NCBI RefSeq assembly: GCF_000430765.1
Contig: NZ_KE387243.1
Span: forward strand, 133,225 to 197,224
Direction of reading: 5' to 3'
Origin: Peribacillus kribbensis DSM 17871
GTDB lineage: Bacteria; Bacillota; Bacilli; Bacillales; DSM-1321
DNA: 64,000 nucleotides
Within the stretch, counting starts at the first letter, position 1; every line of letters starts with the position of its first letter. The notes under the pieces are model-generated. The model was not told the origin of the DNA. It was given only the letters and a program-made list of their open reading frames with translations, and did no database searches. Shown in pieces: positions 1 to 64,000 of this stretch. The translations under genes and the position numbers were made by a program.

Positions 1-717
1 AGTCGAATGTTTCATAAACAAGTGGAACGGTTTGCTGGTGAATACAGAGTCATTTGTTATGATCATCGGGGGCAAGGGAAAAGTGCTAAAGATACTTTGG
101 ACATGCTTGATTTGGATACATTGACAGAGGATGCGGCAGCACTTATTAAAGAGCTTGTTTTAGGCCCCTGTCATTTTGTAGGTAACTCTATGGGGGGCTT
201 CATTGCTTTGCGTCTGGCTGCAAGGCATCCAGAACTCCTTATTTCATGTACAGTGCTGGGGACATCCGCTGAAGAAGAATATAAAATAGATGAATTTCAG
301 CCAATTGTTGAGCATCTACAGATTTATGGAGGCAAGCCCATGTCCCAAACTTTAATATACATCATGTTTGGAGACACGTCACTTGAAGATCCGTCTTTTG
401 CGAATGAACTCAATTTCTGGAAGGATCACATAGAGGGTTTGGATCGTACGATTGGCGATGCTGCGTATCAGGTGGTTCATCGCAAACGAATCCTAAGTGA
501 ACTAAATGAAGTGGATGTTCCGATGTTGGCGATTGCAGGAGCTGAAGATCATGCCTATACGGTTGAACAATCGAATAAAATTGCTGTCACAGTAAGAAAT
601 GGTATGTGTAAAGTCATTGCCAACGCGGGCCATTCTCTGGCACTTGAAACTCCGGAAGAAGTTAATTCGTTTCTTGCTGAACATTTCCGTAATTCCGGTA
701 AGTATTACTCAGAATAA
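1..717 (+). CDS. alpha/beta hydrolase, 5' end outside window
   Basis: The frame is open back to base 1, so the true start lies upstream; the first internal ATG is at 7. The visible 236 residues carry an alpha/beta-hydrolase core: a YDHRGQGKS strand-turn typical of the family, a nucleophile elbow GNSMGG (Ser near residue 61 counted from the ATG), an acid in GAEDHAYT near 181 and a histidine in NAGHS near 210. The closest general type is the 3-oxoadipate enol-lactonase or esterase group, but the substrate cannot be read from sequence. No clear terminator follows. The gene stands alone next to a non-coding stretch with repeats. Confidence 0.85.
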   Translation, partial: SRMFHKQVERFAGEYRVICYDHRGQGKSAKDTLDMLDLDTLTEDAAALIKELVLGPCHFVGNSMGGFIALRLAARHPELLISCTVLGTSAEEEYKIDEFQPIVEHLQIYGGKPMSQTLIYIMFGDTSLEDPSFANELNFWKDHIEGLDRTIGDAAYQVVHRKRILSELNEVDVPMLAIAGAEDHAYTVEQSNKIAVTVRNGMCKVIANAGHSLALETPEEVNSFLAEHFRNSGKYYSE

Positions 718-920
718 GCATTGAAAAAAAGGGTTGTTTTGTGCCTGAATTAAAATATACCTTTAAAACTAGAAATCTCTTTCTTGTTACACACAAAAGA
801 TTTTTTAAGGTACTGCGGCCATGTTTGGAGGCTTTTTTCTTTATTGTTCTTTATACTTTCTTAGTTATGGAAGAATTAAAGAACGGAACTGTCATATTGG
901 CAACTTTTTTTAAGTGAAGG

Positions 921-1026
921 AATGTACTTACGCTAACGGGTGCGTTAGTTAAATAACGTTTAAAAAAGTTAATTACTATAACGCGTTTTTTGAAGTAAAA
1001 AAAGGACTTTTTCAAGCCCTTTTTTG
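921..1026 (+). repeat. dispersed hairpin repeat, copy 1
   Basis: The copy starts with CTAACGGGTGCGTTAG (933-948), a 6-bp palindrome around GGTG. It ends ~80 bases later in an A-rich/T-rich terminator-like hairpin (about 996-1026). The same layout recurs at 1417-1515, 33524-33590 and 34930-35010. Confidence 0.6.
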
Positions 1027-1032
1027 GTGAAA

Positions 1033-1253
1033 TTAATCTTTTGTTAGTAAATATGTTTTTTCCTGTATGTGAGGAGATAAAGTTAATTCTTCAAAAGATA
1101 TTGTTCCAGTATCTTTTCCTTTTTCATCAGTAAGGAAATTTCCGTATAGTCGGTAAACTTGTTTATACATGCACTCCAGGTTCTTAGCAACTATGACAAT
1201 CTGGAGTGTTTCACTAGTTTTACAATATATCGTTTTCTTTGTTCGATTGCCAT
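1033..1253 (-). pseudogene. small frameshifted gene of unknown function
   Basis: On the minus strand an ATG at 1253-1251 has a good GAGGAG ribosome site and codes for MAIEQRKRYIV before stopping early. In the next frame the reading continues through VAKNLECMYKQVYRLYGNF and FEELTLSPHIQEKTYLL to a stop at 1033. A single missing A in the run near codons 11-13 would join the two into a protein of about 73 residues. I do not recognise the family. It may be a true pseudogene or a homopolymer error in the assembly. Confidence 0.4.
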
Positions 1254-1416
1254 TTTGTTTCTCTCCTCGAAGGTTATCTGTTCTTTTTACCCTCGATTTA
1301 CAAATAGAAACCAGATAACCGGAGAATATTTGTGGATGAACATCAATAGAGCAAGAAAATAACGAAATGTTAATTTACTACGCGTTATGTTGTATTATAA
1401 ACATTACAACTGTCTT

Positions 1417-1515
1417 TACTTCACTAACGGGTGCTTTAGTTGAAGAATGGGGCAGATTAGCTTGAATAAGCAATGGAATAAAAAAACTTGCTACTTTAGC
1501 GAGTTTTTTGCCCTT
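1417..1515 (+). repeat. dispersed hairpin repeat, copy 2
   Basis: The palindromic head ACTAACGGGTGCTTTAGT is at 1423-1440, followed by GAAGAATGGGGC. The copy ends with a hairpin whose arms are AAAACT...AGTTTT around 1479-1508. That hairpin lies next to the 3' end of the minus-strand SDR gene and could serve as its terminator. Confidence 0.6.
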
Positions 1516-1540
1516 CATGTCAAACATGAAGAAAGGCTAG

Positions 1541-2302
1541 TTATTCAATTGTATTTTTCATTGCATTGTACATATTCTCTACGTGTTCATCGACTTTATC
1601 TCGTGACATGCGTAGTCGTTCTACCGAAGTTCCATATCCAATTTCTTGCTTACCCTCTTCCAATCCTTTAAAAATCCCATCTGCGAAATCTTCTAACGGC
1701 TCTCCATGAGTATGCAGCCCTGCTCCGCCTAAATCTGTATTCACTGCTGGAGGAGCAACTTCAATTACTTCTACAGATGAATCAGAAAGCTGGTGTCGTA
1801 AACTCATTGTAAATGAATGAAGTGCCGCTTTCGTTGCTGAATAGATCGGAGCAATGGCAAACGGAGTAAAAGCTAACCCAGAAGTGACGTTAATGATAGT
1901 CGCTTCTTCTTTTGTAAAGAAAAATGGAGCAAATAGTATAGACAGATGGAAGGGTGCTTCAATGTTTGTAGTGATTTCTTTATTGAAGTAATTCCAATTG
2001 TTCTTCGCATCTGCTTTTAACACATTAAAGCGTTGTTGAATCCCTGCATTGTTCACTAACACATTCACTTCTGGATAGTTCTCAGTTACCCAATCAAACA
2101 ATGAGATACGCTGAGATTCAATGCTCAAATCACTTACATGAGTAATAAGGTCTGGGAATTTTTCTTTTGCATTTTGAAGTACATTTTCACGTCGACCAGT
2201 AATGATAACTTTATTTCCCGCCTTTATAAAGCGTTCAGCAAAAGCTAATCCTATCCCAGCACTTCCACCTGTAATAAGGATTGTATTTCCTGATAGTTTC
2301 AT
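1541..2302 (-). CDS. short-chain dehydrogenase/reductase (DltE-like)
   Basis: The 253-residue protein has the classical SDR layout: nucleotide-binding TGGSAGIG at 11-18, NNAG at 84-87, the catalytic Ser141 in NVTSG, and Tyr154 with Lys158 in YSATK. It is a cytosolic NAD(P)-dependent oxidoreductase of the DltE-like subgroup; the substrate is unknown. The start is supported by an AGAGGAAC ribosome site. It lies 45 bases downstream of a MerR regulator on the same strand and probably shares its promoter, a common pairing in which the regulator senses a reactive or toxic compound and induces a detoxifying reductase. Confidence 0.85.
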   Translation of the reverse strand: MKLSGNTILITGGSAGIGLAFAERFIKAGNKVIITGRRENVLQNAKEKFPDLITHVSDLSIESQRISLFDWVTENYPEVNVLVNNAGIQQRFNVLKADAKNNWNYFNKEITTNIEAPFHLSILFAPFFFTKEEATIINVTSGLAFTPFAIAPIYSATKAALHSFTMSLRHQLSDSSVEVIEVAPPAVNTDLGGAGLHTHGEPLEDFADGIFKGLEEGKQEIGYGTSVERLRMSRDKVDEHVENMYNAMKNTIE

Positions 2303-2347
2303 TTTAGTTCCTCTTTTCCAATTATTTTTTTACTTAAAAAAACAAAT

Positions 2348-2722
2348 TTATACCTTTTCTGGAATAGTGCGTTTTGTATAGCGCGTAATTTTCAAGTCAA
2401 TCCCCTTTATTGATTCTGTCATTAACGAAATTTCATCTAACACTGACTGCTTGTGGTTCCTCATCATTTCAAGCCGGAGTTCAATGGTTTTGTCTCCTTC
2501 TACAACCCAATCAATATATTGCTTAATACCACTAATGGGCATGTGCGTATTTTTTAAACAAATTACGGTTTCAAGGAGTGAAATTTGATCTTCTGAAAAT
2601 AACCGCCTACCTGCCTCATCCCGCTCAATTAGTGGCAGCAGTCCCTTTTTTTCATAATAACGTAACGATGATTCTGTAATATTGAATTTTGCTGCAGCTT
2701 CACTAATTGAACAATATTTCAT
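2348..2722 (-). CDS. MerR-family transcriptional regulator
   Basis: The 124-residue protein begins with a winged helix-turn-helix (SISEAAAKFNITESSLRYYE, then KKGLLP), followed by a helical dimerisation segment with KNTHMPISGIKQYIDWV. It has no C-terminal ligand domain and no metal-type cysteine pair, so it belongs to the short aldehyde/xenobiotic-type MerR proteins rather than metal sensors. A GGAGGT site precedes the start. A perfect palindrome between well-placed -35 and -10 elements lies upstream (2764-2794), which indicates that it regulates itself and the following SDR gene. Confidence 0.9.
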   Translation of the reverse strand: MKYCSISEAAAKFNITESSLRYYEKKGLLPLIERDEAGRRLFSEDQISLLETVICLKNTHMPISGIKQYIDWVVEGDKTIELRLEMMRNHKQSVLDEISLMTESIKGIDLKITRYTKRTIPEKV

Positions 2723-2763
2723 CGGGAGACCTCCAAATTTTATCTTTGCTTGTCGACAGGATT

Positions 2764-2794
2764 ATGATACAACTTAAACCGTGGTTTAAGTCAA
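2764..2794 (-). promoter_or_regulatory. MerR-type promoter and operator
   Basis: Read on the minus strand, TTGACT (2794-2789) and TATCAT (2769-2764) are separated by 19 bp, the over-long spacer typical of MerR-activated promoters. The spacer is filled by the perfect palindrome ACTTAAACC-GT-GGTTTAAGT (2772-2791 on the plus strand). The promoter reads into the merR-SDR pair. Confidence 0.8.
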
Positions 2795-2906
2795 CAACAA
2801 AACTAAAAAATTTTAAAAAACAAAAACACATTGATAATAATGTTTTTCTTTAGAAGTGAGGGGAAATAGTAGAGTATATCATTAAAAAATAAAGGAGAGA
2901 TATCAT

Positions 2907-3092
2907 ATGGCACAAAATAATAAAATTAAAAAACAATCTCAAGAACAAAAGGGCCGAAATGAAGAACAGCAATCACAAAACTTCACTAAAGACTTCTATC
3001 AGGAAATTGAAAAAGGAGGTCAAACTAAAACAAACAATTTAGAACAGGACTTAAATGAAGATATTCAAAACAAGGTTCGCAGGAATAATTAA
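2907..3092 (+). CDS. small hydrophilic protein, unknown
   Basis: The 61-residue protein is rich in Asn, Gln, Lys and Glu and has no membrane segment or cysteine. An AAAGGAGAG ribosome site sits about 8 bases before the ATG, which makes translation likely. The composition recalls small spore proteins of bacilli, but I find no family signature and would not assign it. It is transcribed divergently from merR. A 7-bp inverted repeat (GGATGGG at 3107, CCCATCC at 3137) lies just downstream and could end the transcript. Confidence 0.55.
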   Translation: MAQNNKIKKQSQEQKGRNEEQQSQNFTKDFYQEIEKGGQTKTNNLEQDLNEDIQNKVRRNN

Positions 3093-3153
3093 AATCACGA
3101 AATAAAGGATGGGCAGCCAGAGAATGCTCTTAGCAACCCATCCTAGTTTCAAT

Positions 3154-3305
3154 TTGCCGGGTACTAAGTGACTGCTGTTCTACTATCTTAAATTCATCCA
3201 GCGTTTTATAGAGAGTGATTCTGGCTTTTTCAGCCTCTTTTCCCGACTTTTTTCCTCACGCCGTTGTAGTTCGAAAGAAAGGATTGCCTCAACTGCAGTA
3301 ATTCT
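3154..3305 (-). mobile_element. IS21-family istB remnant
   Basis: In one minus-strand frame the sequence reads TAVEAILSFELQRREEKSRE then KRLKK. One base later in another frame it reads ARITLYKTLDEFKIVEQQSL then STRQ. Joined by one missing A, this matches the N-terminal region of IS21-type IstB helper ATPases, including the basic LQRREEKSREKRL stretch and the K-T-L-D/E-x-F motif before the Walker region. Only about 50 codons remain and there is no Walker box. The fragment directly replaces the 3' end of the tauD-like gene. Confidence 0.6.
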
Positions 3306-4060
3306 TCACTCTCATTCTCGAGGAGCCCAACTATTCTGGTAGTAAACGAGGGGTTGACAAAAAGCAGCTTTCTTCCTGTTTCAGGATGAGTACGAACGAC
3401 CGGATGGACCACTGCTCGAAATTCTTCTTGCCTTTTCAAAAGCTCTTCAGGGCTCATCAAATGACTAAACAATGGAGTAAAGTCATGCAGGGCTTGTAAC
3501 GTGTCAATTCTCTCTTTTATCTTATCTGGTAAATTATCATATGCAGCTCCCATGTCTGCCCAAAGAGTGTCCCCACCAACCGGGGGGACTTTAATTAAGC
3601 GAAGAATTGCGGCCTTTGCCGGTTCTTCACGAAATGATACATCCGAATGCCATATATTTTCAAAGCCTTTTTGGATTTTATTTCTGTTAAACTGAATGAC
3701 TTCCTTTGCTCGGTTCTCCGGTGCATTGTAAAATGGATGAACCTCCAAATCTCCAAAGTTTTGTGCGAATGCGATCTGCTCCTCAGAAGTTATATCTTGA
3801 TTCCTAAAAAATATGACCTTCCATTCAAGCAATGCTTCGTTTAATTCTTCCCTTAATTGTGGCGAAAGGGGTTTGGATAGATCAACCCCTTCAATCTCTG
3901 CACCGATAATAGGGTTTAATGGTTTCACTTCTAAAAGTGAGAAGGTTTGGTTTTCTTTATCCACTCTACGCCGAAGTATTCTCGGACCCTCCTTATCCTC
4001 ACGGTTTTCAAACTGTAATGGACGTGGATAAATGGATAATTCATTTAACATTTTTAACAT
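3230..4060 (-). pseudogene. TauD/TfdA-type dioxygenase, C-terminus lost
   Basis: The 276-codon frame codes for a Fe(II)/2-oxoglutarate dioxygenase of the taurine/alkylsulfonate group. The first metal ligands are present (H138 and D140 in WHSDVSF), as are PPVGGDTLWADM and FVNPSFTTRIVGL. After ELLQL the family normally continues with the distal metal His and the 2-oxoglutarate-binding Arg (the W-D-N-R-x-x-x-H region). Here it runs into foreign sequence matching IstB and stops. Without those ligands the protein should be inactive. A decayed ABC ATPase gene lies 15 bases upstream, so this was probably a sulfonate uptake and cleavage operon. Confidence 0.75.
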
Positions 4061-4074
4061 CCTCTCAACTTGTT

Positions 4075-4340
4075 TTGATGGCAGTAATCAGACTGGCTCT
4101 TAATTCATGAAACTCTTTATGAATAAAATTGATTGCCGTTGGGTTATCCTTTTTTAAGGGATTTGCCATATCAATGGCTATTCTTCCTGGGTTTGACTGC
4201 ATGACCAAAATTCTATTTATGATGATTTGGTTATTGCTAACTTGTTTAGCTAACGAGTTAAAGAAGGTTGGGCCGCTACTGTCGCCCTTGGTTACAAAAA
4301 TGAAAATCTCCTTTACTTGAAATATTGGCTGATAGTTATA
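4075..4340 (-). pseudogene. decayed sulfonate/nitrate-type ABC ATPase gene
   Basis: An open minus-strand frame without a start codon reads KEIFIFVTKGDSSGPTFFNS, which resembles a ruined Walker-A region. It then reads NRILVMQSNPGRIAIDMANP and FIHKEFHELRASL, like the C-terminus of SsuB/TauB ATPases (the PGRI motif followed by an FxELR tail). The whole middle of the domain is missing. It ends 15 bases before the tauD-like start on the same strand, in the order expected for a sulfonate operon. The call rests on pattern memory only. Confidence 0.45.
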
Positions 4341-4434
4341 CTATAGTGTAAAAAGTGTACAACTTGTTCTCTACCTTGTAAGATATATGTAGTGTGAGTT
4401 GAAACATTAATGTCTGTCGGAGGATATGATACAA

Positions 4435-5280
4435 ATGGAAAATGATTTAAAGATTCTTGGAAAAACAATCTTAGAGGAAAAGTATAAGATCGCGAAAAAA
4501 GTTCATGAAATTAGATTATCTGAGGCAAGTGATGCACAAAAGAAGCTGATTTCTCAGATTGAAGAACAAGAGGTAATAAAAATCAGAGCGGATTTTGTAG
4601 CTCTTTTTGGGGAAGCACTTATAAAAGGCGTTGATAAAGAAAAAGCATATAATGATATAGAAAAATGGGGGAAAGAAACAGGGCAATTTGTGTTTAGTTT
4701 AGGAATTCCATTAGACGAAGCACTTAAAGATACAGCCTTTTATCGAACTTTCATAAGTGAAGCCTTAGAAGAAGCAGTCATTAAACACAATATGACAGTA
4801 AAAACAGTGTTTACAAGTTCGAGAATTATTGATCCTCTCCTGGACCATGCTGTTTTTTGTTTTAGCTTAACCTATGTTCAATACTATAAGAAAACCATTG
4901 AAAATGCGAAAACTGCATTTCTAGAGTTATCAGTTCCAGTTGTTCCTCTTTCGAACGGAGTAGCGATTCTGCCTTTGGTTGGAAATATTGATACAGAAAG
5001 AGCTGCACTATTGATGGAAGAAACATTAAAAGAAGCTGGGAGATTGAAGTTATCGTACCTAATCCTTGATATTTCTGGTGTGGTCATAATAGACACAATG
5101 GTGGCACACCAGATTTTCAGTGTAATGGATGCATTAAAACTGCTTGGGGTAGAGACGATTATAACTGGAATTCGACCTGAAATTGCACAAACAGTAGTAA
5201 GTCTTGGCTTAGATTTCAGTAAACAAATAACTAGAGCCAATCTCCAACAAGCTATAACCGATGTTCATCTTTTTGATTAA
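4435..5280 (+). CDS. RsbR-type stressosome protein with STAS domain
   Basis: The protein has a helical N-terminal half like the non-haem globin domain of RsbR, and a C-terminal STAS domain (about 160-280) with LSNGVAILPLVGNIDTERA and LILDISGVVIIDT. The Thr in the IIDT turn is at the place phosphorylated by RsbT in the family. Such proteins form the stressosome that controls sigma-B. No rsbS, rsbT or rsbX is nearby, so this is an orphan paralogue like the B. subtilis RsbRB-RD set. An ATG at 4426 is only 2 bases after the GGAGG, so I chose the ATG at 4435 (11-base spacing). Confidence 0.85.
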   Translation: MENDLKILGKTILEEKYKIAKKVHEIRLSEASDAQKKLISQIEEQEVIKIRADFVALFGEALIKGVDKEKAYNDIEKWGKETGQFVFSLGIPLDEALKDTAFYRTFISEALEEAVIKHNMTVKTVFTSSRIIDPLLDHAVFCFSLTYVQYYKKTIENAKTAFLELSVPVVPLSNGVAILPLVGNIDTERAALLMEETLKEAGRLKLSYLILDISGVVIIDTMVAHQIFSVMDALKLLGVETIITGIRPEIAQTVVSLGLDFSKQITRANLQQAITDVHLFD

Positions 5281-5300
5281 TTTGACATCCTTACAGTAGG

Positions 5301-5334
5301 AAGCTGAAGCTGATTATTTCAGCCTCTTTTTTTT
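5301..5334 (+). terminator. terminator after the RsbR paralogue
   Basis: GCTGAA (5303-5308) pairs with TTCAGC (5318-5323), and a run of T follows. Confidence 0.6.
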
Positions 5335-5671
5335 GCCTTTAATTCACTGGATACCTTTGGATTTGTTAATCAACTAAACCACATGAGCTTATTTTCAGTG
5401 ATTTTCTTGGGGAAATAAATCGGAAGTATCCATGTTTGGAGCTGCAAGCACACCGCAAAGTGATGATGTTTTGACCAGGGCGGAAGATTTTTGGGGAAAT
5501 TAAAAAGTGGCTGGTTTTAGCCAGTGTACTAATTGGAAATTCTGCATTAAATTTTATTCTGATAATAAATTAACAAAAAAAGAACCCGACTTGAGTTTGT
5601 TTTCTTTTGGGCAAATGAAGATGCGTATTAGCACAGGTAAAATATCGTTTGAGGAGGTTCCTATAAATAAA

Positions 5672-6835
5672 ATGCGGAATATCTGGATTTTAAGCCTAGT
5701 CAGTTTTTTTACGGATATGGGGACCTATATGGTCACACCCTTAATTCCTATATTTCTTGCTTCGTCCGGACCCTTTCTAATCGGTGTGATTGATGGTCTT
5801 TCTGAGAGCCTGGCAAGTGTCCTCAAATTTTTTTCCGGTAGAAAATCTGACCGGCTGAAAAATAGAAAGGGACTGGCCCTAACAGGGTACGGATTGTCAG
5901 GGGTGGGGAGAGTTTTTCTTATTTTTTCTAGTTCCTGGATAGGAGTGCTGATATGGAAGATCGTAGATCGGACTGGTAAAGGGATACGGACCGCTCCCAG
6001 AGATGCACTATTATCAGAATCTGGCGGGAAAAAGAAGCAAGGAAGGACTTTCGGATTTCATCAAATGCTTGATATGTTAGGGGCAGCTTTAGGAATTGGG
6101 GTTGCTTACACCATCCTGCAGCTGGAAGGAAGCCAAAATATAAAAAGTGTTTTTATGTATTCCTTAATTCCCGTAATAGTTGGCTGGATGATTTTATTAA
6201 CGATTAAAGAAAGAAGAACACAGTCAGAACCAAAAACAAGCGGCGGGATTACTTACTTACAATGGAAGCAGTTAAATCCACAGGTGAAAAGTTTATTATG
6301 GATTGTAGGTTTGTTTACCATCGTAAATTCGTCCAATTCTTTTTTACTTCTGAGAGCCGCAAATCTTGGAGTATCAACGCCTAATGTATTATTGATGTAT
6401 TTGATTTTTCACCTTACTGCATCTTCCTTATCCTATTTCTCAGGCGTCTTTTCCGATAAGTTTGGACGCAGAGGAATTCTGACTGCGGGGTACGCAGTCT
6501 ATGGGGCAGTCTATATCGGATTTGCTGAAGTACATTCAGTTACAGGATTGGTTGTCCTTTTTATTTTATATGGACTGTATTCATCTTTAACAAAGGGTAT
6601 TGAAAAGGCATTGGTTGTGGATATGGCAAATTCCAAAAACAAAGGGGAAGCCTTGGGCTTCTATGCGATGATCACTGGAATAGGTCTATTTCCAGCTTCC
6701 TTGCTTACAGGCTGGTTATGGCAGAGTTTTGGACCGGAAATATCATTCTTAATTAATGGTATGATAGCATTGATTTCTGCTTTTCTATTGACTAGATCAC
6801 TAAGAAACATTGAGAGGTTAAAAAATACCGATTGA
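5672..6835 (+). CDS. MFS efflux transporter
   Basis: From the ATG at 5672 the protein has about 387 residues and about 12 hydrophobic segments. The family traits are FFTDMGTYMVTPLIPIFL in helix 1, SGRKSDRLKNRKG as the loop 2-3 signature, and DRTGKGIRTAPRDALL, which marks the drug-export subgroup with a duplicated R-G-P/T-A-P-R-D loop. The frame stays open upstream to a GTG at 5507, but those 55 residues are polar and unlike family N-termini. A GAGGAGG site sits 14 bases before 5672, a rather long spacing, so the exact start is uncertain. The substrate is unknown and no regulator is adjacent. Confidence 0.8.
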   Translation: MRNIWILSLVSFFTDMGTYMVTPLIPIFLASSGPFLIGVIDGLSESLASVLKFFSGRKSDRLKNRKGLALTGYGLSGVGRVFLIFSSSWIGVLIWKIVDRTGKGIRTAPRDALLSESGGKKKQGRTFGFHQMLDMLGAALGIGVAYTILQLEGSQNIKSVFMYSLIPVIVGWMILLTIKERRTQSEPKTSGGITYLQWKQLNPQVKSLLWIVGLFTIVNSSNSFLLLRAANLGVSTPNVLLMYLIFHLTASSLSYFSGVFSDKFGRRGILTAGYAVYGAVYIGFAEVHSVTGLVVLFILYGLYSSLTKGIEKALVVDMANSKNKGEALGFYAMITGIGLFPASLLTGWLWQSFGPEISFLINGMIALISAFLLTRSLRNIERLKNTD

Positions 6836-7421
6836 CCTGATAGTAGAAATACAACATTAGCATTTAAGTGTTGTCTTTGTTTTTTTGTATAAAAAAATAA
6901 TAAGGGAAATTAATCCAATAAAAATAGAAAGAATAAGAACGCTCCATTTTTGCATGTACCTTTGTACTTGTTTCCATTCGGATTTTTGGCTCTCAAAGGG
7001 CTCTCAACCATTTGGCTGGGAGTCTTTTTCAATGCTTAAATTAATACTGACCACCAAAATATTCTTCAAGCACAGTTTATAGCTCTATATACTTACCCTA
7101 TCTCTCCTTTAAAATGGCGTGTGCGCCCATTTTGGAGGCAGATTTGGCCACTTTTCATTTAAATGATACAGAGAAGATAGTCTTCTCAAAAGATTAAACG
7201 ACTTGAATTCCCCCGTTTTCGACTTTTGAAAGATGAACGGCCCTTCGTCATAATCCCGCTTTCTATGGTACGGAGAAAATTATTAAAAACCGAAATTTTT
7301 ATTTCTGATTTTTTAAATCTCTAATATTTATTAACAGTAAAGCAATAGTAGGGATATTGGTATCTATAATGTGCAATCTATAAATAGAACTTAAAAAAAC
7401 ATTTACTTTATGGAGGGAATC
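6836..7421. other. intergenic region upstream of pstS
   Basis: A hairpin AAAATGGCG / CGCCCATTTT lies at about 7111-7133. A TATAAT (7365-7370) and one TTAACA hexamer (7331-7336) precede pstS, but the hexamer is not part of a clear 11-bp PHO-box array. A possible 32-codon single-membrane-helix frame (minus, 6955-6857) has only a poor ribosome site, and I do not call it a gene. Confidence 0.4.
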
Positions 7422-8312
7422 ATGACTAGTTTACGTAAAATTAAGTGGGCATTAACCATTTTGTTAATTGCAGGTTCAATGACTGGGTGCGGAAATAATG
7501 CTGCAAAAGATGATAACCAAAAAGGTAATAAAGATAAGGAAAACTATTCCGGAACTGTTAATGCCGCGGGATCCACTGCGCTTCAGCCCCTTGCTGAAGA
7601 GGCAGCAAATGAAATAGCGGGTAAATATCCTGATCTTTCAGTAACAGTTCAGGGAGGGGGGAGCGGAACAGGTGTGAATCAAGTAGCAACAGGATCTGTC
7701 GATATAGGAAACTCAGACGTACCTTCCGCTGAAAAAATAGCTGATAAATCAAAAGCAAATGGACTTGTAGATAATAAGGTTGCGGGAATTGCGTTTGCAA
7801 TCATTGTGAATAAGGATGTTAAGGTAGAATCATTAACCGATCAACAAATTAAAGGTATTTTCTCAGGGAAAATCAGCAATTGGAGCGAGGTTGGGGGAAC
7901 ATCGTTAAAGATTAATGTAATCAATCGCCCAGCCGCTTCAGGTACCAGAGCGACCTTTGAAAAAACCATTATGAAGGGCACTGCTATAAATGATAGTATT
8001 GGAACTGCCCAGGATTCAAATGGTGCTGTTGAAAAAGCAGTGAATACCACCCCAGGATCCATCAGCTATCTGGCTATGTCCTATCTTGTTGGAGAGAAAA
8101 AGGATAGCTTAAAAACATTAAAAATAAATGGTGTCGAAGCAACAACAGATAATGTGGCAAATAAAAAATACCCTTTTTGGTCATATGAATACATGATTAC
8201 AAAAGGTAATCCGCAAAAAGGTATTAAGGGATACATTGATTTTGTTAGAAGTGATGATTTCGCAGATAAAGTTACAAGTATGGGATATATCCCTATGTCG
8301 AAGTTGAAGTAA
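7422..8312 (+). CDS. pstS: phosphate-binding lipoprotein PstS
   Basis: The protein is a periplasmic-type phosphate receptor anchored as a lipoprotein: a basic start, a hydrophobic segment and Cys23 in MTGC, then an Asn/Lys-rich linker. The phosphate-contact segments of the PstS family are visible: AGSTAL (49-54), GGGSGTG, the NSDVPS region and RPAASGTR. It would capture Pi for a PstCAB importer, but no pstC, pstA or pstB follows, so it is either an extra copy or a stand-alone sensor or scavenger. An ATG at 7410 lies inside the GGAGGG site, so the start at 7422 is right. The promoter TATAAT is at 7365. Confidence 0.9.
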   Translation: MTSLRKIKWALTILLIAGSMTGCGNNAAKDDNQKGNKDKENYSGTVNAAGSTALQPLAEEAANEIAGKYPDLSVTVQGGGSGTGVNQVATGSVDIGNSDVPSAEKIADKSKANGLVDNKVAGIAFAIIVNKDVKVESLTDQQIKGIFSGKISNWSEVGGTSLKINVINRPAASGTRATFEKTIMKGTAINDSIGTAQDSNGAVEKAVNTTPGSISYLAMSYLVGEKKDSLKTLKINGVEATTDNVANKKYPFWSYEYMITKGNPQKGIKGYIDFVRSDDFADKVTSMGYIPMSKLK

Positions 8313-8320
8313 CAGAGTTC

Positions 8321-8341
8321 GGGTTCCCTTTCATGGAACCC
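8321..8341 (+). terminator. GC-rich hairpin after pstS
   Basis: GGGTTCC and GGAACCC form a perfect 7-bp stem just after the stop. There is no T-run, so it may stabilise the mRNA end rather than terminate. Confidence 0.4.
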
Positions 8342-8414
8342 GCAGCCCGGATTTTAAAAGACTTCATAAAAAACTGCAGACAGCCTCGGTATTTTTCGAG
8401 TTTTTCTGCATTCT

Positions 8415-8446
8415 AAAACCTTGTATATTTTTACAAGGTTTTTTGT
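8415..8446 (+). terminator. Rho-independent terminator
   Basis: AACCTTGTA (8417-8425) pairs with TACAAGGTT (8432-8440), followed by TTTTTG. It closes the pstS unit. Confidence 0.75.
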
Positions 8447-8507
8447 GTTGGGAGAAAAAATTTTGGATTTGTGTGATCAATAATTTAGGCAAGGGGGTGA
8501 AGTATCC

Positions 8508-8729
8508 ATGCTCGCACACGGCCCTCATGAACAAATACTTGATTTTGAAGGAAGGCTTTTTAGAAGAATCCGCGGCAAGGCTGTGTTAGATACTGTGAAC
8601 AGTAAAGAAGTCGATTTTACCTCGAGGGAGACAAAGAACATTGAAAAAAAGAAATTGCCCTTACTGCTGGTTGGAAAGAAGAACGATTTAGGCCTGGCAT
8701 ATGCAGGTGGTCCGGAGTCATCACCATAA
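8508..8729 (+). CDS. hypothetical 73-residue protein
   Basis: An AAGGGGGTG site precedes the ATG by about 10 bases. The product is basic in its first half (GRLFRRIRGKAV), with no membrane helix, no cysteines and no motif I recognise. It sits alone between two terminators. It may be a real small gene or the relic of a larger one. Confidence 0.3.
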   Translation: MLAHGPHEQILDFEGRLFRRIRGKAVLDTVNSKEVDFTSRETKNIEKKKLPLLLVGKKNDLGLAYAGGPESSP

Positions 8730-8839
8730 CGATTTGTATAATTGGTATTATATTCTTTCAGGAATCATTTAGTTTTGGGGAAGCTGATATCCATAGTAAA
8801 AGTGGCAGCAGGTATAATTGGTATAAAGCTAACGGTATA

Positions 8840-8874
8840 AAAAAGCAGACATGTCACTATTGTCTGCTTTTTTA
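8840..8874 (+). terminator. strong Rho-independent terminator
   Basis: AAAAGCAGACA pairs with TGTCTGCTTTT around a 9-base loop, followed by more T. Confidence 0.8.
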
Positions 8875-9496
8875 TTGTTTAGGAAACGAGTAACTTCAGG
8901 TATATACGGCAATGCACCGGAAGTACAGCCGGCATTGTTGGACGATAAAAAAAACAGCTTGGAACCATAAATTTGTATCACGTTTTTGCTTATATTTAAT
9001 AATATGAAGTAAGTGTTGTCACGTTACTCTGGATCTAACCAACCATTTATCCTCTAAATAAAGCCCCAAGATGTTAAAGCTTATCATCTATTTGCCAGTT
9101 AATTTTTGAGATGAACGGTGACAATATAAAGCAGGGGCAATATTTTGCTTCTATCCCAGCGAGTGAAAAGGTGGGGGTGGAAAAGATGGCGAGAAAGTTG
9201 AAATTTAGGAATGGTCTTCAGAGATGGGTATTTAAAAAGTTAATGAAAATATAAATCAGATATTCATGGTAAAATTAATAATTAATGAAAAAAATTGGTA
9301 TTAACATTCAACCTTGTCACATACTAGTAGTACCCCTATATTAAACAGCCAAGCCCTTCTCTTCATGAGAAGGGTTTTTGCCTATGGTATGTTTATCATT
9401 ATTTATGTAAAAAAGGGAATATTAATTTCATGATTACGGTTATTCTGCAGGAGTGATTCATTCACCTGACAAAGTATCGGAGGAGATGATCATCCT
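8875..9496. other. intergenic region upstream of ppx
   Basis: It contains a CCGG-centred hairpin (8910-8937) and a possible 22-codon frame at 9186-9254 (basic peptide MARKLKFRNGLQRW...). A TTGTCA-N17-TATATT promoter-like pair (9314-9342) is followed directly by a terminator hairpin, GCCCTTCTC / GAGAAGGG with a T-run (9351-9380), 116 bases before ppx. If the promoter is real, this hairpin would attenuate ppx-ppk transcription. Confidence 0.4.
9351..9380 (+). terminator. terminator or attenuator before ppx
   Basis: CCCTTCTC (9354-9361) and GAGAAGGG (9367-9374) form an 8-bp stem with a 5-base loop, followed by TTTTTG. No gene ends immediately upstream. Confidence 0.65.
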
Positions 9497-11026
9497 TTGA
9501 AAAATAAACATGCAATTATTGATATTGGTTCAAATACGATAAGACTTGTTATTTACCATATCCATAGCTCGGGTAGAATCCGAAAGGATGAAAACGTAAA
9601 GGTTTCAGCAAGATTACAGACCCACCTTGATGAAAGTAAAATGCTAAGCCAGGCGGGTCTAAAGATACTGTTGGACACCCTATCGGCCTTTAAAGATGTG
9701 ATTGCGCTTCAGCAAGCCGCTTTAGTTAAAGTCATTGCAACAGCAGCAATCAGGCAGGCATCCAATAAAGCAGAAATTATTGAAAAAATTTTTTTGCATA
9801 CGGGCTTTTCGGTAGAAATACTGTCGGGGGACAGGGAAGCTTATTATGGATTTAAAGGTGTGGTGCAATCTACGAGCCTGGCAGATGGCATCACAGTTGA
9901 CATTGGCGGGGGGAGCACCGAGATTACTGAGTTCAAGAACCGCGAGATGATCCATTCATATAGCTTTCCTTTCGGAGTCTTATCTTTAAAGCAAAAGTTT
10001 ATAAAAAGCAAAATACCGAGTGGGGAAGAACTTTTACATTTATCCAATTACTTGAACTCAGAACTCAAGAAAGCCGGCTGGCTGTATGATTCCCAAAAAC
10101 CCATTATAGGGATTGGCGGCAGTGCAAGGAGCATTGGGTCTATATGGAAAGCAAAAACAGCTTATCCAGTCCTTCCAATCCAACAGTTTCAAATGAGCGA
10201 AGAGGATATAAAGAATGTACGAAAAGATCTTCTCTCCAAAAACAGCGGGGACCTATTAGAGACTGAGGGTCTTTCTAAAGAACGGGTGGATATCATATTT
10301 CCCGCGATTGAAGTATTTCTGGCTATCTTCAGTGTTACCCGGAGCCAATTATTTGAGGTGAGCCAAAAAGGAATCAGGGAAGGAGTATTGCACGAAAACA
10401 TAATTGGGCGGCTGCAGATTCCAAAGAAAAAGACGATGGCTGAGAAATCTATCCGGGAGATAGCAGCCAGATTCGGACAAGATATAGAGAAAGGGATTCA
10501 AAGCTGCCATACAGCACGCCTGCTCGTTGAAAAGTTGAATCTTGAACATTTAACCTCTGATCGGTCTTCTTTTTTATCTCTTATCAATTATAGCTGTCTC
10601 CTATATGGGCTGGGGAATTTTATAGACAGTGATTTTTCTGACCAACATACTTTTTACCTTTTAACGAACCTTACGATTAATGGACTCTCGCTAAGAGACA
10701 GGATTAAAACAGCGCTGGTTGCTTCTTTTTCCTCAAATTCATCGTTTAAAAGCCGGATGAAACCTTTTAAAGAATGGTTTTCCAAACAAGAGAGAATGAA
10801 TTTGCGGGTTTTGGGGGCAATTGTAAAATTGGCGTTCAGTCTAAACATCACCAAAAGAAATATAGTCGAGGGTATTGAGTTAGCAGCTGAATCAAATAAT
10901 ACTATGCTGCTGATGATTTATTGTAATAAGAGCTGGATCGTAGAAAAACAGGAAGCTGATAAACAGATAAGGCATTTAGAAAAATCCATGCGGAAAACTA
11001 TAGAAATTGAATTTAAACATGTATAG
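9497..11026 (+). CDS. ppx: exopolyphosphatase Ppx/GppA family
   Basis: The 509-residue protein has the two actin-like ATPase-fold phosphate loops of the family, DIGSNT (9-14) and VDIGGGSTE (134-142), and a GIGGSARS segment. A helical HD-like C-terminal domain begins near 310 (HTFYLLTNLTINGL, then the RHLEKSMRK tail). It removes terminal phosphates from polyphosphate, or converts pppGpp in the GppA branch. The start is TTG, set by GGAGGAG 11 bases upstream; the nearer ATG leads straight to a stop. It lies 44 bases before ppk in an evident operon. Its C-terminal domain is repeated in the chimeric gene at 20593. Confidence 0.92.
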   Translation: MKNKHAIIDIGSNTIRLVIYHIHSSGRIRKDENVKVSARLQTHLDESKMLSQAGLKILLDTLSAFKDVIALQQAALVKVIATAAIRQASNKAEIIEKIFLHTGFSVEILSGDREAYYGFKGVVQSTSLADGITVDIGGGSTEITEFKNREMIHSYSFPFGVLSLKQKFIKSKIPSGEELLHLSNYLNSELKKAGWLYDSQKPIIGIGGSARSIGSIWKAKTAYPVLPIQQFQMSEEDIKNVRKDLLSKNSGDLLETEGLSKERVDIIFPAIEVFLAIFSVTRSQLFEVSQKGIREGVLHENIIGRLQIPKKKTMAEKSIREIAARFGQDIEKGIQSCHTARLLVEKLNLEHLTSDRSSFLSLINYSCLLYGLGNFIDSDFSDQHTFYLLTNLTINGLSLRDRIKTALVASFSSNSSFKSRMKPFKEWFSKQERMNLRVLGAIVKLAFSLNITKRNIVEGIELAAESNNTMLLMIYCNKSWIVEKQEADKQIRHLEKSMRKTIEIEFKHV

Positions 11027-11070
11027 GACAGGAAAGCTATAAAATTTTATACGCGGCAAAGGAGGATATA

Positions 11071-13182
11071 TTGACGGTGGTAAGAGATTTAGATAATCCG
11101 AAATATTTTAATAACCGGGAACTTAGCTGGCTGGCTTTTAATAAAAGAGTCCTGGAGGAGGCGGCCAGCCCAGATAACCCTATACTTGAAAGATTAAAAT
11201 TCCTCGCAATTTTTAGTTCGAATTTGGACGAGTTCTTTATGGTGCGGGTGGCTGGACTAAAAGAATTAATTAAAGCCAGGTTTTCGAGGCCGGATAATAA
11301 GGCCGGATTGACACCGAAGGAACAAATAACCGAAATCACTGATATTACCCATCACCTGGTCTCCTTGCAATACAAAACATTAAAGAAACTTTTATCGTCT
11401 CTTGAGGAAGAAGGGATATCATTTCTGCCTATATCTGATCTGGACTCAGAAGAATTAGAATACCTTGAATATTATTTTGATGATATTATTTTTCCGGTTT
11501 TAACCCCTATGGCAATTGACGCATACCGTCCGTTTCCACTTCTCGCTAATAAAAGCATGAATCTGGCTGTCCTTCTTAAAGATAACAAGAATGAAGAGGC
11601 AGACCAAAAGTTAGCGATTGTGCAGGTGCCGCGGAGTCTCGAACGGTTCATTGAAATTAGGAATAAGGTGAACCATCATAAGCGATACGTTTTAATGGAG
11701 CACATCATCTGCCACTTTGTTCACAAGTTGTTTCTCGGCTCGAAAGTTGAGTCGGTAACACAATTTCGTTTAACAAGGAATGCCGATTTAGAAATACATG
11801 AAGAAGGGGCAAGAGACCTTTTAAGAGAAATTGAAGAAGAAGTGAAGATGCGCCGCTGGGGAGCCTCCGTAAGATTAGAAATTGCGAAACAGTTTATTGA
11901 TGATGCCATGCTGGAGTATTTAGTAAACGAATTTGAAATACATAAGCGTGACGTTTATTTTGTAAAAGGACCGCTTGATCTGACTTTTCTTTTTGGATTT
12001 TATAAAACAATCGCTCCTTTAAAAGATAATCTTATCTTTGAATCATTGATTCCACAGCCGCCCAAAGACCTGATCACAAATATTAAGGATAACAGGGAGA
12101 GCATCTTTGATATTGCTGCTGCAAAAGATATTTTGCTGCATCATCCTTATGAATCCTTCGAACCGGTAATCGACTTGATAAGGTGTGCTGCGGACGATCC
12201 AAATGTACTGGCGATTAAACAGACCTTGTACAGAGTAAGTGAGCATTCGCCGATCATCACTTATTTAAAAAAGGCGGCTGAGAATGGAAAACAGGTGCTT
12301 GTCCTTCTTGAGCTTAAGGCAAGGTTTGACGAGGAGCACAATGTCCATTGGGCCAAAGAGCTGGAAAAATCCGGCTGTCAAGTTATATATGGAAAGACGC
12401 TCCTAAAGACTCATAGTAAAGTCACTCTAATAGTGCACCGGGAAGCCAGGTCTATCAAATACATTGTCCACCTTGGAACAGGAAATTACAACGAGGAGAC
12501 TGCCAAAGTATACACAGACCTAAGCTTAATTACTTCCAATAGAGAAATCGGGATGGATGCGACCAATTTCTTTAATTATCTAAGCGGCTATAGTAAAAAG
12601 CCGGACTTCCATCAATTTTCTATATCCCCAATGGATATTAAATCAAGTTTCATCCAACTTATAGATGAAGAAATCGAAAATCATAAAATAAACGGCAACG
12701 GACGTATTATTGCTAAAATGAATTCTTTTACTGAAAAGGAATTAATCATGAAATTTTATGAAGCTTCCATGGCAGGAGTGCAAATTGATTTAATTGTAAG
12801 AGGAATTTGCTGTCTCCGTCCTGGGATTAAGGGTATCAGTGAAAATATAAGGGTGCGCAGTATTGTTGGCCGCTTTTTGGAGCACAGCCGTATTTATTAT
12901 TTTTATCAGAACGGTAAAGAGAAGTTATTTCTGTCCTCTGCTGACTTAATGACAAGAAATATGGAAAAACGGGTAGAAATCGCATTCCCTATCCTAAAAG
13001 ATGAAATAAAACGGCGGATTAAAGACATTCTGGACCTTATGCTAAATGATAATGTTAAGGCAAGGGAGCAGGATGACCAAGGAAACTATTCCTATATAGA
13101 AAGAAAACCAAATGAACCATTACTGGACAGTCAGCTGGAACTGTTTGATAGTGCTTACAAAGTCTCTCATCATAATCACTAA
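11071..13182 (+). CDS. ppk: polyphosphate kinase 1
   Basis: The 703-residue protein is a full-length PPK1: N domain NRELSWLAFNKRVLEEA, head domain LTPMAIDAYRPFP, and two catalytic phospholipase-D-like halves. H448 in KTHSKVTL corresponds to the autophosphorylated His435 of the E. coli enzyme. H467 in HLGTGNYNE corresponds to His454, with the same 19-residue spacing. It makes polyphosphate from ATP reversibly at the membrane or nucleoid. The start is TTG with AAAGGAGG six bases upstream. It is co-transcribed with ppx and overlaps the next open frame by one base (TAATG). Confidence 0.95.
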   Translation: MTVVRDLDNPKYFNNRELSWLAFNKRVLEEAASPDNPILERLKFLAIFSSNLDEFFMVRVAGLKELIKARFSRPDNKAGLTPKEQITEITDITHHLVSLQYKTLKKLLSSLEEEGISFLPISDLDSEELEYLEYYFDDIIFPVLTPMAIDAYRPFPLLANKSMNLAVLLKDNKNEEADQKLAIVQVPRSLERFIEIRNKVNHHKRYVLMEHIICHFVHKLFLGSKVESVTQFRLTRNADLEIHEEGARDLLREIEEEVKMRRWGASVRLEIAKQFIDDAMLEYLVNEFEIHKRDVYFVKGPLDLTFLFGFYKTIAPLKDNLIFESLIPQPPKDLITNIKDNRESIFDIAAAKDILLHHPYESFEPVIDLIRCAADDPNVLAIKQTLYRVSEHSPIITYLKKAAENGKQVLVLLELKARFDEEHNVHWAKELEKSGCQVIYGKTLLKTHSKVTLIVHREARSIKYIVHLGTGNYNEETAKVYTDLSLITSNREIGMDATNFFNYLSGYSKKPDFHQFSISPMDIKSSFIQLIDEEIENHKINGNGRIIAKMNSFTEKELIMKFYEASMAGVQIDLIVRGICCLRPGIKGISENIRVRSIVGRFLEHSRIYYFYQNGKEKLFLSSADLMTRNMEKRVEIAFPILKDEIKRRIKDILDLMLNDNVKAREQDDQGNYSYIERKPNEPLLDSQLELFDSAYKVSHHNH

Positions 13183-13241
13183 TGGTCCTAATCATGTATG
13201 GCAACCAAATGGACAAATTAATGAGTAGAGGAGGGAAGTTT

Positions 13242-13601
13242 ATGTTTAGAGGAGGCACACTTTGGGCAGGTATCATTTCATGCGGCTTAGACCAATTCCG
13301 TGTTTCTCGGGCAGCGGCAAATGGAAACCTGACTAAACAGCAGTATGCCGTGAACACGGCCAAAAACATCACAGGAAGTATTGGCCTTATGGCCGGCTTA
13401 GAATATGGAGCAATTCTGGGTTCTGCCGTAATGCCAGGCGTGGGGACTCTTGTTGGATCCTTCGTTGGAAGTGTAATCGGAAACAGAATGGGTTCATCGG
13501 CAGGTTACCACGCAGGAAATTATTTATTGAATGGTCAATCCTATAACCGTCAGGGACTTTTAGAATCTCATTTCCCTGACTTTTCAGAGCTCGAGATATA
13601 G
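13242..13601 (+). CDS. glycine-zipper membrane protein
   Basis: The frame is open from 13182, but AGAGGAGGG six bases before the ATG at 13242 marks the real start, giving 119 residues. The centre (GSIGLMAGLEYGAILGSAV, GVGTLVGSFVGSVIGNRMGS) is a run of glycine-zipper repeats that would form a tight helical hairpin in the membrane. No enzyme motif is present. It follows ppk with about 60 bases between stop and start and ends at a strong terminator, so it is probably the third gene of the ppx-ppk operon. A role at polyphosphate or the neighbouring cation pump is possible but unproven. Confidence 0.6.
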   Translation: MFRGGTLWAGIISCGLDQFRVSRAAANGNLTKQQYAVNTAKNITGSIGLMAGLEYGAILGSAVMPGVGTLVGSFVGSVIGNRMGSSAGYHAGNYLLNGQSYNRQGLLESHFPDFSELEI

Positions 13602-13610
13602 TCCGTCTAT

Positions 13611-13645
13611 AAAAAAGGGTTACAGATGTTAGATCTGTACCCTTT
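13611..13645. terminator. bidirectional terminator
   Basis: AAAAAGGGTTACAGA pairs with TCTGTACCCTTTTT, between two convergent genes. Confidence 0.8.
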
Positions 13646-13651
13646 TTATTC

Positions 13652-14179
13652 TTAAGATTTTTTAGGCGGGTTTCCGGTGATTGATTGATAAGCCTGGTTG
13701 CTTAAGACATTATGGACGTTATTCTTTGTCTGGCCTTTATTTACGGATGGCTTCTTTTGTTTTGTTTTTATTATTGCATCCTGAAAATCCTCAAACGGAT
13801 TTACCGCGAATTCTTGACTCATTTCAACGGAAACGGAATTGGAAGGAGCCGGGTTTCCTATATTCATCTTCATATCGTTCAGTACATTGTTCATTGTGGA
13901 TTTGGTTTTACTTCCCGCATTCTTGACCATTTCACCAAAATCAGGGAGAGCCATCTGTTCTTTTTCCACTTTTGCCTCATTCATGATTGTGCCAAGCTGC
14001 TTTCTGGCTCCAGCTGTTAATCCTTTCATCTGGTCGCCAACAGAAAGCAGGGCGGCGGCACCTCTCACCAATGCTTTTCTTGTTCCTTTTCTTGCTTCGG
14101 GGGATAGTGCAAGCAGCAGCGCAGTTGCTGTAAAAGCTAATCCCAATGGATTGTTAAAGGAAAATAAACGTTTAAACAT
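13652..14179 (-). CDS. unknown protein next to the P-type ATPase
   Basis: From the ATG at 14179 (AGAGGAGG seven bases upstream) the protein has 175 residues. An N-terminal hydrophobic helix (NPLGLAFTATALLLALSP) is followed by EARKGTRKALVRGAAALLSV and then a long polar Lys/Asn/Gln-rich tail. The helix-plus-basic-helix start resembles the small DUF5132-type proteins that accompany HMA-domain P-type ATPases, but that link is from memory. It is divergent from the large ATPase gene, with about 220 bases between them that could hold a shared control region. Confidence 0.5.
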   Translation of the reverse strand: MFKRLFSFNNPLGLAFTATALLLALSPEARKGTRKALVRGAAALLSVGDQMKGLTAGARKQLGTIMNEAKVEKEQMALPDFGEMVKNAGSKTKSTMNNVLNDMKMNIGNPAPSNSVSVEMSQEFAVNPFEDFQDAIIKTKQKKPSVNKGQTKNNVHNVLSNQAYQSITGNPPKKS

Positions 14180-14397
14180 ATAACGACCTCCTCTTTTCTT
14201 CATTAAATTTTTTCCAAAATCCCAACAAATTATCCTTGTTTTTCCGTTATAGTCCCGCTTTTTTTGTAAGAACCGTGTTCAAGGGGATTTCAAACTGAAC
14301 GCATCCCTTTTTTAAGATGTATAGTTCAAAAAAAAAAACAAAAAATAAAACCAGTTTTTATTTAATGAATGTTTTTGGATAAGGGAGTTTAAAGAGG

Positions 14398-17300
14398 ATG
14401 GAACTAAACTTTAAGAAAAGAGCTTATCACATTATGCCGGGAAGGCTTCGTACAGAGCTTTACGGCTTAAAAAATACACCAGAAACAGCACTCATGTTCA
14501 AACAGATGTTTTCTTCCATTGAGGGAATACAACTGGCAGAAGCAAGCGATGTGACTGGTAAGATCCTCATCCATTTTGATGAAAACACCTTATCACTGAA
14601 CCATATCTGTACTGCAGTTTCTCAATTTGAGGAGATGCTGTTTAAACAACACCATTTGGAAGATTATGATGACAAAGAGGAATATGAAAATCCTGTGTAT
14701 GCTGTATCAGCCTGCGAGGCCGCTGCCACAATTGACCTAGCAGCTTACAAAGAAAAGGCCGCTGGCTTCACAAACAGAGTCAGTTCATTTTTAGATGCCA
14801 TACCTCTAAGGGCAAGAGCCCCGGCAGAAAGAATTCCCCTGCCGCTGGCTTTATCTGTAGGAGGTCTTTTAATTTTAGGGGTAAAACAATTATTCTGGGG
14901 CAGGTCGTTTTTCTCTCAGCACCCTTTGCTTTTTTACATGGCCGCAGGTATATCTGTCGTCACTGGATATGCGTTTTTCAAAGAAAGAATAAAAAAGGCC
15001 TCAATAGAAGGTAAACAGAATATTGCCGATATGGCGCTCTCTGTGGGTGCTATTGGTCTTGCATTAATCAGGGAAAATCTTGTTGTTCTATCGGCATTAA
15101 GCTTAATTCAATATTTGAATTGGAAAAGGAAAAGTTCGGATGAACAGGTCTTAATGGATCAGGAGTATGTGTCTGAAAAAATTGAAGCCTACAGCAGACA
15201 GGCAGGAAAATTGGGTTTCCTCAGTGCAGCCGCTGCATTAGCGGTGACAAGGAATCCAGTTATCTCACTGGCCGTATTGCTGGCGGCAAATCCAAGGCCA
15301 ATAACTGTTTCTGCGGAATATGCATGGAAACAGGCAGACTTTATGGCGCGGCAAAACAATCAGATGATTCCAAAAAATGGTTCGGTTTTTGGTCTGGAAC
15401 ATCTGAAAGCAGTTGTCTTTGAGGATGCCTCCTTACTCTCTAAGGAGGGGTCAATACGTAAAGAATGCGAAGACCTGTTAAATCATCTTTCCGGCAAAAC
15501 AGTTTCTTATATCAATAATAAGGATAAAGTGGACCTTGCTGAATTGCAGAAACAACTTGCAGACTTCGATGTGGAGTTTGTACCGCATCGAGCAATACGT
15601 ACAGCAAAAAGGCACGATATCCTTCTTGTGATCAAGGAGGATACCCCGGAAAACAGTAAGGTTGTATCGTTTTATCCATATATAAGAGCCAATCAGTTAT
15701 ATGGAATAGCAAAAACGATGGAATACGCCGGTGAATTAAGTAAGGTTATTAATAGAAATCTTCTTATAACGAGAATATGGAATCTGGCAGGACCGATTCT
15801 TGCTATGCCCCTTATTCTCAGTGCACCGTTAGTTAATCTAATAGGGGATGCCCTTTCCCTTACTTTCATTTCTAGGGCAAAGGTTTGGACCGAGAAAAAG
15901 AATCAATCTGTAAAAGAGCTGCAGCAAGCTTTTAATAGGGATAAAACCCCGTGGCATTCAAAGGCAGCAGGCGACATTGTCAGCTTTTATAAGAGTGACA
16001 TGCAAAAAGGCCTCGATCAGGAACAGGTAGACCATGCATCAGCTGTCTATGGGAAAAATCAGCTGGTATCCAAGACAAAATCTCACTGGATAAGAACATA
16101 TGTGGGCCAATTCAAGGAATTCACCACCCAGGTTTTGGGCGCAACAGCCATCCTGAGTGCTGTCACTGGTCATTTATTCGATGGCTTGATCATGGGCGCG
16201 ATTCTTCTGATAAATGCGGGAATAGGGACTGTTCAAGAAAGGAAAGCTGACCGTGCAGTAGAAACAATGAGCCAATTCGTACCGCCTAACTGCCGGGTGA
16301 TCCGAGATGGATCCATTGCCGAAATCGCTGCGTACGATCTGGTTCCAGGGGATATTGTTGAGCTTGAGGCGGGGGACCGGGTTCCTGCAGACTTGCGCAT
16401 TCTCCATTCCTCCAGCCTGGAGGCAAATGAATCTGCATTAACAGGGGAATCACTGCCTGTTGAGAAAAAAGAAGCAGGTATCAAGGAAGACGTACCAATC
16501 AATGACCGCACTAATTTACTTTACATGGGCACACACATAACCCGCGGCAAATGTAAGGCCATTGTAGTCGAAACAGGAAAGAACACTGAAATGGGCCATC
16601 TATTGTCTTTATTGACAGAAGAAGATGATCATACAACACCTCTTCAAAGACAGGTCACCACGATCAGTAAAAAGTTTATGAAAGGTGCACTTGCAGTGGG
16701 AGCACTTGTATTTATCACTGGTCTTGTCAGAGGGCTTCCTCTTACTGAAATGGTCACAACCTCTGTTGCCCTTACGGCATCAGCTATTCCAGAAGGTCTG
16801 CCAATCACCATCACATTTGCCTTGACTGCCGGAATTTTCAGGATGGCGAAGAAAAAGGCGCTGGTACGGAAATTATCAGCACTGGAAACTCTCGGAAGGA
16901 CCACCGTGATTTGCTCCGATAAGACAGGCACTCTGACAAAAAATGAAATGACGGTGAAACGGATTGTCACTCCAGACCATGATTATAAAGTGACCGGCGA
17001 TGGATACGACCCGAAAGGAAAAATAACCGGCGAGGAATCCGGCGATCTTGATCAATTGCTTAGAATCGGTCTGCTTTGTAATAATTCAGAACTGATCCAA
17101 GAACAAGGGAGCTGGAGCATTAAAGGAGACCCGACTGAAGGAGCACTGCTGACGGCTGCCGGCAAGCGGGGATTATGGAAACAAGAGCACAAGCAATGGA
17201 TTAGAAAAGAGGAAATCCCATTCGATTCCTCTACCGGGAAAATGAGTGTTATATGCCACGAGGAGAACCAGCATGAAAAATGCTTTATCATGACAAAAGG

Positions 17301-18603
17301 CTCTGTTGAAAAACTTCTCGATATTTGTTCCCACTATCAAAGCAATGGAGAAGCAGTGCCGTTGAACGATTCTATGCGTAAGAAAATATTGGAGCAAAAT
17401 GAGGAACTTGCCAAGGAGGCATTGCGTGTTCTTGGGTTTGCATATCGTGAACTGAATAGTAAAGCCAGCGAGGAACAATATGAGAAAAATCTCATTTATA
17501 CAGGAATGTGCGGCATGATGGATCCGCCTAAGGCTGACGTGGAAAAAAGCATCCGTGATGCTGTCAGGCTCGGGATTAAGCCTGTCATGATAACAGGTGA
17601 CCATCCGCTCACTGCCCTGGCAATCGCAAAACAAATAGGCATTTATGACGGCAAAACAAAAGCAGTCACCGGAAAGGAATTAGATGGTATCTCTAATGAC
17701 GAGCTTTTGCGCATAATAGACGATATTGCCATTTACGCAAGGGTTACACCTGAGCATAAATTGCGCATTGTTACTACTCTCCAAAAGAAGGGGCATGTTG
17801 TCGCAATGACTGGAGACGGCGTCAATGATTCGCCTGCAATCAAAAAAGCAGACGTTGGGATTGCCATGGGAAAAACCGGTACACAGGTTACAAAGGAAAC
17901 GGCAGATATGGTGTTGAAGGAGGACCATTTTGGTTCGATTGTCGATGGAGTGAAAGAAGGAAGAACCATTATTGGCAATATAAGGAAAGCAATAGGCTGT
18001 CTGCTCAGCGGGAATCTTGCAGAGATCCTGGTAACATCTATGGCGGTTATGGCCGGCTTGCCGCTTCCGGTAGTACCCGTACAGATATTGTTAATGAATA
18101 TGCTGACCGATGCTCTGCCCGCAATGATCCTTGCGGTTAACCCTGGATCAAAATCAAAAGAAACGAAAAGACAGGAAATCGTTGATGGTTCGTTATACAG
18201 GCAAGTCATCACAAGGGGCGCTGTACTGGGTCTTGGATCCCTGGGTCTGTTCATTTGGGGGCTGAGCATCGGCCTGCCGCTTGCTGCCGCCCAAACGGTT
18301 GCGTTTGCGACATTAGTAGCAGGACAACTGATACAGACCTTTTCATGGAGACAGGCTGGATCCCGGGAAGCGGTAAAAGATTGGACTAAGGACCGCTTCC
18401 TTGTAGGAGCACTTGGTGTTTCATGGCTATCTCTATTCAGTGTGATTTATATTCCTCCTTTGGCGGGCATCTTTAAAACAGCAGCCCTCCCGCTGTGGCA
18501 TTGGGGACCAATATTGTTAATTGCCACTATTGCCGCCAGGATAGTTAATCCTTTATCTAAAATGTGGAGCATACCTGGAAGGAGTATCCCGCAGGCAGCT
18601 TAG
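14398..18603 (+). CDS. tandem P-type cation ATPase, first core degenerate
   Basis: The 1401-residue protein has three parts. Residues ~8-85 form an HMA_2-like domain. Residues ~140-500 look like a P1B-type ATPase core that has lost catalysis: the CPC-like site reads AANPRPITVSA, and the expected FDKTGTLT reads FEDASLLSKEG with E342 at the phosphorylated Asp, with no TGES. Residues ~530-1401 are a complete P2-type (Ca/Mg-like) pump with TGES 682-685, PEGLP 798-802, SDKTGTLT (D841), TGDGVNDSPA and a PVQILLMNMLTDALPA tail helix. The overall build recalls the long mycobacterial CtpH/CtpI ATPases. The transported ion is unknown. Small partner-like genes flank it on both sides. Confidence 0.85.
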   Translation: MELNFKKRAYHIMPGRLRTELYGLKNTPETALMFKQMFSSIEGIQLAEASDVTGKILIHFDENTLSLNHICTAVSQFEEMLFKQHHLEDYDDKEEYENPVYAVSACEAAATIDLAAYKEKAAGFTNRVSSFLDAIPLRARAPAERIPLPLALSVGGLLILGVKQLFWGRSFFSQHPLLFYMAAGISVVTGYAFFKERIKKASIEGKQNIADMALSVGAIGLALIRENLVVLSALSLIQYLNWKRKSSDEQVLMDQEYVSEKIEAYSRQAGKLGFLSAAAALAVTRNPVISLAVLLAANPRPITVSAEYAWKQADFMARQNNQMIPKNGSVFGLEHLKAVVFEDASLLSKEGSIRKECEDLLNHLSGKTVSYINNKDKVDLAELQKQLADFDVEFVPHRAIRTAKRHDILLVIKEDTPENSKVVSFYPYIRANQLYGIAKTMEYAGELSKVINRNLLITRIWNLAGPILAMPLILSAPLVNLIGDALSLTFISRAKVWTEKKNQSVKELQQAFNRDKTPWHSKAAGDIVSFYKSDMQKGLDQEQVDHASAVYGKNQLVSKTKSHWIRTYVGQFKEFTTQVLGATAILSAVTGHLFDGLIMGAILLINAGIGTVQERKADRAVETMSQFVPPNCRVIRDGSIAEIAAYDLVPGDIVELEAGDRVPADLRILHSSSLEANESALTGESLPVEKKEAGIKEDVPINDRTNLLYMGTHITRGKCKAIVVETGKNTEMGHLLSLLTEEDDHTTPLQRQVTTISKKFMKGALAVGALVFITGLVRGLPLTEMVTTSVALTASAIPEGLPITITFALTAGIFRMAKKKALVRKLSALETLGRTTVICSDKTGTLTKNEMTVKRIVTPDHDYKVTGDGYDPKGKITGEESGDLDQLLRIGLLCNNSELIQEQGSWSIKGDPTEGALLTAAGKRGLWKQEHKQWIRKEEIPFDSSTGKMSVICHEENQHEKCFIMTKGSVEKLLDICSHYQSNGEAVPLNDSMRKKILEQNEELAKEALRVLGFAYRELNSKASEEQYEKNLIYTGMCGMMDPPKADVEKSIRDAVRLGIKPVMITGDHPLTALAIAKQIGIYDGKTKAVTGKELDGISNDELLRIIDDIAIYARVTPEHKLRIVTTLQKKGHVVAMTGDGVNDSPAIKKADVGIAMGKTGTQVTKETADMVLKEDHFGSIVDGVKEGRTIIGNIRKAIGCLLSGNLAEILVTSMAVMAGLPLPVVPVQILLMNMLTDALPAMILAVNPGSKSKETKRQEIVDGSLYRQVITRGAVLGLGSLGLFIWGLSIGLPLAAAQTVAFATLVAGQLIQTFSWRQAGSREAVKDWTKDRFLVGALGVSWLSLFSVIYIPPLAGIFKTAALPLWHWGPILLIATIAARIVNPLSKMWSIPGRSIPQAA

Positions 18604-18665
18604 ATAGGTATAAAAAATAACATAAAAAGGAAACCTAGGTAATGTGATAAAAGGGAGGTCTGCCT

Positions 18666-18944
18666 GTGTTTGAAAGAAATATACAGCGGTTAGTTGTCGG
18701 ATCTGCGATAGCTATTGCAACTACCGCACTGCTTCCGGTTGTTAAAAAAACCCTAAGTCCAATCGTACAGGATTTTACAAAGCAGATGAGATATTTAATG
18801 GTCACAGCCAAAGAGGGAATAGAGGATATGGCGGCAGAAGTAAAGTTTGAACGGATGAGAAAGGCTATCGATAAAGAGTTAGCCATTGAAGGAGAGTTAC
18901 TGTCCGATCATCAACCCGGACCTTTCATTAAAATCGAGAAGTAA
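18666..18944 (+). CDS. small DUF5132-like protein
   Basis: The 92-residue protein starts at a GTG with AAAGGGAGG seven bases upstream. An N-terminal hydrophobic helix (LVVGSAIAIATTALLPVV) is followed by an amphipathic helical region with TAKEGIEDMAAEVKFERMRK. This matches my recollection of the short DUF5132 proteins found beside HMA-type P-ATPases. It lies 62 bases after the ATPase stop and 13 bases before the next gene, so the three are likely one operon. A membrane accessory role for the pump is inferred from context only. Confidence 0.6.
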   Translation: MFERNIQRLVVGSAIAIATTALLPVVKKTLSPIVQDFTKQMRYLMVTAKEGIEDMAAEVKFERMRKAIDKELAIEGELLSDHQPGPFIKIEK

Positions 18945-18957
18945 GGAGGAGGGCAGG

Positions 18958-19197
18958 ATGCAGCAGCAAGAAGAAAATGAAGTGATTGAGCCATTAAAAA
19001 AGGCACTTCTGAACCTCGAAGAAGCATTGCAGCAGACCGTTCGCGTCCTTAGCGATGAGCCTGAATCGAATAAAAGAATGGGCCATTATTGGGAGCAATT
19101 TCTTGGGACGTTCTTCGGAAGAGTTAGAACAGTCGGGAAAGAAAATAACACAAATTTGTTAAATTTAATATCCTTCACCAGGCTAAAAAAATTCTAA
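18958..19197 (+). CDS. small helical protein, ATPase operon
   Basis: An AAGGAGGAGGG site places the start at 18958, giving 79 residues. The N-terminal half (NEVIEPLKKALLNLEEALQQ) is strongly amphipathic and probably coiled-coil; the C-terminal half is basic with GTFFGRVRTVGK. There is no membrane helix. It is the last gene of the ATPase unit and is followed by a GC-rich hairpin. I do not recognise the family. Confidence 0.5.
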   Translation: MQQQEENEVIEPLKKALLNLEEALQQTVRVLSDEPESNKRMGHYWEQFLGTFFGRVRTVGKENNTNLLNLISFTRLKKF

Positions 19198-19248
19198 CTG
19201 TGCAACCGCTTTACGAATTGACGCTTTCGCACAACAGGTGCATTACAA

Positions 19249-19276
19249 GGGGCTGGCGATACTAAAAGCCAGCCCT
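19249..19276 (+). terminator. hairpin after the ATPase operon
   Basis: GGGCTGGC (19250-19257) pairs perfectly with GCCAGCCC (19268-19275). The T-run is absent. Confidence 0.5.
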
Positions 19277-19460
19277 ATGTATAATACAGCCGTTGGAAGG
19301 TGGCTTATTTGTGTTTTGGGTGTATATGTATTAGGGAATCGTATTTTAATCTTGGAATCGCGGGCATATGGCTATCGATAAGTAATTAGAGCGGTTTACC
19401 TTTATTATCGCTTCCGTAATTTAAGTCGAGCCAAGAAACCGCATAAATATTTACATTTTT

Positions 19461-19496
19461 AAAAACTCCTTTCTGTCGTCCAGAGAGGAGTTTTTG
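19461..19496. terminator. bidirectional terminator
   Basis: AAAACTCCTTTCTG and CAGAGAGGAGTTTT form a long stem flanked by A- and T-runs. It serves the minus-strand ytaF gene and possibly the upstream plus-strand unit. Confidence 0.75.
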
Positions 19497-19531
19497 ATTC
19501 TCAATATCAACTGACCACAGTCGATTGATAA

Positions 19532-20203
19532 TTAGAAGATTAATTTAGATACGCCCAAAACAATTAAAACACATCCGGGTAAAAACTCAAGTTTTTTCAT
19601 CCATTTAATATTTTGGAATGTCCTACCAAGTTTCGCACCCATCAAAAGAACACAACCGCTTATGAGGGCCACAATTAGAGGTGTTAAAAATAAAGGGTAT
19701 CCTTGAAACGCTGCTCCGACTCCTACACCCATTGCGTCCAAAGATAATGCAAATCCTAACATAATGGACTCACTTAAGGATATTGTACCCGAATTGTCTA
19801 TATCTGCTTTTTCCGGCTTCCTTAAAATTTCGATAACGATTTTAATGTTGAAAAATTTCAAGATTTTTCTTTGATTCTCAGTGAATGCTCTTGACTTTAA
19901 TTGATTATTCTTTAAAATTGTCTCACTTCCCTGCTGTTTAAGGAACTTCAGAAGAGCAGCAGAGCCGAGAAATATTAATATTATCCCTCCGCTAATGGTT
20001 GTAGTCTCGGAGGAAATATAGTGGCTCAGGGTTTGGCCAATTAGCATTGATAAAAAGAAAGCAGCTGCTGTAATGGATCCTATAAGGTAAAGTGAGGGAA
20101 GGGGAATCGAAATACCTTTAAGTCCATAGGAAAAGCCAACAGCCAAACTGTCAAAACTTAATGAGATTCCAAGTATAATAATAAATAAGAGTTCAACGAA
20201 CAT
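19532..20203 (-). CDS. ytaF: sporulation membrane protein YtaF
   Basis: From the ATG at 20203 (GGGGGGAT just upstream) the protein has 223 residues and six predicted helices. It resembles the MntP/YtaF transporter-like fold: LGISLSFDSLAVGFSYGLKG near the start and, after a central polar loop, ADIDNSGTISLSESIMLGFA then LSLDAMGVG. The repeated SxDSLAVG / SLDAMGVG motifs and the DIDxSGxIS linker are typical of YtaF, a membrane protein expressed during sporulation. Its molecular function is not established. It is transcribed alone, towards the ATPase operon. Confidence 0.8.
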   Translation of the reverse strand: MFVELLFIIILGISLSFDSLAVGFSYGLKGISIPLPSLYLIGSITAAAFFLSMLIGQTLSHYISSETTTISGGIILIFLGSAALLKFLKQQGSETILKNNQLKSRAFTENQRKILKFFNIKIVIEILRKPEKADIDNSGTISLSESIMLGFALSLDAMGVGVGAAFQGYPLFLTPLIVALISGCVLLMGAKLGRTFQNIKWMKKLEFLPGCVLIVLGVSKLIF

Positions 20204-20592
20204 AGAATCCCCCCAAAGGTAGTATAAACACTTCACATTTTATTAGGGGAAACAAGATAATGTGCATGGACACTTAGAATTTCTAAAGCCAATTACAGTT
20301 ATCTTTAAGACAGCTTTTACACGTCGAGAGCGGAATCTGGTATTTTTAAATGGATTTAGGAAGTAGAAATGCCGAAAAGATATAAATCAATCCCACCGGA
20401 ATTACTAGCAAGTTATTATTTAATTTAAAAGGATTAATGGTCTGCTAAAAAAGGAATAGTATACGTGTGGAACATCATGAATCTACAGGCTGAAGTATAA
20501 GGGAATAGGACATTACAACATTTCCTTTCGTCCAAGAAAACCATTTTAAATTAGCAGGTTTATTTGAAATAGAACAAAGGTTGGGATTTTAA
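20204..20592. other. region between ytaF and the ppk'-'ppx chimera
   Basis: The hexamers TTACAG (20293), TTTAAG (20304) and TTTTAC (20315) start exactly 11 bp apart, as in a PHO-box array, but they lie ~270 bp before the chimeric gene. No other gene is visible. Confidence 0.4.
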
Positions 20593-21612
20593 ATGAATAC
20601 GTTAGATAAAGGGAAAGTGAATCTTATCACTCCGGACTATTACAATAACAGAGAGTTAAGCTGGCTGGCATTTAATGAACGTGTTCTCGGGGAAGCAGTG
20701 GATCATAGAAACCCTTTATTTGAGCGGCTAAAGTTCTTGGCAATATTCAGTTCCAATCTTGATGAATTCTTTATGGTACGGGTTGCGGGACTTTTAAATC
20801 AGGTGGAAGCAGGATTTAATAACCCTGAAAACAAGGCGGGGCTGACCCCAAAACAGCAATTGCAAGAAATTGCAATGAAAACTCATGAGCTTGTCGAGCG
20901 CCAGACTAAAACATTGAAAAGCTTACTGTTGCCGCAGTTAATGGATGAAAACATCGAGTTTTTGAAAATGGAAGATCTGAGTGATAACGAGGTAGAACAT
21001 CTTGAGGAATATTTTGAAGAACAGATTTTCCCTTTATTAACCCCAATGGCCGTGGATGCTTATAGACCATTTCCAATGCTTTTGAATAAAAGCTTAAACC
21101 TGGCGATTGTCCTGGAAGATAAAAAAAAGAATAAAGAAGAAACTAAAATGGCGATCCTCCAAGTTCCCGCTGTTTTAGACAGATTTGTAAGCCTTAACTC
21201 ACATTCCGGAATACTGGACTCAAGCAGCCAGCATACCTTTTATTTATTGGCTAACACATCCATTAATGGTCTGCGGCATAAGGATCGTTTAAAATTGGCC
21301 TTAATTGCATCTTTCAAAAGCAATGGATTGTTAAAACAGTATGTTGCCCGCTATGAAAACTGGTTTTCCAGGGAAGAATTGCAGGAAATCAGGGTGGCAG
21401 GAGCTATTGCCAAAATGGCTTCAGCTCTGGATGTATCTAAAAGGGGAATTGTAAAGTCTGTATCAATCAAAAGCGGCAAGGACCGCAACGAATTAATACT
21501 CGAGGTTGTTTGCGCGGGGAATCTTTTTGCCGAAAAGTACCAGGCAGAAAAGCAGTTACGGCATTTAGAAAAAGCAATGAAGAAAAATATAAAGATTGTC
21601 TTTACCAATTAA
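20593..21612 (+). pseudogene. in-frame ppk'-'ppx deletion chimera
   Basis: Residues 1-200 match the N and head domains of PPK1 (NRELSWLAFNERVLGEA, LTPMAVDAYRPFP, ILQVPAVLDRF). Residues ~208-339 match the C-terminal domain of Ppx (SSQHTFYLLANTSINGL, RHLEKAMKK) from about residue 380 onward. The junction is near codons 201-208. Everything catalytic is absent: both PPK histidine regions and both Ppx phosphate loops. The simplest origin is an in-frame deletion inside a second ppk-ppx operon. The frame is intact, the last base before the ATG context is weak (GGTTGGGATTTTAA), and a terminator follows, so the product may still be made. Confidence 0.85.
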
Positions 21613-21630
21613 AAAAAATCTATCATCACC

Positions 21631-21662
21631 GTTCCCATTTTTATAAATGGGAACTTTATTTA
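21631..21662 (+). terminator. terminator after the chimera
   Basis: GTTCCCATTT (21631-21640) pairs with AAATGGGAAC (21645-21654), then TTTATTTATT. Confidence 0.75.
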
Positions 21663-21735
21663 TTATGATGGAGATGAAGCGGTTAACATTCCGTTTCATT
21701 ATAATTTAAAACCATTCCCATTGTTGTTGTAAAAG

Positions 21736-21774
21736 TTTACACAAAATTAAAACTTTTTTAGTGGTAGATTTACA
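21736..21774 (+). promoter_or_regulatory. PHO-box array for phoX
   Basis: Hexamers TTTACA (21736), TTAAAA (21747), TTAGTG (21758) and TTTACA (21769) start exactly 11 bp apart. This is the spacing of PhoP-binding direct repeats in Bacillus. The array ends 55 bases before the phoX start codon, the expected place for PhoP-activated transcription under phosphate starvation. Confidence 0.7.
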
Positions 21775-21829
21775 ATGTTAGCATTTAATAGACAATGATA
21801 GATAACCTATTTTACTAGGAGGATATTAA

Positions 21830-24244
21830 ATGAAAAGCATAACTAAAAAGGGAACTGCAGCAGCTGCACTTGCACTAGCGATTACCATTCCTGCCTTATC
21901 GCCATCTGCAGCCGCGCCATCACCGCAAGTAAAGGTTGATTCAGTCAAATTTAGCGGCATGCAGGCGCCTGCTACCATCGATCAAATGGTAAAGACGTAT
22001 ACAAACGCTTCTGTGGAGGTGAAATACAGTAATGGAAAGATCAAAAAGTTCCCTCTTACATATAAACAGCTATTTAAATCAGAGGACAAAGTAGCCACAG
22101 TAAATGGTGAAAAAGTCCCTGCTGGTACGCCTATCGACTATTATGGAGATCCTATTATGGATAACAGTGTTCCTGGCAGCCCTACATATTTCGTATCAGA
22201 TGCTCCTGATTCAAACAGTCTGCTGAATCCGATTGACGGCAAGCTATATATGCTCACTCATTACGAGTATCAAACGCTCGATGCTGCAGGAAAATCTGCA
22301 TACGGCATCGTCCCTAGCAGCGTGTCATTAACGACTTTGGATCAGGATAAGAAAACCGGTGAACTAAAGGAAAAAGAAGTAAAGAAAGTAGATTTTTCTA
22401 GTGTTAACGGCCTTTGGATTCCATGCAATGGCTCACTTTCACCATGGAACACTCACTTAAGTTCTGAAGAATATGAACCGGATGCACGCGGTTTTGAATT
22501 TGATCCGGCGTCAAGTGCAAGAACATGGACTGAAAGTTTTGCCAGCCTTTATTTTGGTGATAAGTCTAAAGCAAATCCATATTTCTATGGCTATATCCCC
22601 GAGATCTCAGTAAATAGAGACGGAGAAGCTAAAGTAGTAAAACACTACAGCATCGGCCGTTTCTCTCATGAGTTAATGAAAGTAATGCCTGATAACAAAA
22701 CGGCATTCTTCGGCGATGATGGTTCAAATACTTCGATGTTTATGTATGTAGCGAATAAAGAGAAGGATTTGTCCGCTGGTACGTTATATGCCGCTAAATT
22801 CCATCAAACCAAGGTAAATGACGATAAGTCAGGTGCAGGTAATCTTGAATGGATCAAGTTAGGGGAAGCAACTGATAAAGAGATTAAAAAGCTGATAGAT
22901 AAAGGCATCCAATTCAGCGATATTTTCGAAACTTCTGATGTGCCCAAAGAAGGCTTTAAAGCTATTAAACAATATTCCTACGGAAAAGTTGAGTATCTAA
23001 AGCTTAAGCCAGGTATGGAAAAGGCAGCTGCTTTCCTGGAATCACGCCGTTATGCCGGTTATCTGGGTGCAACTACTGAATTCAACAAAATGGAAGGTAT
23101 CACACTAAATTCCAAAGACAAAAAAGTATATGTTGCTATCTCTGATCAAAGCAACGGGATGGAAAAAGCGGCTGCGGATTCTGAATTACCTGACGATATT
23201 CAGCTGCCGAAATTAAAATCAGGTGTTACTTATCAGTTAGATTTAACTGCAGGGCAAAAAGACACCACAGGACAGCCGATTAATAGTAAGTATGTTGCTT
23301 CCACAATGAATGGTTTATTGGCTGGAGAAGACCTTGCCGGCGCTGATGCCCACGGAAACACTGCAAATGTAGACAAGGTAGCCGCTCCGGATAATTTAAG
23401 CTACTCCGAGGCAATGAGAACTTTATTCATCGGTGAAGACAGCTCACAGCATACAAACAACTTTGTATGGGCGTATAATGTCGATACCAAAGAATTGTCA
23501 CGTGTGCTTTCAAATCCAGCGGGTGCGGAATCTACTGGTTTGTTTGCAGCGGAGGACCGCAATGGGTTCTCTTACATCATGAGCAACTTCCAGCACCCTG
23601 GTGATGAAGTCGATAAGAAGCAATTTGACCCAGCTGCTGTAAATAAGGAAGAATTATTGAAGGCCATCGACAAACAGATTGGCATTAACAAAACTGGCGG
23701 CATTGGCTATATCTCAGGCCTGCCATCATTCACGAAAATGCCTGATTTCGCTGCTCCGGCGGCACCCGGCGTGGACAAAGTAATCGATAAATCTACAACA
23801 GTGAGCGGGAAAGCAGAAGCCAGCTCCACTGTAAAACTATATATAAACGGAAAATATCAAAAGAGCACTACCGCAGACAAGAGTGGGAAATATAAATTCT
23901 CCATCAGCAGGCAGGCTGCAGGAACCGAGATCAAAGTAACTGCGACTGATGCGGCAGGAAACGTTAGCAGTGCCAAGACTGTCAAAGTGCTGGATACTAC
24001 TGCTCCGGGCAAGCCTTCTGTAAATAAAGTTACCTATAAAACACTTTATGTAACAGGCAAGGCTGAAAAGGGTGCGACTGTTTACATTTACAAAGAAAAA
24101 ACCTTCCTAGGCAAAGCTACTGCTGATGCTAAAGGAACATACAAAGTCAAAATCAAATCCCAGAAAAAGGGTGCAACATTAAGGATCGCTGCTAAGGATA
24201 AAGCAGGCAATATAAGCCAATCGACTAATGTAAAAGTCAACTAA
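21830..24244 (+). CDS. phoX: secreted PhoX-type phosphatase with C-terminal Ig-like repeats
   Basis: The 804-residue protein has a signal peptide (about 1-28, cut near SAAA). The DUF839/PhoX propeller then runs to about 640, with GFEFDP, RDGEAKVVKHYSIGRFSHE, FNKMEGI and ISDQSNGM segments. Such enzymes are Ca/Fe-dependent alkaline phosphatases that release Pi from organic esters outside the cell. Two Ig-like repeats follow (about 650-724 and 728-804), each with a SG/TGKAE turn, an AT/TADxxGxYK strand and an xDxAGN strand; they probably serve wall or matrix attachment. AGGAGG is seven bases from the ATG. The upstream PHO boxes fit phosphate-starvation control. Confidence 0.88.
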   Translation: MKSITKKGTAAAALALAITIPALSPSAAAPSPQVKVDSVKFSGMQAPATIDQMVKTYTNASVEVKYSNGKIKKFPLTYKQLFKSEDKVATVNGEKVPAGTPIDYYGDPIMDNSVPGSPTYFVSDAPDSNSLLNPIDGKLYMLTHYEYQTLDAAGKSAYGIVPSSVSLTTLDQDKKTGELKEKEVKKVDFSSVNGLWIPCNGSLSPWNTHLSSEEYEPDARGFEFDPASSARTWTESFASLYFGDKSKANPYFYGYIPEISVNRDGEAKVVKHYSIGRFSHELMKVMPDNKTAFFGDDGSNTSMFMYVANKEKDLSAGTLYAAKFHQTKVNDDKSGAGNLEWIKLGEATDKEIKKLIDKGIQFSDIFETSDVPKEGFKAIKQYSYGKVEYLKLKPGMEKAAAFLESRRYAGYLGATTEFNKMEGITLNSKDKKVYVAISDQSNGMEKAAADSELPDDIQLPKLKSGVTYQLDLTAGQKDTTGQPINSKYVASTMNGLLAGEDLAGADAHGNTANVDKVAAPDNLSYSEAMRTLFIGEDSSQHTNNFVWAYNVDTKELSRVLSNPAGAESTGLFAAEDRNGFSYIMSNFQHPGDEVDKKQFDPAAVNKEELLKAIDKQIGINKTGGIGYISGLPSFTKMPDFAAPAAPGVDKVIDKSTTVSGKAEASSTVKLYINGKYQKSTTADKSGKYKFSISRQAAGTEIKVTATDAAGNVSSAKTVKVLDTTAPGKPSVNKVTYKTLYVTGKAEKGATVYIYKEKTFLGKATADAKGTYKVKIKSQKKGATLRIAAKDKAGNISQSTNVKVN

Positions 24245-24266
24245 AACTGCTAGATTAGGCAGTGCG

Positions 24267-24305
24267 AAGAACCCGGGTGCTGTTTACAACCCGGGTTCTT
24301 TATAT
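24267..24305 (+). terminator. terminator after phoX
   Basis: AAGAACCCGGGT pairs with ACCCGGGTTCTT, followed by TATATTTTCTT. Confidence 0.85.
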
Positions 24306-24331
24306 TTTCTTAATTCCTTTTTTAATAAAAA

Positions 24332-24370
24332 TTTTATATAGCTTTACAAATCTGAAATTGTAGATTAACA
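24332..24370 (+). promoter_or_regulatory. possible PHO-box array before the RND gene
   Basis: TTTTAT (24332), TTTACA (24343), GAAATT (24354) and TTAACA (24365) are in 11-bp phase. Two of the four are close to the consensus. The context of phosphate genes supports the call; the match alone is weak. Confidence 0.35.
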
Positions 24371-24417
24371 GATGGGGATTAATCTAAAAAGGAGAGAGGG
24401 GATTAAAGAAAGACATA

Positions 24418-24513
24418 AGTCTGCTTGCTGGGCCTTTTCATGCAAATGGGAACCGATGACCTTAACTTAGCAACTATCACTGGTCATCTACTCGCTGGAA
24501 ACGAGGGCAGATT
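24418..24513 (+). promoter_or_regulatory. cloverleaf-like RNA leader of unknown class
   Basis: AGTCTGC (24418-24424) pairs with GCAGATT (24507-24513, one G-U), closing a junction with three inner stems. These are TTGC/GCAA (24425, 24442), GATGACC/GGTCATC (24455, 24482) and CTCG/CGAG (24491, 24502). It lacks tRNA hallmarks (no TTCGA loop, no anticodon stem of the right size) and matches no riboswitch I can name. A 33-codon frame (24440-24538) overlaps it but has no ribosome site. Confidence 0.35.
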
Positions 24514-24561
24514 AGGTTTGATGCTGGCGTTGCTGTAAAACGTACATACTTATTTCTTTAT

Positions 24562-24597
24562 AAAGGAGGGATTCGGGATTCATCTCCCGATCTAAAA
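24562..24597 (+). promoter_or_regulatory. ribosome site joined to its ATG by a hairpin
   Basis: The only ribosome site, AAAGGAGGG (24562-24570), ends 27 bases before the ATG at 24598, and a TAA codon blocks any earlier start in that frame. Between them GAT-CGGGA (24570-24578, one bulge) pairs with TCCCG-ATC (24585-24592). Folding would bring the site to about 5 bases from the ATG. Confidence 0.5.
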
Positions 24598-27500
24598 ATG
24601 AATCGTTTCCTACAAGCCGCAATCAGAAGAGCTGGCCTCATTATTACCCTTACTGTCATTGTTCTGGTATGGGGCGTGATATCAGCCTTTCAAATGCAGA
24701 GAGATTATCTGCCTGAAATTAATAATCCTACACTTACGGTTACAGTAAAAGCACAGAGCTTACAGGCTGATCAGGTTAAAGAATATATAACAAAGCCTAT
24801 CCAGCAGGCGGTCAGGGTAGTAGACAATCTTCAGGATGTGGAAACTAATTCCTTTAACGGGGGCTCGTTTATAAGTCTGAATTTTCCTATGAAATACGAT
24901 ATGGAAAAGGCCGAGGAGCAAGTAAATAAAGCGATAGAAGAAATTCCAATGCCAAAAGGATCCGACAAACCCCTTGTGAACCGCCTTAGTACGCATTCGC
25001 TTCCTATTATGACAATCAGTCTAAAAAGCAATAATGTCAATATTACCGAAAACATACTTAGGACTTCCATACAAGAAGAAGTGGTAAACGGACTTAAAAC
25101 TGTTCCTGGAATAAAAGACATTCAAGTGTCAGGCGGCGGAAACGCTGGGTACGCCATCTCGATTCGCAGGGACGACTTAATTAAGTCCGGTTTTAGTGTG
25201 GACGATATCAATAATTCCCTCAAACAACAGCACACAACTGAAACAGAAGGGAACTTATCAGACAGCCAGATGACGGTTCCCATAAAAGTGAACGGCTGGG
25301 GGCTGACCAGAACAGATCTGCAGAAGCTGTCTATAAGCCGGGCGGATGGGAAGACCATTTCTCTATCTGATGTGGCAGATATTTCGAATGCGATTGTTAA
25401 TCTTCAGACCATATCCAGAACAAAAGGTACCCCAAGTGTAGTACTGGATATATTAAAAACGCCTTCATCCAATATCACGCAGCTGTCGCAAAGCATTCAC
25501 AGCCGGCTGCAGGATATAACACCGATTAAAAACAAGGATGTAAAAGCTTCCGTACTTTTTGACCAGGGTCAGCAGGTGAACCATTCTTTACAGGGACTTG
25601 TTAAAGAGGGATTATTGGGGTGCTTGTTCTCCATGATTTGCGTATTTCTATTCTTTCGCAAAGTACGCTCTACATTATTGATTGCTATTTCCCTGCCAAT
25701 ATGTCTTCTAGCTACTGCCGGCATCCTAAAAGTGTTAGGAATCTCCCTTAACATTCTTACTGTTTCCGGCCTTGTGGTGGCGATGGGGAGGGTTGTGGAT
25801 GATTCTATTGTTATATTAGACAATATCAATAGAAAAGTAGAAAAAAGAAACGAATTAAAAAGCTTTGCATTCATTACACAGGGTGTTAAAGAGATGATCC
25901 CGGCGATTGTTTCGTCTACGGCCACTACGGTTGCTGTATATATTCCCATAGCCCTTGTCGGCGGGCTCGTCGGTGCAGCCTTTTCTGGTTTTGCATGGTC
26001 TGTTGTGATTGCTCTCCTTATTTCCTTAGTTGTCTCAGTTCTTGTAGTTCCTGCTCTATATAATCTTGTCTGGATGGGAAAGCCAGCAGCCACCGACGAT
26101 TTCCTAGCCAACCGTTCTGATAAGATGTTTAACTGGGTTTTTCAGAAAAAGAAGCTTCTTAGTACTGTGACGGTAAGTGCATTTGTCGTTTTGGGTGCAG
26201 CCTCAGCCTTGCTTCCCGTAAATTTCCTGCCCATGACTAATAATACGGGGCAGTTTGGTATCCAGATTGAAATGCCTAAAAATACATCACTGGAGGAAGT
26301 AGACTCAGAAGTGAGGAGAGTAGAAGGACTTTTGAAAAGGAATCCAAATGTTTCTTCATTCTCTTCCGGACTCGGTTCTTCTTATACCCCTCAATCAGAT
26401 GATGTTTTTGATGCTGGAGGTGGATGGATACAGCAGCCGAATATAGCCAATCTGTCCCTAAGCATTAGAAAAAATGCAGATAAAACCAGAATGACCAGCC
26501 AATTACAAAAGCAGTTGGATTCTCTTAAAAGTTCAGCGATTTACACGGTAACCGACAAAAGTATCGCGGGGGATGACTCTTTATTAAAAATTAATTTAAA
26601 TGGGGCGGATAGCCAGACTCTCGAAGAATTATCACGCTCTGTCGGAAATCGCCTAAAGTTGATACCGGGCCTGGCCGTGCAAGGTTTGGCTGATGAAGAA
26701 GGAACCGCTTCTCAATATCAACTAACGCTGAACCGAAAAATGATTGAACAAAATGGTTTGAATTTATCAGATATCATGAACAGATTCAAGCTATACACCG
26801 CTGAAGGCACAATAGGCGAGATTTCGATCAACCATAATACGTATTCTACTGTCATGCATTTAAAGGGTGTGAACAGTAAAAATGCGCAAGCCCTCACTGA
26901 AACAGATCCGGCCCTGCGATTATTAAACCAGATGGGAAACGAATTGTTTAAAAATAAAGAGGGGAGAACGTTTAGGCTAAATCAGCTTGTGGCTGCAGCT
27001 CCCATCACAGATGCATCTGTGATACAAGAGAAGGATGGTCATCCTTACGCTGTTATTACGGGAAACATTCTTTCTAGAGATGTAGGGAAAGTAACCAAAC
27101 AAGTTAAACGTGTACTTAAGGATACTCCGCTTCCAGAAGGTGTTCAGTACTCTTTTGCAGGAGCTCCTGAGCAAGTAAAGGAAATGATTTATGAAATGGC
27201 CATAGCTCTCTCATTTTCAATATTGCTCGTTCTGTCGATTATCAGCTGTGTTTTCAGGGGATGGAAGGCACCTCTCACAGTTTTAATTTGTATACCGCTA
27301 GCCTTCATTGGATCAGCCGCTGGAATGCTGATCTTCCAGTTAGAATGGAACCTGGCTGCTCTGGTCGGCCTGTTAATGTTAACCGGAATCGTGGTTACAA
27401 ATGGAATTGTATTAGTAGATAAAATAGAGCGAAATAGGCTGGCAGGACACAGTCTGGAAGAAGCTCTATTACTAGGTACATTATCCAGAATCAGGCCAAT

Positions 27501-27735
27501 CCTCACAACTGCATTAACAACCATTTTAACACTGCTGCCTCTAGCTTTATCGTCCCGAACAGACACCATTATCTCTCAAACACTCGGTATAGTGGTGATT
27601 GGAGGATTAATAAGCTCCACCTTTATCAGCTTATTTATGATTCCTATTCTGTATAAATGGCTTCATAAGGACCATGGCCAGAGCAGCGGCGGCTTCGCAG
27701 ATGACCTGAGTCATAAATTACAAAAAAGCGTTTAG
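24598..27735 (+). CDS. RND-family transporter (SwrC/AcrB type)
   Basis: The 1045-residue protein is a full RND permease with 12 membrane helices and two large extracellular porter loops. The N-terminus MNRFLQAAIRRAGLIITLTV with a following LPEINNPTLTV is typical. The proton-relay Asp pair D401-D402 is in GRVVDDSIVILDN of helix 4, and GIVVTNGIVLVDKIER marks the second half. It resembles Gram-positive SwrC-type exporters of surfactin-like amphiphiles or drugs. No adaptor protein or TetR regulator is adjacent. The start is fixed by an in-frame stop two codons upstream. The leader is unusually structured, and possible PHO boxes lie before it. Confidence 0.9.
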   Translation: MNRFLQAAIRRAGLIITLTVIVLVWGVISAFQMQRDYLPEINNPTLTVTVKAQSLQADQVKEYITKPIQQAVRVVDNLQDVETNSFNGGSFISLNFPMKYDMEKAEEQVNKAIEEIPMPKGSDKPLVNRLSTHSLPIMTISLKSNNVNITENILRTSIQEEVVNGLKTVPGIKDIQVSGGGNAGYAISIRRDDLIKSGFSVDDINNSLKQQHTTETEGNLSDSQMTVPIKVNGWGLTRTDLQKLSISRADGKTISLSDVADISNAIVNLQTISRTKGTPSVVLDILKTPSSNITQLSQSIHSRLQDITPIKNKDVKASVLFDQGQQVNHSLQGLVKEGLLGCLFSMICVFLFFRKVRSTLLIAISLPICLLATAGILKVLGISLNILTVSGLVVAMGRVVDDSIVILDNINRKVEKRNELKSFAFITQGVKEMIPAIVSSTATTVAVYIPIALVGGLVGAAFSGFAWSVVIALLISLVVSVLVVPALYNLVWMGKPAATDDFLANRSDKMFNWVFQKKKLLSTVTVSAFVVLGAASALLPVNFLPMTNNTGQFGIQIEMPKNTSLEEVDSEVRRVEGLLKRNPNVSSFSSGLGSSYTPQSDDVFDAGGGWIQQPNIANLSLSIRKNADKTRMTSQLQKQLDSLKSSAIYTVTDKSIAGDDSLLKINLNGADSQTLEELSRSVGNRLKLIPGLAVQGLADEEGTASQYQLTLNRKMIEQNGLNLSDIMNRFKLYTAEGTIGEISINHNTYSTVMHLKGVNSKNAQALTETDPALRLLNQMGNELFKNKEGRTFRLNQLVAAAPITDASVIQEKDGHPYAVITGNILSRDVGKVTKQVKRVLKDTPLPEGVQYSFAGAPEQVKEMIYEMAIALSFSILLVLSIISCVFRGWKAPLTVLICIPLAFIGSAAGMLIFQLEWNLAALVGLLMLTGIVVTNGIVLVDKIERNRLAGHSLEEALLLGTLSRIRPILTTALTTILTLLPLALSSRTDTIISQTLGIVVIGGLISSTFISLFMIPILYKWLHKDHGQSSGGFADDLSHKLQKSV

Positions 27736-27790
27736 GAGTTTAGGTCCATTGTTTTTGGCTATGGACTAACATGCATACTATCCTTTCGTT

Positions 27791-27827
27791 AGAAAAAAGA
27801 ACCGTTCTTTAACACGGTTCTTTTTTC
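27791..27827 (+). terminator. terminator after the RND gene
   Basis: AAAAAAGAACCGT pairs with ACGGTTCTTTTTT around a short loop. Confidence 0.85.
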
Positions 27828-28348
27828 TATAGGTAAAACATTTATAAATATTGAAGTTACATAGAATACACCATTCATCCGGCCTCATACGGTCATTTAT
27901 GGCCTATCCGCAGTGAATGGGCTAGAATCTGGACCACACTTAGTTTTAAATCATATCTCTCAAAGGTTACATCGTAATGGTTTCTATTTCCTCTTATAAT
28001 ATATGCTCAGCACCTGTTCGAAATGATTTGTTCAACTACAGCACAATTCGGAGTGTGATATTGCATGTTTAATTTTCGGATAAGTAATTTTCTATATTTT
28101 TTATTTGAATTTTATTTAAATTATGTAAATTTGTTAAGGTGAAAAATAAACAAATAGGACTACGAATAAGGAATATACCTATTTTTTAATGGTGGATAAT
28201 ATCCCAAAATGTCTATTTTTAGGGCAAATTTACTAACTATAATGATTAATGAGATTAACTATATCCTTATATAAATTTACTAAACTGGCATAGTAAATTA
28301 ACAGAACAGGAGTACTCTTTAAGTAGATTCAGGAAGGAGTGTAAAAAA
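27828..28348. other. long AT-rich leader of the phosphoesterase gene
   Basis: No gene is seen. TTAACT (28255), TTTACT (28276) and TTAACA (28298) are spaced 21-22 bp, about two helical turns, and may be degenerate PHO boxes. AGGAAGGAGT before 28349 is the ribosome site. Confidence 0.4.
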
Positions 28349-31093
28349 GTGAAGAAAAAAGTAAACAAGAAAAAATTGATTGCTGGAGTTGCCTTAAGTA
28401 CGGTGTTGTTAGGATCTGCCGGTGCTTATGCCGCAAACGATTATGCTTTTGGAAACAGGCTCGTTGGTCCTCAGGCTGACGGCTCCGTATTGACACCTGT
28501 CAATCAACTTATCACGCCAGCAGGAAAACAGATTGAATTCGGGGGCAACCCTATTACGGTTGCTGTACATCCAAATGGTAAGACAGCCGCAACGATCGTT
28601 GGACGCAATAATTACGGTGGAAAAGGAATTAACATTGTCGATCTTTCGAACGGGAAATTGACTACTAAGGATTTATCCTTAGGCCTCTCTCAAATGTGGG
28701 GATTAGCTTATTCTGCGGATGGCAGAGAGCTATATGCAACAGGTTCATCAGGAACAACCGGAAAAGTAGTCGTTATGTCAGTTAGTGAAGATGGAACTCC
28801 ATCCGTACAAAAAAGCATTAATCTGCCAAAAGCATCTGTCGGCGGAAATATTAATCCACTTGACATAGCGGTTACACAGGATGGTAAGCTTCTAGTTGCC
28901 CTGAACCGTGATAACAGCCTTGGAGTTATTGATCCTCAATCAGGTTCTGTAACAAAAGTTGCAGTAGAAAATGCGCCTACAGGTGTATTAGTCAAAGGCA
29001 ATATAGCTTATGTAACGAACCAGGGCGGACGTGCCGAAAAAGAAGGGGACACAACGGTAAATTCTTCGGGTACAAATGTGGTTGTGGATCCTAAAACAGG
29101 TGCCACTTCGACCGGAACGGTATCTGTTATTGACTTGACTACGAATACAGTCAAGAAAACGATCGAAGTGGGTATGCAGCCTGAACGTATGACGCAGTCA
29201 GGCCAATACATATTTGTAGCAAATACAAATAGCGACACAGTTTCTGTCATTGATTCCAAAACTAATACGGTCGCACAAACTATAGACATTAAACCATACC
29301 CTAAAGCTGCTAAAGGCTCAGCACCAAACGCTGTGAAAGTGGTAGATAACAAATTAATGGTAAGCCTTGGGCGGGATAATGCGATTGCAGTATACGATTG
29401 GCATGGACCTGAAAAGACTCCTGAGCTGCAAGGACTTTTGCCGACAGCCTGGTTTCCAGTAGATATTGCTGTTGATTCTGAAAATAAGAAGTTAATCGTC
29501 GCTAATGCGGACGGTATTGGTTCCCGTGGACCTGCACGTGATTTAACGATTCAAGGAGTTAAGGTTACCGGGAAATCGTCATATGCTCAAATTGGTTCTC
29601 TTTCATTAATCCCATTCCCTTCTGCCGAGGATCTTGCAAAAGGGACCAAGCAGGTTTTTGCCGACAACAACTGGTTTGGTTTAAAGAACCTGAACGCGAA
29701 ACCTCGTCACAATAAAAAACCGGCGGCTATGCCGGAACGTGTTGGTGAGCCTTCAACAATTAAACATGTATTCTATATTATTAAAGAAAATCGCACTTAT
29801 GACCAGGTTCTAGGAGATCTAGGTAAAGGAAATGGAGAACCAGCCTTGACTCAGTTCCCAAAAGCAGTGACTCCAAACATTCACAAACTTGCGAGTACCT
29901 TCCCGCTCCTTGATAACGTATATACTTCAGGTATTCAATCAGCAAGCGGACACCAATGGGTAATGCAGGGAACAAACACGGACTATGAGGACAAAGAAAC
30001 AGATTCAGCTAATGTTAGAAGCTATCCTGGAGGAGCCGGGGATCCTATGGCGTATGCACCTACAGGACACTTATGGGATCAAGCAGCAAAAAATAATGTA
30101 TCTGTGGAAAACTTTGGCGAAGATACAACCGGTTTCACAGGATCAGCACCGTTTGGCACCTGGACGGACTGGTATAAAGATTATCAGATCCTTTCCGGAC
30201 AGAAAAAGGGCGATCTTCATGTGCCTATAGGAAACTATTCGGCAACGTATGATATTCCAACTCTAGGGCCGATTACCCATAAACCGTTCCCAACCTTTGA
30301 TACGAATATTCCAGATCAATATCGATTTGAAATATTTAAGCAGCGGTTTGAGGAACACGTCAAAAATAACGATTTACCGGCATTAAACACGATGTGGGTA
30401 ATGGATGACCATACTGCAGGCAATGCAACAGGTTCTCCTACACCACAGGCAATGGTTGCGGATAATGATCTTGCTATTGGTAAAATCGTTGACCTTATTT
30501 CACACAGTCCTTATTGGAAGGACTCTGTAATCTTTATAACTGAAGATGATTCACAGAATGGATTAGACCATGTCGACGGTCATCGTGAGCCTGCTCATGT
30601 AATCAGCCCATGGGTAAAAAAGGGAATTACGGACAGCCACTATTGGACGGTTATAAATATGGTACGCAGTATCGAGCAAATACTTGGTCTCCCAGCTATG
30701 AACCAAAATGATGCAGCCGCAGAACCGATGAGCGAGCTCTTTACAAACAAGCCAGATTTTTCACCGTATAACTTCGAGCCTAACCAGATACCGCTTGATG
30801 CTTTAAACGGACAGCCGAACTCCAATACGGCTGCACTTGCCAATACAGATCAAGTTACACCAGAGACAAAAGAGCTTTCAAAAAAATGGACGGAATGGTC
30901 AAACAAGAACAAGCATCAATTCACCGGTAAACATGCTTCTCCGGATGAAGTCAACGCCAACATGCTGAATCATTCTGTCTGGTACGCAACAAAAGGCTTT
31001 GATCAACCCTATCCAGGGGATAAACAGCCGCTCAGCCCAGAAGAAGTGCAGAAGCAGCCTGAAAGCAGCGCACCTTCTCCAGCAAATAATTAA
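28349..31093 (+). CDS. secreted beta-propeller plus phosphoesterase protein
   Basis: The 914-residue protein starts at GTG after AGGAAGGAGT. A signal peptide (about 1-29, AGAYAA) leads to a YVTN-type beta-propeller (about 55-430) with repeats such as GTVSVIDLTTNTVKKTIEVG and DTVSVIDSKTNTVAQTID. A phosphoesterase domain (about 470-790) follows, of the PF04185 phospholipase C/acid phosphatase family: KHVFYIIKENRTYDQVLGD, TPNIHKLA, SGHQW, ITEDDSQNGLDHVDGHR. It probably hydrolyses phosphate esters outside the cell or at the wall. The C-terminus is low-complexity. Its place after phoX suggests phosphate scavenging. Confidence 0.85.
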   Translation: MKKKVNKKKLIAGVALSTVLLGSAGAYAANDYAFGNRLVGPQADGSVLTPVNQLITPAGKQIEFGGNPITVAVHPNGKTAATIVGRNNYGGKGINIVDLSNGKLTTKDLSLGLSQMWGLAYSADGRELYATGSSGTTGKVVVMSVSEDGTPSVQKSINLPKASVGGNINPLDIAVTQDGKLLVALNRDNSLGVIDPQSGSVTKVAVENAPTGVLVKGNIAYVTNQGGRAEKEGDTTVNSSGTNVVVDPKTGATSTGTVSVIDLTTNTVKKTIEVGMQPERMTQSGQYIFVANTNSDTVSVIDSKTNTVAQTIDIKPYPKAAKGSAPNAVKVVDNKLMVSLGRDNAIAVYDWHGPEKTPELQGLLPTAWFPVDIAVDSENKKLIVANADGIGSRGPARDLTIQGVKVTGKSSYAQIGSLSLIPFPSAEDLAKGTKQVFADNNWFGLKNLNAKPRHNKKPAAMPERVGEPSTIKHVFYIIKENRTYDQVLGDLGKGNGEPALTQFPKAVTPNIHKLASTFPLLDNVYTSGIQSASGHQWVMQGTNTDYEDKETDSANVRSYPGGAGDPMAYAPTGHLWDQAAKNNVSVENFGEDTTGFTGSAPFGTWTDWYKDYQILSGQKKGDLHVPIGNYSATYDIPTLGPITHKPFPTFDTNIPDQYRFEIFKQRFEEHVKNNDLPALNTMWVMDDHTAGNATGSPTPQAMVADNDLAIGKIVDLISHSPYWKDSVIFITEDDSQNGLDHVDGHREPAHVISPWVKKGITDSHYWTVINMVRSIEQILGLPAMNQNDAAAEPMSELFTNKPDFSPYNFEPNQIPLDALNGQPNSNTAALANTDQVTPETKELSKKWTEWSNKNKHQFTGKHASPDEVNANMLNHSVWYATKGFDQPYPGDKQPLSPEEVQKQPESSAPSPANN

Positions 31094-31115
31094 ATACGTA
31101 AAGAAAATCCAAGAG

Positions 31116-31157
31116 AAAGAGGCTGCTTCCATTATATTTGGAGACAGCCTCTTTATA
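31116..31157 (+). terminator. terminator after the phosphoesterase
   Basis: AAAGAGGCTG (31116-31125) pairs with CAGCCTCTTT (31145-31154). Confidence 0.7.
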
Positions 31158-31246
31158 ATACTCCAGAAGAAACTAAGCATTCTTAATTATATAAACAATG
31201 ACATGAATGCAGGCTTTTTTTCATACTATATTTTGGGGGTGGAAAA

Positions 31247-31687
31247 ATGCCAAGAGCAAGTTACCGAAGTGCAGACGTTGACTTAATGGCAAGGATGATG
31301 AGAGCAGAAGCCGAGGGTGAAGGAAAACAGGGAATGTTATATGTCGGAAATGTAATTGTGAATCGTCTTGTAGCAAACTGTTTAGACTTTAGAGGTTTAA
31401 GAACAGTTAGGCAAGTTATTTTTCAAGTACAAGGAGGCAATTTTTCCTTTGAAGCAGTTCAAAAAGGGAATGTATTTTATCAAAGAGCAAGAGCTTCTGA
31501 AAGAAGATTAGCAAAACAGACTTTGGATTATTGGAGAGACCACCCAGCAAAATATGCTCTTTGGTATTTTAATCCGCATGCACCATGCCCTCCAACATGG
31601 TATGGCCAACCTCAAACTGGTCAATTTAAACAACATTGTTTTTATGAACCAAGACCTGGAACGTGTGAAAGTGTTTATAGTGGTTAA
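31247..31687 (+). CDS. cwlJ: spore cortex hydrolase CwlJ
   Basis: The 146-residue protein is a complete Hydrolase_2/SleB-type catalytic domain with no signal peptide, the length of Bacillus CwlJ. The catalytic Glu lies in ARMMRAEAEGEGKQGM (about 20-26); VGNVIVNRLV, GGNFSFEAVQ and YFNPHAPCPPTW are typical. CwlJ sits in the spore coat and breaks the cortex during germination, especially in response to Ca-dipicolinate. A GGGGGTGG site precedes the ATG. In B. subtilis it is paired with gerQ; here no gerQ is adjacent. Confidence 0.9.
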   Translation: MPRASYRSADVDLMARMMRAEAEGEGKQGMLYVGNVIVNRLVANCLDFRGLRTVRQVIFQVQGGNFSFEAVQKGNVFYQRARASERRLAKQTLDYWRDHPAKYALWYFNPHAPCPPTWYGQPQTGQFKQHCFYEPRPGTCESVYSG

Positions 31688-32372
31688 GTTTACTCTTTGG
31701 GGTAAGCTTTTTAAATATTTACGCAAAATAAAATAAAGCTTTTAGTAATTGTTTTTATTCAAGAAAGCAAAGACTGGAAATATTGAACTTCAACTAATAC
31801 GGGTACTTTTGTTGAATATCCTAAATGACTGATAACCTGAAAATATGCATGTTTTTATTCGTTTCATGCATGTTATCTTCAAAACCATAGGATGAAAAAA
31901 AAAATTATCTCTTCATTTAAATAGAGGGAAAAACCTTGATTTTGCGCGCATCCTGACACCCTTTTGCAAGGTGTCACATTTTCACCTTATTTGCGGCATG
32001 ATGTAATAATGCCCCTCAACCTTTGATATGACTGAGTAAGATGAGTTGAATGCTAAAATTTTGCTAACTTTGAGGATTTTAACGGAAGTTTCTCATTAGT
32101 TCACCGAACTTTTGAGAGGCTTCTTTTTTCATTTCCTGGGTACCGTGGATATACACATTTTTCGTAATTTGATCGTCAGTATGACCTAAACGATCCATGA
32201 TTTGTTTCGAGAGTGACACCAGCCTCGGGAAGAAGTGACGTGTGTGTGCGTGCATTAGTGAAAAGACGGGAGAAAACCGAAAAAATTAGTTTGAATCTTA
32301 ATAGGAAAATGTGTAAAATAATCAAGTCTTTGCTAACTGTTAAATGTTTGATGAATTGGAGGGAAATTTATT
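31688..32372. other. interval with integrase relic and palindromes
   Basis: Besides the integrase relic (32079-32264), the interval has a degenerate repeat head with TTCAAC...GTTGAA (31789-31816), an inverted repeat ATGCATG/CATGCAT (31845, 31865) and a palindrome TGACACC-N9-GGTGTCA (31954-31976). No intact gene is visible. Confidence 0.5.
32079..32264 (-). pseudogene. phage/ICE tyrosine integrase C-terminal relic
   Basis: The minus strand reads THTSLLPEAGVTL, then after one extra base KQIMDRLGHTDDQITKNVYI then HGTQEMKKEASQKFGELMRN and a stop at 32079. This is the C-terminal catalytic end of a phage-type tyrosine recombinase, including the LGH motif and the nucleophile Tyr in NVYIH. The N-terminal ~300 residues are gone and a frameshift splits the remainder. 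It suggests that an integrated element once ended here. Confidence 0.75.
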
Positions 32373-33224
32373 ATGGCAACTCTTATCGAAGAGGAAGAAT
32401 TACACCCGAAAGTAAAGGCATTTATTACAATCGCTCCTTTTTTAAACGATCTGTTTGCTCAGGATCTATGTATTGGGGTTTCCGATCGGAAGAATATAAT
32501 AATAAGCGTTGGTTCACCAACTGTTCCTGCACTGGAAAATGGTCAAAGTCTTCAAAAGGGCGACGGATTGTTTGAAGCTGTTTATGATGGGAAACCTCAA
32601 AAAATGATATTACCAAAAGAGATATTTGGATTTCCAGTACAGGCAAATACCATTCCCCTTTTGGATGAAACGGGCGAGGTCGTTGGTGCTGTTGGGGTAG
32701 CAAGTAGTTTGGAACAGTATAATCGTATATTTGAAATTGCCTCAAGCCTATCCGGTGCCGTTCAACAGGTAAGCGCAACGATTCAAGGAATGGCCGGTTC
32801 GGTAGAAAATTTTGCAGAAAATATGCAAAAAATTGTGGAACAATCAAATAATGTACTGCAAAGCGTACAGGAAATTGAGAAAGTGGCTAAAATGGTAAGA
32901 GAGGTTTCCGATAGCAGCCAAATTTTAGGCCTAAATGCTTCAATCGAAGCTGCCCGTGCGGGAGACTTTGGTAGAGGTTTCTCAGTAGTGGCTCAAGAGA
33001 TTCGTAAAATGGCTAGTAACTCAAAAAGTCATACTGAAACGATTAGAAATTCGGTAGTAAACATTAATGATTTGATTTCAAAACTGCACAAATCTGTTTC
33101 AGAGAGTAATAGTGAATCAACTAACCAATCTGCCGCCATCGAGGAATTGGCAGCAACGATGGAAGAAATAAGTAAAAATGCTGGCTCTCTTGCGGAGTAC
33201 GCTGAAAAAATTATAAGAGAATAA
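32373..33224 (+). CDS. soluble methyl-accepting chemotaxis protein (YfmS-like)
   Basis: The 283-residue protein has no membrane helix. A small alpha/beta sensor-like region (about 15-120, SDRKNIIISVG, QANTIPLLDETGEVVGAVGV) leads into a short helical signalling domain with the chemoreceptor hairpin tip LGLNASIEAARAGDFGRGF and VVAQEIRKMA. The length and layout match the soluble B. subtilis receptor YfmS. It would feed the CheA/CheW array with a cytosolic signal. GGAGGG lies nine bases before the ATG. No chemotaxis genes are adjacent. Confidence 0.85.
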   Translation: MATLIEEEELHPKVKAFITIAPFLNDLFAQDLCIGVSDRKNIIISVGSPTVPALENGQSLQKGDGLFEAVYDGKPQKMILPKEIFGFPVQANTIPLLDETGEVVGAVGVASSLEQYNRIFEIASSLSGAVQQVSATIQGMAGSVENFAENMQKIVEQSNNVLQSVQEIEKVAKMVREVSDSSQILGLNASIEAARAGDFGRGFSVVAQEIRKMASNSKSHTETIRNSVVNINDLISKLHKSVSESNSESTNQSAAIEELAATMEEISKNAGSLAEYAEKIIRE

Positions 33225-33880
33225 AATAATACTAGGGTGAAAGTCTTACAAAGAAGCTTATCAACGAAGCCTTTTTTCTTTTTATATGCACCTTCTGAAG
33301 AAGATACTGATCATTTGTTTGATAATTATATTTAATTTTTATTTATTTACTTCATAATTAAAGATATGAACCAAATAATCTTAAGTTGGATAAGCAAGGG
33401 AGGTCGAGGCACCTGGCTAACCCGACTAAAACAGTCAGACAAAGAAATATGTAATTCTAATACCTTAATCGGGCACTATTCTTTAAGAAGAAAAAAGGTT
33501 GTACTTAAATAAAATGATATTGTGAAGAAATGTACTTAAACTAAAGGGTGCGTTGATCCAGGAAGGATTAGCGGCCTTTTTTGTTGAAATCCTTATTGAA
33601 CAAACGGGGCAGTTATATTCAACAAAGACGGTTAAGGGAGTAAAATTAGATGACCACTTTTGAGCATAGAAAACAAAATTTAATATACTTTAGGACATCT
33701 ATGCGACTCTGCATTAATTAATATTAAAAGATTTATAAAAATTCATTACGAAGAACAACCATTTGTTACAACGCTTCAATATACTCCTCAAGCCTTAGAT
33801 GAGGTTACTTCCCCAGATGCTATTGCGATTTCAAGAATACCTCTATACTTACATTAAATTAAGGTGGAGGAGTGGGAATA
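33225..33880. other. AT-rich interval with repeat copy and fragments
   Basis: It contains repeat copy 3 (33524-33590) and a start-less open stretch (about 33728-33859) reading EEQPFVTTLQYTPQALDEVT then SPDAIAISRIPLYL, which may be the 3' relic of an unknown gene. Nothing else is supported. Confidence 0.4.
33524..33590 (+). repeat. dispersed hairpin repeat, copy 3
   Basis: GAAATGTACTTAAACTAAAG then GGTGCGTT matches the head of copy 1. A GC-rich segment and a T-run (GCGGCCTTTTTTG) follow, as in the other copies. The palindrome is degraded. Confidence 0.5.
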
Positions 33881-34840
33881 ATGAAAATCAAAAAGAATTT
33901 TAGATTTTGGATTATTATGAAAAAGTCTTTATTGGTTATTGTGGCAATTGCTCTTTTCTGGGTGGTTTTCCATCAGGTTATGATTGTATATGAACAAAAA
34001 AAATATCCACCATTAGGGCAATTAGTTGAAGTGGATGGAAAGCACATGCATGTCTATTCAAAGGGTAATGGCGAAAATACCATTGTCTTATTAAGTGGAT
34101 TGGGTACAGCCGCACCTGTGTTAGATTTTGAACCTTTAATTAATGAGTTGTCAAAGAATAATAAAGTAGTCGTAGTAGAAAATTTCGGATATGGTTGGAG
34201 CGATTTGACTAATAAGGAACGAACAGTGGAAAATATTGTAGAAGAAACTAGAACTGCTCTGAAAAAATCAAATATAAAAGGTCCGTATATTCTGATGCCA
34301 CACTCCATTTCTGGTATTTACAGCATGTATTATGCGAATAAATATCCAAAAGAAGTTAGGGCGGTTATAGGAATTGACCCTACATTGCCAAAGGCTTCTG
34401 ATTCACATTCTAATTCACATTCTGGTTATTTCCCTAAATTTGCAGGTTATTTAGCACCAATAGGAATTATAAGATTGGTATCATATTTAATTCCAGGCCT
34501 TACCTCACCATTAGCGGAGGAAGGAGTTTATTCTAAAGAGAATTTAAAGATGACTAAAGCAATTACTGCTTGGAAATACTTTAACAAAAATATAGTGAAC
34601 GAAACAAATAATATGGGTAGAAATATTGATAAAACAATTAATATGAGATTTCCATCTGATATGCCAGTCCTATTATTTAATACGGAACAACCTAAAGTAG
34701 ATGACTTTTATCAGACGGAAAAAAGTAAAATAGTCACTTTAAAGGGGTACCATTATATACATTGGACACGTTATAAAGAAATGAGTAGACAGGTTAATTA
34801 TTTTACAGAAACATTAGCTGCTATTAATAAAATAAATTGA
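33881..34840 (+). CDS. membrane-anchored alpha/beta hydrolase
   Basis: The 319-residue protein has one N-terminal membrane helix (SLLVIVAIALFWVVFHQVMI) and an extracytoplasmic or membrane-associated hydrolase domain. An LLSGLGT oxyanion-type turn, a nucleophile elbow PHSISG with Ser142, and a late His in KGYHYIHW are visible. The substrate is unknown; the family includes esterases and haloperoxidase-like proteins. GGTGGAGG lies nine bases before the ATG at 33881, while a GTG at 33872 is too close to it. The gene is very AT-rich and flanked by repeats and relics, consistent with acquisition. Confidence 0.75.
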   Translation: MKIKKNFRFWIIMKKSLLVIVAIALFWVVFHQVMIVYEQKKYPPLGQLVEVDGKHMHVYSKGNGENTIVLLSGLGTAAPVLDFEPLINELSKNNKVVVVENFGYGWSDLTNKERTVENIVEETRTALKKSNIKGPYILMPHSISGIYSMYYANKYPKEVRAVIGIDPTLPKASDSHSNSHSGYFPKFAGYLAPIGIIRLVSYLIPGLTSPLAEEGVYSKENLKMTKAITAWKYFNKNIVNETNNMGRNIDKTINMRFPSDMPVLLFNTEQPKVDDFYQTEKSKIVTLKGYHYIHWTRYKEMSRQVNYFTETLAAINKIN

Positions 34841-34929
34841 ATTCGCTTAGTTTATCTTAAACCCTCATGTGCGTTTGTTCAAAAAGTGCAGTAGTAGCCT
34901 CTTGTGTTTTTACCGAACTCGAATAAAGT

Positions 34930-35010
34930 TGTTCTTCAACTAACGGAGGACAAACAAAATACAGAACAAAAAGCATTAAAAAAGGCAGGAATTAGCTGCC
35001 TATTTTTGTT
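34930..35010 (+). repeat. dispersed hairpin repeat, copy 4
   Basis: GTTCTTCAACTAACGGAGGA keeps the head. The copy ends with GGCAG...CTGCC and TATTTTTG (34984-35008). Confidence 0.5.
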
Positions 35011-35134
35011 GCAATTTAATATGTTAATTATAATGTTATTTCGAGTTTTCTCCTTCAAAACGGAACCCGTTAATATTTGATGGCTTCTTTTAAATGTGTA
35101 TGTTTTTTCTTTGTATAAGGGAGGGGCAATACAT

Positions 35135-35287
35135 TTGTCTCAATTAAGACAACACTTTTATGTCATTAGTCATCAGGGGAGAAAGCCTTTCATGGCGAAA
35201 AATAATTCTAGTTTACATAATATTTATTATCGGAAGTTAGATAAAAAACACGTATTTTATCTCACAACCAAAGATTACTTAAAATAA
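35135..35287 (+). CDS. possible 50-residue protein
   Basis: AAGGGAGGGG lies eight bases before a TTG at 35135. The product is basic and aromatic (LRQHFYVISHQGRKPFMAK, HVFYLTTKDYL). I recognise no family. The good ribosome site is the only positive evidence. Confidence 0.3.
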   Translation: MSQLRQHFYVISHQGRKPFMAKNNSSLHNIYYRKLDKKHVFYLTTKDYLK

Positions 35288-35379
35288 TGAGAAATTATAA
35301 AAATTTAAGCTTTTGAGATTTTTACCGATACAAATCATGCGGCTGATTTTATTCTATCAGTTTTTGATCTTCAGTCATT

Positions 35380-35423
35380 ATGCATTCGTTCAATCAGATA
35401 TAAATCAGATTGAACGAATGCAT
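35380..35423. repeat. 16-bp perfect inverted repeat
   Basis: ATGCATTCGTTCAATC (35380-35395) and GATTGAACGAATGCAT (35408-35423) form a perfect stem with a 12-base loop. No T-run follows on either strand. Confidence 0.7.
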
Positions 35424-35610
35424 TTTATAATCGATTAGGTTTCAACCAAGAACATCATATTGGGATTGCTAAGGTTAATAAATCCACTGGTTCAGTTTAC
35501 ATAATTCTTTGGTCTTTGTTTTTTAATGAATCCATTTGTTTTATGTATAAATCGGCCGGTTTTTCGGCCATACTTTTTGCAGAAATTCCCTTTTATAGCG
35601 CGCAGACTAA

Positions 35611-35775
35611 TCAATTTAATTTAAAATGCTCGGATTTATATGTGAGTTCATTCCCGTTTAATTCAGCTGTTCCCCTTTTGTTCGCATCCTCGTGGATTTG
35701 TGAACGAATTTCAGTTTCCTCTGGGAATTGCAGCGCAGGAATCCCGGTTTCATCACTGATAAAGTCTTGATTCAT
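35611..35775 (-). CDS. small acidic protein, unknown (54 residues)
   Basis: On the minus strand an ideal AGGAGGT site lies eight bases before the ATG at 35775. The product starts MNQDFISDETGIPALQFPEE and ends with a KSEHFKLN tail. It is hydrophilic, acidic in its first half and has no membrane helix. A GGCCG/CGGCC hairpin (about 35551-35570) lies downstream as a possible terminator. I do not recognise the family, but the ribosome site and clean codon use make this a likely real gene. Confidence 0.5.
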   Translation of the reverse strand: MNQDFISDETGIPALQFPEETEIRSQIHEDANKRGTAELNGNELTYKSEHFKLN

Positions 35776-35936
35776 ATGTTATTACCTCCTATTTGTAGTA
35801 TGTATTTTCTCAGGCCGGAGCATTCATGAAAAATGAATGGATTTTTTGCTCTATTCACATTTTTGGAGCCATATATATGAGTAAGTCTTTTAACTGGAAC
35901 GGCCTTGGGAAACATTTATTCAGGAGGATTAACAGT

Positions 35937-36401
35937 ATGGATTGTATAGGCGGCTTCTTATGTCCTGATGCTTATAACTTAGCTAAACCAGTTGGAATAA
36001 TTGAAAACAAGAAAATGATCCTGGACGCACACGGACTCTTAAAACCGGATCAAATGGAAGTGAACGGTATTGACTGCCGGCTTTTATCTGTATTCTGCAC
36101 ATCTCTTTCGGATGAATATGAAGGATTTATTGTGGTATATGATTATGAAAAGTTTTGTGCGGATCCAGAGCTTATGGAAGCCATCATCTGGCATGAAATC
36201 GGACATTTGATCAATCCTGTGAACCTTGATTCAGTTGATATTGATGCGGAAATTGCCTGTGATAAAATGGCTTATGATAACGCTGGGGTTAATGGGATTG
36301 TCACGCTGCTCAATAAGACCATTGAACTTGGTAAACAGCTTGGAAACACTCTGCTGATTGAGATTTCGAACAAACGGCTGTCTGCTATCTTAAATTTATA
36401 A
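35937..36401 (+). CDS. small HExxH metallopeptidase-like protein
   Basis: AGGAGG eight bases upstream fixes the ATG at 35937 and gives 154 residues; the longer open frame upstream lacks a ribosome site. The zinc-site motif HEIGH (86-90) lies in EAIIWHEIGHLINP, followed by EIACDKMAYDNAG, which could supply the third ligand Glu/Asp as in small M48- or ImmA-like peptidases. There is no signal peptide or membrane helix, so it is cytosolic. No antirepressor or toxin gene adjoins it. The substrate is unknown. Confidence 0.65.
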   Translation: MDCIGGFLCPDAYNLAKPVGIIENKKMILDAHGLLKPDQMEVNGIDCRLLSVFCTSLSDEYEGFIVVYDYEKFCADPELMEAIIWHEIGHLINPVNLDSVDIDAEIACDKMAYDNAGVNGIVTLLNKTIELGKQLGNTLLIEISNKRLSAILNL

Positions 36402-36415
36402 TAAAATGCAGGAGT

Positions 36416-36452
36416 AAAAAGAACCCGCCAATAACTTAGCGGGTTCTTACTT
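36416..36452. terminator. bidirectional terminator
   Basis: GAACCCGC (36421-36428) pairs with GCGGGTTC, between convergent genes. Confidence 0.8.
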
Positions 36453-36454
36453 AT

Positions 36455-37741
36455 TTAGTGCATTGCTTGGACGATATAATTAACTAAGAATAAGGCCGCA
36501 ATGATATATAATGGCGCACTGACCTCTTTCCCCCTGCCTGTCAGCAGCTTGATCAGCGGATAAGTGATAAATCCAAGCGCCAGTCCGTCTACGATGCTGT
36601 ATGTGAGCGGAATGAACACGATGATGACAAAGGCGGGAAAGCTTTCCGTCAGGTCATCGAGGTTGATTCCCCGGATACTCTGCAGCATCAGAGCCCCGAT
36701 CAATACAAGGACAGGAGATATGGCGCTGTCTGGAATCACTTTAATTAAAGGGATGATTAACAGAGACAGCAAGAATAAGAATCCTGTTACGATGGATGTA
36801 AGTCCTGTCCTCCCTCCTGCTGCGATTCCAGCTGTTGCCTCAACGGTGGCTACGGTCGGGCTGGATCCAAATATCCCGCTCAATAAAACCGAAATGGATG
36901 TAGCCTGAATGCCCTTTTTGTATTTTTCCGGATGTTCAGCAAGTCTTGTCTGGCTGTATACTAGGCCGATGTTCTCAAAAATGACGACCATGGCAAGCGA
37001 AAAAGCAGCAAACCAAAATGTAATGGATCCAATGCTTGAAAAAGAGAAAGATCCAAACACATGTTTGTACTCCCCGAAAGATGGCACACTCCAGTGAACA
37101 TCACTCACATCCACCAACCCAAAGGCAAAAGCAATAATGGTATTGATGATGATACTGATTAAGATATTTCCTGGTATGTTCCGGATGAACAATGTCACTG
37201 TAATGATGATGCCGATCATTGTTGCGAGTACGGCGGGATCAGACAGGCTGCCCAGGGATACCAGGGTATCTTTATTAGCTGCAATCACTCCTGTCTTTTG
37301 CAGCCCGATCATGGTTAAAAGGATTCCGATCCCAACTGTAAGCCCCTCTTTTAACGAGTGAGGGATCGCATTGGAAATGGATGCTGCAAGCGGTGTAAAG
37401 GCAATGATCATAAAAAGGATTCCTGTAACCGCGACAACCGCAAGTGCTTCCTGCCATGACAGCCCCGTTTTTTGTACGAGCGTATACGCGAGCATGACGT
37501 TAATGCCCATGCCGGGGGCCAAAATCAGCGGAGCATTGCTCCATAAGCCGACTAAGAAGCAGCTCGCCACACAGGTTAAAATAGTACCGATGATAGCAGA
37601 TTCATACGGCAGACCTGCATCGGCCATGATGGCTGAATTCACAGCTGCGATGTACACGATGGTGATAAAGGAAATCAGTCCTGCCATGACTTCCTTCCAG
37701 ACCGTCGTTCCATGCTGTTCTAATTTGAAGAATTTGTTCAT
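36455..37741 (-). CDS. AzgA-type purine permease (NCS2 superfamily)
   Basis: The 428-residue protein has 12-14 hydrophobic segments and the AzgA/PbuG-type start MNKFFKLEQHGTTVWKEVMA, then LILAPGMGINVMLAYTLV, VATVEATAGIAAGGRTGLTS and the final LTGRG loop. These proteins import guanine, hypoxanthine or adenine by proton symport. A slightly longer start at 37768 is possible; I prefer 37741 because its N-terminus matches the family. It is divergent from a LysR gene that may control it. Purine uptake would fit with the purine hydroxylase genes at 60-64 kb. Confidence 0.88.
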   Translation of the reverse strand: MNKFFKLEQHGTTVWKEVMAGLISFITIVYIAAVNSAIMADAGLPYESAIIGTILTCVASCFLVGLWSNAPLILAPGMGINVMLAYTLVQKTGLSWQEALAVVAVTGILFMIIAFTPLAASISNAIPHSLKEGLTVGIGILLTMIGLQKTGVIAANKDTLVSLGSLSDPAVLATMIGIIITVTLFIRNIPGNILISIIINTIIAFAFGLVDVSDVHWSVPSFGEYKHVFGSFSFSSIGSITFWFAAFSLAMVVIFENIGLVYSQTRLAEHPEKYKKGIQATSISVLLSGIFGSSPTVATVEATAGIAAGGRTGLTSIVTGFLFLLSLLIIPLIKVIPDSAISPVLVLIGALMLQSIRGINLDDLTESFPAFVIIVFIPLTYSIVDGLALGFITYPLIKLLTGRGKEVSAPLYIIAALFLVNYIVQAMH

Positions 37742-37790
37742 CGATGTAAAACCCCATAATTCATTCATTTTTTTCTACTAAAGTATGGTA

Positions 37791-37851
37791 GCATATACTA
37801 TGCCTATATCTAAAATATCTAAAAAATATATTTTTCATATGTAAAACATAT
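37791..37851. promoter_or_regulatory. two palindromes between the permease and LysR genes
   Basis: GCATA-TAC-TATGC (37791-37803) and ATATGT-AAA-ACATAT (37837-37851) are perfect dyads in the short divergent region. They are in the right position for LysR-type regulation of both genes. Confidence 0.45.
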
Positions 37852-37870
37852 AGACTGAATGGAGAAAGTC

Positions 37871-38734
37871 ATGGACATCAGACAATTGAGATACTTTATT
37901 GCCATTGTGGAGGAAGGATCCATTTCGGCTGCCTCCCGCAGGCTTCATATTGCCCAGCCGCCGCTGAGCCAGCAGCTCAAGCAGATGGAGGAGGAGCTAG
38001 GAGTTATTTTGCTCGAAAGATCAGGAAAAAAACCTGAAATCACGGAAGCCGGACATGCGCTGTACAAACATGCGGTTAAAATGACATCCCTTATGTCAGA
38101 GGGGGTCCAGGAAATTAAGGAAATCGGCCAGGGAATCCAGGGACAGCTGCACATCGGGGTCAATACGCTCTCCTCCTATTCCCTTTCCCGTTATCTGCTG
38201 GAGTTCAAAGAGAGATATCCAAACGTGACCTATAAAATCATTCAAAGTGATTCGCCGCATCTGGGAAAATTGATTGAAAGCCGGCAGCTGGATCTGGCCA
38301 TCGTACGGGTGGGAACCCAGGATGAGCATTTTCATTATAAAGTGTTGGAAAGAGACTATTTTGCTGCCATATTTCCTAAAGGCAGTGAGTTTGGGACCGA
38401 TAGTATGGATATTAGGCAGGCGTCTTCCCACCCGCTGATTCTGCCGAGTGTAGAAGGACTGGGCATTCATTCGATGATCATGAAGGAATTTAAAAGGCTC
38501 GGGCTGAAGCCGGAGATTATCGGGGAATGCTCGGATATGGCCCTTCTTTTGCAGCTGGTGTCTTCAGGATTCGGTACTTCCATTGTTCCTAAATCAGTAT
38601 TGGATGTCCATCCAGGAATACCGGTTACCCATGCAGAACTGACAAATACACGGCTGGAATCTGCAGCGGCTGCTGTCTGGCCTAAACACCGGTATCTTTC
38701 AAAGGCTGCTGAACGGTTTATCAGCCTGCTTTAA
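37871..38734 (+). CDS. LysR-type transcriptional regulator
   Basis: The 287-residue protein has the N-terminal winged helix MDIRQLRYFIAIVEEGSISA with QPPLSQQLKQMEEELG, and a periplasmic-binding-like effector domain (about 90-285, RQLDLAIVRVG, SGFGTSIVPKSV). An ATG at 37859 overlaps the GGAGAAAG site, so 37871 is the start. It is divergent from the purine-type permease and convergent with the threonine synthase-like gene. Dyads in the divergent region may be its operators. The inducer is unknown. Confidence 0.85.
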   Translation: MDIRQLRYFIAIVEEGSISAASRRLHIAQPPLSQQLKQMEEELGVILLERSGKKPEITEAGHALYKHAVKMTSLMSEGVQEIKEIGQGIQGQLHIGVNTLSSYSLSRYLLEFKERYPNVTYKIIQSDSPHLGKLIESRQLDLAIVRVGTQDEHFHYKVLERDYFAAIFPKGSEFGTDSMDIRQASSHPLILPSVEGLGIHSMIMKEFKRLGLKPEIIGECSDMALLLQLVSSGFGTSIVPKSVLDVHPGIPVTHAELTNTRLESAAAAVWPKHRYLSKAAERFISLL

Positions 38735-38749
38735 ATCCTTAAATTTAAA

Positions 38750-38782
38750 AAACTCCTGACCGCTTGGCGGCAGGAGTTTTAT
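38750..38782. terminator. bidirectional terminator
   Basis: AAAACTCCTG and CAGGAGTTTT flank a CCGCTTGGCGG inner stem. Confidence 0.85.
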
Positions 38783-38790
38783 GATTTCAA

Positions 38791-40026
38791 TCAGACAAGA
38801 ACATGACCCAGTACTTGATCAGGGGAAGCGCCTTTTTCGAGTGTTCGGGGAGCTGTATGGACTGATTCAGGATATTTGATTCCAAGGCCAGTATTTAAGC
38901 AGATAACCTTCTCCCCTTCTTTTATCCATCCGCTTTCTCTAAGGGAAGCTGCTGCAGCAAATGTCGCAGCGCCTTCAGGACAGATAAAGCTTCCTTCAAG
39001 CTCTGCCACCGATTTTTGATATGTGCTGATGTCTGTTTCCGTTACAGCAACTGCACAGCCCTCTGTCTTGTAGATCGCTTCAAGAACAAGGAAGTCACCG
39101 ATGGCTTTAGGTACATTGATCCCGAAGGCCGCAGTATAAGAGTCCTGCCAGAATTCAGATTCTGTTTTCTTTTCTTCCCAGGCTTTCACGATAGGCGCGC
39201 AGCCTTCTGCCTGTACAGCTACAAGTCTTGGCACCTTATCTTCTTTGATCCAGCCCAATGAAATCCATTCCTGGATGGCTTTGTATATGCCGATCAGGCC
39301 GACGCCTCCCCCGGTTGGATAGAGAATCACATCCGGAATGCTGTCTCCGAATTGTTCAAGGATTTCATGGCCCATCGTTTTCTTGCCTTCGATCCGATAA
39401 GGCTCTTTAAGGGTTGACGCATCATAAAAGCCCTGTTCCTTCACCAGGCCGCCGACAATCGCCCCGGCATCGCTGATTAATCCGTCCACAAGGTAAAGAT
39501 GTGAACCCGATACCGCTACTTCTTTCCTTGTGATTTCAGGAGCATCCACCGGCATGATGATATAAGATTCGATGCCGGCACGTGCTGAATATAAACTCCA
39601 TGCTGCACCTGCGTTTCCGTTGGTAGGCATGGCAAGCTGTTTCACACCAAGCTCCTTCGCTTTTGAAATACCGACTGCCGCCCCTCTCGCCTTGAATGAA
39701 CCGGATGGGATCATCCCTTCATCCTTCATATACAGTCCTGGGATGCCAAGTTTTTTCCCTAAAGTGTTCATAGCGATAAGCGGGCTCATCCCTTCTCCGA
39801 GCGTTATCACATTCTCAGGATCTCTGACAGGAAGAAGCTGGTGATACCTCCACAGGTCATTTCTGCTTGTATCGAAGACTTCTTCTTTTTTCTTGCCCTT
39901 TAATGAAGATAAATCATATTCAACCAGCAGCGGAGAGCCGCAGGAGCATAATTGATTCAGCTGGGTATCATCGTATTCTGAACCGCATTTCGGGCATGTT
40001 AAATGGCTGATAGAACTATATGACAA
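38791..40026 (-). CDS. threonine synthase-like PLP enzyme
   Basis: The start is probably a TTG at 40026, seven bases after GGAGGG, giving 411 residues. An N-terminal zinc-ribbon-like segment (CPKCG...CSCG) precedes a fold-type II PLP domain with the Schiff-base Lys in SGSFKARGA and a TGGGVGL phosphate loop. The zinc ribbon and LPVRDPENVITLGEGMSPLI segment match the threonine synthase branch (O-phosphohomoserine to threonine). The gene lies outside a hom-thr operon and may instead act catabolically or in a side pathway. No promoter motif was identified. Confidence 0.75.
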   Translation of the reverse strand: MSYSSISHLTCPKCGSEYDDTQLNQLCSCGSPLLVEYDLSSLKGKKKEEVFDTSRNDLWRYHQLLPVRDPENVITLGEGMSPLIAMNTLGKKLGIPGLYMKDEGMIPSGSFKARGAAVGISKAKELGVKQLAMPTNGNAGAAWSLYSARAGIESYIIMPVDAPEITRKEVAVSGSHLYLVDGLISDAGAIVGGLVKEQGFYDASTLKEPYRIEGKKTMGHEILEQFGDSIPDVILYPTGGGVGLIGIYKAIQEWISLGWIKEDKVPRLVAVQAEGCAPIVKAWEEKKTESEFWQDSYTAAFGINVPKAIGDFLVLEAIYKTEGCAVAVTETDISTYQKSVAELEGSFICPEGAATFAAAASLRESGWIKEGEKVICLNTGLGIKYPESVHTAPRTLEKGASPDQVLGHVLV

Positions 40027-40107
40027 TGAAATTCCCTCCATATATACGTGGTTGGTAATGGTATTTAATAATGAATTCAGTATAATCCTTATATTCTGAT
40101 AAGTCAA

Positions 40108-40469
40108 CTAGGAATTAAATAATGAATGATGGAAGCTAGTATGATCATTTCTTGTCTTTCTGAAGAAGTATATTACAAGTTTATTACGAATAAAGAGCGG
40201 AGAATCATAGGGTAAGATATTTTGTAAATTATAGTCATTTTAGGATTTTTTTCTAAAAATGTTGAAAAACCTGGAATTAACCGGGACAAAAAGTGTCATT
40301 TTATTCCTTTAAGCCGTAAATTTCCCTAATGTTCTACTTTTTAACTTAGACTTTTTACCTATATTTTGTAATTGTATTGTAACAAAAATTAAGGTTTTTT
40401 GTCATAGTGTTTTAGTATTATTAAACAAGTCAAAGATATAAGGAATATTTAGGGGGAAATAGAATTAAC
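40108..40469. other. promoter region of the NlpC/P60 gene
   Basis: No gene is present. It contains a WalR box (40367-40383) and a TTGTCA (40399-40404) that could be part of the promoter. Confidence 0.5.
40367..40383 (+). promoter_or_regulatory. WalR (YycF) box
   Basis: TGTAAT-TGTAT-TGTAAC is an exact TGTWAH-N5-TGTWAH direct repeat, the WalR consensus of bacilli, 86 bases before a secreted cell-wall hydrolase. Confidence 0.75.
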
Positions 40470-41117
40470 ATGAAAAAATTTATTGCAACTGCTGCTATTG
40501 CTTCAGCCGTTATGTTATCGCCACTTCAAGCATTCGCCAATATCGGAGATGTAACCCTTACACCTGGACAGACACATTCGGATGTTTTACAGCTGCAGGC
40601 GTTACTGAAAGCTAAATCCTATTTCAGCTATACCGGATCTTTTACGACCTATTACGGTTCATATACAACAGATGGAGTAAAAAGATTTCAAAAAGCAAAG
40701 GGCTTGACCGCTGATGGAATCGCTGGACGAAGTACATTCAATGCCCTTGGAGTTTATAACGTTGATACTGCCAGATTGATAAACTACGCCAAGAAGTTCA
40801 TTGGCACGCCATATGTCTGGGGAGGTACTTCCCCATCTGGATTTGACTGCTCCGGCTTCATTTATTATGTGTTTAAAGAACAGGGAATTTACCTTCCCAG
40901 GACTTCATCTACCTTATACACAAATGTTGGGCTGAAGGTTTCATCGCCATCTCCTGGAGACCTGGTATTTTTCAATACCTCCGGTTCTGGTGTTTCCCAC
41001 GTAGGCATTTACATTGGAAACAATGAATTTATCAGTGCAGAATCTTCAGGTGTGAAAGTTTCATCATTAACCAATACCTATTGGGGACCAAGATATTTAG
41101 GAGCTAGAACTCTATAA
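40470..41117 (+). CDS. secreted NlpC/P60 peptidoglycan hydrolase
   Basis: The 215-residue protein has a signal peptide (about 1-23, ending QAFA), a peptidoglycan-binding PG_binding_1 domain (about 30-95, HSDVLQLQALLKAKSYF, FQKAKGLTADGIAG) and an NlpC/P60 endopeptidase domain. C127 in FDCSGF and H177 in VSHVGIYIG are the catalytic pair. It cleaves D-Glu-DAP-type bonds in peptidoglycan stems, in cell-wall turnover. GGGGGAAAT upstream serves as the ribosome site. A WalR box suggests control by the essential WalKR system, as for other autolysins. Confidence 0.9.
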   Translation: MKKFIATAAIASAVMLSPLQAFANIGDVTLTPGQTHSDVLQLQALLKAKSYFSYTGSFTTYYGSYTTDGVKRFQKAKGLTADGIAGRSTFNALGVYNVDTARLINYAKKFIGTPYVWGGTSPSGFDCSGFIYYVFKEQGIYLPRTSSTLYTNVGLKVSSPSPGDLVFFNTSGSGVSHVGIYIGNNEFISAESSGVKVSSLTNTYWGPRYLGARTL

Positions 41118-41131
41118 AAAGCAATAGCATA

Positions 41132-41168
41132 AAAAAGAGCATGGAGAGATTTATCTCGATGCTCTTTA
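41132..41168. terminator. bidirectional terminator
   Basis: AAAGAGCAT...ATGCTCTTT with an inner GAGA/TCTC stem, between convergent nlpC and kynB. Confidence 0.75.
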
Positions 41169-41180
41169 ACGTATATGATT

Positions 41181-41810
41181 CTAGGATTCTTTTTTTCTTA
41201 AAACGGCGCGGACCGGGCTGCCATCGCTTCCTTGGATAGGCAGAGGCAGTGCGGCCAGCTCATAGATCCCTTCTTCCACATGGTCTAAGACCAATCCCTC
41301 CAGTATATGAATGCCCCTGCTGCTTAAAGTATGATGGGCAGGAAGAGGTTTGCTGTCCAGAAGATCCACGGACGGCAGGTCAAGACCGAGAAGCTTCACC
41401 CCCTGTTCGGCGAGATAAGCGGCTGCATCCTGTTCGACCGGCGGAATGGATGCCGGGAATACATTCTTGTCCTTATGTGCCATCGTGCGGATCAGAAGCC
41501 TCTCAGCCCCTGTTATATCTTTTGTTTTTAACTCCCTGGCTCCGATACTTTTAACATCGGAAAGATGAATGACTTTCGCTTCCCCGATATAAATATTGAT
41601 ATCCAGCTCGTGCACCTTCCTGCCCTCATTATCAAAGTGAAAAGGTGCATCAATATGTGTCCCTGTATGAGTGCTCATCTCCACACGCCCAACATTGACA
41701 GACCCGCTTTCTTCATAGGGCCAGGATACCTTGTAGGAAAACGGCGTATCTCCCGGCCATACAGGCATTCCGTTTTTTAAAGGCTGTGAAATATCCATCC
41801 ATTTATTCAT
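41181..41810 (-). CDS. kynB: kynurenine formamidase KynB
   Basis: The 209-residue enzyme is a cyclase-family metal hydrolase. The zinc-site motif HTGTHIDAPFHF (about 48-59) and GLDLPSVDLLDSKPLPAHHT are diagnostic of bacterial KynB, which hydrolyses N-formylkynurenine to kynurenine and formate. It lies 14 bases downstream of kynA on the same strand and is clearly co-transcribed. The third step, kynU, is not adjacent but ~15 kb away at 56.6-57.9 kb. The convergent terminator with the NlpC gene ends the transcript. Confidence 0.95.
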   Translation of the reverse strand: MNKWMDISQPLKNGMPVWPGDTPFSYKVSWPYEESGSVNVGRVEMSTHTGTHIDAPFHFDNEGRKVHELDINIYIGEAKVIHLSDVKSIGARELKTKDITGAERLLIRTMAHKDKNVFPASIPPVEQDAAAYLAEQGVKLLGLDLPSVDLLDSKPLPAHHTLSSRGIHILEGLVLDHVEEGIYELAALPLPIQGSDGSPVRAVLRKKES

Positions 41811-41824
41811 GATTTCCCTCCTTC

Positions 41825-42667
41825 TTACAGCTTGGTCCTTAAACTCCAGAGCTCAGGAAAAAACTGATGATCCAGAACCTTTTTCAAATACGTTACACCT
41901 GATGAACCGCCAGTGCCCGTTTTATGGCCGATGATCCGTTCCACCGTCGTCATATGGTTAAAGCGCCAGATTTGCTGCTGGCTCCCGATATCGACCAGTT
42001 TTTCCGCCAGCTCATACAAATCCCAGTACCGCTCTACATTCCGGTACACTTCAATCCAGGCATTTTCTACGCTTTCATCCGGCTTATAGGCCTCTGACAA
42101 GTCTCTTGATAAGCATCCGGGATCCACCTTCAGCCCATGTGATGAGAGGGCGGCAATGGATACATCATATAAACTTGGCTCATGAAGAGCTTCTTCAAGC
42201 ATTGTGTACAGGAGCTTATCATGCTTATATACCTGGATGGCATGTATATTTTTATAGCCGAGAGCAAATTCGATCAATCGATATTGGTAGGATTGGAATC
42301 CCGAGGAACTGCCGAGCTTTCCCCGGAATTCCAGGTATTCAGCCGGTGTCAGGGTCGACAGGACACTCCAGGACTGGATCAGCTGCTGCTGAATCCGCGA
42401 TACCCTGGACAGCATTTTAAACGCAGATTCCAGATCATCCTTTTGGATGGATGCCCTGGCTGAGTTGATCTCATGCAGCATGAGCTTCATCCAAAGCTCG
42501 CTTACCTGGTGAATGATGATAAAAAGCATTTCGTCATGATGGCCGGAAAGAAGGCGCTGGCTGTCCAGGATTTTCTCCAGGTTCAGATATTCTCCATAAG
42601 ATAATGAAGCTTTGAAATCAGTATGTATCCCGTTTTCCCATACCGGGCTGGGTAGCTCTTTTTCCAT
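41825..42667 (-). CDS. kynA: tryptophan 2,3-dioxygenase KynA
   Basis: The 280-residue haem protein oxidises L-tryptophan to N-formylkynurenine. The family segments are all present: the substrate-binding [12 protein letters not shown] and [36 protein letters not shown], and the haem-ligand region [20 protein letters not shown] then GSSGVTYL. It is a full-length tetrameric-type TDO. It is the first gene of a kynA-kynB pair, with its own promoter candidate (42709-42737) behind the terminator of the upstream operon. Confidence 0.96.
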
Positions 42668-42708
42668 TGCCTTAAAAGTCCCCTTCCTTATATATGAATA
42701 CGCTTTCT

Positions 42709-42737
42709 ATTTTGGTGGAATCCCGCTGTTTCGTCAA
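42709..42737 (-). promoter_or_regulatory. promoter candidate for kynAB
   Basis: On the minus strand TTGACG and CAAAAT are 17 bp apart, immediately after the strong terminator that closes the preceding operon. Confidence 0.45.
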
Positions 42738-42750
42738 CCGAATACATAAA

Positions 42751-42782
42751 GAAGCAGGATCCCTGTGCAAGGATCCTGCTTC
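42751..42782 (-). terminator. terminator of the nine-gene operon
   Basis: GAAGCAGGATCC and GGATCCTGCTTC form a perfect 12-bp stem; on the minus strand TTTATG follows. Confidence 0.85.
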
Positions 42783-42790
42783 TGAAAATA

Positions 42791-43783
42791 CTACAGGGCA
42801 GCTTGAACCGCTGAAACGGTGAAGAGTGCTTCTGAATTCTTTTCGGTCATTTTATCAAGCTGTTCTTCCGTGACTCCTTTTTCCTTTAGTACAGGCAGGA
42901 TGTTGTCAAATAAGTGGAACGGATGCCAGTTCTGCATAATCTGCGCCAGCTGATCCGGCATAACTGGCGGCCGGCCAAGCCAGATATTGACGGAATCATG
43001 AGATAAGAGGATCTGATCTTCATAGCCTGCTTCCAATAAAGCCAGAAGCGTTTTAATCCGCTCCTCATCAGGCGGCGCCCCGACCATTCCCTGAATGCCA
43101 AAACGATCAAAGCCGATCCGGACGCCCATATCCATCACTTCTTTATGATAAGCTGGATTGGTATTTCCGCACATATGGCCGATGATGATTTTATCAGGAT
43201 CGGCTCCCAGCTCCAAAAGCATCTTCGCCTGTTCCACTCCCATTGTCCCTTCCTGGGTATGAGTAAGGAGGACAATGCCCGTATCCTGCTGAATCCTGGC
43301 GGCCGCTCGGAAGAACATTTTCTCATAGTCCGTAATGACATCCTTACTCGAAGCCAGTTTGATGATTCCAGGCTTGATTCCTGTACCTTCGATGCCCTCA
43401 GTGATTTCCGCTCTGAACATTTCATAAATATCCTGTTCTGCGGTTCCGAGTGCCTGCCTGAATTTGAAGTAGGGAGTAGCACCCTCTCCTTCATAATAAT
43501 ATCCTGTAGCGCAAATGATCTGGAGTCCAGTCGCCTGGGAAATCCGCTTTAAAAATAAGGGATTGCGTCCGCATTCATTCGGAGTAGGATCCACGACGGT
43601 TTTTACTCCAAGCTTCATCAGCTTATGGGCAATGTCAATAGAAGTCCGGAGAGCTTCTTCTTCATCAAAGCCTCCCAGGGTGCTGTCTCCCTGGAATCCT
43701 GGGTATCCAAAAATAAAGTGCTCGTGAATCAATGTTTTTCCTAAATCCTTTGCCTCGATATGGCCTGTTACGGTTTCTGCCAT
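42791..43783 (-). CDS. phosphotriesterase-family hydrolase, probable lactonase
   Basis: The 330-residue TIM-barrel protein has every metal ligand of the PTE/PLL family: H20 and H22 (HEH), the carboxylated Lys K142 in GIIKLASS, H175 in LLTHTQEG, H203 in IIGHMCG and D263 in SHDSV. Most bacterial members of this length are lactonases (PLL) acting on acyl-homoserine or gamma/delta-lactones. It directly abuts the acyl-CoA ligase gene (no gap), is last in the operon, and is followed by a strong terminator. A natural reading is that it opens a lactone to the hydroxy acid that the ligase activates. Confidence 0.85.
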   Translation of the reverse strand: MAETVTGHIEAKDLGKTLIHEHFIFGYPGFQGDSTLGGFDEEEALRTSIDIAHKLMKLGVKTVVDPTPNECGRNPLFLKRISQATGLQIICATGYYYEGEGATPYFKFRQALGTAEQDIYEMFRAEITEGIEGTGIKPGIIKLASSKDVITDYEKMFFRAAARIQQDTGIVLLTHTQEGTMGVEQAKMLLELGADPDKIIIGHMCGNTNPAYHKEVMDMGVRIGFDRFGIQGMVGAPPDEERIKTLLALLEAGYEDQILLSHDSVNIWLGRPPVMPDQLAQIMQNWHPFHLFDNILPVLKEKGVTEEQLDKMTEKNSEALFTVSAVQAAL

Positions 43784-45466
43784 TTATTCCACCGCCCCTA
43801 TTTTAGTTCCTTCTTCCTCCTGAAGCTTCCGCCAAAGAATTTTGCCGCTGGCTGTTGTCGGGAATGAATTCCTGAACTCAATCACCCGCGGATATTTATA
43901 AGCCGCCATTTTTTCTTTGGCCCATTCAATAATATCTTCCTCTTTCACCGTATCCGGATAATTCTCTTTTAGTATGATAAAGGCTTTAACCGTTTCTCCC
44001 CTTTTCGGATCAGGAATGCCTACAACACATGCCTGCTCAACCGCAGGGTGATGATAAAGGAAGGATTCCACTTCTGTAGGCCAAACCTTGTATCCTGAGG
44101 CATTAATCATACGCTTCACACGATCTACCATGAAATAATAGCCCTCTTCATCGAAGCGGCCTATATCGCCTGTACGGAAAAACCTTTTTCCATCCCTTTC
44201 AAAAAAGGATTGCCCGGTTTCTTCGGGCCGTTCGAAATATCCTTTAAATACCTGTGGTCCGCTGACCACGATTTCCCCGGCTACCCCTGCAGCAAGCTCT
44301 TTCATGGTGGCTGGATCGATGATGCGTGCATCGACATCAAAAGAGGGAATTCCCAGGCACTGCATTTTGGGACGGTCTGGAGGGTTGAAATGCGTATGAG
44401 AAATGGTTTCTGAAAGCCCGTAGCCCTCCACATATCTAAGGCCGGTTTTCTCCAGCAGCTTTTCCCCGACTGCCTGCGGAAGAGCCGCACCTCCTCCTGC
44501 AATGCTCGAAAGCGATGAAATGTTGTAGCTATCGAGGTTCGGATTGGCAAGAAAATCAATGACCATGGTACTGATATTCACCCAGTGCGTGCACCTTTTG
44601 GTTTCCATCAAAGATGCCGCTGTATTCCGGTCCCATCTCGTCATCATTACCATGGATGAACCGGCTAATATAGGCGCATGCATACTGTGCAGCATGCCGG
44701 TTACATGGAATAAAGGGAGCGATGTAAGATGAACGGAATCAGAGGTTGAATTCATCCAATGAACAGCACCTATGGCGTTGGCCTGGACCGTCCTGTTCGT
44801 ATGGATGCAGCCCTTTGGAAGGCCCGTTGTGCCAGATGTATAGGGAAGGACCGCGATATCATCACATTCCCCTTCAAAAGGGCCGGGAGAAAGGTCTGCC
44901 TCCAAAATATCTCTCCATACATGAATTCCTTCTATCTTTTCCCCCCGATCCTGTATCATCTGTGCTTCTTTTGGCAGGGAAACCTCTGTTTTTTCCGGAA
45001 GGGTATACTCTGAATACGCGGCCACAGCCAGATCATCCAGAGACGTGTCCTTTAGCAGAGGAAAAACGGTATCCAGCAGCTCATGGCCGATGATTCCAGT
45101 CCTGATGCCGCAGTCTTTAATATAAAACTCCAATTCATTCGACGTATTCATTGGATTGATCGGGACGACAACAGCCCGTATCCGTAAGATGGCGTAAAAA
45201 GAGATCAAAAACTGGGGCGAATTCTGCATAAATAATAAAACACGGTCCCCTTGTTTAACATGAAGGATCTGTTCTAAATAGCCGGCAAGCTTCTCCGCAT
45301 CATTCAGGAGCTGTCTGTAAGTGAAATCGGCTCCGTAAAAATGAAGGGCAGATTTTTCGGGATAGCGGCGCGCGCTGACCAGCAAATTATCAAAAAGAGG
45401 TGTTTCAGGTACAGTCAGACTTTTTGTAAGCCGTTTGGGCCAATACGGATAATGCCTCGTATTCAT
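43784..45466 (-). CDS. AMP-forming acyl-CoA ligase
   Basis: The 560-residue ANL enzyme has the P-loop YTSGTTGLPKG, YGLSE, the RTGDIG hinge and the catalytic Lys in SGKILWRKL. It converts a carboxylic acid, ATP and CoA to an acyl-CoA. The start at 45466 follows AGGAGG by seven bases; upstream codons in frame lack a site. It adjoins the PTE-type lactonase. The chain length cannot be deduced, but a second ligase of the same general type sits in the upstream unit (52786), so two related acids may be activated. Confidence 0.85.
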   Translation of the reverse strand: MNTRHYPYWPKRLTKSLTVPETPLFDNLLVSARRYPEKSALHFYGADFTYRQLLNDAEKLAGYLEQILHVKQGDRVLLFMQNSPQFLISFYAILRIRAVVVPINPMNTSNELEFYIKDCGIRTGIIGHELLDTVFPLLKDTSLDDLAVAAYSEYTLPEKTEVSLPKEAQMIQDRGEKIEGIHVWRDILEADLSPGPFEGECDDIAVLPYTSGTTGLPKGCIHTNRTVQANAIGAVHWMNSTSDSVHLTSLPLFHVTGMLHSMHAPILAGSSMVMMTRWDRNTAASLMETKRCTHWVNISTMVIDFLANPNLDSYNISSLSSIAGGGAALPQAVGEKLLEKTGLRYVEGYGLSETISHTHFNPPDRPKMQCLGIPSFDVDARIIDPATMKELAAGVAGEIVVSGPQVFKGYFERPEETGQSFFERDGKRFFRTGDIGRFDEEGYYFMVDRVKRMINASGYKVWPTEVESFLYHHPAVEQACVVGIPDPKRGETVKAFIILKENYPDTVKEEDIIEWAKEKMAAYKYPRVIEFRNSFPTTASGKILWRKLQEEEGTKIGAVE

Positions 45467-45523
45467 GGTTATTCCTCCTGCAATTAAATTCAAGGTCTAA
45501 TGCATGGGGCGGAACGAAGGAAG

Positions 45524-46303
45524 TCATCTTCCTGTAAATGCAGGACGCCTCTTTTCCTTGAATGCCTGCACCCCTTCCTGATGATCCTCGGTTGCGGTCA
45601 TGAGTGTCTGGGTGATCCGTTCCTGCTCTAAAATCTCCTCAAGGCTCGAGGTAAAGGAGCGGTCGATCAGCTTCTTCATCATGGCATAGGCCCTGCCTGG
45701 ACCGCGTGCAAGCCTGGAAGCATGCTCCGTCACTTTTTCCTCAAGGCTCTCAAGCGGAAAGAGTCCATTGACAACGCCAAGCTCATACAGCCGGGTAGCA
45801 GGGATCGGCTCTCCGCTGAAGAAAAATTGTTTGGCAAGATGAGGTCCTAGTAAGCGCGGAAGAAAATAAGAGCCTCCGCCATCTGAAATCAATCCAACCT
45901 GCGAGAAGCTTAAAGCGAATTTGCTGTCTTCAGCAGCAAGAATTAAATCGCATGCAAGCGCCAGATTAAAGCCCGCTCCTGCCGCAAAGCCGTGGACAGC
46001 AGCAATTACCGGCTTTTCACAATTCCGGATAGCAAGAATGCATTCATTCAATCCGCCGATATGTTCATAGACATCTGCGGGACCGGCCGTCCCCATCGTT
46101 TTCACGTCTCCCCCTGCGCTGAATGAGCGCCCTGAGCCGGAAAGGATGACGGCCCGTACCCCAGGATTATGGCTGGCATGGTTAACCGCATCCTTCAGTC
46201 CTGTTATCATTTCCGGGCTGAAGGCATTCAGGCTTTCCGGACGGTTCAGCTTTAGGTGCAGAATACGGTCATTCAATTCTGATAGTAAGTGCTCCTGGTT
46301 CAT
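45524..46303 (-). CDS. crotonase-family isomerase/hydratase (PaaG-like)
   Basis: The 259-residue crotonase has the oxyanion segment SFSAGGDVKTM and HGFAAGAGFNLALACD. The two glutamates of classical enoyl-CoA hydratases are replaced (FN for CE, QV for PE). An Asp in LISDGGG (D141) is kept, the pattern of PaaG-type delta3-delta2 isomerases. It probably moves a double bond in an unsaturated acyl-CoA rather than hydrating it. It lies between an acyl-CoA dehydrogenase and the ligase in the nine-gene operon. Confidence 0.8.
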   Translation of the reverse strand: MNQEHLLSELNDRILHLKLNRPESLNAFSPEMITGLKDAVNHASHNPGVRAVILSGSGRSFSAGGDVKTMGTAGPADVYEHIGGLNECILAIRNCEKPVIAAVHGFAAGAGFNLALACDLILAAEDSKFALSFSQVGLISDGGGSYFLPRLLGPHLAKQFFFSGEPIPATRLYELGVVNGLFPLESLEEKVTEHASRLARGPGRAYAMMKKLIDRSFTSSLEEILEQERITQTLMTATEDHQEGVQAFKEKRRPAFTGR

Positions 46304-46339
46304 GTTTTAACCTTCTTTCATATAGGATGGATTTTTCAT

Positions 46340-48115
46340 TTAATGAGCACCTTCATGCTCTGTGAAATAATGGTCTGCGATTTCCCTGTTCCTCTTGAAA
46401 GCGCTTCCTTCAGGTGCGAAGCGGCAACATGCCTTCATCACCAGCTTAGTGAGACCTTCTGCGTCTGGGTCAGGGGCAAGCTGCGAAATAAGGATTCTTG
46501 TATGGCGTTCTGCTTCCCACATCGCTTCATCCAGAAACGAACGGGCAAGATCCATTTTTATTTTTTCCTTCTCTTCCCCGTTTTCCTGAACAGCCTTAAG
46601 AGTCCGGTATACGGCAGATTCAGCCCCATACAGGGAAATGGCAAGATCTGCAAGCCTCATCAGTGTTTCCTGTTCCTCCATCAGCTCCGCACCATGTGCC
46701 TTTAAAGCCAGCCCGGAAGACACGATAAACAAATGGCGGATCGTATCGACCGCTTCTCTTTCTTTAAACAGCAGTCCAGAATCCTTCACACTCCTTTCCT
46801 TTAGTGAGCGGAGGGAAGCTGATACGAGCTCCTCAAGGTTCCATTCTCCCTTCTGCACTCTTCGGTAAAAGAGGGTTGGAATCAAAAGGCGGTTGATTTC
46901 ATTTGTTCCTTCAAAAATGCGATTGATTCTTGAGTCCCTGTACATCTGTTCAATGTTATATTCCTTTATAAATCCCGCACCACCATGCAGCTGGAGAGCT
47001 TCGTCTACCGAATAATCGAGGGTTTCGGAGCCGAGCACCTTGCAGATGGCACATTCAAGCGCATATTCACTGAGGGAGGTTGCGGCAGCTTTTGAATCGA
47101 AAGAATCATACAGGCCCCCCAGGACATCTTCTAGAAGGCCGGCTGTCCGGTACTGCACCGATTCAGAAGCATAAATAACAGATGCCATCCTGGCGACCTT
47201 TTCTTTGGTGGCCGGGAAATCTGCTATTCTTTTATTGAATTGCCTTCGTTCCTGGGTAAACTGAAGCACCTTCTTCAAGCTGTATTTTGCAGCTCCCATG
47301 CACGCAGAACCCAGATTGAAGCGTCCAAGATTCAGCACATTCAGGGCGATCACATGTCCTCTGCCGATTTCCCCAAGCAGGTTTTCAACAGGCACCAGGC
47401 AGTCTTCAAGTATGACAGAACGTGTAGATGAGCCTTTAATTCCCATTTTCTTTTCCTCCGGACCAAGTGAAAGTCCCGGGAAATCCTTTTCGACTATAAA
47501 TGCGGTGAATTTGGTGCCATCCACCTTGGCATAGACGATGAACGTATCCGAAAATACAGCATTGGTAATATAAATTTTCGTACCATTCAGGATATAATGG
47601 GTGCCGCTGCCATTAAGGGTGGCTGTTGTCTGTGAGGCAAGGGCGTCTGAACCTGCATTGGGCTCTGTCAGGCAGTAGGCGCCAAGGAATTCGCCGCTTG
47701 CCATTTTCGGAAGATATTTCTCCTTTTGTTCAGGAGTGCCGAAATAGGTAATCGGGAGTGTAGCGATGCAGGTATGATTGGAATGGGCCACTCCATATCC
47801 GCTTGACGGGCCGATCATTTCCCCGACAATCGCTTTTGTGATCTTATCAAGGCCAAGACCGCCGTACTCCTGCGGAATACTGTGGGCCAATAGACCAAGC
47901 TCTCCCGCTTTCCTCAGCTTTTTGACGATCAAATCAAAATCCTGATTTTCGATCTCTTCTTTAATAGGGATGATTTCTTTTTCTAAAAACTGTCTGGCGG
48001 TTTTCCCGATCATTTTATGCTCGGAAGTGAAGTCTTCCGGGGTAAATAGATCATCCAGTGAAGGCTTTGAGACTAGAAAGGCTGCTCCGCCGATTCCTGA
48101 TTTGATTTGCTGCAT
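46340..48115 (-). CDS. long-chain-type acyl-CoA dehydrogenase
   Basis: The 591-residue flavoprotein has the standard ACAD core (YCLTEPNAGSDA, the flavin/substrate loop, ERRQFNKRIADFP, and a catalytic Glu in the RINRIFEGTNEINR segment) plus a ~200-residue helical C-terminal extension. This is the VLCAD/FadE size class of bacilli. It makes 2-enoyl-CoA and hands electrons to ETF, whose genes are not in this window. It follows the ComB-like gene with a 19-base gap. Confidence 0.9.
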   Translation of the reverse strand: MQQIKSGIGGAAFLVSKPSLDDLFTPEDFTSEHKMIGKTARQFLEKEIIPIKEEIENQDFDLIVKKLRKAGELGLLAHSIPQEYGGLGLDKITKAIVGEMIGPSSGYGVAHSNHTCIATLPITYFGTPEQKEKYLPKMASGEFLGAYCLTEPNAGSDALASQTTATLNGSGTHYILNGTKIYITNAVFSDTFIVYAKVDGTKFTAFIVEKDFPGLSLGPEEKKMGIKGSSTRSVILEDCLVPVENLLGEIGRGHVIALNVLNLGRFNLGSACMGAAKYSLKKVLQFTQERRQFNKRIADFPATKEKVARMASVIYASESVQYRTAGLLEDVLGGLYDSFDSKAAATSLSEYALECAICKVLGSETLDYSVDEALQLHGGAGFIKEYNIEQMYRDSRINRIFEGTNEINRLLIPTLFYRRVQKGEWNLEELVSASLRSLKERSVKDSGLLFKEREAVDTIRHLFIVSSGLALKAHGAELMEEQETLMRLADLAISLYGAESAVYRTLKAVQENGEEKEKIKMDLARSFLDEAMWEAERHTRILISQLAPDPDAEGLTKLVMKACCRFAPEGSAFKRNREIADHYFTEHEGAH

Positions 48116-48134
48116 TCTTCATCCTCCTTATGTT

Positions 48135-48881
48135 TTATGGTGAAGCAGAGGGCTTTCGTCTAATGATTCTTCCATCCTGCAGGACCGGTACTGTGTCAAG
48201 GGCTCCTGAGTACGAGGCAAGTTCTAAATCAGCCGAGAGGCCATGTGTCTTCAGCATGGTTCCTACACGGGACCTTTGCAGAATCTCCAGGGGCTTTTCT
48301 TTATTCCCCCTATAGAAAAGGCATGCCGCCTGTGCAGCATCGCTTACTTCAGTGTTTTCAGGCGAGAGAGCGGCGAGACAGTCAATGAAATGACCTGCCC
48401 CATAAAAGTCCTCCAGTGATAATTCACCGGAATTTCCCGAACAGATGAGAACAAGGGTAGTATCCGGAGAGCATTCCTGGAACACTTCACGGGCTGCTGC
48501 GGGATTGTTCAGCAGGCAGGAAATAAAGACTTTTTCTGCCGCCGCCGCCTTCTTTAATGCCACCGTTCCATTGGTCGTTGAAAGGACCAGCGTTTTTCCC
48601 TTCACCGAATCCCTGAGCATGAACGGGCTTGGGTAATGGAAGCCGCTGATGGGTTTGGCATCATATTCTCCCGCCAGGACCTTCTCTTCTGGGAGGAAGG
48701 CGGCAATTCTAAGCGCTTCCTCCCTGTTCTCGGCAGGAATGACCGCTAAAGCCCCGTCACCCAGGGCTGCAGTGATGGTCGTAGTGGCCAGGAGAACATC
48801 AAATACAACCGCGATCTTCCTGCCACTCTTGAGCTTTTCTTCCTGCACCTCTTCTTTTGTCATGAGCAGGTGGATTTTCAT
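48135..48881 (-). CDS. ComB-family phosphatase (2-phosphosulfolactate phosphatase-like)
   Basis: The 248-residue protein has the ComB fold signatures: KIAVVFDVLLATTTITAAL near 22, GEYDAKPISGFHYPSP, and a long LVLSTTNGTVALKKA segment, with GAGHFIDCL later. Characterised relatives remove phosphate from 2-phospho-3-sulfolactate in coenzyme M synthesis, which a Bacillus does not make. Here it is locked between an APH-type kinase and an acyl-CoA dehydrogenase (gaps 21 and 19 bases), so a phosphorylated intermediate of that pathway is a more likely substrate. GGGAGGGG precedes the ATG. Confidence 0.75.
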   Translation of the reverse strand: MKIHLLMTKEEVQEEKLKSGRKIAVVFDVLLATTTITAALGDGALAVIPAENREEALRIAAFLPEEKVLAGEYDAKPISGFHYPSPFMLRDSVKGKTLVLSTTNGTVALKKAAAAEKVFISCLLNNPAAAREVFQECSPDTTLVLICSGNSGELSLEDFYGAGHFIDCLAALSPENTEVSDAAQAACLFYRGNKEKPLEILQRSRVGTMLKTHGLSADLELASYSGALDTVPVLQDGRIIRRKPSASP

Positions 48882-48902
48882 GGCTTCCCCTCCCGGTCCG
48901 CA

Positions 48903-49967
48903 TCAGCCTGCGATCTCCGCTGCATGGGCAATCAGACTCTTTACAAATGTATCAAAATGGGCAAAACGCGGATCCTGTGTCTGGCCTTTCTTGTATCTGT
49001 AAAATATCTGCTGAGCGATGACCGCGAGCTTAAAATAAGCAAAGGTCAGGTAAAAATTCATGTGGGTGATATCTCTGCCGCTTTTTTTGGCATATTCCTC
49101 CATGAATTGCTGCCGGGTCATAAAGCCTTCCATGACCGTGACAGGCGGTTTTCCAAGACCGGTTTTAAGGAGCGGCGGATCATGCTCCTCTGTCCAGTAG
49201 CTCATGGCTGCCCCCAGGTCGGCCAGCGGATCTCCAACCGTGGACATTTCCCAATCAAATAATCCGGTCATTTCCGTCAGGCTTTCATTGAACATGGCGT
49301 TATTCAATTTAAAATCATAATGGATCAGGGACGATTCGGAAGCTGCAGGGATATGGCCGACAAGCCAGGTTGTAAGTTTTTCTACTTCCTGGATATTTTC
49401 TGTCTGCGCTTTCTGATACCGGGAAACCCAGCCATGCACCTGGCGTTCCATGAATCCTTCCGGCCTGCTTATGTCTAAAAGCCGGGTTTTTTGATAGTCA
49501 AGATCATGAAGCTCCACGAGACGGTCCACCATCAGGCTTGAGATCCGCCTGCAAAGCTTGCGGTCCACCTTTATTCCCTCCGGAAAAGCAGAGTCGATGA
49601 CGACTCCCTGTTTGCGCTCCATTAAAAGAAAAGGACTTCCTGTGATTTTTGGATTTTCGCTGAATAAAATGGGCACTGGTGCGGGGCCGAATAACGGATG
49701 CACCTCGTGTAAGATAAAGAATTCCCGCTGCATATCATGGGCCTTGGGGGCAACCGGTCCGAGAGGAGGGCGTCTCAGCACGGCCTGCCAATTCCCAATC
49801 GACAGCTCATAAGTCAAATTGGAATGGCCGGCCGAAAATTGCCGTATCTCAAGACTCCCATCTGGGAGACCAGGGACATGCGAATGAAGGAACTCCTCCA
49901 GGAGGGGGATGTTCAGTTCCTCTCCCTTCCGGACCAATATGGTCTGGCTCAATGCCTGATCCGGCAT
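48903..49967 (-). CDS. APH-family kinase (LvaA/ACAD10-11 kinase-like)
   Basis: The 354-residue protein has an aminoglycoside-phosphotransferase fold: a Brenner-like catalytic motif HYDFKLNNAMF and the metal-binding DWEMSTVGDPLADLG. SAGHSNLTYEL and a following RRPPLGPVAPKAHDMQREF form the N-lobe seen in the kinase domain of ACAD10/11 and in Pseudomonas LvaA. Those kinases phosphorylate the 4-hydroxyl of 4-hydroxyacyl-CoAs, a step towards enoyl-CoA. An ACAD11-type dehydrogenase is encoded at 55245. AAAGGAGG lies upstream of the ATG. Confidence 0.85.
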   Translation of the reverse strand: MPDQALSQTILVRKGEELNIPLLEEFLHSHVPGLPDGSLEIRQFSAGHSNLTYELSIGNWQAVLRRPPLGPVAPKAHDMQREFFILHEVHPLFGPAPVPILFSENPKITGSPFLLMERKQGVVIDSAFPEGIKVDRKLCRRISSLMVDRLVELHDLDYQKTRLLDISRPEGFMERQVHGWVSRYQKAQTENIQEVEKLTTWLVGHIPAASESSLIHYDFKLNNAMFNESLTEMTGLFDWEMSTVGDPLADLGAAMSYWTEEHDPPLLKTGLGKPPVTVMEGFMTRQQFMEEYAKKSGRDITHMNFYLTFAYFKLAVIAQQIFYRYKKGQTQDPRFAHFDTFVKSLIAHAAEIAG

Positions 49968-50000
49968 ACAATCTCCTCCTTTTTAAAGAAAATTCAGATA

Positions 50001-50402
50001 TCAAGTGATAGAGACGTTCTCCTCTAAAGCAGACTTCAGTAAAGGAGGAAGCACTTCGCTTTTTTGTGTTTCAAAATTGAAATATACGATGACCGCCATA
50101 CCTTTCGCGATCAGCTCTCCGGTCTGGGCGCAGGTGATCTCATGCTCGATTTGGAAGCTTTTCGTGCCAATTTTTGAAACATAGGTCTTGATTGATAAAA
50201 TTTGATTGAAATACCCCTGACTGACAAAATCGCATTTTGTCGAGGCGAGGATGAAGCTCCAATCCTTCACATCCATGCTGTAGCCCAGAAGTTCAAAAAA
50301 TTTAATGCGTGCTTCCTCCAGATAAATAAAATAGCTCGTATTGTTTATATGGCCCAGTGCATCTGTTTCACAGAAGCGGACCGTAACCTGTGTCTCCTGC
50401 AT
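50001..50402 (-). CDS. hotdog-fold acyl-CoA thioesterase
   Basis: The 133-residue protein is a single hotdog domain of the 4-hydroxybenzoyl-CoA thioesterase/YbgC type. The active-site stretch ETDALGHINNTSYFIYLEEA has the Asp (D14) and His-Ile-Asn-Asn of the family. It would hydrolyse an acyl-CoA and so relieve CoA trapping in the pathway. Gaps to its operon neighbours are 11 and 33 bases. Confidence 0.85.
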   Translation of the reverse strand: MQETQVTVRFCETDALGHINNTSYFIYLEEARIKFFELLGYSMDVKDWSFILASTKCDFVSQGYFNQILSIKTYVSKIGTKSFQIEHEITCAQTGELIAKGMAVIVYFNFETQKSEVLPPLLKSALEENVSIT

Positions 50403-50413
50403 GCTGTGCCTCC

Positions 50414-51193
50414 TTATTTGTTCTGGAATACGGGTTTTCTCTTTTCAATGAAGGCCTGGACGCCTTCTTTGATATCCTCGGTCTTAAAGATATCGGTAAA
50501 CAACTGCGCTTCGAGTTCGAGGCCTTCTTGCAGGCTCCTGTCGAGCCCTTTATTTACTGCCCTTTTGATTCTGGAAAGGGACTGCAGGGAATGGCGGGCA
50601 CATCTTTCGGCCAGCCTCTTCGCATGAAGCAGTCCTTCTCCTGTGGGAACCACTTTGTTGACAAGTCCGAGGGATAAGGCAGCTTCGGCATCAACAGGGT
50701 CGCCTGTATACATCAGTTCCTTTGCCTTTGGTGCGCCGATTAATCGTGGCAGCCTCTGGGTTCCGCCGCCGCCGGGAAATAACCCGAGCTTCACTTCAGG
50801 GAGCCCGATCTGGGCATGCTGCTCGGCAATGCGCATGTCCATGGCAAGGGAGAGCTCGCATCCGCCCCCGAAAGTCATCCCGTTCAGGACGGCGATGGTC
50901 GGCTTTGGAAATTGTTCAATATAAGTCAGAACCTCGTGGGTTTCCATAACAGAACCAAGCATCTCGGGATTGTACATGAGTTCAGGGAATTCCTTGATAT
51001 CAGCGCCCGCAGCAAATGCTTTTTCCCCAGATCCTGTCACAATGACAGCCGTTGTTTCTCCATCTCCTTCAAGCTCTGTAAAGGCTTCCCTCAAGCTGAG
51101 GAAAACTGCTTTGCTGAGCACATTCAGAGGCGGGTTTTGGATGGTGATGACAGCTATATGATTGTCTTTTTCCACAGAGACAAATTGCGGCAT
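50414..51193 (-). CDS. enoyl-CoA hydratase
   Basis: The 259-residue crotonase has both catalytic glutamates of true hydratases, E113 in GGGCELSLA and E133 in LPEVKLGLFPGGGGTQRLPR, and the oxyanion segment FAAGADIKEF. It adds water to 2-enoyl-CoA to give 3-hydroxyacyl-CoA. It is separated from the 3-hydroxyacyl-CoA dehydrogenase gene by only two bases, so the two successive beta-oxidation steps are co-translated. Confidence 0.9.
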   Translation of the reverse strand: MPQFVSVEKDNHIAVITIQNPPLNVLSKAVFLSLREAFTELEGDGETTAVIVTGSGEKAFAAGADIKEFPELMYNPEMLGSVMETHEVLTYIEQFPKPTIAVLNGMTFGGGCELSLAMDMRIAEQHAQIGLPEVKLGLFPGGGGTQRLPRLIGAPKAKELMYTGDPVDAEAALSLGLVNKVVPTGEGLLHAKRLAERCARHSLQSLSRIKRAVNKGLDRSLQEGLELEAQLFTDIFKTEDIKEGVQAFIEKRKPVFQNK

Positions 51194-51195
51194 AT

Positions 51196-52071
51196 CTATT
51201 TCACTCCCTGTCCTTCATAGTCATACCAGCCTTTACCTGTCTTTCTTCCGAGTTCTCCTTTTTTCATCTTTTCCTCAAGGCAGGAATAAGGTTTATCTTC
51301 GGGATTTCCGGTTTCCTTATACCGCTGCTCCATGACGAAATAGCCTACATCAATACCGGAAAGATCCATGAGTTCGAATGGGCCGATCGGGTGACCCAGT
51401 GCCTTGCGGCAAATTGAATCGATATCCTTGAAATCGGCAATTCCCTGCTCGTAAAGATAGACCGCCTCCTTTTGGAGGGCACCGAGGATACGGTTTGCGA
51501 CGAAGCCGGAAACTTCCTTGTGCAGCAAAAATGCAGTGCGGTTGATTCTCCTGCAGACATCCATGGCTGCCTGGGAAGTTTCTTCAGAGGTTTTTTGGCT
51601 TTTAACAACCTCCACACAATCCATCACAAGAGGCGGGAAGAAAAAGTGCATGTTGATGAATTTATCAGGGCGGTCTGTCACATCAGCCAGCAGGCTATTG
51701 ACAATTGTTGAGCTGTTGGTAGCAAAGATGGCATGAGGAGAAGCCAGCTTATCAAGCTTAGAAAATACGTCTCTCTTAATCTCTATCTTTTCTACTACCG
51801 CCTCAATAATAAGATCCGCTCCTGCAGCCGCTTCCTCCAGACTCGCTGTAAAACGAAGCCTATGGAAGGCCTTTGCTGCTTCTTCCTCTGAAATCTTTCC
51901 TTTCTGGACCCATCTTGCCATGATGGCTTCCAGTTTTTCTTTCGCTTTAGCGAGCGCTTCGTCCTGAAGGTCCTGTATGACGGTCTCATAGCCTCCCAAT
52001 GCGCAGAGCATCGCGATCTGATGTCCCATCTGGCCTGCGCCGATAACGGAAATATTCTTTATCTCTGACAT
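51196..52071 (-). CDS. 3-hydroxyacyl-CoA (3-hydroxybutyryl-CoA) dehydrogenase
   Basis: AGGAGG before the ATG at 52071 gives 291 residues; the longer open frame has no ribosome site. The Rossmann motif SVIGAGQMGHQIA, the substrate-loop NTSS-type segment ATNSSTIVNSL, and the catalytic His in INMHFFFPP are visible, with the C-terminal helical domain ending in GRKTGKGWYDY. It oxidises 3-hydroxyacyl-CoA with NAD. It is the first gene of the nine-gene operon, and an 18-bp TetR operator lies directly upstream. No thiolase follows. Confidence 0.92.
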   Translation of the reverse strand: MSEIKNISVIGAGQMGHQIAMLCALGGYETVIQDLQDEALAKAKEKLEAIMARWVQKGKISEEEAAKAFHRLRFTASLEEAAAGADLIIEAVVEKIEIKRDVFSKLDKLASPHAIFATNSSTIVNSLLADVTDRPDKFINMHFFFPPLVMDCVEVVKSQKTSEETSQAAMDVCRRINRTAFLLHKEVSGFVANRILGALQKEAVYLYEQGIADFKDIDSICRKALGHPIGPFELMDLSGIDVGYFVMEQRYKETGNPEDKPYSCLEEKMKKGELGRKTGKGWYDYEGQGVK

Positions 52072-52084
52072 TCTTCTTCCTCCT

Positions 52085-52102
52085 ATACTGACCGGTTGGT
52101 AT
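52085..52102 (-). promoter_or_regulatory. TetR operator, copy 1
   Basis: ATACTGACCGGTTGGTAT is an almost perfect dyad (consensus with copy 2: ATACTRACCRGTYGGTAT). It lies 13 bases before the start of the 3-hydroxyacyl-CoA dehydrogenase gene. Confidence 0.75.
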
Positions 52103-52150
52103 GTTTTCTTTTTGATGGGAGGGAAGAGCTGGATGGCCTCCCTCCTGCCA

Positions 52151-52711
52151 TTATTCAATTCCATGTAAGATCATATTGGTAAAGGCGGCCGCCACATCCC
52201 TCGGTTTTTCAGTGCCTTCAGGGTTGTACCATTGATAGCTCCAGTTGATAATCCCCAAAATGCCGAATGCAATGATTGGTATATTGAGCTCAGGACTGAA
52301 TTCGCCTTTTTGCACACCTTCCTTTAGCAGCCTTTCAATATTAAAGCGGAATTGATCCCTTTTTTCTGTGATCGTTTCATAATTTTCCTGATTCAGATGC
52401 CGTATTTCCCTGAAGAACACCTTGGCGCTTGCACCATGGTCCTTAATTTCAGTAATTAATAAATGAACCATTTCAAACAGCTTGTCCTTCCCGGTTTTGG
52501 AATCATCCTGCAGGATCATTTCCTGACGTTTGACGAGATCATCGATATATCCCTGATGGATATCCTTTAAAAGCTCTTCTTTACTGGGAAAATAGTAATA
52601 AAAGCTTCCTTTTGTCACACCTACAGCTTCCACAATATCCTGTATGGATGTGGTGCTGAAGCCCTTTTTCTCAAAAAGGCGGATTGCTGCAGCAGTCAAT
52701 TTATCTTTCAT
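52151..52711 (-). CDS. TetR/AcrR-family acyl-CoA pathway regulator
   Basis: The 186-residue repressor has the TetR helix-turn-helix (TTSIQDIVEAVGVTKGSFYY then YFPSKEELL) and a C-terminal TetR_C_33/FadR-like ligand region. The ATG at 52711 is preceded by GGGGATC; an earlier TTG is less likely. Its gene lies between two units that both begin with the same 18-bp palindrome, so it is the probable repressor, released by an acyl-CoA or the pathway acid. An extended -10 element (TGGTATAAT, 52747-52755) gives it its own promoter. Confidence 0.85.
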   Translation of the reverse strand: MKDKLTAAAIRLFEKKGFSTTSIQDIVEAVGVTKGSFYYYFPSKEELLKDIHQGYIDDLVKRQEMILQDDSKTGKDKLFEMVHLLITEIKDHGASAKVFFREIRHLNQENYETITEKRDQFRFNIERLLKEGVQKGEFSPELNIPIIAFGILGIINWSYQWYNPEGTEKPRDVAAAFTNMILHGIE

Positions 52712-52746
52712 TGGAGATCCCCGCAATCTATGTAAAGTCAGCTAGA

Positions 52747-52755
52747 ATTATACCA
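52747..52755 (-). promoter_or_regulatory. extended -10 of tetR
   Basis: TGGTATAAT on the minus strand, about 36 bases before the tetR ATG. Confidence 0.5.
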
Positions 52756-52785
52756 CATGAAGGTCCTCTCCTTTTGGTTATGAAA

Positions 52786-54393
52786 TCATGGTGTGCGGAC
52801 TTCCTCGCGAAGCGCCCTTCTGAGGATTTTACCGACACTTGTTTTGGGCAGAGAATCCCTGAATTCAACCAGTGCAGGCACCTTATACGCTGCAAGGTTG
52901 ATCCGGCAGAAATTCTTGATCTCGATTTCGGTGGCTGTTTTCCCTGATTTCAGAACCAGTACGGCTTTCACTGTTTCGCCCCTGTATTCATCTGGAACGC
53001 CTATGACCACCGCTTCCTGAACAGCTGGATGTTCATACAGGACCTCCTCAATATCCCTTGGATAAATATTGTAACCGCTTGCAATGATCATATCCTTTTT
53101 CCGGTCAGCAATGGATAAATAGCCCTCTTTATCCATGCTGCCGATATCTCCTGTATACAGCCATCCATTTCGGAGGGCATGGGCCGTCTCTTCTGGCAGA
53201 TTCCAGTATCCCTTCATAACCTGAGGCCCTTTTATAATTACTTCTCCAAGTTCTCCGGGCGGAAGCTCCCGGGTGCCATCTGCGGTATCCACGATTTTGT
53301 ATTCTGTTGAAGGAAAACCGATTCCGACCGTTCCGGGCTTCCTGGAAGCAAAATTAGGATTGCAGTGTGTAGTGGGAGAAGCCTCTGAAAGGCCGTACCC
53401 CTCGAGGATCCTTGAGCCTGTTTTTCTCTCGAACTCTCTCAGCAGCTCGACAGGCATAGGGGCACTGCCCGAATTGCAGACTTCGATGCAGTCTATGCCA
53501 TATTCCTCGGCCCTGGGATGGTGAGTCAGGGCCACATACATCGTCGGGACGCCCGGGAAGAGGGTTGGCTGCTCTCTTTTAATCGTCTCGAGGACTTCCT
53601 CTATGTCGAATTTAGGCAGCAAGATCATTTCAGCTCCTATATAAATCGATAAATTCATGCATGAAGTCATGCCGAATACATGGAATAAAGGGATGACCGT
53701 CAAACAGCGTTCCTTCCCGAAATCCAGGTCATGTTTAAAGAATTCATGAGATTGCAGGACATTTGCCACGATATTGCGGTGGGTGAGCATCGCCCCTTTT
53801 GATCTGCCAGTGGTTCCGCCAGTATATTGAAGGACGGCGACGTCATGTTCGGGATCCAGTTCAGCAGCAGGCACCCCGCCTTTTCCCTGTGCCAGGAACG
53901 CTTCAAAGGAATGCTCCTTTGGATCAGCTTCGGGCTGCAGTGAGACCTGGATGATCCTCTGACATTCCGTTTCTGAGGATACCGCTTCTACCCTTGCAAG
54001 AAGGGAATCAAGGACCACGATGGTCTCTGCCCCCGAATCCTGGAGAAGAAGCTTGAGCTCCCGTTCGACGAGCATTGGATTGACCTGGGTCACGATGGCG
54101 CCTGAAGCTAAAATGCCATAATATGCGATGACAAATTGAGGACAGTTCGGGAGCATAATGGCGACTCGGTCCCCTTTGTGGACACCATTTCTTCTCAATG
54201 CCGAAGAAAAGGCAGCCACGGCCATTTTAAGCTCAGCGTACGAAATCTTCTTTCCGTAAAATGAAAGGGCGTGATGCGACGGAAATCTTTCCGCTGTTTC
54301 AAACAGAAGCTGCGGAAGGGTCTTATCAGGAATTGTCAGGTCTTTGGAGATGGAATCTGGATAATGAGCAAGCCAAGGTTTTTTCTCATTCAT
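52786..54393 (-). CDS. long-chain-type acyl-CoA ligase (FadD/LvaE-like)
   Basis: The 535-residue ANL enzyme has YTGGTTGRSKGAM, YGLSEASP, YTGDIG and the C-terminal catalytic Lys in SVGKILRRAL. GGAGGT seven bases before the ATG at 54393 fixes the start. It lies 63 bases after the SDR gene, in the unit with an ACAD11-type dehydrogenase. The same trio (ligase, SDR, ACAD) occurs in levulinate catabolism, where the ligase activates the acid first. Confidence 0.88.
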   Translation of the reverse strand: MNEKKPWLAHYPDSISKDLTIPDKTLPQLLFETAERFPSHHALSFYGKKISYAELKMAVAAFSSALRRNGVHKGDRVAIMLPNCPQFVIAYYGILASGAIVTQVNPMLVERELKLLLQDSGAETIVVLDSLLARVEAVSSETECQRIIQVSLQPEADPKEHSFEAFLAQGKGGVPAAELDPEHDVAVLQYTGGTTGRSKGAMLTHRNIVANVLQSHEFFKHDLDFGKERCLTVIPLFHVFGMTSCMNLSIYIGAEMILLPKFDIEEVLETIKREQPTLFPGVPTMYVALTHHPRAEEYGIDCIEVCNSGSAPMPVELLREFERKTGSRILEGYGLSEASPTTHCNPNFASRKPGTVGIGFPSTEYKIVDTADGTRELPPGELGEVIIKGPQVMKGYWNLPEETAHALRNGWLYTGDIGSMDKEGYLSIADRKKDMIIASGYNIYPRDIEEVLYEHPAVQEAVVIGVPDEYRGETVKAVLVLKSGKTATEIEIKNFCRINLAAYKVPALVEFRDSLPKTSVGKILRRALREEVRTP

Positions 54394-54456
54394 TCTTGAA
54401 ACCTCCAAAAGTAGGATATAAAGCGGTTTTCAAGCCATCCTTTTTAGCCTGTGCTT

Positions 54457-55230
54457 CTACATTGCATGAGTGCCTCCGTCGACAACCAGAACATTGCCGG
54501 TCACAAAGCTCGATGCTTCTGAGGCTAAAAAGAGGGCGGCTCCTTTCAGATCGTGATCACTGCCGAATCTTTTAAGAGGCGTGGTCTCTAAAATCGGATC
54601 CTTTCCGTGTTCAATGATCACTTTGGACATTTTTGTCGGGAAAAACCCTGGAGCGATGGCGTTCACATTGATGTTATAGCGCCCCCATTTTACGGCAAGG
54701 TCCTTGGTGAAGGTGATGACAGCCCCTTTGCTTGTGTTATAGCCGATCGTGTCCATCACCCTTGGGTCGACTCCTCCAAGGCCTGCAACGGAAGCGATGT
54801 TGATGATCTTTCCGGATTTCTGCTCAATCATGACTCTGCCGGCGGCCTGGCTCATCAGGAACGTGCCGGTCACATTGACATCGATCACCTTTTTCCATGC
54901 CTCAAGCGGCATTTCAGCTGCCGGGGCACCCCAGGTGGCTCCGCTGTTGTTGACCAGAATGTCGATCCTGCCAAACGTTTTAAGCGTTTCATCGATAACA
55001 TGCTGGACATCTTCCGGGTTCGAAATATCACATTTCATGGCAAGTGTCTCTGCTCCAAGCTTCTCAAGGCTTTCTGCCGTTTCCCTGCAGGCTTCCACTT
55101 TTCTTGAACAGAGCACTAAATTGGCCCCTGCCTCCGCCAGTGCTTCAGCGATCTGGGCGCCAAGCCCGCGGCCGCCACCGGTGACAATGGCGGTCTTTCC
55201 CTTTAAATTAAATAATTCCATAACCTCCAT
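54457..55230 (-). CDS. short-chain dehydrogenase/reductase
   Basis: From the ATG at 55230 (GAAGGAAG upstream) the protein has 257 residues. It has the NAD(P) motif TGGGRGLG, NNSGA, the catalytic Ser in NIASVAG and Tyr/Lys in YNTSKGA. It resembles gluconate 5-dehydrogenase/FabG-type SDRs. In a 4-hydroxy-acid pathway it could interconvert the 4-keto and 4-hydroxy forms, as LvaD does for levulinyl-CoA; that role is inferred from its neighbours. It is 14 bases downstream of the ACAD gene. Confidence 0.85.
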   Translation of the reverse strand: MEVMELFNLKGKTAIVTGGGRGLGAQIAEALAEAGANLVLCSRKVEACRETAESLEKLGAETLAMKCDISNPEDVQHVIDETLKTFGRIDILVNNSGATWGAPAAEMPLEAWKKVIDVNVTGTFLMSQAAGRVMIEQKSGKIINIASVAGLGGVDPRVMDTIGYNTSKGAVITFTKDLAVKWGRYNINVNAIAPGFFPTKMSKVIIEHGKDPILETTPLKRFGSDHDLKGAALFLASEASSFVTGNVLVVDGGTHAM

Positions 55231-55244
55231 GATTCTTCCTTCTT

Positions 55245-56477
55245 TCAATGGATTTTTTCTGCTTCGATGCTGCGGTATTTTTTCAGCTCTAACTTGGCAA
55301 TCTGTGCTTTATGAACTTCATCCGGCCCGTCCGCAAGCCTTAGAGTCCTGGCATTGGCCCACTGCGCCGCCATGGTGAAATCATTGGATACTCCCGCACC
55401 GCCGAATGCCTGGATCGCACGGTCAATCACTTTAAGCGCCATATTTGGGGCCACCACCTTAATCATGGCAATTTCAGCCTTGGCCTCTTTATTTCCGACC
55501 GTATCCATCATATAAGCAGCTTTAAGCGTGAGGAGCCTTGCCTGCTCAATCTCAATTCTCGCTTCTGCGATCCATTCCTGGATCACTCCTTGCTGGGCAA
55601 GACTTTTGCCGAAGGCTGTCCGGTTTTGTACACGCTTACATAAATCCTCAAGCGCTCTTTCTGCTGCCCCGATTAACCTCATACAATGGTGGATCCTTCC
55701 CGGTCCAAGCCTTCCCTGGGCGATTGCAAAGCCTTTTCCTTCTCCCCAGATCATATTTTCTGCAGGAACTCTGACATTCTCGAAGGTGATTTCCGCGTGT
55801 CCATGAGGGGCGTGATCATAACCGAAAACAGAGAGCATCCTTTCAATTTTGACTCCCGGCGTATCAAGAGGAACGAGAATCATGGATTGCTGGCTGTGAC
55901 GCTCGGCATCGGGATCGGTCTTGCCCATAACAATGGCGATTTCACACCGCGGATCACCGGCTCCGGAAGACCACCATTTCCGTCCGTTTATAATATAGGA
56001 ATCTCCCTCTCTTACAATGCTTGCGCTAATATTCGTGGCATCGCTTGAAGCCGTTTCCGGCTCTGTCATGGAGAAGCAGGACCGGATGCGTCCGGCCAGC
56101 AGCGGCTTTAGGTAGCGTTCTTTCTGATCTTCTGTCCCATATCTTACGAGCACCTCCATGTTGCCGGTATCAGGTGCGCCGCAATTGAAAACTTCCGGAC
56201 CGATGAGGGACCGGCCCATAATCTCACACAGGGGGGCATATTCCTGATTTGTGAGTCCGGCGCCATACTCACTTTCAGGAAGGAAAAGATTCCAAAGGCC
56301 CTGTGCTTTCGCTTTATCCTTCAATTCCTCCATGATCGGCGGGACAGAGCTCCATCTGGAAGGCTGCTCATTCAGCTGCTTTTCATACCGCTCTTCATTC
56401 GGATAGACATTCTCTTCCATAAACTCTGTTAGTTTTTGCTGCAATTCTTTAACTTTACCAGAATACGAAAAATCCAT
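55245..56477 (-). CDS. ACAD10/11-type acyl-CoA dehydrogenase (LvaC-like)
   Basis: The 410-residue flavoprotein belongs to a recognisable ACAD branch: [74 protein letters not shown] and [11 protein letters not shown]. Enzymes of this branch (human ACAD11, Pseudomonas LvaC) act with an APH-type kinase to turn 4-hydroxyacyl-CoA, via the 4-phospho form, into an enoyl-CoA. The matching kinase is encoded at 48903 in the second unit. It is the first gene of its transcript, and a TATAAT promoter plus TetR operator lie immediately upstream. Confidence 0.9.
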
Positions 56478-56495
56478 TTGATCCTCTCCTTTTCC

Positions 56496-56529
56496 ATACT
56501 AACCAGTCGGTATGTTTAGTTGTATTATA
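56496..56529 (-). promoter_or_regulatory. promoter and TetR operator, copy 2
   Basis: On the minus strand TATAAT (56529-56524) is followed within about 10 bases by the dyad at 56513-56496, which reads ATACTAACCAGTCGGTAT on the plus strand. The operator covers the expected start of transcription, the usual place for repression. Confidence 0.7.
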
Positions 56530-56631
56530 CGATGAATGTTTAAAAAAAACCAAATATTAATCTGAAAATTTAGAAATAAAAAAGGCAGCCTCCGAAGCGG
56601 GTTCAGGAAACAGCCTTCTTGGTGAATAAAC

Positions 56632-57900
56632 TTATGCTACTACTTCACGTTCATTTGGATATGTTTCGTATTTTTTAAGTTCCATGATCTCCTCTAAGGC
56701 ATGCATGACTCTCCATACATCTGCATAGCTCGTATAAAGGGCCACAGGAGCCAGCCTGATGATGTTCGGGGAACGGAAATCAGGAATGATGCCTGCATCT
56801 TTCAAGGCCTTGCAGATTCGGGCTGCTTCCTTATGTTCAAGACTGACATGCCCGCCTCTTGTATGGCCGGCGGGACTTCCGATCACAAAGCCATAAGGAG
56901 AAAGCAGGGATTGACTTAATTCCATCAAATAATATGTCAGTCCTAGTGATTTTTCACGGATGGCTTCCATTCCGGCTTCGTTGAACATTTCCAGCGATCC
57001 CGCAAGCGGGGCCAGGCTGAAGATATGCGGTGTGCCGATTTGATAGGCTCCGGCATCCTCTGCCTGAGTCAGGGCATGCTCCATATCAAATTGTTTGTCC
57101 TTCCGGGAGCCAAACCATCCGGCAAGGCCGGGTACAGTGCCAAAGTGTTTTTTATGGACAAAGAGCCCAGCGGTGCTTCCAGGTCCTCCATTCAGATGCT
57201 TATAATTGCACCAAAAGGCGAAATCCACCCCCCATTTACTGAAGCTGTGCGGAATCGCTCCAACAGAATGGCAGGCATCGAATCCGATTAAAATCCCTCT
57301 TTTGTGAGCTTCCGCTGTCAGCCGCTCCATATCAAGAATTTGTCCGCTTCGATACAGGATCGACGGCAGGACGATTAAGGCGATCTCATCTGACATGAGA
57401 TCAATGATATCTTCTTCTTTTAAAAATCGGCCATCAGCGCTTTTTGCACAGATGAGATGTGTTTCAGGGTCATATCCCTTCAAGGCAAGCTGGCTTTTTA
57501 AGGCATAGATATCAGAAGGAAACGTTAATTCATCAGCCAGAATCTTGGTTCTCCTTCCCTGCGGTTTATAAAACGTGGCAGCAAGCTGATGAAGATTGAC
57601 AGTGGTGGAGCCGGTGACTACTACTTCCCCGCTCTCCGCTCCAACCAGAGGGCTTAGAAGTGCACCGAGCTTTTCCGACAGGAAATACCATGGCTCGTTT
57701 CCCTTTGTCCAGCCATCGATTCCCTGCTCCCTCCAATCTGTCAGGGAACGAAGAAGGGACTCCTCCGCCCTTCTGGATAAAAGACCGAGTGAATTTCCAT
57801 CCATGTAAATTTTGCCGGGGATAAGGTAAAACTCATTCCGGAATTTCTGCAATTTATCTTGTTTATCTAAATTTTCTGCATATTCAAGTGATAAATCCAT
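56632..57900 (-). CDS. kynU: kynureninase KynU
   Basis: The 422-residue PLP enzyme cleaves kynurenine to anthranilate and alanine. Diagnostic segments are [24 protein letters not shown], the PLP-aspartate region [10 protein letters not shown] and the Schiff-base Lys in [13 protein letters not shown], with PHIFSLAPL and RGGHVSLEH later. It is on the same strand as kynA-kynB but separated from them by the acyl-CoA island. It stands alone, with a terminator on the upstream side, so it needs its own promoter. No anthranilate-degrading gene is recognisable nearby. Confidence 0.95.
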
Positions 57901-57977
57901 TCTCCAAGCCCTCCTTCTTTTCTTTTAGCCTAGCAAGTCCTTTTATCGATTTCAATCTATATAGCTGATAAGACCAT

Positions 57978-58017
57978 AAAAAAGATGCCTGCTCCACAGG
58001 AGCAGACATCGATCTTT
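57978..58017 (-). terminator. terminator after the YetJ-like gene
   Basis: GATGCCTGCTCC and GGAGCAGACATC form the stem; on the minus strand TTTTTTATGG follows. Confidence 0.8.
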
Positions 58018-58019
58018 TC

Positions 58020-58661
58020 CTAGTCTCTGTTCAAGATGCCGAGAAGGCGCAGGAGACTGATAAACAGGTTCAGAAAGTCCAGGTAAAGGGACAGCGCCAG
58101 AAGAGGCACCATTTGTTCTGAAATTCCCCTGTGCTTCATCTGATTGAAATCAAAGATGATATAAAGGGAAAATACGAGGGCGCCAATTCCTGAATAAGCC
58201 AGCATTCCGCCGCTATTCAAAGGACTGAAGATGCTGAAGATCCCAATAAAGACAAGCGCTAAAACAGCAACCAGCAAAAAGGAGCCCAAAAATCCCAGGT
58301 CCTTTTTCGTTTTAGCCCCAACGAACCCGAATACGAGGAAAATCCCGAGTGTCATGCCAAATGCATACAGAACCACATTGGCACCGGCTTCGGAGATATA
58401 ATAGCTCACGATTGGATAAGTGGTCATTCCCGAAATAAAAGCGAATGCATATACAAAGGCATAAGAAACAGCTTTTCTTTTTCTTAGCCAGAAGGCCGAA
58501 ATCAGCATGATCACTTCAGCAGCCATTAGCGGCAGCATCAGGATGGCTGGTACAAATTGTCCCGCATACAGCCCTGCCGTCGCAATGATCAGGGTGACAA
58601 TGAAAACCTGGATGACTTTTTGAAATAAGGTACGTCTCTGTACGGATATAACTTCTTGCAT
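58020..58661 (-). CDS. Bax inhibitor-1 family protein (YetJ-like)
   Basis: The 213-residue protein has seven hydrophobic segments. The two conserved aspartates of the BI-1/YetJ pore are in YIIFDFNQM and LYLDFLNLF near the C-terminus. B. subtilis YetJ is a pH-sensitive calcium leak channel of the cytoplasmic membrane with this layout. The gene is monocistronic, with a clear terminator. It has no evident link to the catabolic genes. Confidence 0.88.
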   Translation of the reverse strand: MQEVISVQRRTLFQKVIQVFIVTLIIATAGLYAGQFVPAILMLPLMAAEVIMLISAFWLRKRKAVSYAFVYAFAFISGMTTYPIVSYYISEAGANVVLYAFGMTLGIFLVFGFVGAKTKKDLGFLGSFLLVAVLALVFIGIFSIFSPLNSGGMLAYSGIGALVFSLYIIFDFNQMKHRGISEQMVPLLALSLYLDFLNLFISLLRLLGILNRD

Positions 58662-58989
58662 AAGGAGTCCCCTTTCAAGTAAACAACATTTCCTTACTTA
58701 TTCATACGAGCCTGGCCACAAAAGGTTTCATCTTGTAAAAAAATATTTCAGTTTTTTTCAAATTTCATACGCTGAACCTTCAGCTGCAGCACCTAATGAA
58801 ATTATGGACGAAAATAGAAACTGCTTAAACATGCTGATCAATATTTCGGTAACCAGCTCTTTTAAGGAAATAGATCAAAATTATGCTGCACCGGCGTAGA
58901 CATTTTCTGAATTTTCCGTTATTATGTTATAAAACTTCACATCAATTGGAAGATTTTCGGTGTCCTTTGATAATTAGGAGTGTCTCTTA
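58662..58989. other. divergent control region, yetJ-like / pucA
   Basis: AT-rich with several promoter-like hexamers but no clear operator or riboswitch. TAGGAGTG lies before the GTG at 58990. Confidence 0.3.
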
Positions 58990-60027
58990 GTGGAAACGAT
59001 ATATAAGATTCTTGACTCGCTTCCTGAAGCGAGTCAAAATGAGCCGGATGTTCTCACCACCATCATAAAAGTCGAAGGATCGTCTTATCGAAAAGAAGGA
59101 GCATCCATGTTAATTAAAAGGAATGGCCCGCGTATCGGATTTCTGAGTGCAGGCTGTCTGGAAGAGGATTTGGAAGCAAGGGTAGGATCGAGTGCTTTGT
59201 TTTTTAACCCAGAAAGGGTCGCTTATGATATGTCCAGTGAGGATGACCTTTCCTGGGGACAGGGAGCTGGCTGCAATGGCATTCTACATATTCTTATGGA
59301 ACCGATTACCCCTCTATTCCTAACTCATCTTCTACTTTTAAAAAAGCATCTTACTGCTGGACATTCTGTTCACCTGGTCAGGAAAATGAATCTTGCCTGC
59401 TCAGATGTTGAATATCTGTTTTCAGTTAATAACGGGATGCGGTTTGGTAATTGGACAGATGACCTGAACCATATCGAAGAGGAATTACAGAAGAGGCATA
59501 GAGCAGACCGGTCGAATTGCTCTCTATTCGATATACAAGAATCTCAATATTTCTTTCAATCTTTTTATCCTAAACCAAGACTGATCCTGTTTGGTGCAGG
59601 AGACGATGCCATCCCACTCGCCAGGCTTGCGGCTGAAACCGGTTTTTCCGTCCTCGCATCGGATTGGCGTCCTGGGCTCTGCAATCCGGCGCGTTTCCCT
59701 CGGGCAGATCAGCTGCTCGTGGGCACGCCCGAGGAGATTACAGCCGGCATCCGTTTTACCCACTACGATTCGGTTGTGATTCTGTCTCATGTTTTTCAAA
59801 AAGATCAGGAATTTTTGAAGGCCATCGAGAAGAAGGAAGCTGGCTATATAGGCATACTCGGTTCTAAGACGCGAACAGCCCGGCTGCTTGAAGGCTGTGT
59901 GCTTTCTGAAAAGATTCATTCACCTGTTGGCCTTTCCATTGGAGCGGATGGCCCTGAAGAAATTGCTGTGAGTATTATAGCCCAGCTGATTCAATTAAAA
60001 CGGAAACTGGCAGTCCTGCATGCCTGA
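58990..60027 (+). CDS. pucA: XdhC/CoxI-family maturation factor
   Basis: The 345-residue protein starts at GTG after TAGGAGTG. An N-terminal XdhC_CoxI domain (VEGSSYRKEGASMLI, GFLSAGCLEEDLEARV) and a C-terminal Rossmann domain (LILFGAGDDAIPLARLAAET, VILSHVFQKDQEFL, GILGSKTRTARLL, GLSIGADGPEEIAVSI) match XdhC/PucA. These proteins hold molybdenum cofactor, help its sulfuration and insert it into xanthine dehydrogenase-type enzymes. In B. subtilis pucA leads the pucABCDE operon; here it is on the opposite strand and convergent with pucE. A 12-bp hairpin lies just inside the coding region. Confidence 0.88.
   Translation: METIYKILDSLPEASQNEPDVLTTIIKVEGSSYRKEGASMLIKRNGPRIGFLSAGCLEEDLEARVGSSALFFNPERVAYDMSSEDDLSWGQGAGCNGILHILMEPITPLFLTHLLLLKKHLTAGHSVHLVRKMNLACSDVEYLFSVNNGMRFGNWTDDLNHIEEELQKRHRADRSNCSLFDIQESQYFFQSFYPKPRLILFGAGDDAIPLARLAAETGFSVLASDWRPGLCNPARFPRADQLLVGTPEEITAGIRFTHYDSVVILSHVFQKDQEFLKAIEKKEAGYIGILGSKTRTARLLEGCVLSEKIHSPVGLSIGADGPEEIAVSIIAQLIQLKRKLAVLHA
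59012..59037. repeat. 12-bp inverted repeat within the pucA start region
   Basis: TTGACTCGCTTC and GAAGCGAGTCAA are separated by two bases, 22 bases after the start codon. In RNA this makes a tight hairpin. Confidence 0.75.
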
Positions 60028-60029
60028 AA

Positions 60030-60070
60030 CAAAAAAAGCGGTGTTATCTAATCATGATAACACCGTTTTA
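60030..60070. terminator. bidirectional terminator overlapping the pucE stop
   Basis: GCGGTGTTATC and GATAACACCG form the stem, with A- and T-runs outside. The last codons of pucE are part of the stem. Confidence 0.85.
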
Positions 60071-60551
60071 CTGCTCTTATAATACCGGCATATCCCGTAC
60101 ACCGGCACAGGTTTCCAGATAGAGCTTCCAAAATCTGTTCATCCGTGGGAGCTGGAGTTTCATCTCCTAATGCCTTTATAGCCATCACCATTCCAGGAGT
60201 GCAGTACCCGCACTGGAAGCCGCCCTCCATAAGCATTGCCTGCTGGATGGGATGAATACCGGGTTCACTAAGATTCTCAATGGTCTCGATGTTTTTTCCG
60301 TTTGCTTGAAAAGCCATGATTAAACAGGCATTGACAAGCCTCCCATCCATAAGCACGGAGCATGCCCCGCAGCGCCCGATTCCGCAGGAGATTTTTGTTC
60401 CGGTTAGCTGCAGTTCTGTCCTCAGCAGCTCCACCAGGGGGGTTACAGGATGTATGGATAAATGAATGGGTTTGTTATTAATGACAGCCCTGAATTCTAT
60501 GGATTCTGAATCCATCTTTTCTTCCTGAACGCTCACTTGTTCCTTTTCCAA
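60048..60551 (-). CDS. pucE: molybdenum hydroxylase [2Fe-2S] subunit
   Basis: The 167-residue protein has the plant-type [2Fe-2S] site CGIGRCGACSVLMDG...NAC and the second, helical cluster site FQCGYCTPGM...GNLCRCTGY. Both are intact. It passes electrons from the molybdenum site to FAD in xanthine dehydrogenase-type enzymes. The start is probably the TTG at 60551 after AAGGGGG, overlapping the pucD end by 19 bases; an ATG 12 codons later is also possible. It is the last gene of the operon. Confidence 0.92.
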   Translation of the reverse strand: MEKEQVSVQEEKMDSESIEFRAVINNKPIHLSIHPVTPLVELLRTELQLTGTKISCGIGRCGACSVLMDGRLVNACLIMAFQANGKNIETIENLSEPGIHPIQQAMLMEGGFQCGYCTPGMVMAIKALGDETPAPTDEQILEALSGNLCRCTGYAGIIRAVKRCYHD

Positions 60552-62815
60552 GATAAGAGCCCCCTTTCATTGACCGCAGATAAAATCTCTTCAGGAGACA
60601 CCGGAAGTTTGGTTATCCAATGCCCCATCGCACTGTGAATGGCTTTTGTTATTGCCGGTGCTGCGGCGACCGTTCCGATTTCACCAACTCCTCTGGGGCC
60701 ATATATATCCCCATCATATAAATCTTCGATGGCCTCGACATTCATTTCGAGAGGCACATCTTTAATGGTAGGAATGAGATACGAATCAAAATTCCGGGGA
60801 ATATAAAGCCCCTCTTCCATTGCTGCATCTTCCATCAGTGTATAGCCAAGTGCCATCACACCCCCGCCCTCAATCTGTCCGAGATAGCCAAGCCGGCTGA
60901 TAACAGGTCCGGCAGCCACTGCCTGGTCGAGCCTCGTGACAGTTATTTTTCCTGTTAAGAGGTTCACTTCGACTTCTGCCAGGACAGCCGCAAATGCGTA
61001 GAGAAAGTGTCCGCCGGGAACCGGGTCGGGTGTGGTGGGGAAATCAAAGATTGTGGATACAGTGATTGGATCTGAGAAAACATTTTCTGCTAAATCTCTA
61101 TAATGAATAAAAGGTAAGGTTTCATCAGCATATGTTTTCCAGATTCCTCCTTCTCCCAATTTTAACTCATGAACAGAAATACCGCTGACGTCCGAAGCAA
61201 GCTGCAGGATCAGGGAAGAGAACTCTCCTTTCATACGCTGCAGGGCATTCCATACCATGCTTGTGGCGCGCGAGGCCGTTGAAGAGCCTGTATGAGGGAC
61301 TCTCGCAGTGTCTCCTATAACGATCACCATGTCACTGGGTGCACATTGCAATTCGTCAGTTACAATGGTTTCTATAACAGAAAGAAGTCCCTGACCGCAT
61401 TCCTCGAAGCCAAAATACACCTCGATTTTTCCTTCCCTGCTGAATTCCAGCCTGCCGCCTGAACCATCGAGCCTCCCATAGCCGAGCCCTCCTCCATGCA
61501 TAGTCAGGGCCATACCGGTGCCCCTTTTTATCCAGGTAGCTGAGTCAGCGGGTTGTGCGGCTTTTTCTATTTCATCCTTATGTCTGTCAATAGATTCAAG
61601 AACATCTGCAGCCCCATTGGCAGGGGCGATCCGTTGCCCCATGGGTCCACGATCCTCCGCCCTTCTTACATTCCTTTTTCTAATTTCGAGAGGGGAAAGA
61701 TCTATGAGTTCCGCTAATCGGTCCATCTGGCTTTCCAGGGCAAATGTCACCTGATTTCCTCCAAACCCCCGGAACTCGCCGGAAACCCCGTTGTTTGTAA
61801 AAACAGAAAATCCTTCCGTCTTCACATGTGGAATCAAGTATGGCCCTGCCGCATGCTCGACGGCAAAATCCAGTACTGCTGGACCTAGTGATGAATAGGC
61901 GCCGGTATCTGCCAGGATCCTCACCTGGTGGGCAAGGAGAAGCCCCTGTTCATCTATTCCGGTCTTCATCGTGATTTTCATAGGATGCCGTTTTAATCCT
62001 GCACGCAATGACTCTTCTCTCGTCTGGTGGATCTTTACCGGCCGCCCTGTTTTCAGGGCCAGCAAGGAGGCATGGGGCTGGACATTGAGTTCGTCTTTTC
62101 CGCCAAATGAGCCGCCCATCGGACTGGAAATCACACGTATTCTTTCTTCCGGAATATCCAGGATCCTCGATAGCTGAAATCGATCCTTGTAGCCATGCTG
62201 AGTTCCCATAAACACCGTTATGCCGCCATTCTCTTCAGGAACCACCACTCCTCCCTCCGTCTCCATATAGGCATGCATCTGCCGGGGCAGCTCGTAGGTT
62301 TCTTCAACGAGAAAGCAGCAGCAGTGAAAGGCATGTTCTATATCTCCTTGAATATAGGATGTTTGGTGGAGAAGGTTGCCATCGGGATGAAGTTTTGGGG
62401 AATGTGGCAAAAGGGCCTTTTCAGGATCATCAACCACCGCAAGCGGCTCATAGCCTACTTCAATCAGAGACAGCGCTTGTTCCGCGATTTCCTCCGTTTC
62501 AGCAGCCACTGCCGCTATCGCATCGCCTGTATAACGGACGATAGTATCGCAAAGGACAGGCTGATCAGGAAAGATAAGGCCAAATCCATTCAAGCCTGGA
62601 ATATCTTCATGTGTAATGACTGCCGCTACACCTTTAAGTTGCTGGGCTTTTTCTGTATGAATAGAGGTAATTCTGGCATGCGGATGCTCACTCCTCAAAA
62701 CCTTTCCATACAGCATCCCTTCAAATGAAAGGTCTGTAAGATATTTGAGGCTGCCGGTTACCTTTGAGAGTCCGTCGGGGCGGATCCGGCCCTTTCCTTC
62801 TATGGCTGCTAACAT
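60533..62815 (-). CDS. pucD: xanthine dehydrogenase-family molybdenum subunit
   Basis: The 760-residue protein has the ald_Xan_dh_C and Mo-binding domains: GRPVKIHQTREES, GSFGGKDEL, the cofactor loop GEFRGFGGNQVTFALE, and the catalytic Glu in GPRGVGEIGTVAAAPAI near the C-terminus. The length is that of PucD. The neighbouring FAD and FeS subunits and the XdhC-type gene support purine oxidation (hypoxanthine/xanthine to urate), but other hydroxylases of the family (nicotinate, CO, aldehydes) share these motifs, so the substrate is not proven. GGAAGGAG precedes the ATG. Confidence 0.92.
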   Translation of the reverse strand: MLAAIEGKGRIRPDGLSKVTGSLKYLTDLSFEGMLYGKVLRSEHPHARITSIHTEKAQQLKGVAAVITHEDIPGLNGFGLIFPDQPVLCDTIVRYTGDAIAAVAAETEEIAEQALSLIEVGYEPLAVVDDPEKALLPHSPKLHPDGNLLHQTSYIQGDIEHAFHCCCFLVEETYELPRQMHAYMETEGGVVVPEENGGITVFMGTQHGYKDRFQLSRILDIPEERIRVISSPMGGSFGGKDELNVQPHASLLALKTGRPVKIHQTREESLRAGLKRHPMKITMKTGIDEQGLLLAHQVRILADTGAYSSLGPAVLDFAVEHAAGPYLIPHVKTEGFSVFTNNGVSGEFRGFGGNQVTFALESQMDRLAELIDLSPLEIRKRNVRRAEDRGPMGQRIAPANGAADVLESIDRHKDEIEKAAQPADSATWIKRGTGMALTMHGGGLGYGRLDGSGGRLEFSREGKIEVYFGFEECGQGLLSVIETIVTDELQCAPSDMVIVIGDTARVPHTGSSTASRATSMVWNALQRMKGEFSSLILQLASDVSGISVHELKLGEGGIWKTYADETLPFIHYRDLAENVFSDPITVSTIFDFPTTPDPVPGGHFLYAFAAVLAEVEVNLLTGKITVTRLDQAVAAGPVISRLGYLGQIEGGGVMALGYTLMEDAAMEEGLYIPRNFDSYLIPTIKDVPLEMNVEAIEDLYDGDIYGPRGVGEIGTVAAAPAITKAIHSAMGHWITKLPVSPEEILSAVNERGLLSWKRNK

Positions 62816-62833
62816 AATTGGAGTCTCCTTCCC

Positions 62834-63703
62834 TCATATGGTCTTCTCTAAGCAGAAGCTTTGCAGTTCTGCAGCTGCCAAATTGGCTGCAGCCATTTGC
62901 AGGTATTCAGCCGATGCAAATGGGTTCTTCTCCGGTGTGAATTCTTCAATGATGGACTGATAGACTTGCTCAAGGAGATCTTCGTTTATTTTCCTTCCAA
63001 TTACATGCTTCTCTGTGTTAAAAAGTCGTTCTGCTGGATGGTCCCCGCCGCCGACAGCAAGCCGCATGTGTATGATGCGTCCTTCTATATCCCTGGAAAA
63101 AGAACCGCATATGGTTGCGAGGGATGGAATAAAGGACTCCCTTCTTCCGATTTTCCGGAAAAACGTATGAGAAACCTCCTCTAAACGGCTAATGGATATA
63201 TGGGGAATGTATACATGAGTCAAAAGCAAAGACTCTTCTTTTTGTTTAATCCAGCTTAAGAGGCTCTGCCGAAATGTACCGGAATCCGTTAGAAAGGCAA
63301 TCTCTGCATCGAGGGCTAAAAGCAATGGTATCAGGTCTCCTTTTTTGCTCATGATATTTCCGCCAATGGTTGCCTGGTTCCGGATGGCAGGAGAAGCTAT
63401 CTGAGTAATGGCTTCAGCCAGGATACTATCTCCTTCGGATGATAAGGTCTTTTTCATCTCAGCTAAATGGGTGAGTGAACCGATTTCAAGATAACCATCG
63501 TATAGCTGCAATCCCTGCAATTCTTTGATCTGTTCTAATGAAATTATAAAGCGGGGATGGGATTTTCTCTCGTTCCACTGAAGCTGAAGAAAAGTACCTG
63601 CAGCAACAAAGCAGGCATCCTGTCCCAGCCTCTGTTTCATTGCAGCGGCCTCATCAGGAGTCTGCGGTATGAATAACACCTGGCTGTCTTCCTTCATGTC
63701 CAT
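62834..63703 (-). CDS. pucC: molybdenum hydroxylase FAD subunit
   Basis: The 289-residue protein has the FAD-binding type-5 motifs AAGTFLQL near 35 and QATIGGNIMSKKGDL near 112, and the CO-dehydrogenase flavoprotein C-terminal domain (RLAVGGGDHPAERLFNTE). It takes electrons from the FeS subunit and passes them to NAD or another acceptor. AAGGAG lies before the ATG, which overlaps the previous gene by 10 bases. It is 18 bases upstream of pucD. Confidence 0.9.
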   Translation of the reverse strand: MDMKEDSQVLFIPQTPDEAAAMKQRLGQDACFVAAGTFLQLQWNERKSHPRFIISLEQIKELQGLQLYDGYLEIGSLTHLAEMKKTLSSEGDSILAEAITQIASPAIRNQATIGGNIMSKKGDLIPLLLALDAEIAFLTDSGTFRQSLLSWIKQKEESLLLTHVYIPHISISRLEEVSHTFFRKIGRRESFIPSLATICGSFSRDIEGRIIHMRLAVGGGDHPAERLFNTEKHVIGRKINEDLLEQVYQSIIEEFTPEKNPFASAEYLQMAAANLAAAELQSFCLEKTI

Positions 63704-64000
63704 TTCTTCAACTCCTTGGCTTTTTCATAATCCTCTTTATGGTCGATATCAAGAAAATAGCATTCACATAAATATTGCACCACGTGTCCCCTGGAGGACC
63801 ATTTCCCCCGTATTAAATGACGGGCTCCTTGGTCTTCTTCCAAATGAAGCAAATCATGAAAAGCCTCTTTGGAAAATAAAATCGGAGGCCTTGGTTTTCT
63901 TTTGTAGCCAGAAGCAGTGAAAAGACACGGCTGGGTCCGGAAATGAGTAATTAAATTCTCAATCATAAATCGGGGTACGAAAGGCTGGTCTGCAAGAAGA
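63694..64000 (-). CDS. pucB: MocA/PucB-type nucleotidyltransferase, N-terminus outside window
   Basis: Only the last 102 codons are present; the frame is open to the window end. LADQPFVPRFMIENLI is the typical D-Q-P motif of molybdenum cofactor cytidylyl/guanylyltransferases and of PucB. The tail (GYKRKPRPPILFSKEAFHDL, RGHVV, FLDIDHKEDYEKAKEL) matches the MobA-like MocA branch, including the D-I-D-x-x-x-D/E-Y ending. It prepares the dinucleotide cofactor for PucD. It overlaps pucC by 10 bases, so it is translated in the same operon. Confidence 0.85.
   Translation of the reverse strand, partial: LLADQPFVPRFMIENLITHFRTQPCLFTASGYKRKPRPPILFSKEAFHDLLHLEEDQGARHLIRGKWSSRGHVVQYLCECYFLDIDHKEDYEKAKELKKWT

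What the first reader, a model, noticed from the sequence alone, without database searches (positions are those of the whole stretch)
42791..56529. A two-operon island that looks like a gamma-lactone / 4-hydroxy-acid degradation system
Seen: an APH-type kinase (48903), an ACAD10/11-type dehydrogenase (55245), an SDR, two acyl-CoA ligases, hydratase, isomerase, 3-hydroxyacyl-CoA dehydrogenase, thioesterase and, at the operon end, a PTE-type hydrolase with all six metal ligands. Known: in Pseudomonas lva and mammalian ACAD10/11 the kinase and dehydrogenase remove a 4-hydroxyl via a 4-phosphoacyl-CoA; PTE-like proteins often hydrolyse lactones. Inferred: the lactonase opens a gamma-lactone, a ligase activates the hydroxy acid, kinase plus ACAD give enoyl-CoA, and beta-oxidation follows. 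No LvaB partner and no thiolase are present.
Basis: partly seen in the sequence, partly recalled or inferred. Interest (0 to 1): 0.78.

Follow-up and report, generated by a model that had tools for sequence, protein, structure and literature searches.

The report
Lactone and hydroxy-acid burning gene cluster
This is a 13-gene bacterial cluster that most likely burns 4-hydroxy fatty acids and their lactones by the same kinase-plus-dehydrogenase trick as the human proteins ACAD10 and ACAD11, and it carries a phosphatase-family gene, missed at first reading and probably misnamed in databases, that stays beside the kinase in distantly related bacteria.

Summary
In detail: window 42791-56477 is a minus-strand run of 13 catabolic genes. 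The kinase (48903) and dehydrogenase (55245) belong with LvaA/LvaC and ACAD10/11: the dehydrogenase has the active-site residues reported for mouse ACAD11 (R626, R631, H634, R637, D753). The lactonase is close to Geobacillus GkaP, which hydrolyses delta- and gamma-lactones. In 199 genomes of the order, all 28 with this lactonase have the kinase (94 of 199 overall); in 15 of 28 they lie within 20 kb on one strand. In 33 of 79 named lactonase loci the acyl-CoA ligase sits directly upstream, as here. The lactone reading is supported, not proven.

81 of 82 genomes with it have the kinase; 69 of 86 copies lie within 200 bp of it. It differs from true ComB, and the genome has another ComB-family gene next to comA. 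In part of the other neighbourhoods the kinase adjoins a histidine phosphatase or a HAD protein; ACAD10 has a HAD domain fused. Best reading: a 4-hydroxyacyl-CoA branch of beta-oxidation with lactone salvage and a phosphatase-type partner that limits 4-phosphoacyl-CoA. New variant of a known kind.

The parts
55245..56477 (-). ACAD: acyl-CoA dehydrogenase of the LvaC/ACAD10-11 type (P0016); 4-phosphoacyl-CoA to 2-enoyl-CoA (inferred)
   Evidence: PDB matches 4hr3 5.9e-149, ACAD11 2wbi 7.4e-142; R256, R261, H264, R267, D383 = mouse ACAD11 R626, R631, H634, R637, D753
54457..55248 (-). SDR oxidoreductase (P0015), possibly a LvaD-like 4-oxoacyl-CoA reductase (inferred)
   Evidence: an SDR ORF adjoins the ACAD gene in 26 of 31 cases in L032-L067
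52786..54408 (-). acyl-CoA ligase 1 (ACS1, P0014)
   Evidence: AMP-binding PF00501 8.5e-95
52151..52726 (-). TetR-family regulator (P0013); best NCBIfam model is FadR of Bacillus, below its cut-off
51196..52164 (-). 3-hydroxyacyl-CoA dehydrogenase (P0012; an internal start near residue 32 is likely)
   Evidence: PF02737 1.4e-58
50414..51193 (-). enoyl-CoA hydratase family (ECHa, P0011)
   Evidence: PF00378 4.3e-67
50001..50402 (-). 4HBT-family thioesterase (P0010)
   Evidence: PF13279 1.6e-21
48903..49967 (-). KIN: APH-fold kinase of the LvaA/ACAD10-11 type (P0009); 4-hydroxyacyl-CoA kinase (inferred)
   Evidence: PDB 9o56 4.9e-149, ACAD11 8v3v 5.9e-46; HYDFKLNN and DWE motifs
48135..48881 (-).
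   Evidence: 81 of 82 genomes with it have KIN, 69 of 86 copies within 200 bp of KIN; upstream of KIN in 11 of 11 kinases of this type in the phylum sample around G229
46340..48115 (-). conventional FadE-type acyl-CoA dehydrogenase (P0007)
   Evidence: NF058590 775 bits, cut-off 600; lacks the HCMR motif, has FEGTNE at the place of the catalytic acid
45524..46303 (-). enoyl-CoA hydratase/isomerase family (ECHb, P0006)
   Evidence: PF00378 2.1e-63
43784..45493 (-). acyl-CoA ligase 2 (ACS2, P0005), abuts the lactonase gene
   Evidence: NF006181 863 bits, cut-off 705; 0 bp gap to PLL; directly upstream of PLL in 33 of 79 named loci
42791..43783 (-). PLL: phosphotriesterase-like lactonase of the GkaP/DR0930 type (P0004)
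   Evidence: PDB 3f4c 3.1e-149; six metal ligands H20, H22, K142, H175, H203, D263 invariant in 19 sequences, the window's own included
42750..42783 (-). terminator-like stem of 15 pairs just after the lactonase gene

Best explanation
A 4-hydroxyacyl-CoA branch of beta-oxidation with two accessory modules. Core: an acyl-CoA ligase activates a 4-hydroxy acid (or beta-oxidation of a longer acid with an even-numbered hydroxyl stops at 4-hydroxyacyl-CoA); KIN phosphorylates the 4-hydroxyl; the ACAD expels phosphate to give 2-enoyl-CoA; hydratase, 3-hydroxyacyl-CoA dehydrogenase, FadE and a thiolase encoded elsewhere finish. Module 1, lactone entry or salvage: PLL opens lactones, taken up or formed when 4-hydroxyacyl-CoA cyclises and loses CoA, and the abutting ligase ACS2 re-activates the hydroxy acid. 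Module 2, phosphate control: the ComB-family protein next to KIN removes phosphate from stalled 4-phosphoacyl-CoA or 4-phospho-acid, or otherwise holds KIN back, the job proposed for the HAD domain of ACAD10. Shown here: gene identity, family-specific residues, conserved neighbourhoods. Inferred: every reaction and substrate.
For: Kinase and ACAD; the ACAD motif R-x4-R-x2-HCMR is in 58 of 59 distinct ACAD ORFs at 60% identity or more (62 of 63 with repeats; the exception is a 265-aa fragment) and in 0 of 12 distinct ORFs under 40%. Residue roles: PMC12440821 (passages). Lactonase. Lactonase with kinase: 28 of 28 against 94 of 199 genomes, Fisher p 6e-11 without correction for kinship; 15 of 28 within 20 kb, all same strand, in 8 of 16 families. 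ACS2-PLL pair: also away from the other cluster genes in Geobacillus. Precedent: QsdA lactonase plus QsdC ligase are required for gamma-caprolactone assimilation in Rhodococcus erythropolis (PMC6476934, PMC6262395, passages). ComB-family partner; loss of residues typical of comA-linked ComB with the common core kept; a second, comA-linked ComB-family gene in the same genome. Other phosphatase-family partners beside such kinases.
Against: No activity was tested. GkaP prefers delta-lactones, which give 5-hydroxy acids that should need no kinase. 66 of 94 kinase genomes lack PLL, and 13 of 28 PLLs lie 86 kb or more from the kinase or on other contigs; 13 of 79 named PLL loci show neither ACS2 upstream nor two cluster genes. 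13 of 94 kinase genomes lack the ComB-family gene at the cut-off used, and none of these 13 has a histidine phosphatase within 10 kb of the kinase (nearest about 19 kb), so a partner is not essential to the reaction. 10 of 86 ComB-family copies have no kinase on their contig. The ComB-family gene gave no match in plasmid records, though kinases do. In the phylum sample 18 of 40 kinase neighbourhoods showed none of the three partner types, and 5 of 14 plasmid ones. The ACAD10 HAD domain showed negligible phosphatase activity (PMC11342911), so 'phosphatase' may be the wrong word. On the ComB tree the kinase-linked copies are not one clade (5 changes; 2 of 31 branch apart with an unlinked copy), 17 of 49 inner branches are open and long branches meet.
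Confidence: 0.65

Rival explanations
1. The cluster serves 4-oxo acids such as levulinate: the SDR reduces a 4-oxoacyl-CoA to 4-hydroxyacyl-CoA as LvaD does, and the lactonase is incidental.
For: An SDR ORF adjoins the ACAD gene in 26 of 31 cases in L032-L067, nearly all without a lactonase; LvaD does this in Pseudomonas (PMC6692424, passages).
Against: SDRs are a huge family and P0015 scores over the cut-off of PRK08213, 'gluconate 5-dehydrogenase' subfamily; no LvaD sequence was on hand to compare; the PLL-ACS2-kinase link is not explained.
Confidence: 0.35
2. The ComB-family protein is not a phosphatase in this setting but a structural or regulatory partner of the kinase, replacing LvaB (which binds LvaA) or acting like the ACAD10 HAD domain, which restrains the kinase.
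For: It sits next to the kinase gene, and LvaB was pulled down with LvaA (PMC6692424, passages); its side changes between the two samples but adjacency does not; the ACAD10 HAD domain restrains the kinase with negligible phosphatase activity; the bacterial HAD neighbours have D-x-G-G in place of D-x-D in 11 of 11.
Against: The residues shared by comA-linked, solved and KIN-linked ComB (D28, E72, N104, G105, N125, D158) are kept in 63 of 63 distinct KIN-linked copies, and the histidine phosphatases at the same place keep the RHG motif in 8 of 8.
Confidence: 0.37
3. The lactonase is a quorum-quenching acyl-homoserine-lactone hydrolase and the rest is general fatty-acid breakdown of the released acyl chain.
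For: QsdA of Rhodococcus, also with a FadD-type ligase, degrades such signals.
Against: The same qsd genes are needed for gamma-caprolactone assimilation; opening a homoserine lactone gives no 4-hydroxyacyl-CoA, so the tie to a 4-hydroxyacyl-CoA-type kinase (28 of 28 genomes) would be unexplained.
Confidence: 0.12
4. The natural substrates of the lactonase are delta-lactones; kinase and ACAD handle other molecules and share only the operon.
For: GkaP kcat/Km is 9.9e5 for delta-decanolactone against 7.3e4 for gamma-hexyl-gamma-butyrolactone (PMC4338136, passages).
Against: Does not explain co-occurrence of PLL with the kinase; the gamma value is still high.
Confidence: 0.2
5. The ComB-family gene makes sulfolactate or a relative and lies beside the kinase by chance.
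For: Pfam PF04029 match over cut-off.
Against: Below the cut-off of all 8 NCBIfam ComB models listed; the genome has another PF04029 gene beside comA; Arg31 and Asn84 of comA-linked and solved ComB are replaced in 63 of 63 distinct copies; adjacency in two samples from different phyla.
Confidence: 0.04

Closest known systems
[quoted passage not shown]
   Same: LvaA-type kinase, LvaC-type ACAD, SDR and acyl-CoA ligase in one operon; same proposed 4-phosphoacyl-CoA intermediate (PMC6692424 and PMC12440821, passages).
   Different: No LvaB; ComB-family gene beside the kinase; lactonase, FadE, hydratases, 3-hydroxyacyl-CoA dehydrogenase and thioesterase included; TetR instead of a sigma-54-dependent regulator.
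levulinate cluster of Pseudomonas citronellolis LA18T
   Same: LvaB missing and a phosphatase-family gene next to the lvaA homologue; the authors already suggested removal of phosphate (PMC6692424, passages).
   Different: There the gene is a histidine phosphatase, an unrelated fold (my knowledge); no lactonase in the passages read.
mammalian ACAD10 and ACAD11
   Same: Kinase and ACAD homologous, same active-site residues; ACAD10 also has a HAD domain that restrains the kinase (PMC11342911, PMC12440821, passages).
   Different: Fused in one chain; HAD instead of a ComB-family protein; no lactonase.
qsd operon of Rhodococcus erythropolis
   Same: Phosphotriesterase-like lactonase QsdA with a FadD-type ligase QsdC and a TetR repressor, used for gamma-caprolactone (PMC6476934, PMC6262395, PMC4640858, passages).
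   Different: The passages read name no kinase or LvaC-type ACAD in that operon; sequences not compared.
GkaP/GKL lactonase of Geobacillus and DR0930
   Same: Full-length match, all six metal ligands, the tyrosine and arginine of the pocket.
   Different: The passages of PMC4338136 that I saw give no genomic setting, and 'operon', 'gene cluster' and 'physiological' do not occur in its text; here it abuts a ligase gene in a 4-hydroxy-acid cluster.
ComB, 2-phosphosulfolactate phosphatase
   Same: Same Pfam family; the residues common to the groups compared are kept.
   Different: Separate from comA-linked and solved ComB on the tree (99/95 branch), no comA beside it, Arg31 and Asn84 lost.

Membership tests
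LvaA/LvaC-ACAD10/11 4-hydroxyacyl-CoA system | ACAD with R626, H634, R637 and catalytic D753 (mouse ACAD11 numbers; R631 is shared with other ACADs) | tested here: met
   R256, R261 (R631), H264, R267, D383 in P0016, constant offset 370; residue roles from PMC12440821
LvaA/LvaC-ACAD10/11 4-hydroxyacyl-CoA system | kinase homologous to the ACAD11 kinase domain with catalytic Asp | tested here: met
   8v3v 5.9e-46; D218 aligns with the Asp that is Ala in chain 8v3u
LvaA/LvaC-ACAD10/11 4-hydroxyacyl-CoA system | LvaB-like 12-kDa partner | tested here: not met
   no room in gaps of the run; the P. citronellolis cluster also lacks it, so it does not define the whole group
LvaA/LvaC-ACAD10/11 4-hydroxyacyl-CoA system | kinase and lyase activity on 4-hydroxyacyl-CoA | not testable with these tools
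   needs purified proteins
LvaA/LvaC-ACAD10/11 4-hydroxyacyl-CoA system | phylogeny with LvaA and LvaC of P. putida | not tested
   their sequences were not on hand; ACAD11 chains and plasmid homologues were compared by similarity only
phosphotriesterase-like lactonase (GkaP type) | binuclear metal site H23, H25, K145, H178, H206, D266 | tested here: met
   H20, H22, K142, H175, H203, D263, invariant in 19 sequences
phosphotriesterase-like lactonase (GkaP type) | lactone hydrolysis | not testable with these tools
   shown for GkaP in print, not for this protein
ComB (2-phosphosulfolactate phosphatase) | PF04029 family | tested here: met
   199.7 bits, cut-off 26.4; solved chain 1vr0, 'probable 2-phosphosulfolactate phosphatase', 5.5e-32
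ComB (2-phosphosulfolactate phosphatase) | NCBIfam equivalog cut-offs | tested here: not met
   all 8 models listed are below cut-off
ComB (2-phosphosulfolactate phosphatase) | comA beside it and Arg31/Asn84 of the comA-linked group | tested here: not met
   comA lies on another contig beside a second PF04029 gene; Leu31 and Pro84 here
qsd operon | PTE-like lactonase with FadD-type ligase and TetR gene | tested here: inconclusive
   the three gene types are present, PLL and ACS2 abut, but QsdA and QsdC sequences were not compared and the TetR gene is shared with the whole run

The most novel reading that the evidence does not exclude
A phosphatase-type partner is a frequent third component of 4-hydroxyacyl-CoA phosphorylation, recruited at least three times from unrelated folds (ComB-family in Bacillales and some Actinomycetota, histidine phosphatase in Deinococcus, Proteobacteria and Streptomyces, HAD in another set of kinases of the second phylum sample and fused in ACAD10), because 4-phosphoacyl-CoA or its free acid is harmful when it piles up. 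The kinase-linked ComB-family branch is then a large, misannotated group of 4-phosphoacyl(-CoA) phosphatases or kinase brakes, and GkaP-type lactonases are lactone-salvage enzymes of this pathway.
Probability: 0.42. Interest if true: 0.78.

Novelty: new variant of a known kind. Interest (0 to 1): 0.62.

Why it matters
It gives a testable native role to the much-studied Geobacillus-type lactonases, extends the ACAD10/11 chemistry to a large set of Gram-positive bacteria, flags a branch of proteins named '2-phosphosulfolactate phosphatase' as probably misnamed, and turns the unexplained HAD domain of human ACAD10 into one possible case of a wider pattern: a phosphatase-type protein kept beside the 4-hydroxyacyl-CoA kinase.

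Tried and rejected
Oleate hydratase as the source of hydroxy acids: the Pfam search matched 107 of 199 genomes, but only 2 with full-length matches; the others are short N-terminal stretches, so no test was possible. Histidine phosphatase as substitute partner in the 13 kinase genomes without the ComB-family gene: none within 10 kb. Kinase in viral contigs: no relative. PDB code 9O56 in papers: no hit. ComB-family gene on plasmids: no match at E 1e-8. A first tblastn map was replaced by an ORF-based one, because an unknown 324-327-aa gene after ECHb looked like a missed lactonase; it has no similarity to it and reads like a quinone oxidoreductase (my reading; no family search run). One search ended in a script error after printing its map; its counts were redone. 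Literature on the ComB-kinase link and on a native role of these lactonases: searches (search listings; open-licence papers only) showed none; this is not proof that none exists. Structure prediction was not run, since sequence matches to solved chains were already strong.

Rows dropped or repeated: 1 of 80 named lactonase loci (L247) had no lactonase ORF called and was left out of the 79; of 154 named relatives only the best 80 were returned; 2 of 9 comA-linked loci (L171, L174) were not picked up by the similarity cut and are not in the residue counts; 4 ComB-family copies without a kinase in the stretch (L211, L215, L237, L247) were not counted as KIN-linked; some genomes were fetched twice, so residue counts were redone on distinct sequences (65 to 63 ComB-family copies, 63 to 59 ACADs, 88 to 85 kinases); of 68 kinase matches in the second phylum sample 40 neighbourhoods were fetched, mainly the best-scoring; of 64 KIN-linked ComB-family rows 40 remained after thinning and 30 went into the tree with the window's own. 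ORF calling in G+C-rich stretches missed genes, so tblastn counts are used there.

Full report
What is there. Window 42791-56477 holds 13 genes on the minus strand in the order ACAD, SDR, ligase ACS1, TetR, 3-hydroxyacyl-CoA dehydrogenase, hydratase ECHa, thioesterase, kinase KIN, ComB-family gene, FadE, ECHb, ligase ACS2, lactonase PLL. Gaps run from -14 to 59 bp, and ACS2 and PLL abut. A 15-pair terminator-like stem follows PLL directly and another precedes kynU. The run lies between kynU (56632-57900) and kynA-kynB (42667-41181), 154 and 123 bp away. Two same-genus genomes show the same nesting (L032, L033); the other 34 kinase neighbourhoods of that map show no kyn genes. In later sets kyn genes turn up near the cluster in L133, L212 and L217, without the nesting.

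Kinase and dehydrogenase. P0016 matches 4hr3 (5.9e-149, named only 'putative acyl-CoA dehydrogenase'), ACAD11 (2wbi, 7.4e-142) and full-length ACAD11 chains; the next chains start at 1.9e-44. Its R256, R261, H264, R267 and D383 correspond at a constant offset of 370 to R626, R631, H634, R637 and D753 of mouse ACAD11, which PMC12440821 (passages) describes as phosphate-binding (R626, H634, R637), substrate-positioning and shared with other ACADs (R631) and catalytic (D753). The motif R-x4-R-x2-HCMR is in 62 of 63 ACAD ORFs at 60% identity or more from 156 fetched loci (58 of 59 distinct; the exception is a 265-aa fragment), in 1 of 3 at 40-60%, and in 0 of 15 (0 of 12 distinct) under 40%; the window's own FadE lacks it. 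P0009 matches 9o56 (4.9e-149; 'aminoglycoside phosphotransferase', organism not shown), the ACAD11 kinase domain (5.9e-46) and 3dxp (8.4e-39); an 'aminoglycoside phosphotransferase-like protein' (9fsg) follows at 2.6e-12 and a capreomycin phosphotransferase at 3.4e-4. HxD-x4-N is in 83 and DWE in 85 of 85 distinct kinase ORFs.

Lactonase. P0004 matches lactonases of Geobacillus (3f4c and others, about 1e-149) and DR0930. The six metal ligands are invariant in 19 aligned sequences, the window's own and 18 relatives, and match GkaP's list with an offset of 3 (PMC4338136, passages). That paper's Table 1 gives kcat/Km 9.9e5 for delta-decanolactone, 5.1e5 for delta-nonalactone and 7.3e4 for gamma-hexyl-gamma-butyrolactone. 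So gamma-lactones are good but not the best substrates of the nearest studied enzyme, which weakens a pure gamma-lactone reading.

Is the lactonase linked to the kinase? In a sample of 199 genomes of the order (the same handles), PLL (E up to 1e-60) is in 28, KIN (1e-60) in 94, and all 28 PLL genomes have KIN (Fisher p 6e-11, no correction for kinship). In 15 of 28 the two lie within 20 kb, all on the same strand, in 8 of 16 families; the other 13 are 86 kb or more apart (7) or on different contigs (6). In 79 named PLL loci (best 80 of 154), an ACS2 homologue at 50% identity or more lies directly upstream on the same strand in 33 (ORFs under 150 aa passed over), at least two cluster genes lie in the stretch in 52, and 13 have neither. 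On the negative side, 66 of 94 kinase genomes lack PLL: it is an optional module.

Precedent for lactonase plus ligase. In Rhodococcus erythropolis the phosphotriesterase-like lactonase QsdA and the FadD-type ligase QsdC, under a TetR repressor, are required for gamma-caprolactone assimilation (PMC6476934, PMC6262395, PMC4640858; passages). The passages seen do not say how the 4-hydroxyacyl-CoA is then broken down; the present cluster supplies a candidate route.

The missed gene. P0008 (48135-48881), 21 bp after KIN, is a ComB-family protein (PF04029 4.9e-59) but falls below the cut-offs of all 8 NCBIfam ComB models listed. In the 199 genomes it is found (E up to 1e-15) in 82; 81 of these have KIN (G158 is the exception). 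Of 86 copies 69 lie within 200 bp of KIN and 76 within 6 kb, every one on KIN's strand; for 10 no kinase lies on the same contig. 13 of 94 kinase genomes lack it; one of them (G039) keeps a short PF04029 remnant (73-codon open frame) about 55 bp from the kinase. The window's genome has a second PF04029 gene on contig C2 next to comA, so sulfolactate synthesis is probably served by another gene. In the alignment, D28, E72, N104, G105, N125 and D158 are kept in 63 of 63 distinct KIN-linked copies, 7 of 7 comA-linked and 3 of 3 solved chains, whereas Arg31 of the comA-linked and solved chains is Leu in 59, Met in 3 and Phe in 1 of 63 KIN-linked ones, and Asn84 is Pro in 63 of 63. That the conserved residues are catalytic is my inference; the ComB structure paper was not seen. 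A tree puts the 7 comA-linked and 3 solved chains behind a 99/95 branch, apart from the KIN-linked copies; the latter are not one clade (5 changes, 2 of 31 apart), kinase-unlinked copies lie among them, 17 of 49 inner branches are open, and long branches meet.

A second phylum. In 149 genomes of the phylum of G229 (the genome of L247, a record titled 'Actinobacteria bacterium'; the tool shows no ranks for this sample) the kinase (E up to 1e-40) is found in 56, 68 matches. In 40 of the 68 neighbourhoods, fetched mainly by score, a ComB-family gene lies 27-169 bp upstream of the kinase in 11 of 11 with the best-matching kinases (49-54% identity), so the order is reversed but adjacency kept. Of the other 29, 11 have a HAD-family gene 66-245 bp downstream, and 18 show none of the three partner types. 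A contig titled Rubrobacter (L257) also has ComB-family gene and kinase side by side, with ACS2-like and PLL genes near. The 11 HAD genes are the only hits with that query in the 40 stretches, and their first motif is D-x-G-G in 11 of 11, the second Asp replaced; PMC11342911 (passages) says that only the first Asp of the HAD motif is present in ACAD10. No histidine phosphatase was found in these 40 with 8 query proteins.

Plasmids. Among 16 plasmid regions that I picked from the hit lists hold the kinase. In 8 of 14 a histidine phosphatase gene follows the kinase at -8 to +15 bp with the RHG motif kept in 8 of 8, in 1 (Tsukamurella) a HAD gene lies three genes upstream, and 5 have neither. The choice was not random, so 8 of 14 is not a rate. 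No plasmid record matched P0008.

What others have said. PMC6692424 (passages) noted in 2019 that the levulinate cluster of P. citronellolis has a histidine phosphatase gene where no lvaB is found and suggested removal of phosphate. PMC11342911 (passages) found that the ACAD10 HAD domain restrains the kinase, with negligible phosphatase activity, and that 4-phospho-acids form in cells. I did not find the ComB-family case or the general pattern in print (searches; search listings of an open-licence library).

Mechanism. With sequence support: kinase and lyase of the ACAD10/11 kind; lactonase of the GkaP kind abutting a ligase; a ComB-family neighbour. Inferred: 4-hydroxyacyl-CoA to 4-phosphoacyl-CoA to 2-enoyl-CoA; lactone opening followed by re-activation; removal or limitation of phospho-intermediates. 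My knowledge, not from a call: beta-oxidation of fatty acids with an even-numbered hydroxyl stops at 4-hydroxyacyl-CoA, such thioesters can cyclise to gamma-lactones, which would make PLL-ACS2 a salvage loop, and the three phosphatase families have unrelated folds. Thiolase-family genes for the last step are in the genome (six strong matches). In L215 a branched-chain-type ABC transporter lies between the core and ACS2-PLL; genes of like size lie there in several relatives, which suggests uptake of the acid or lactone.

Verdict. The stronger new point is the phosphatase-family neighbour of the kinase. New variant of a known kind; interest 0.62.

Noticed in passing
41181-42667 and 56632-57900: The 13-gene run sits inside a split kynurenine gene set (kynU upstream, kynA-kynB downstream); same in the two same-genus genomes, not in the other 34 kinase neighbourhoods.
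   Followed up: partly
G000:C2:253707-255091 (L166): A second PF04029 gene next to comA in the same genome, the likely sulfolactate pair.
   Followed up: partly
L175-L178: A third PF04029 group in some genomes of the order, with Arg in place of Glu72 and Ser in place of Arg31, in varied neighbourhoods; function unknown.
   Followed up: no
L054 (G053): The lactonase beside the kinase cluster appears as two separate matching pieces and gave no full-length ORF, so it is probably broken in that genome.
   Followed up: no
L052 (G039:C19:8001-8159): A short ComB-family remnant (73-codon open frame) beside the kinase gene.
   Followed up: no
L215:3627-8166: Branched-chain-type ABC transporter (two permeases, two ATPases, binding protein) between the core cluster and ACS2-PLL; genes of like sizes in several relatives.
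   Followed up: partly
   Followed up: no
L282-L292: In the phylum sample around G229 the ComB-family gene lies upstream, not downstream, of the kinase; in L288 ACS2 and PLL are close by too.
   Followed up: partly
window 41000-58900: Terminator-like sites exceed shuffles (34 against 19.8, sd 4.7) while promoter-like sites do not (21 against 21.7).
   Followed up: no
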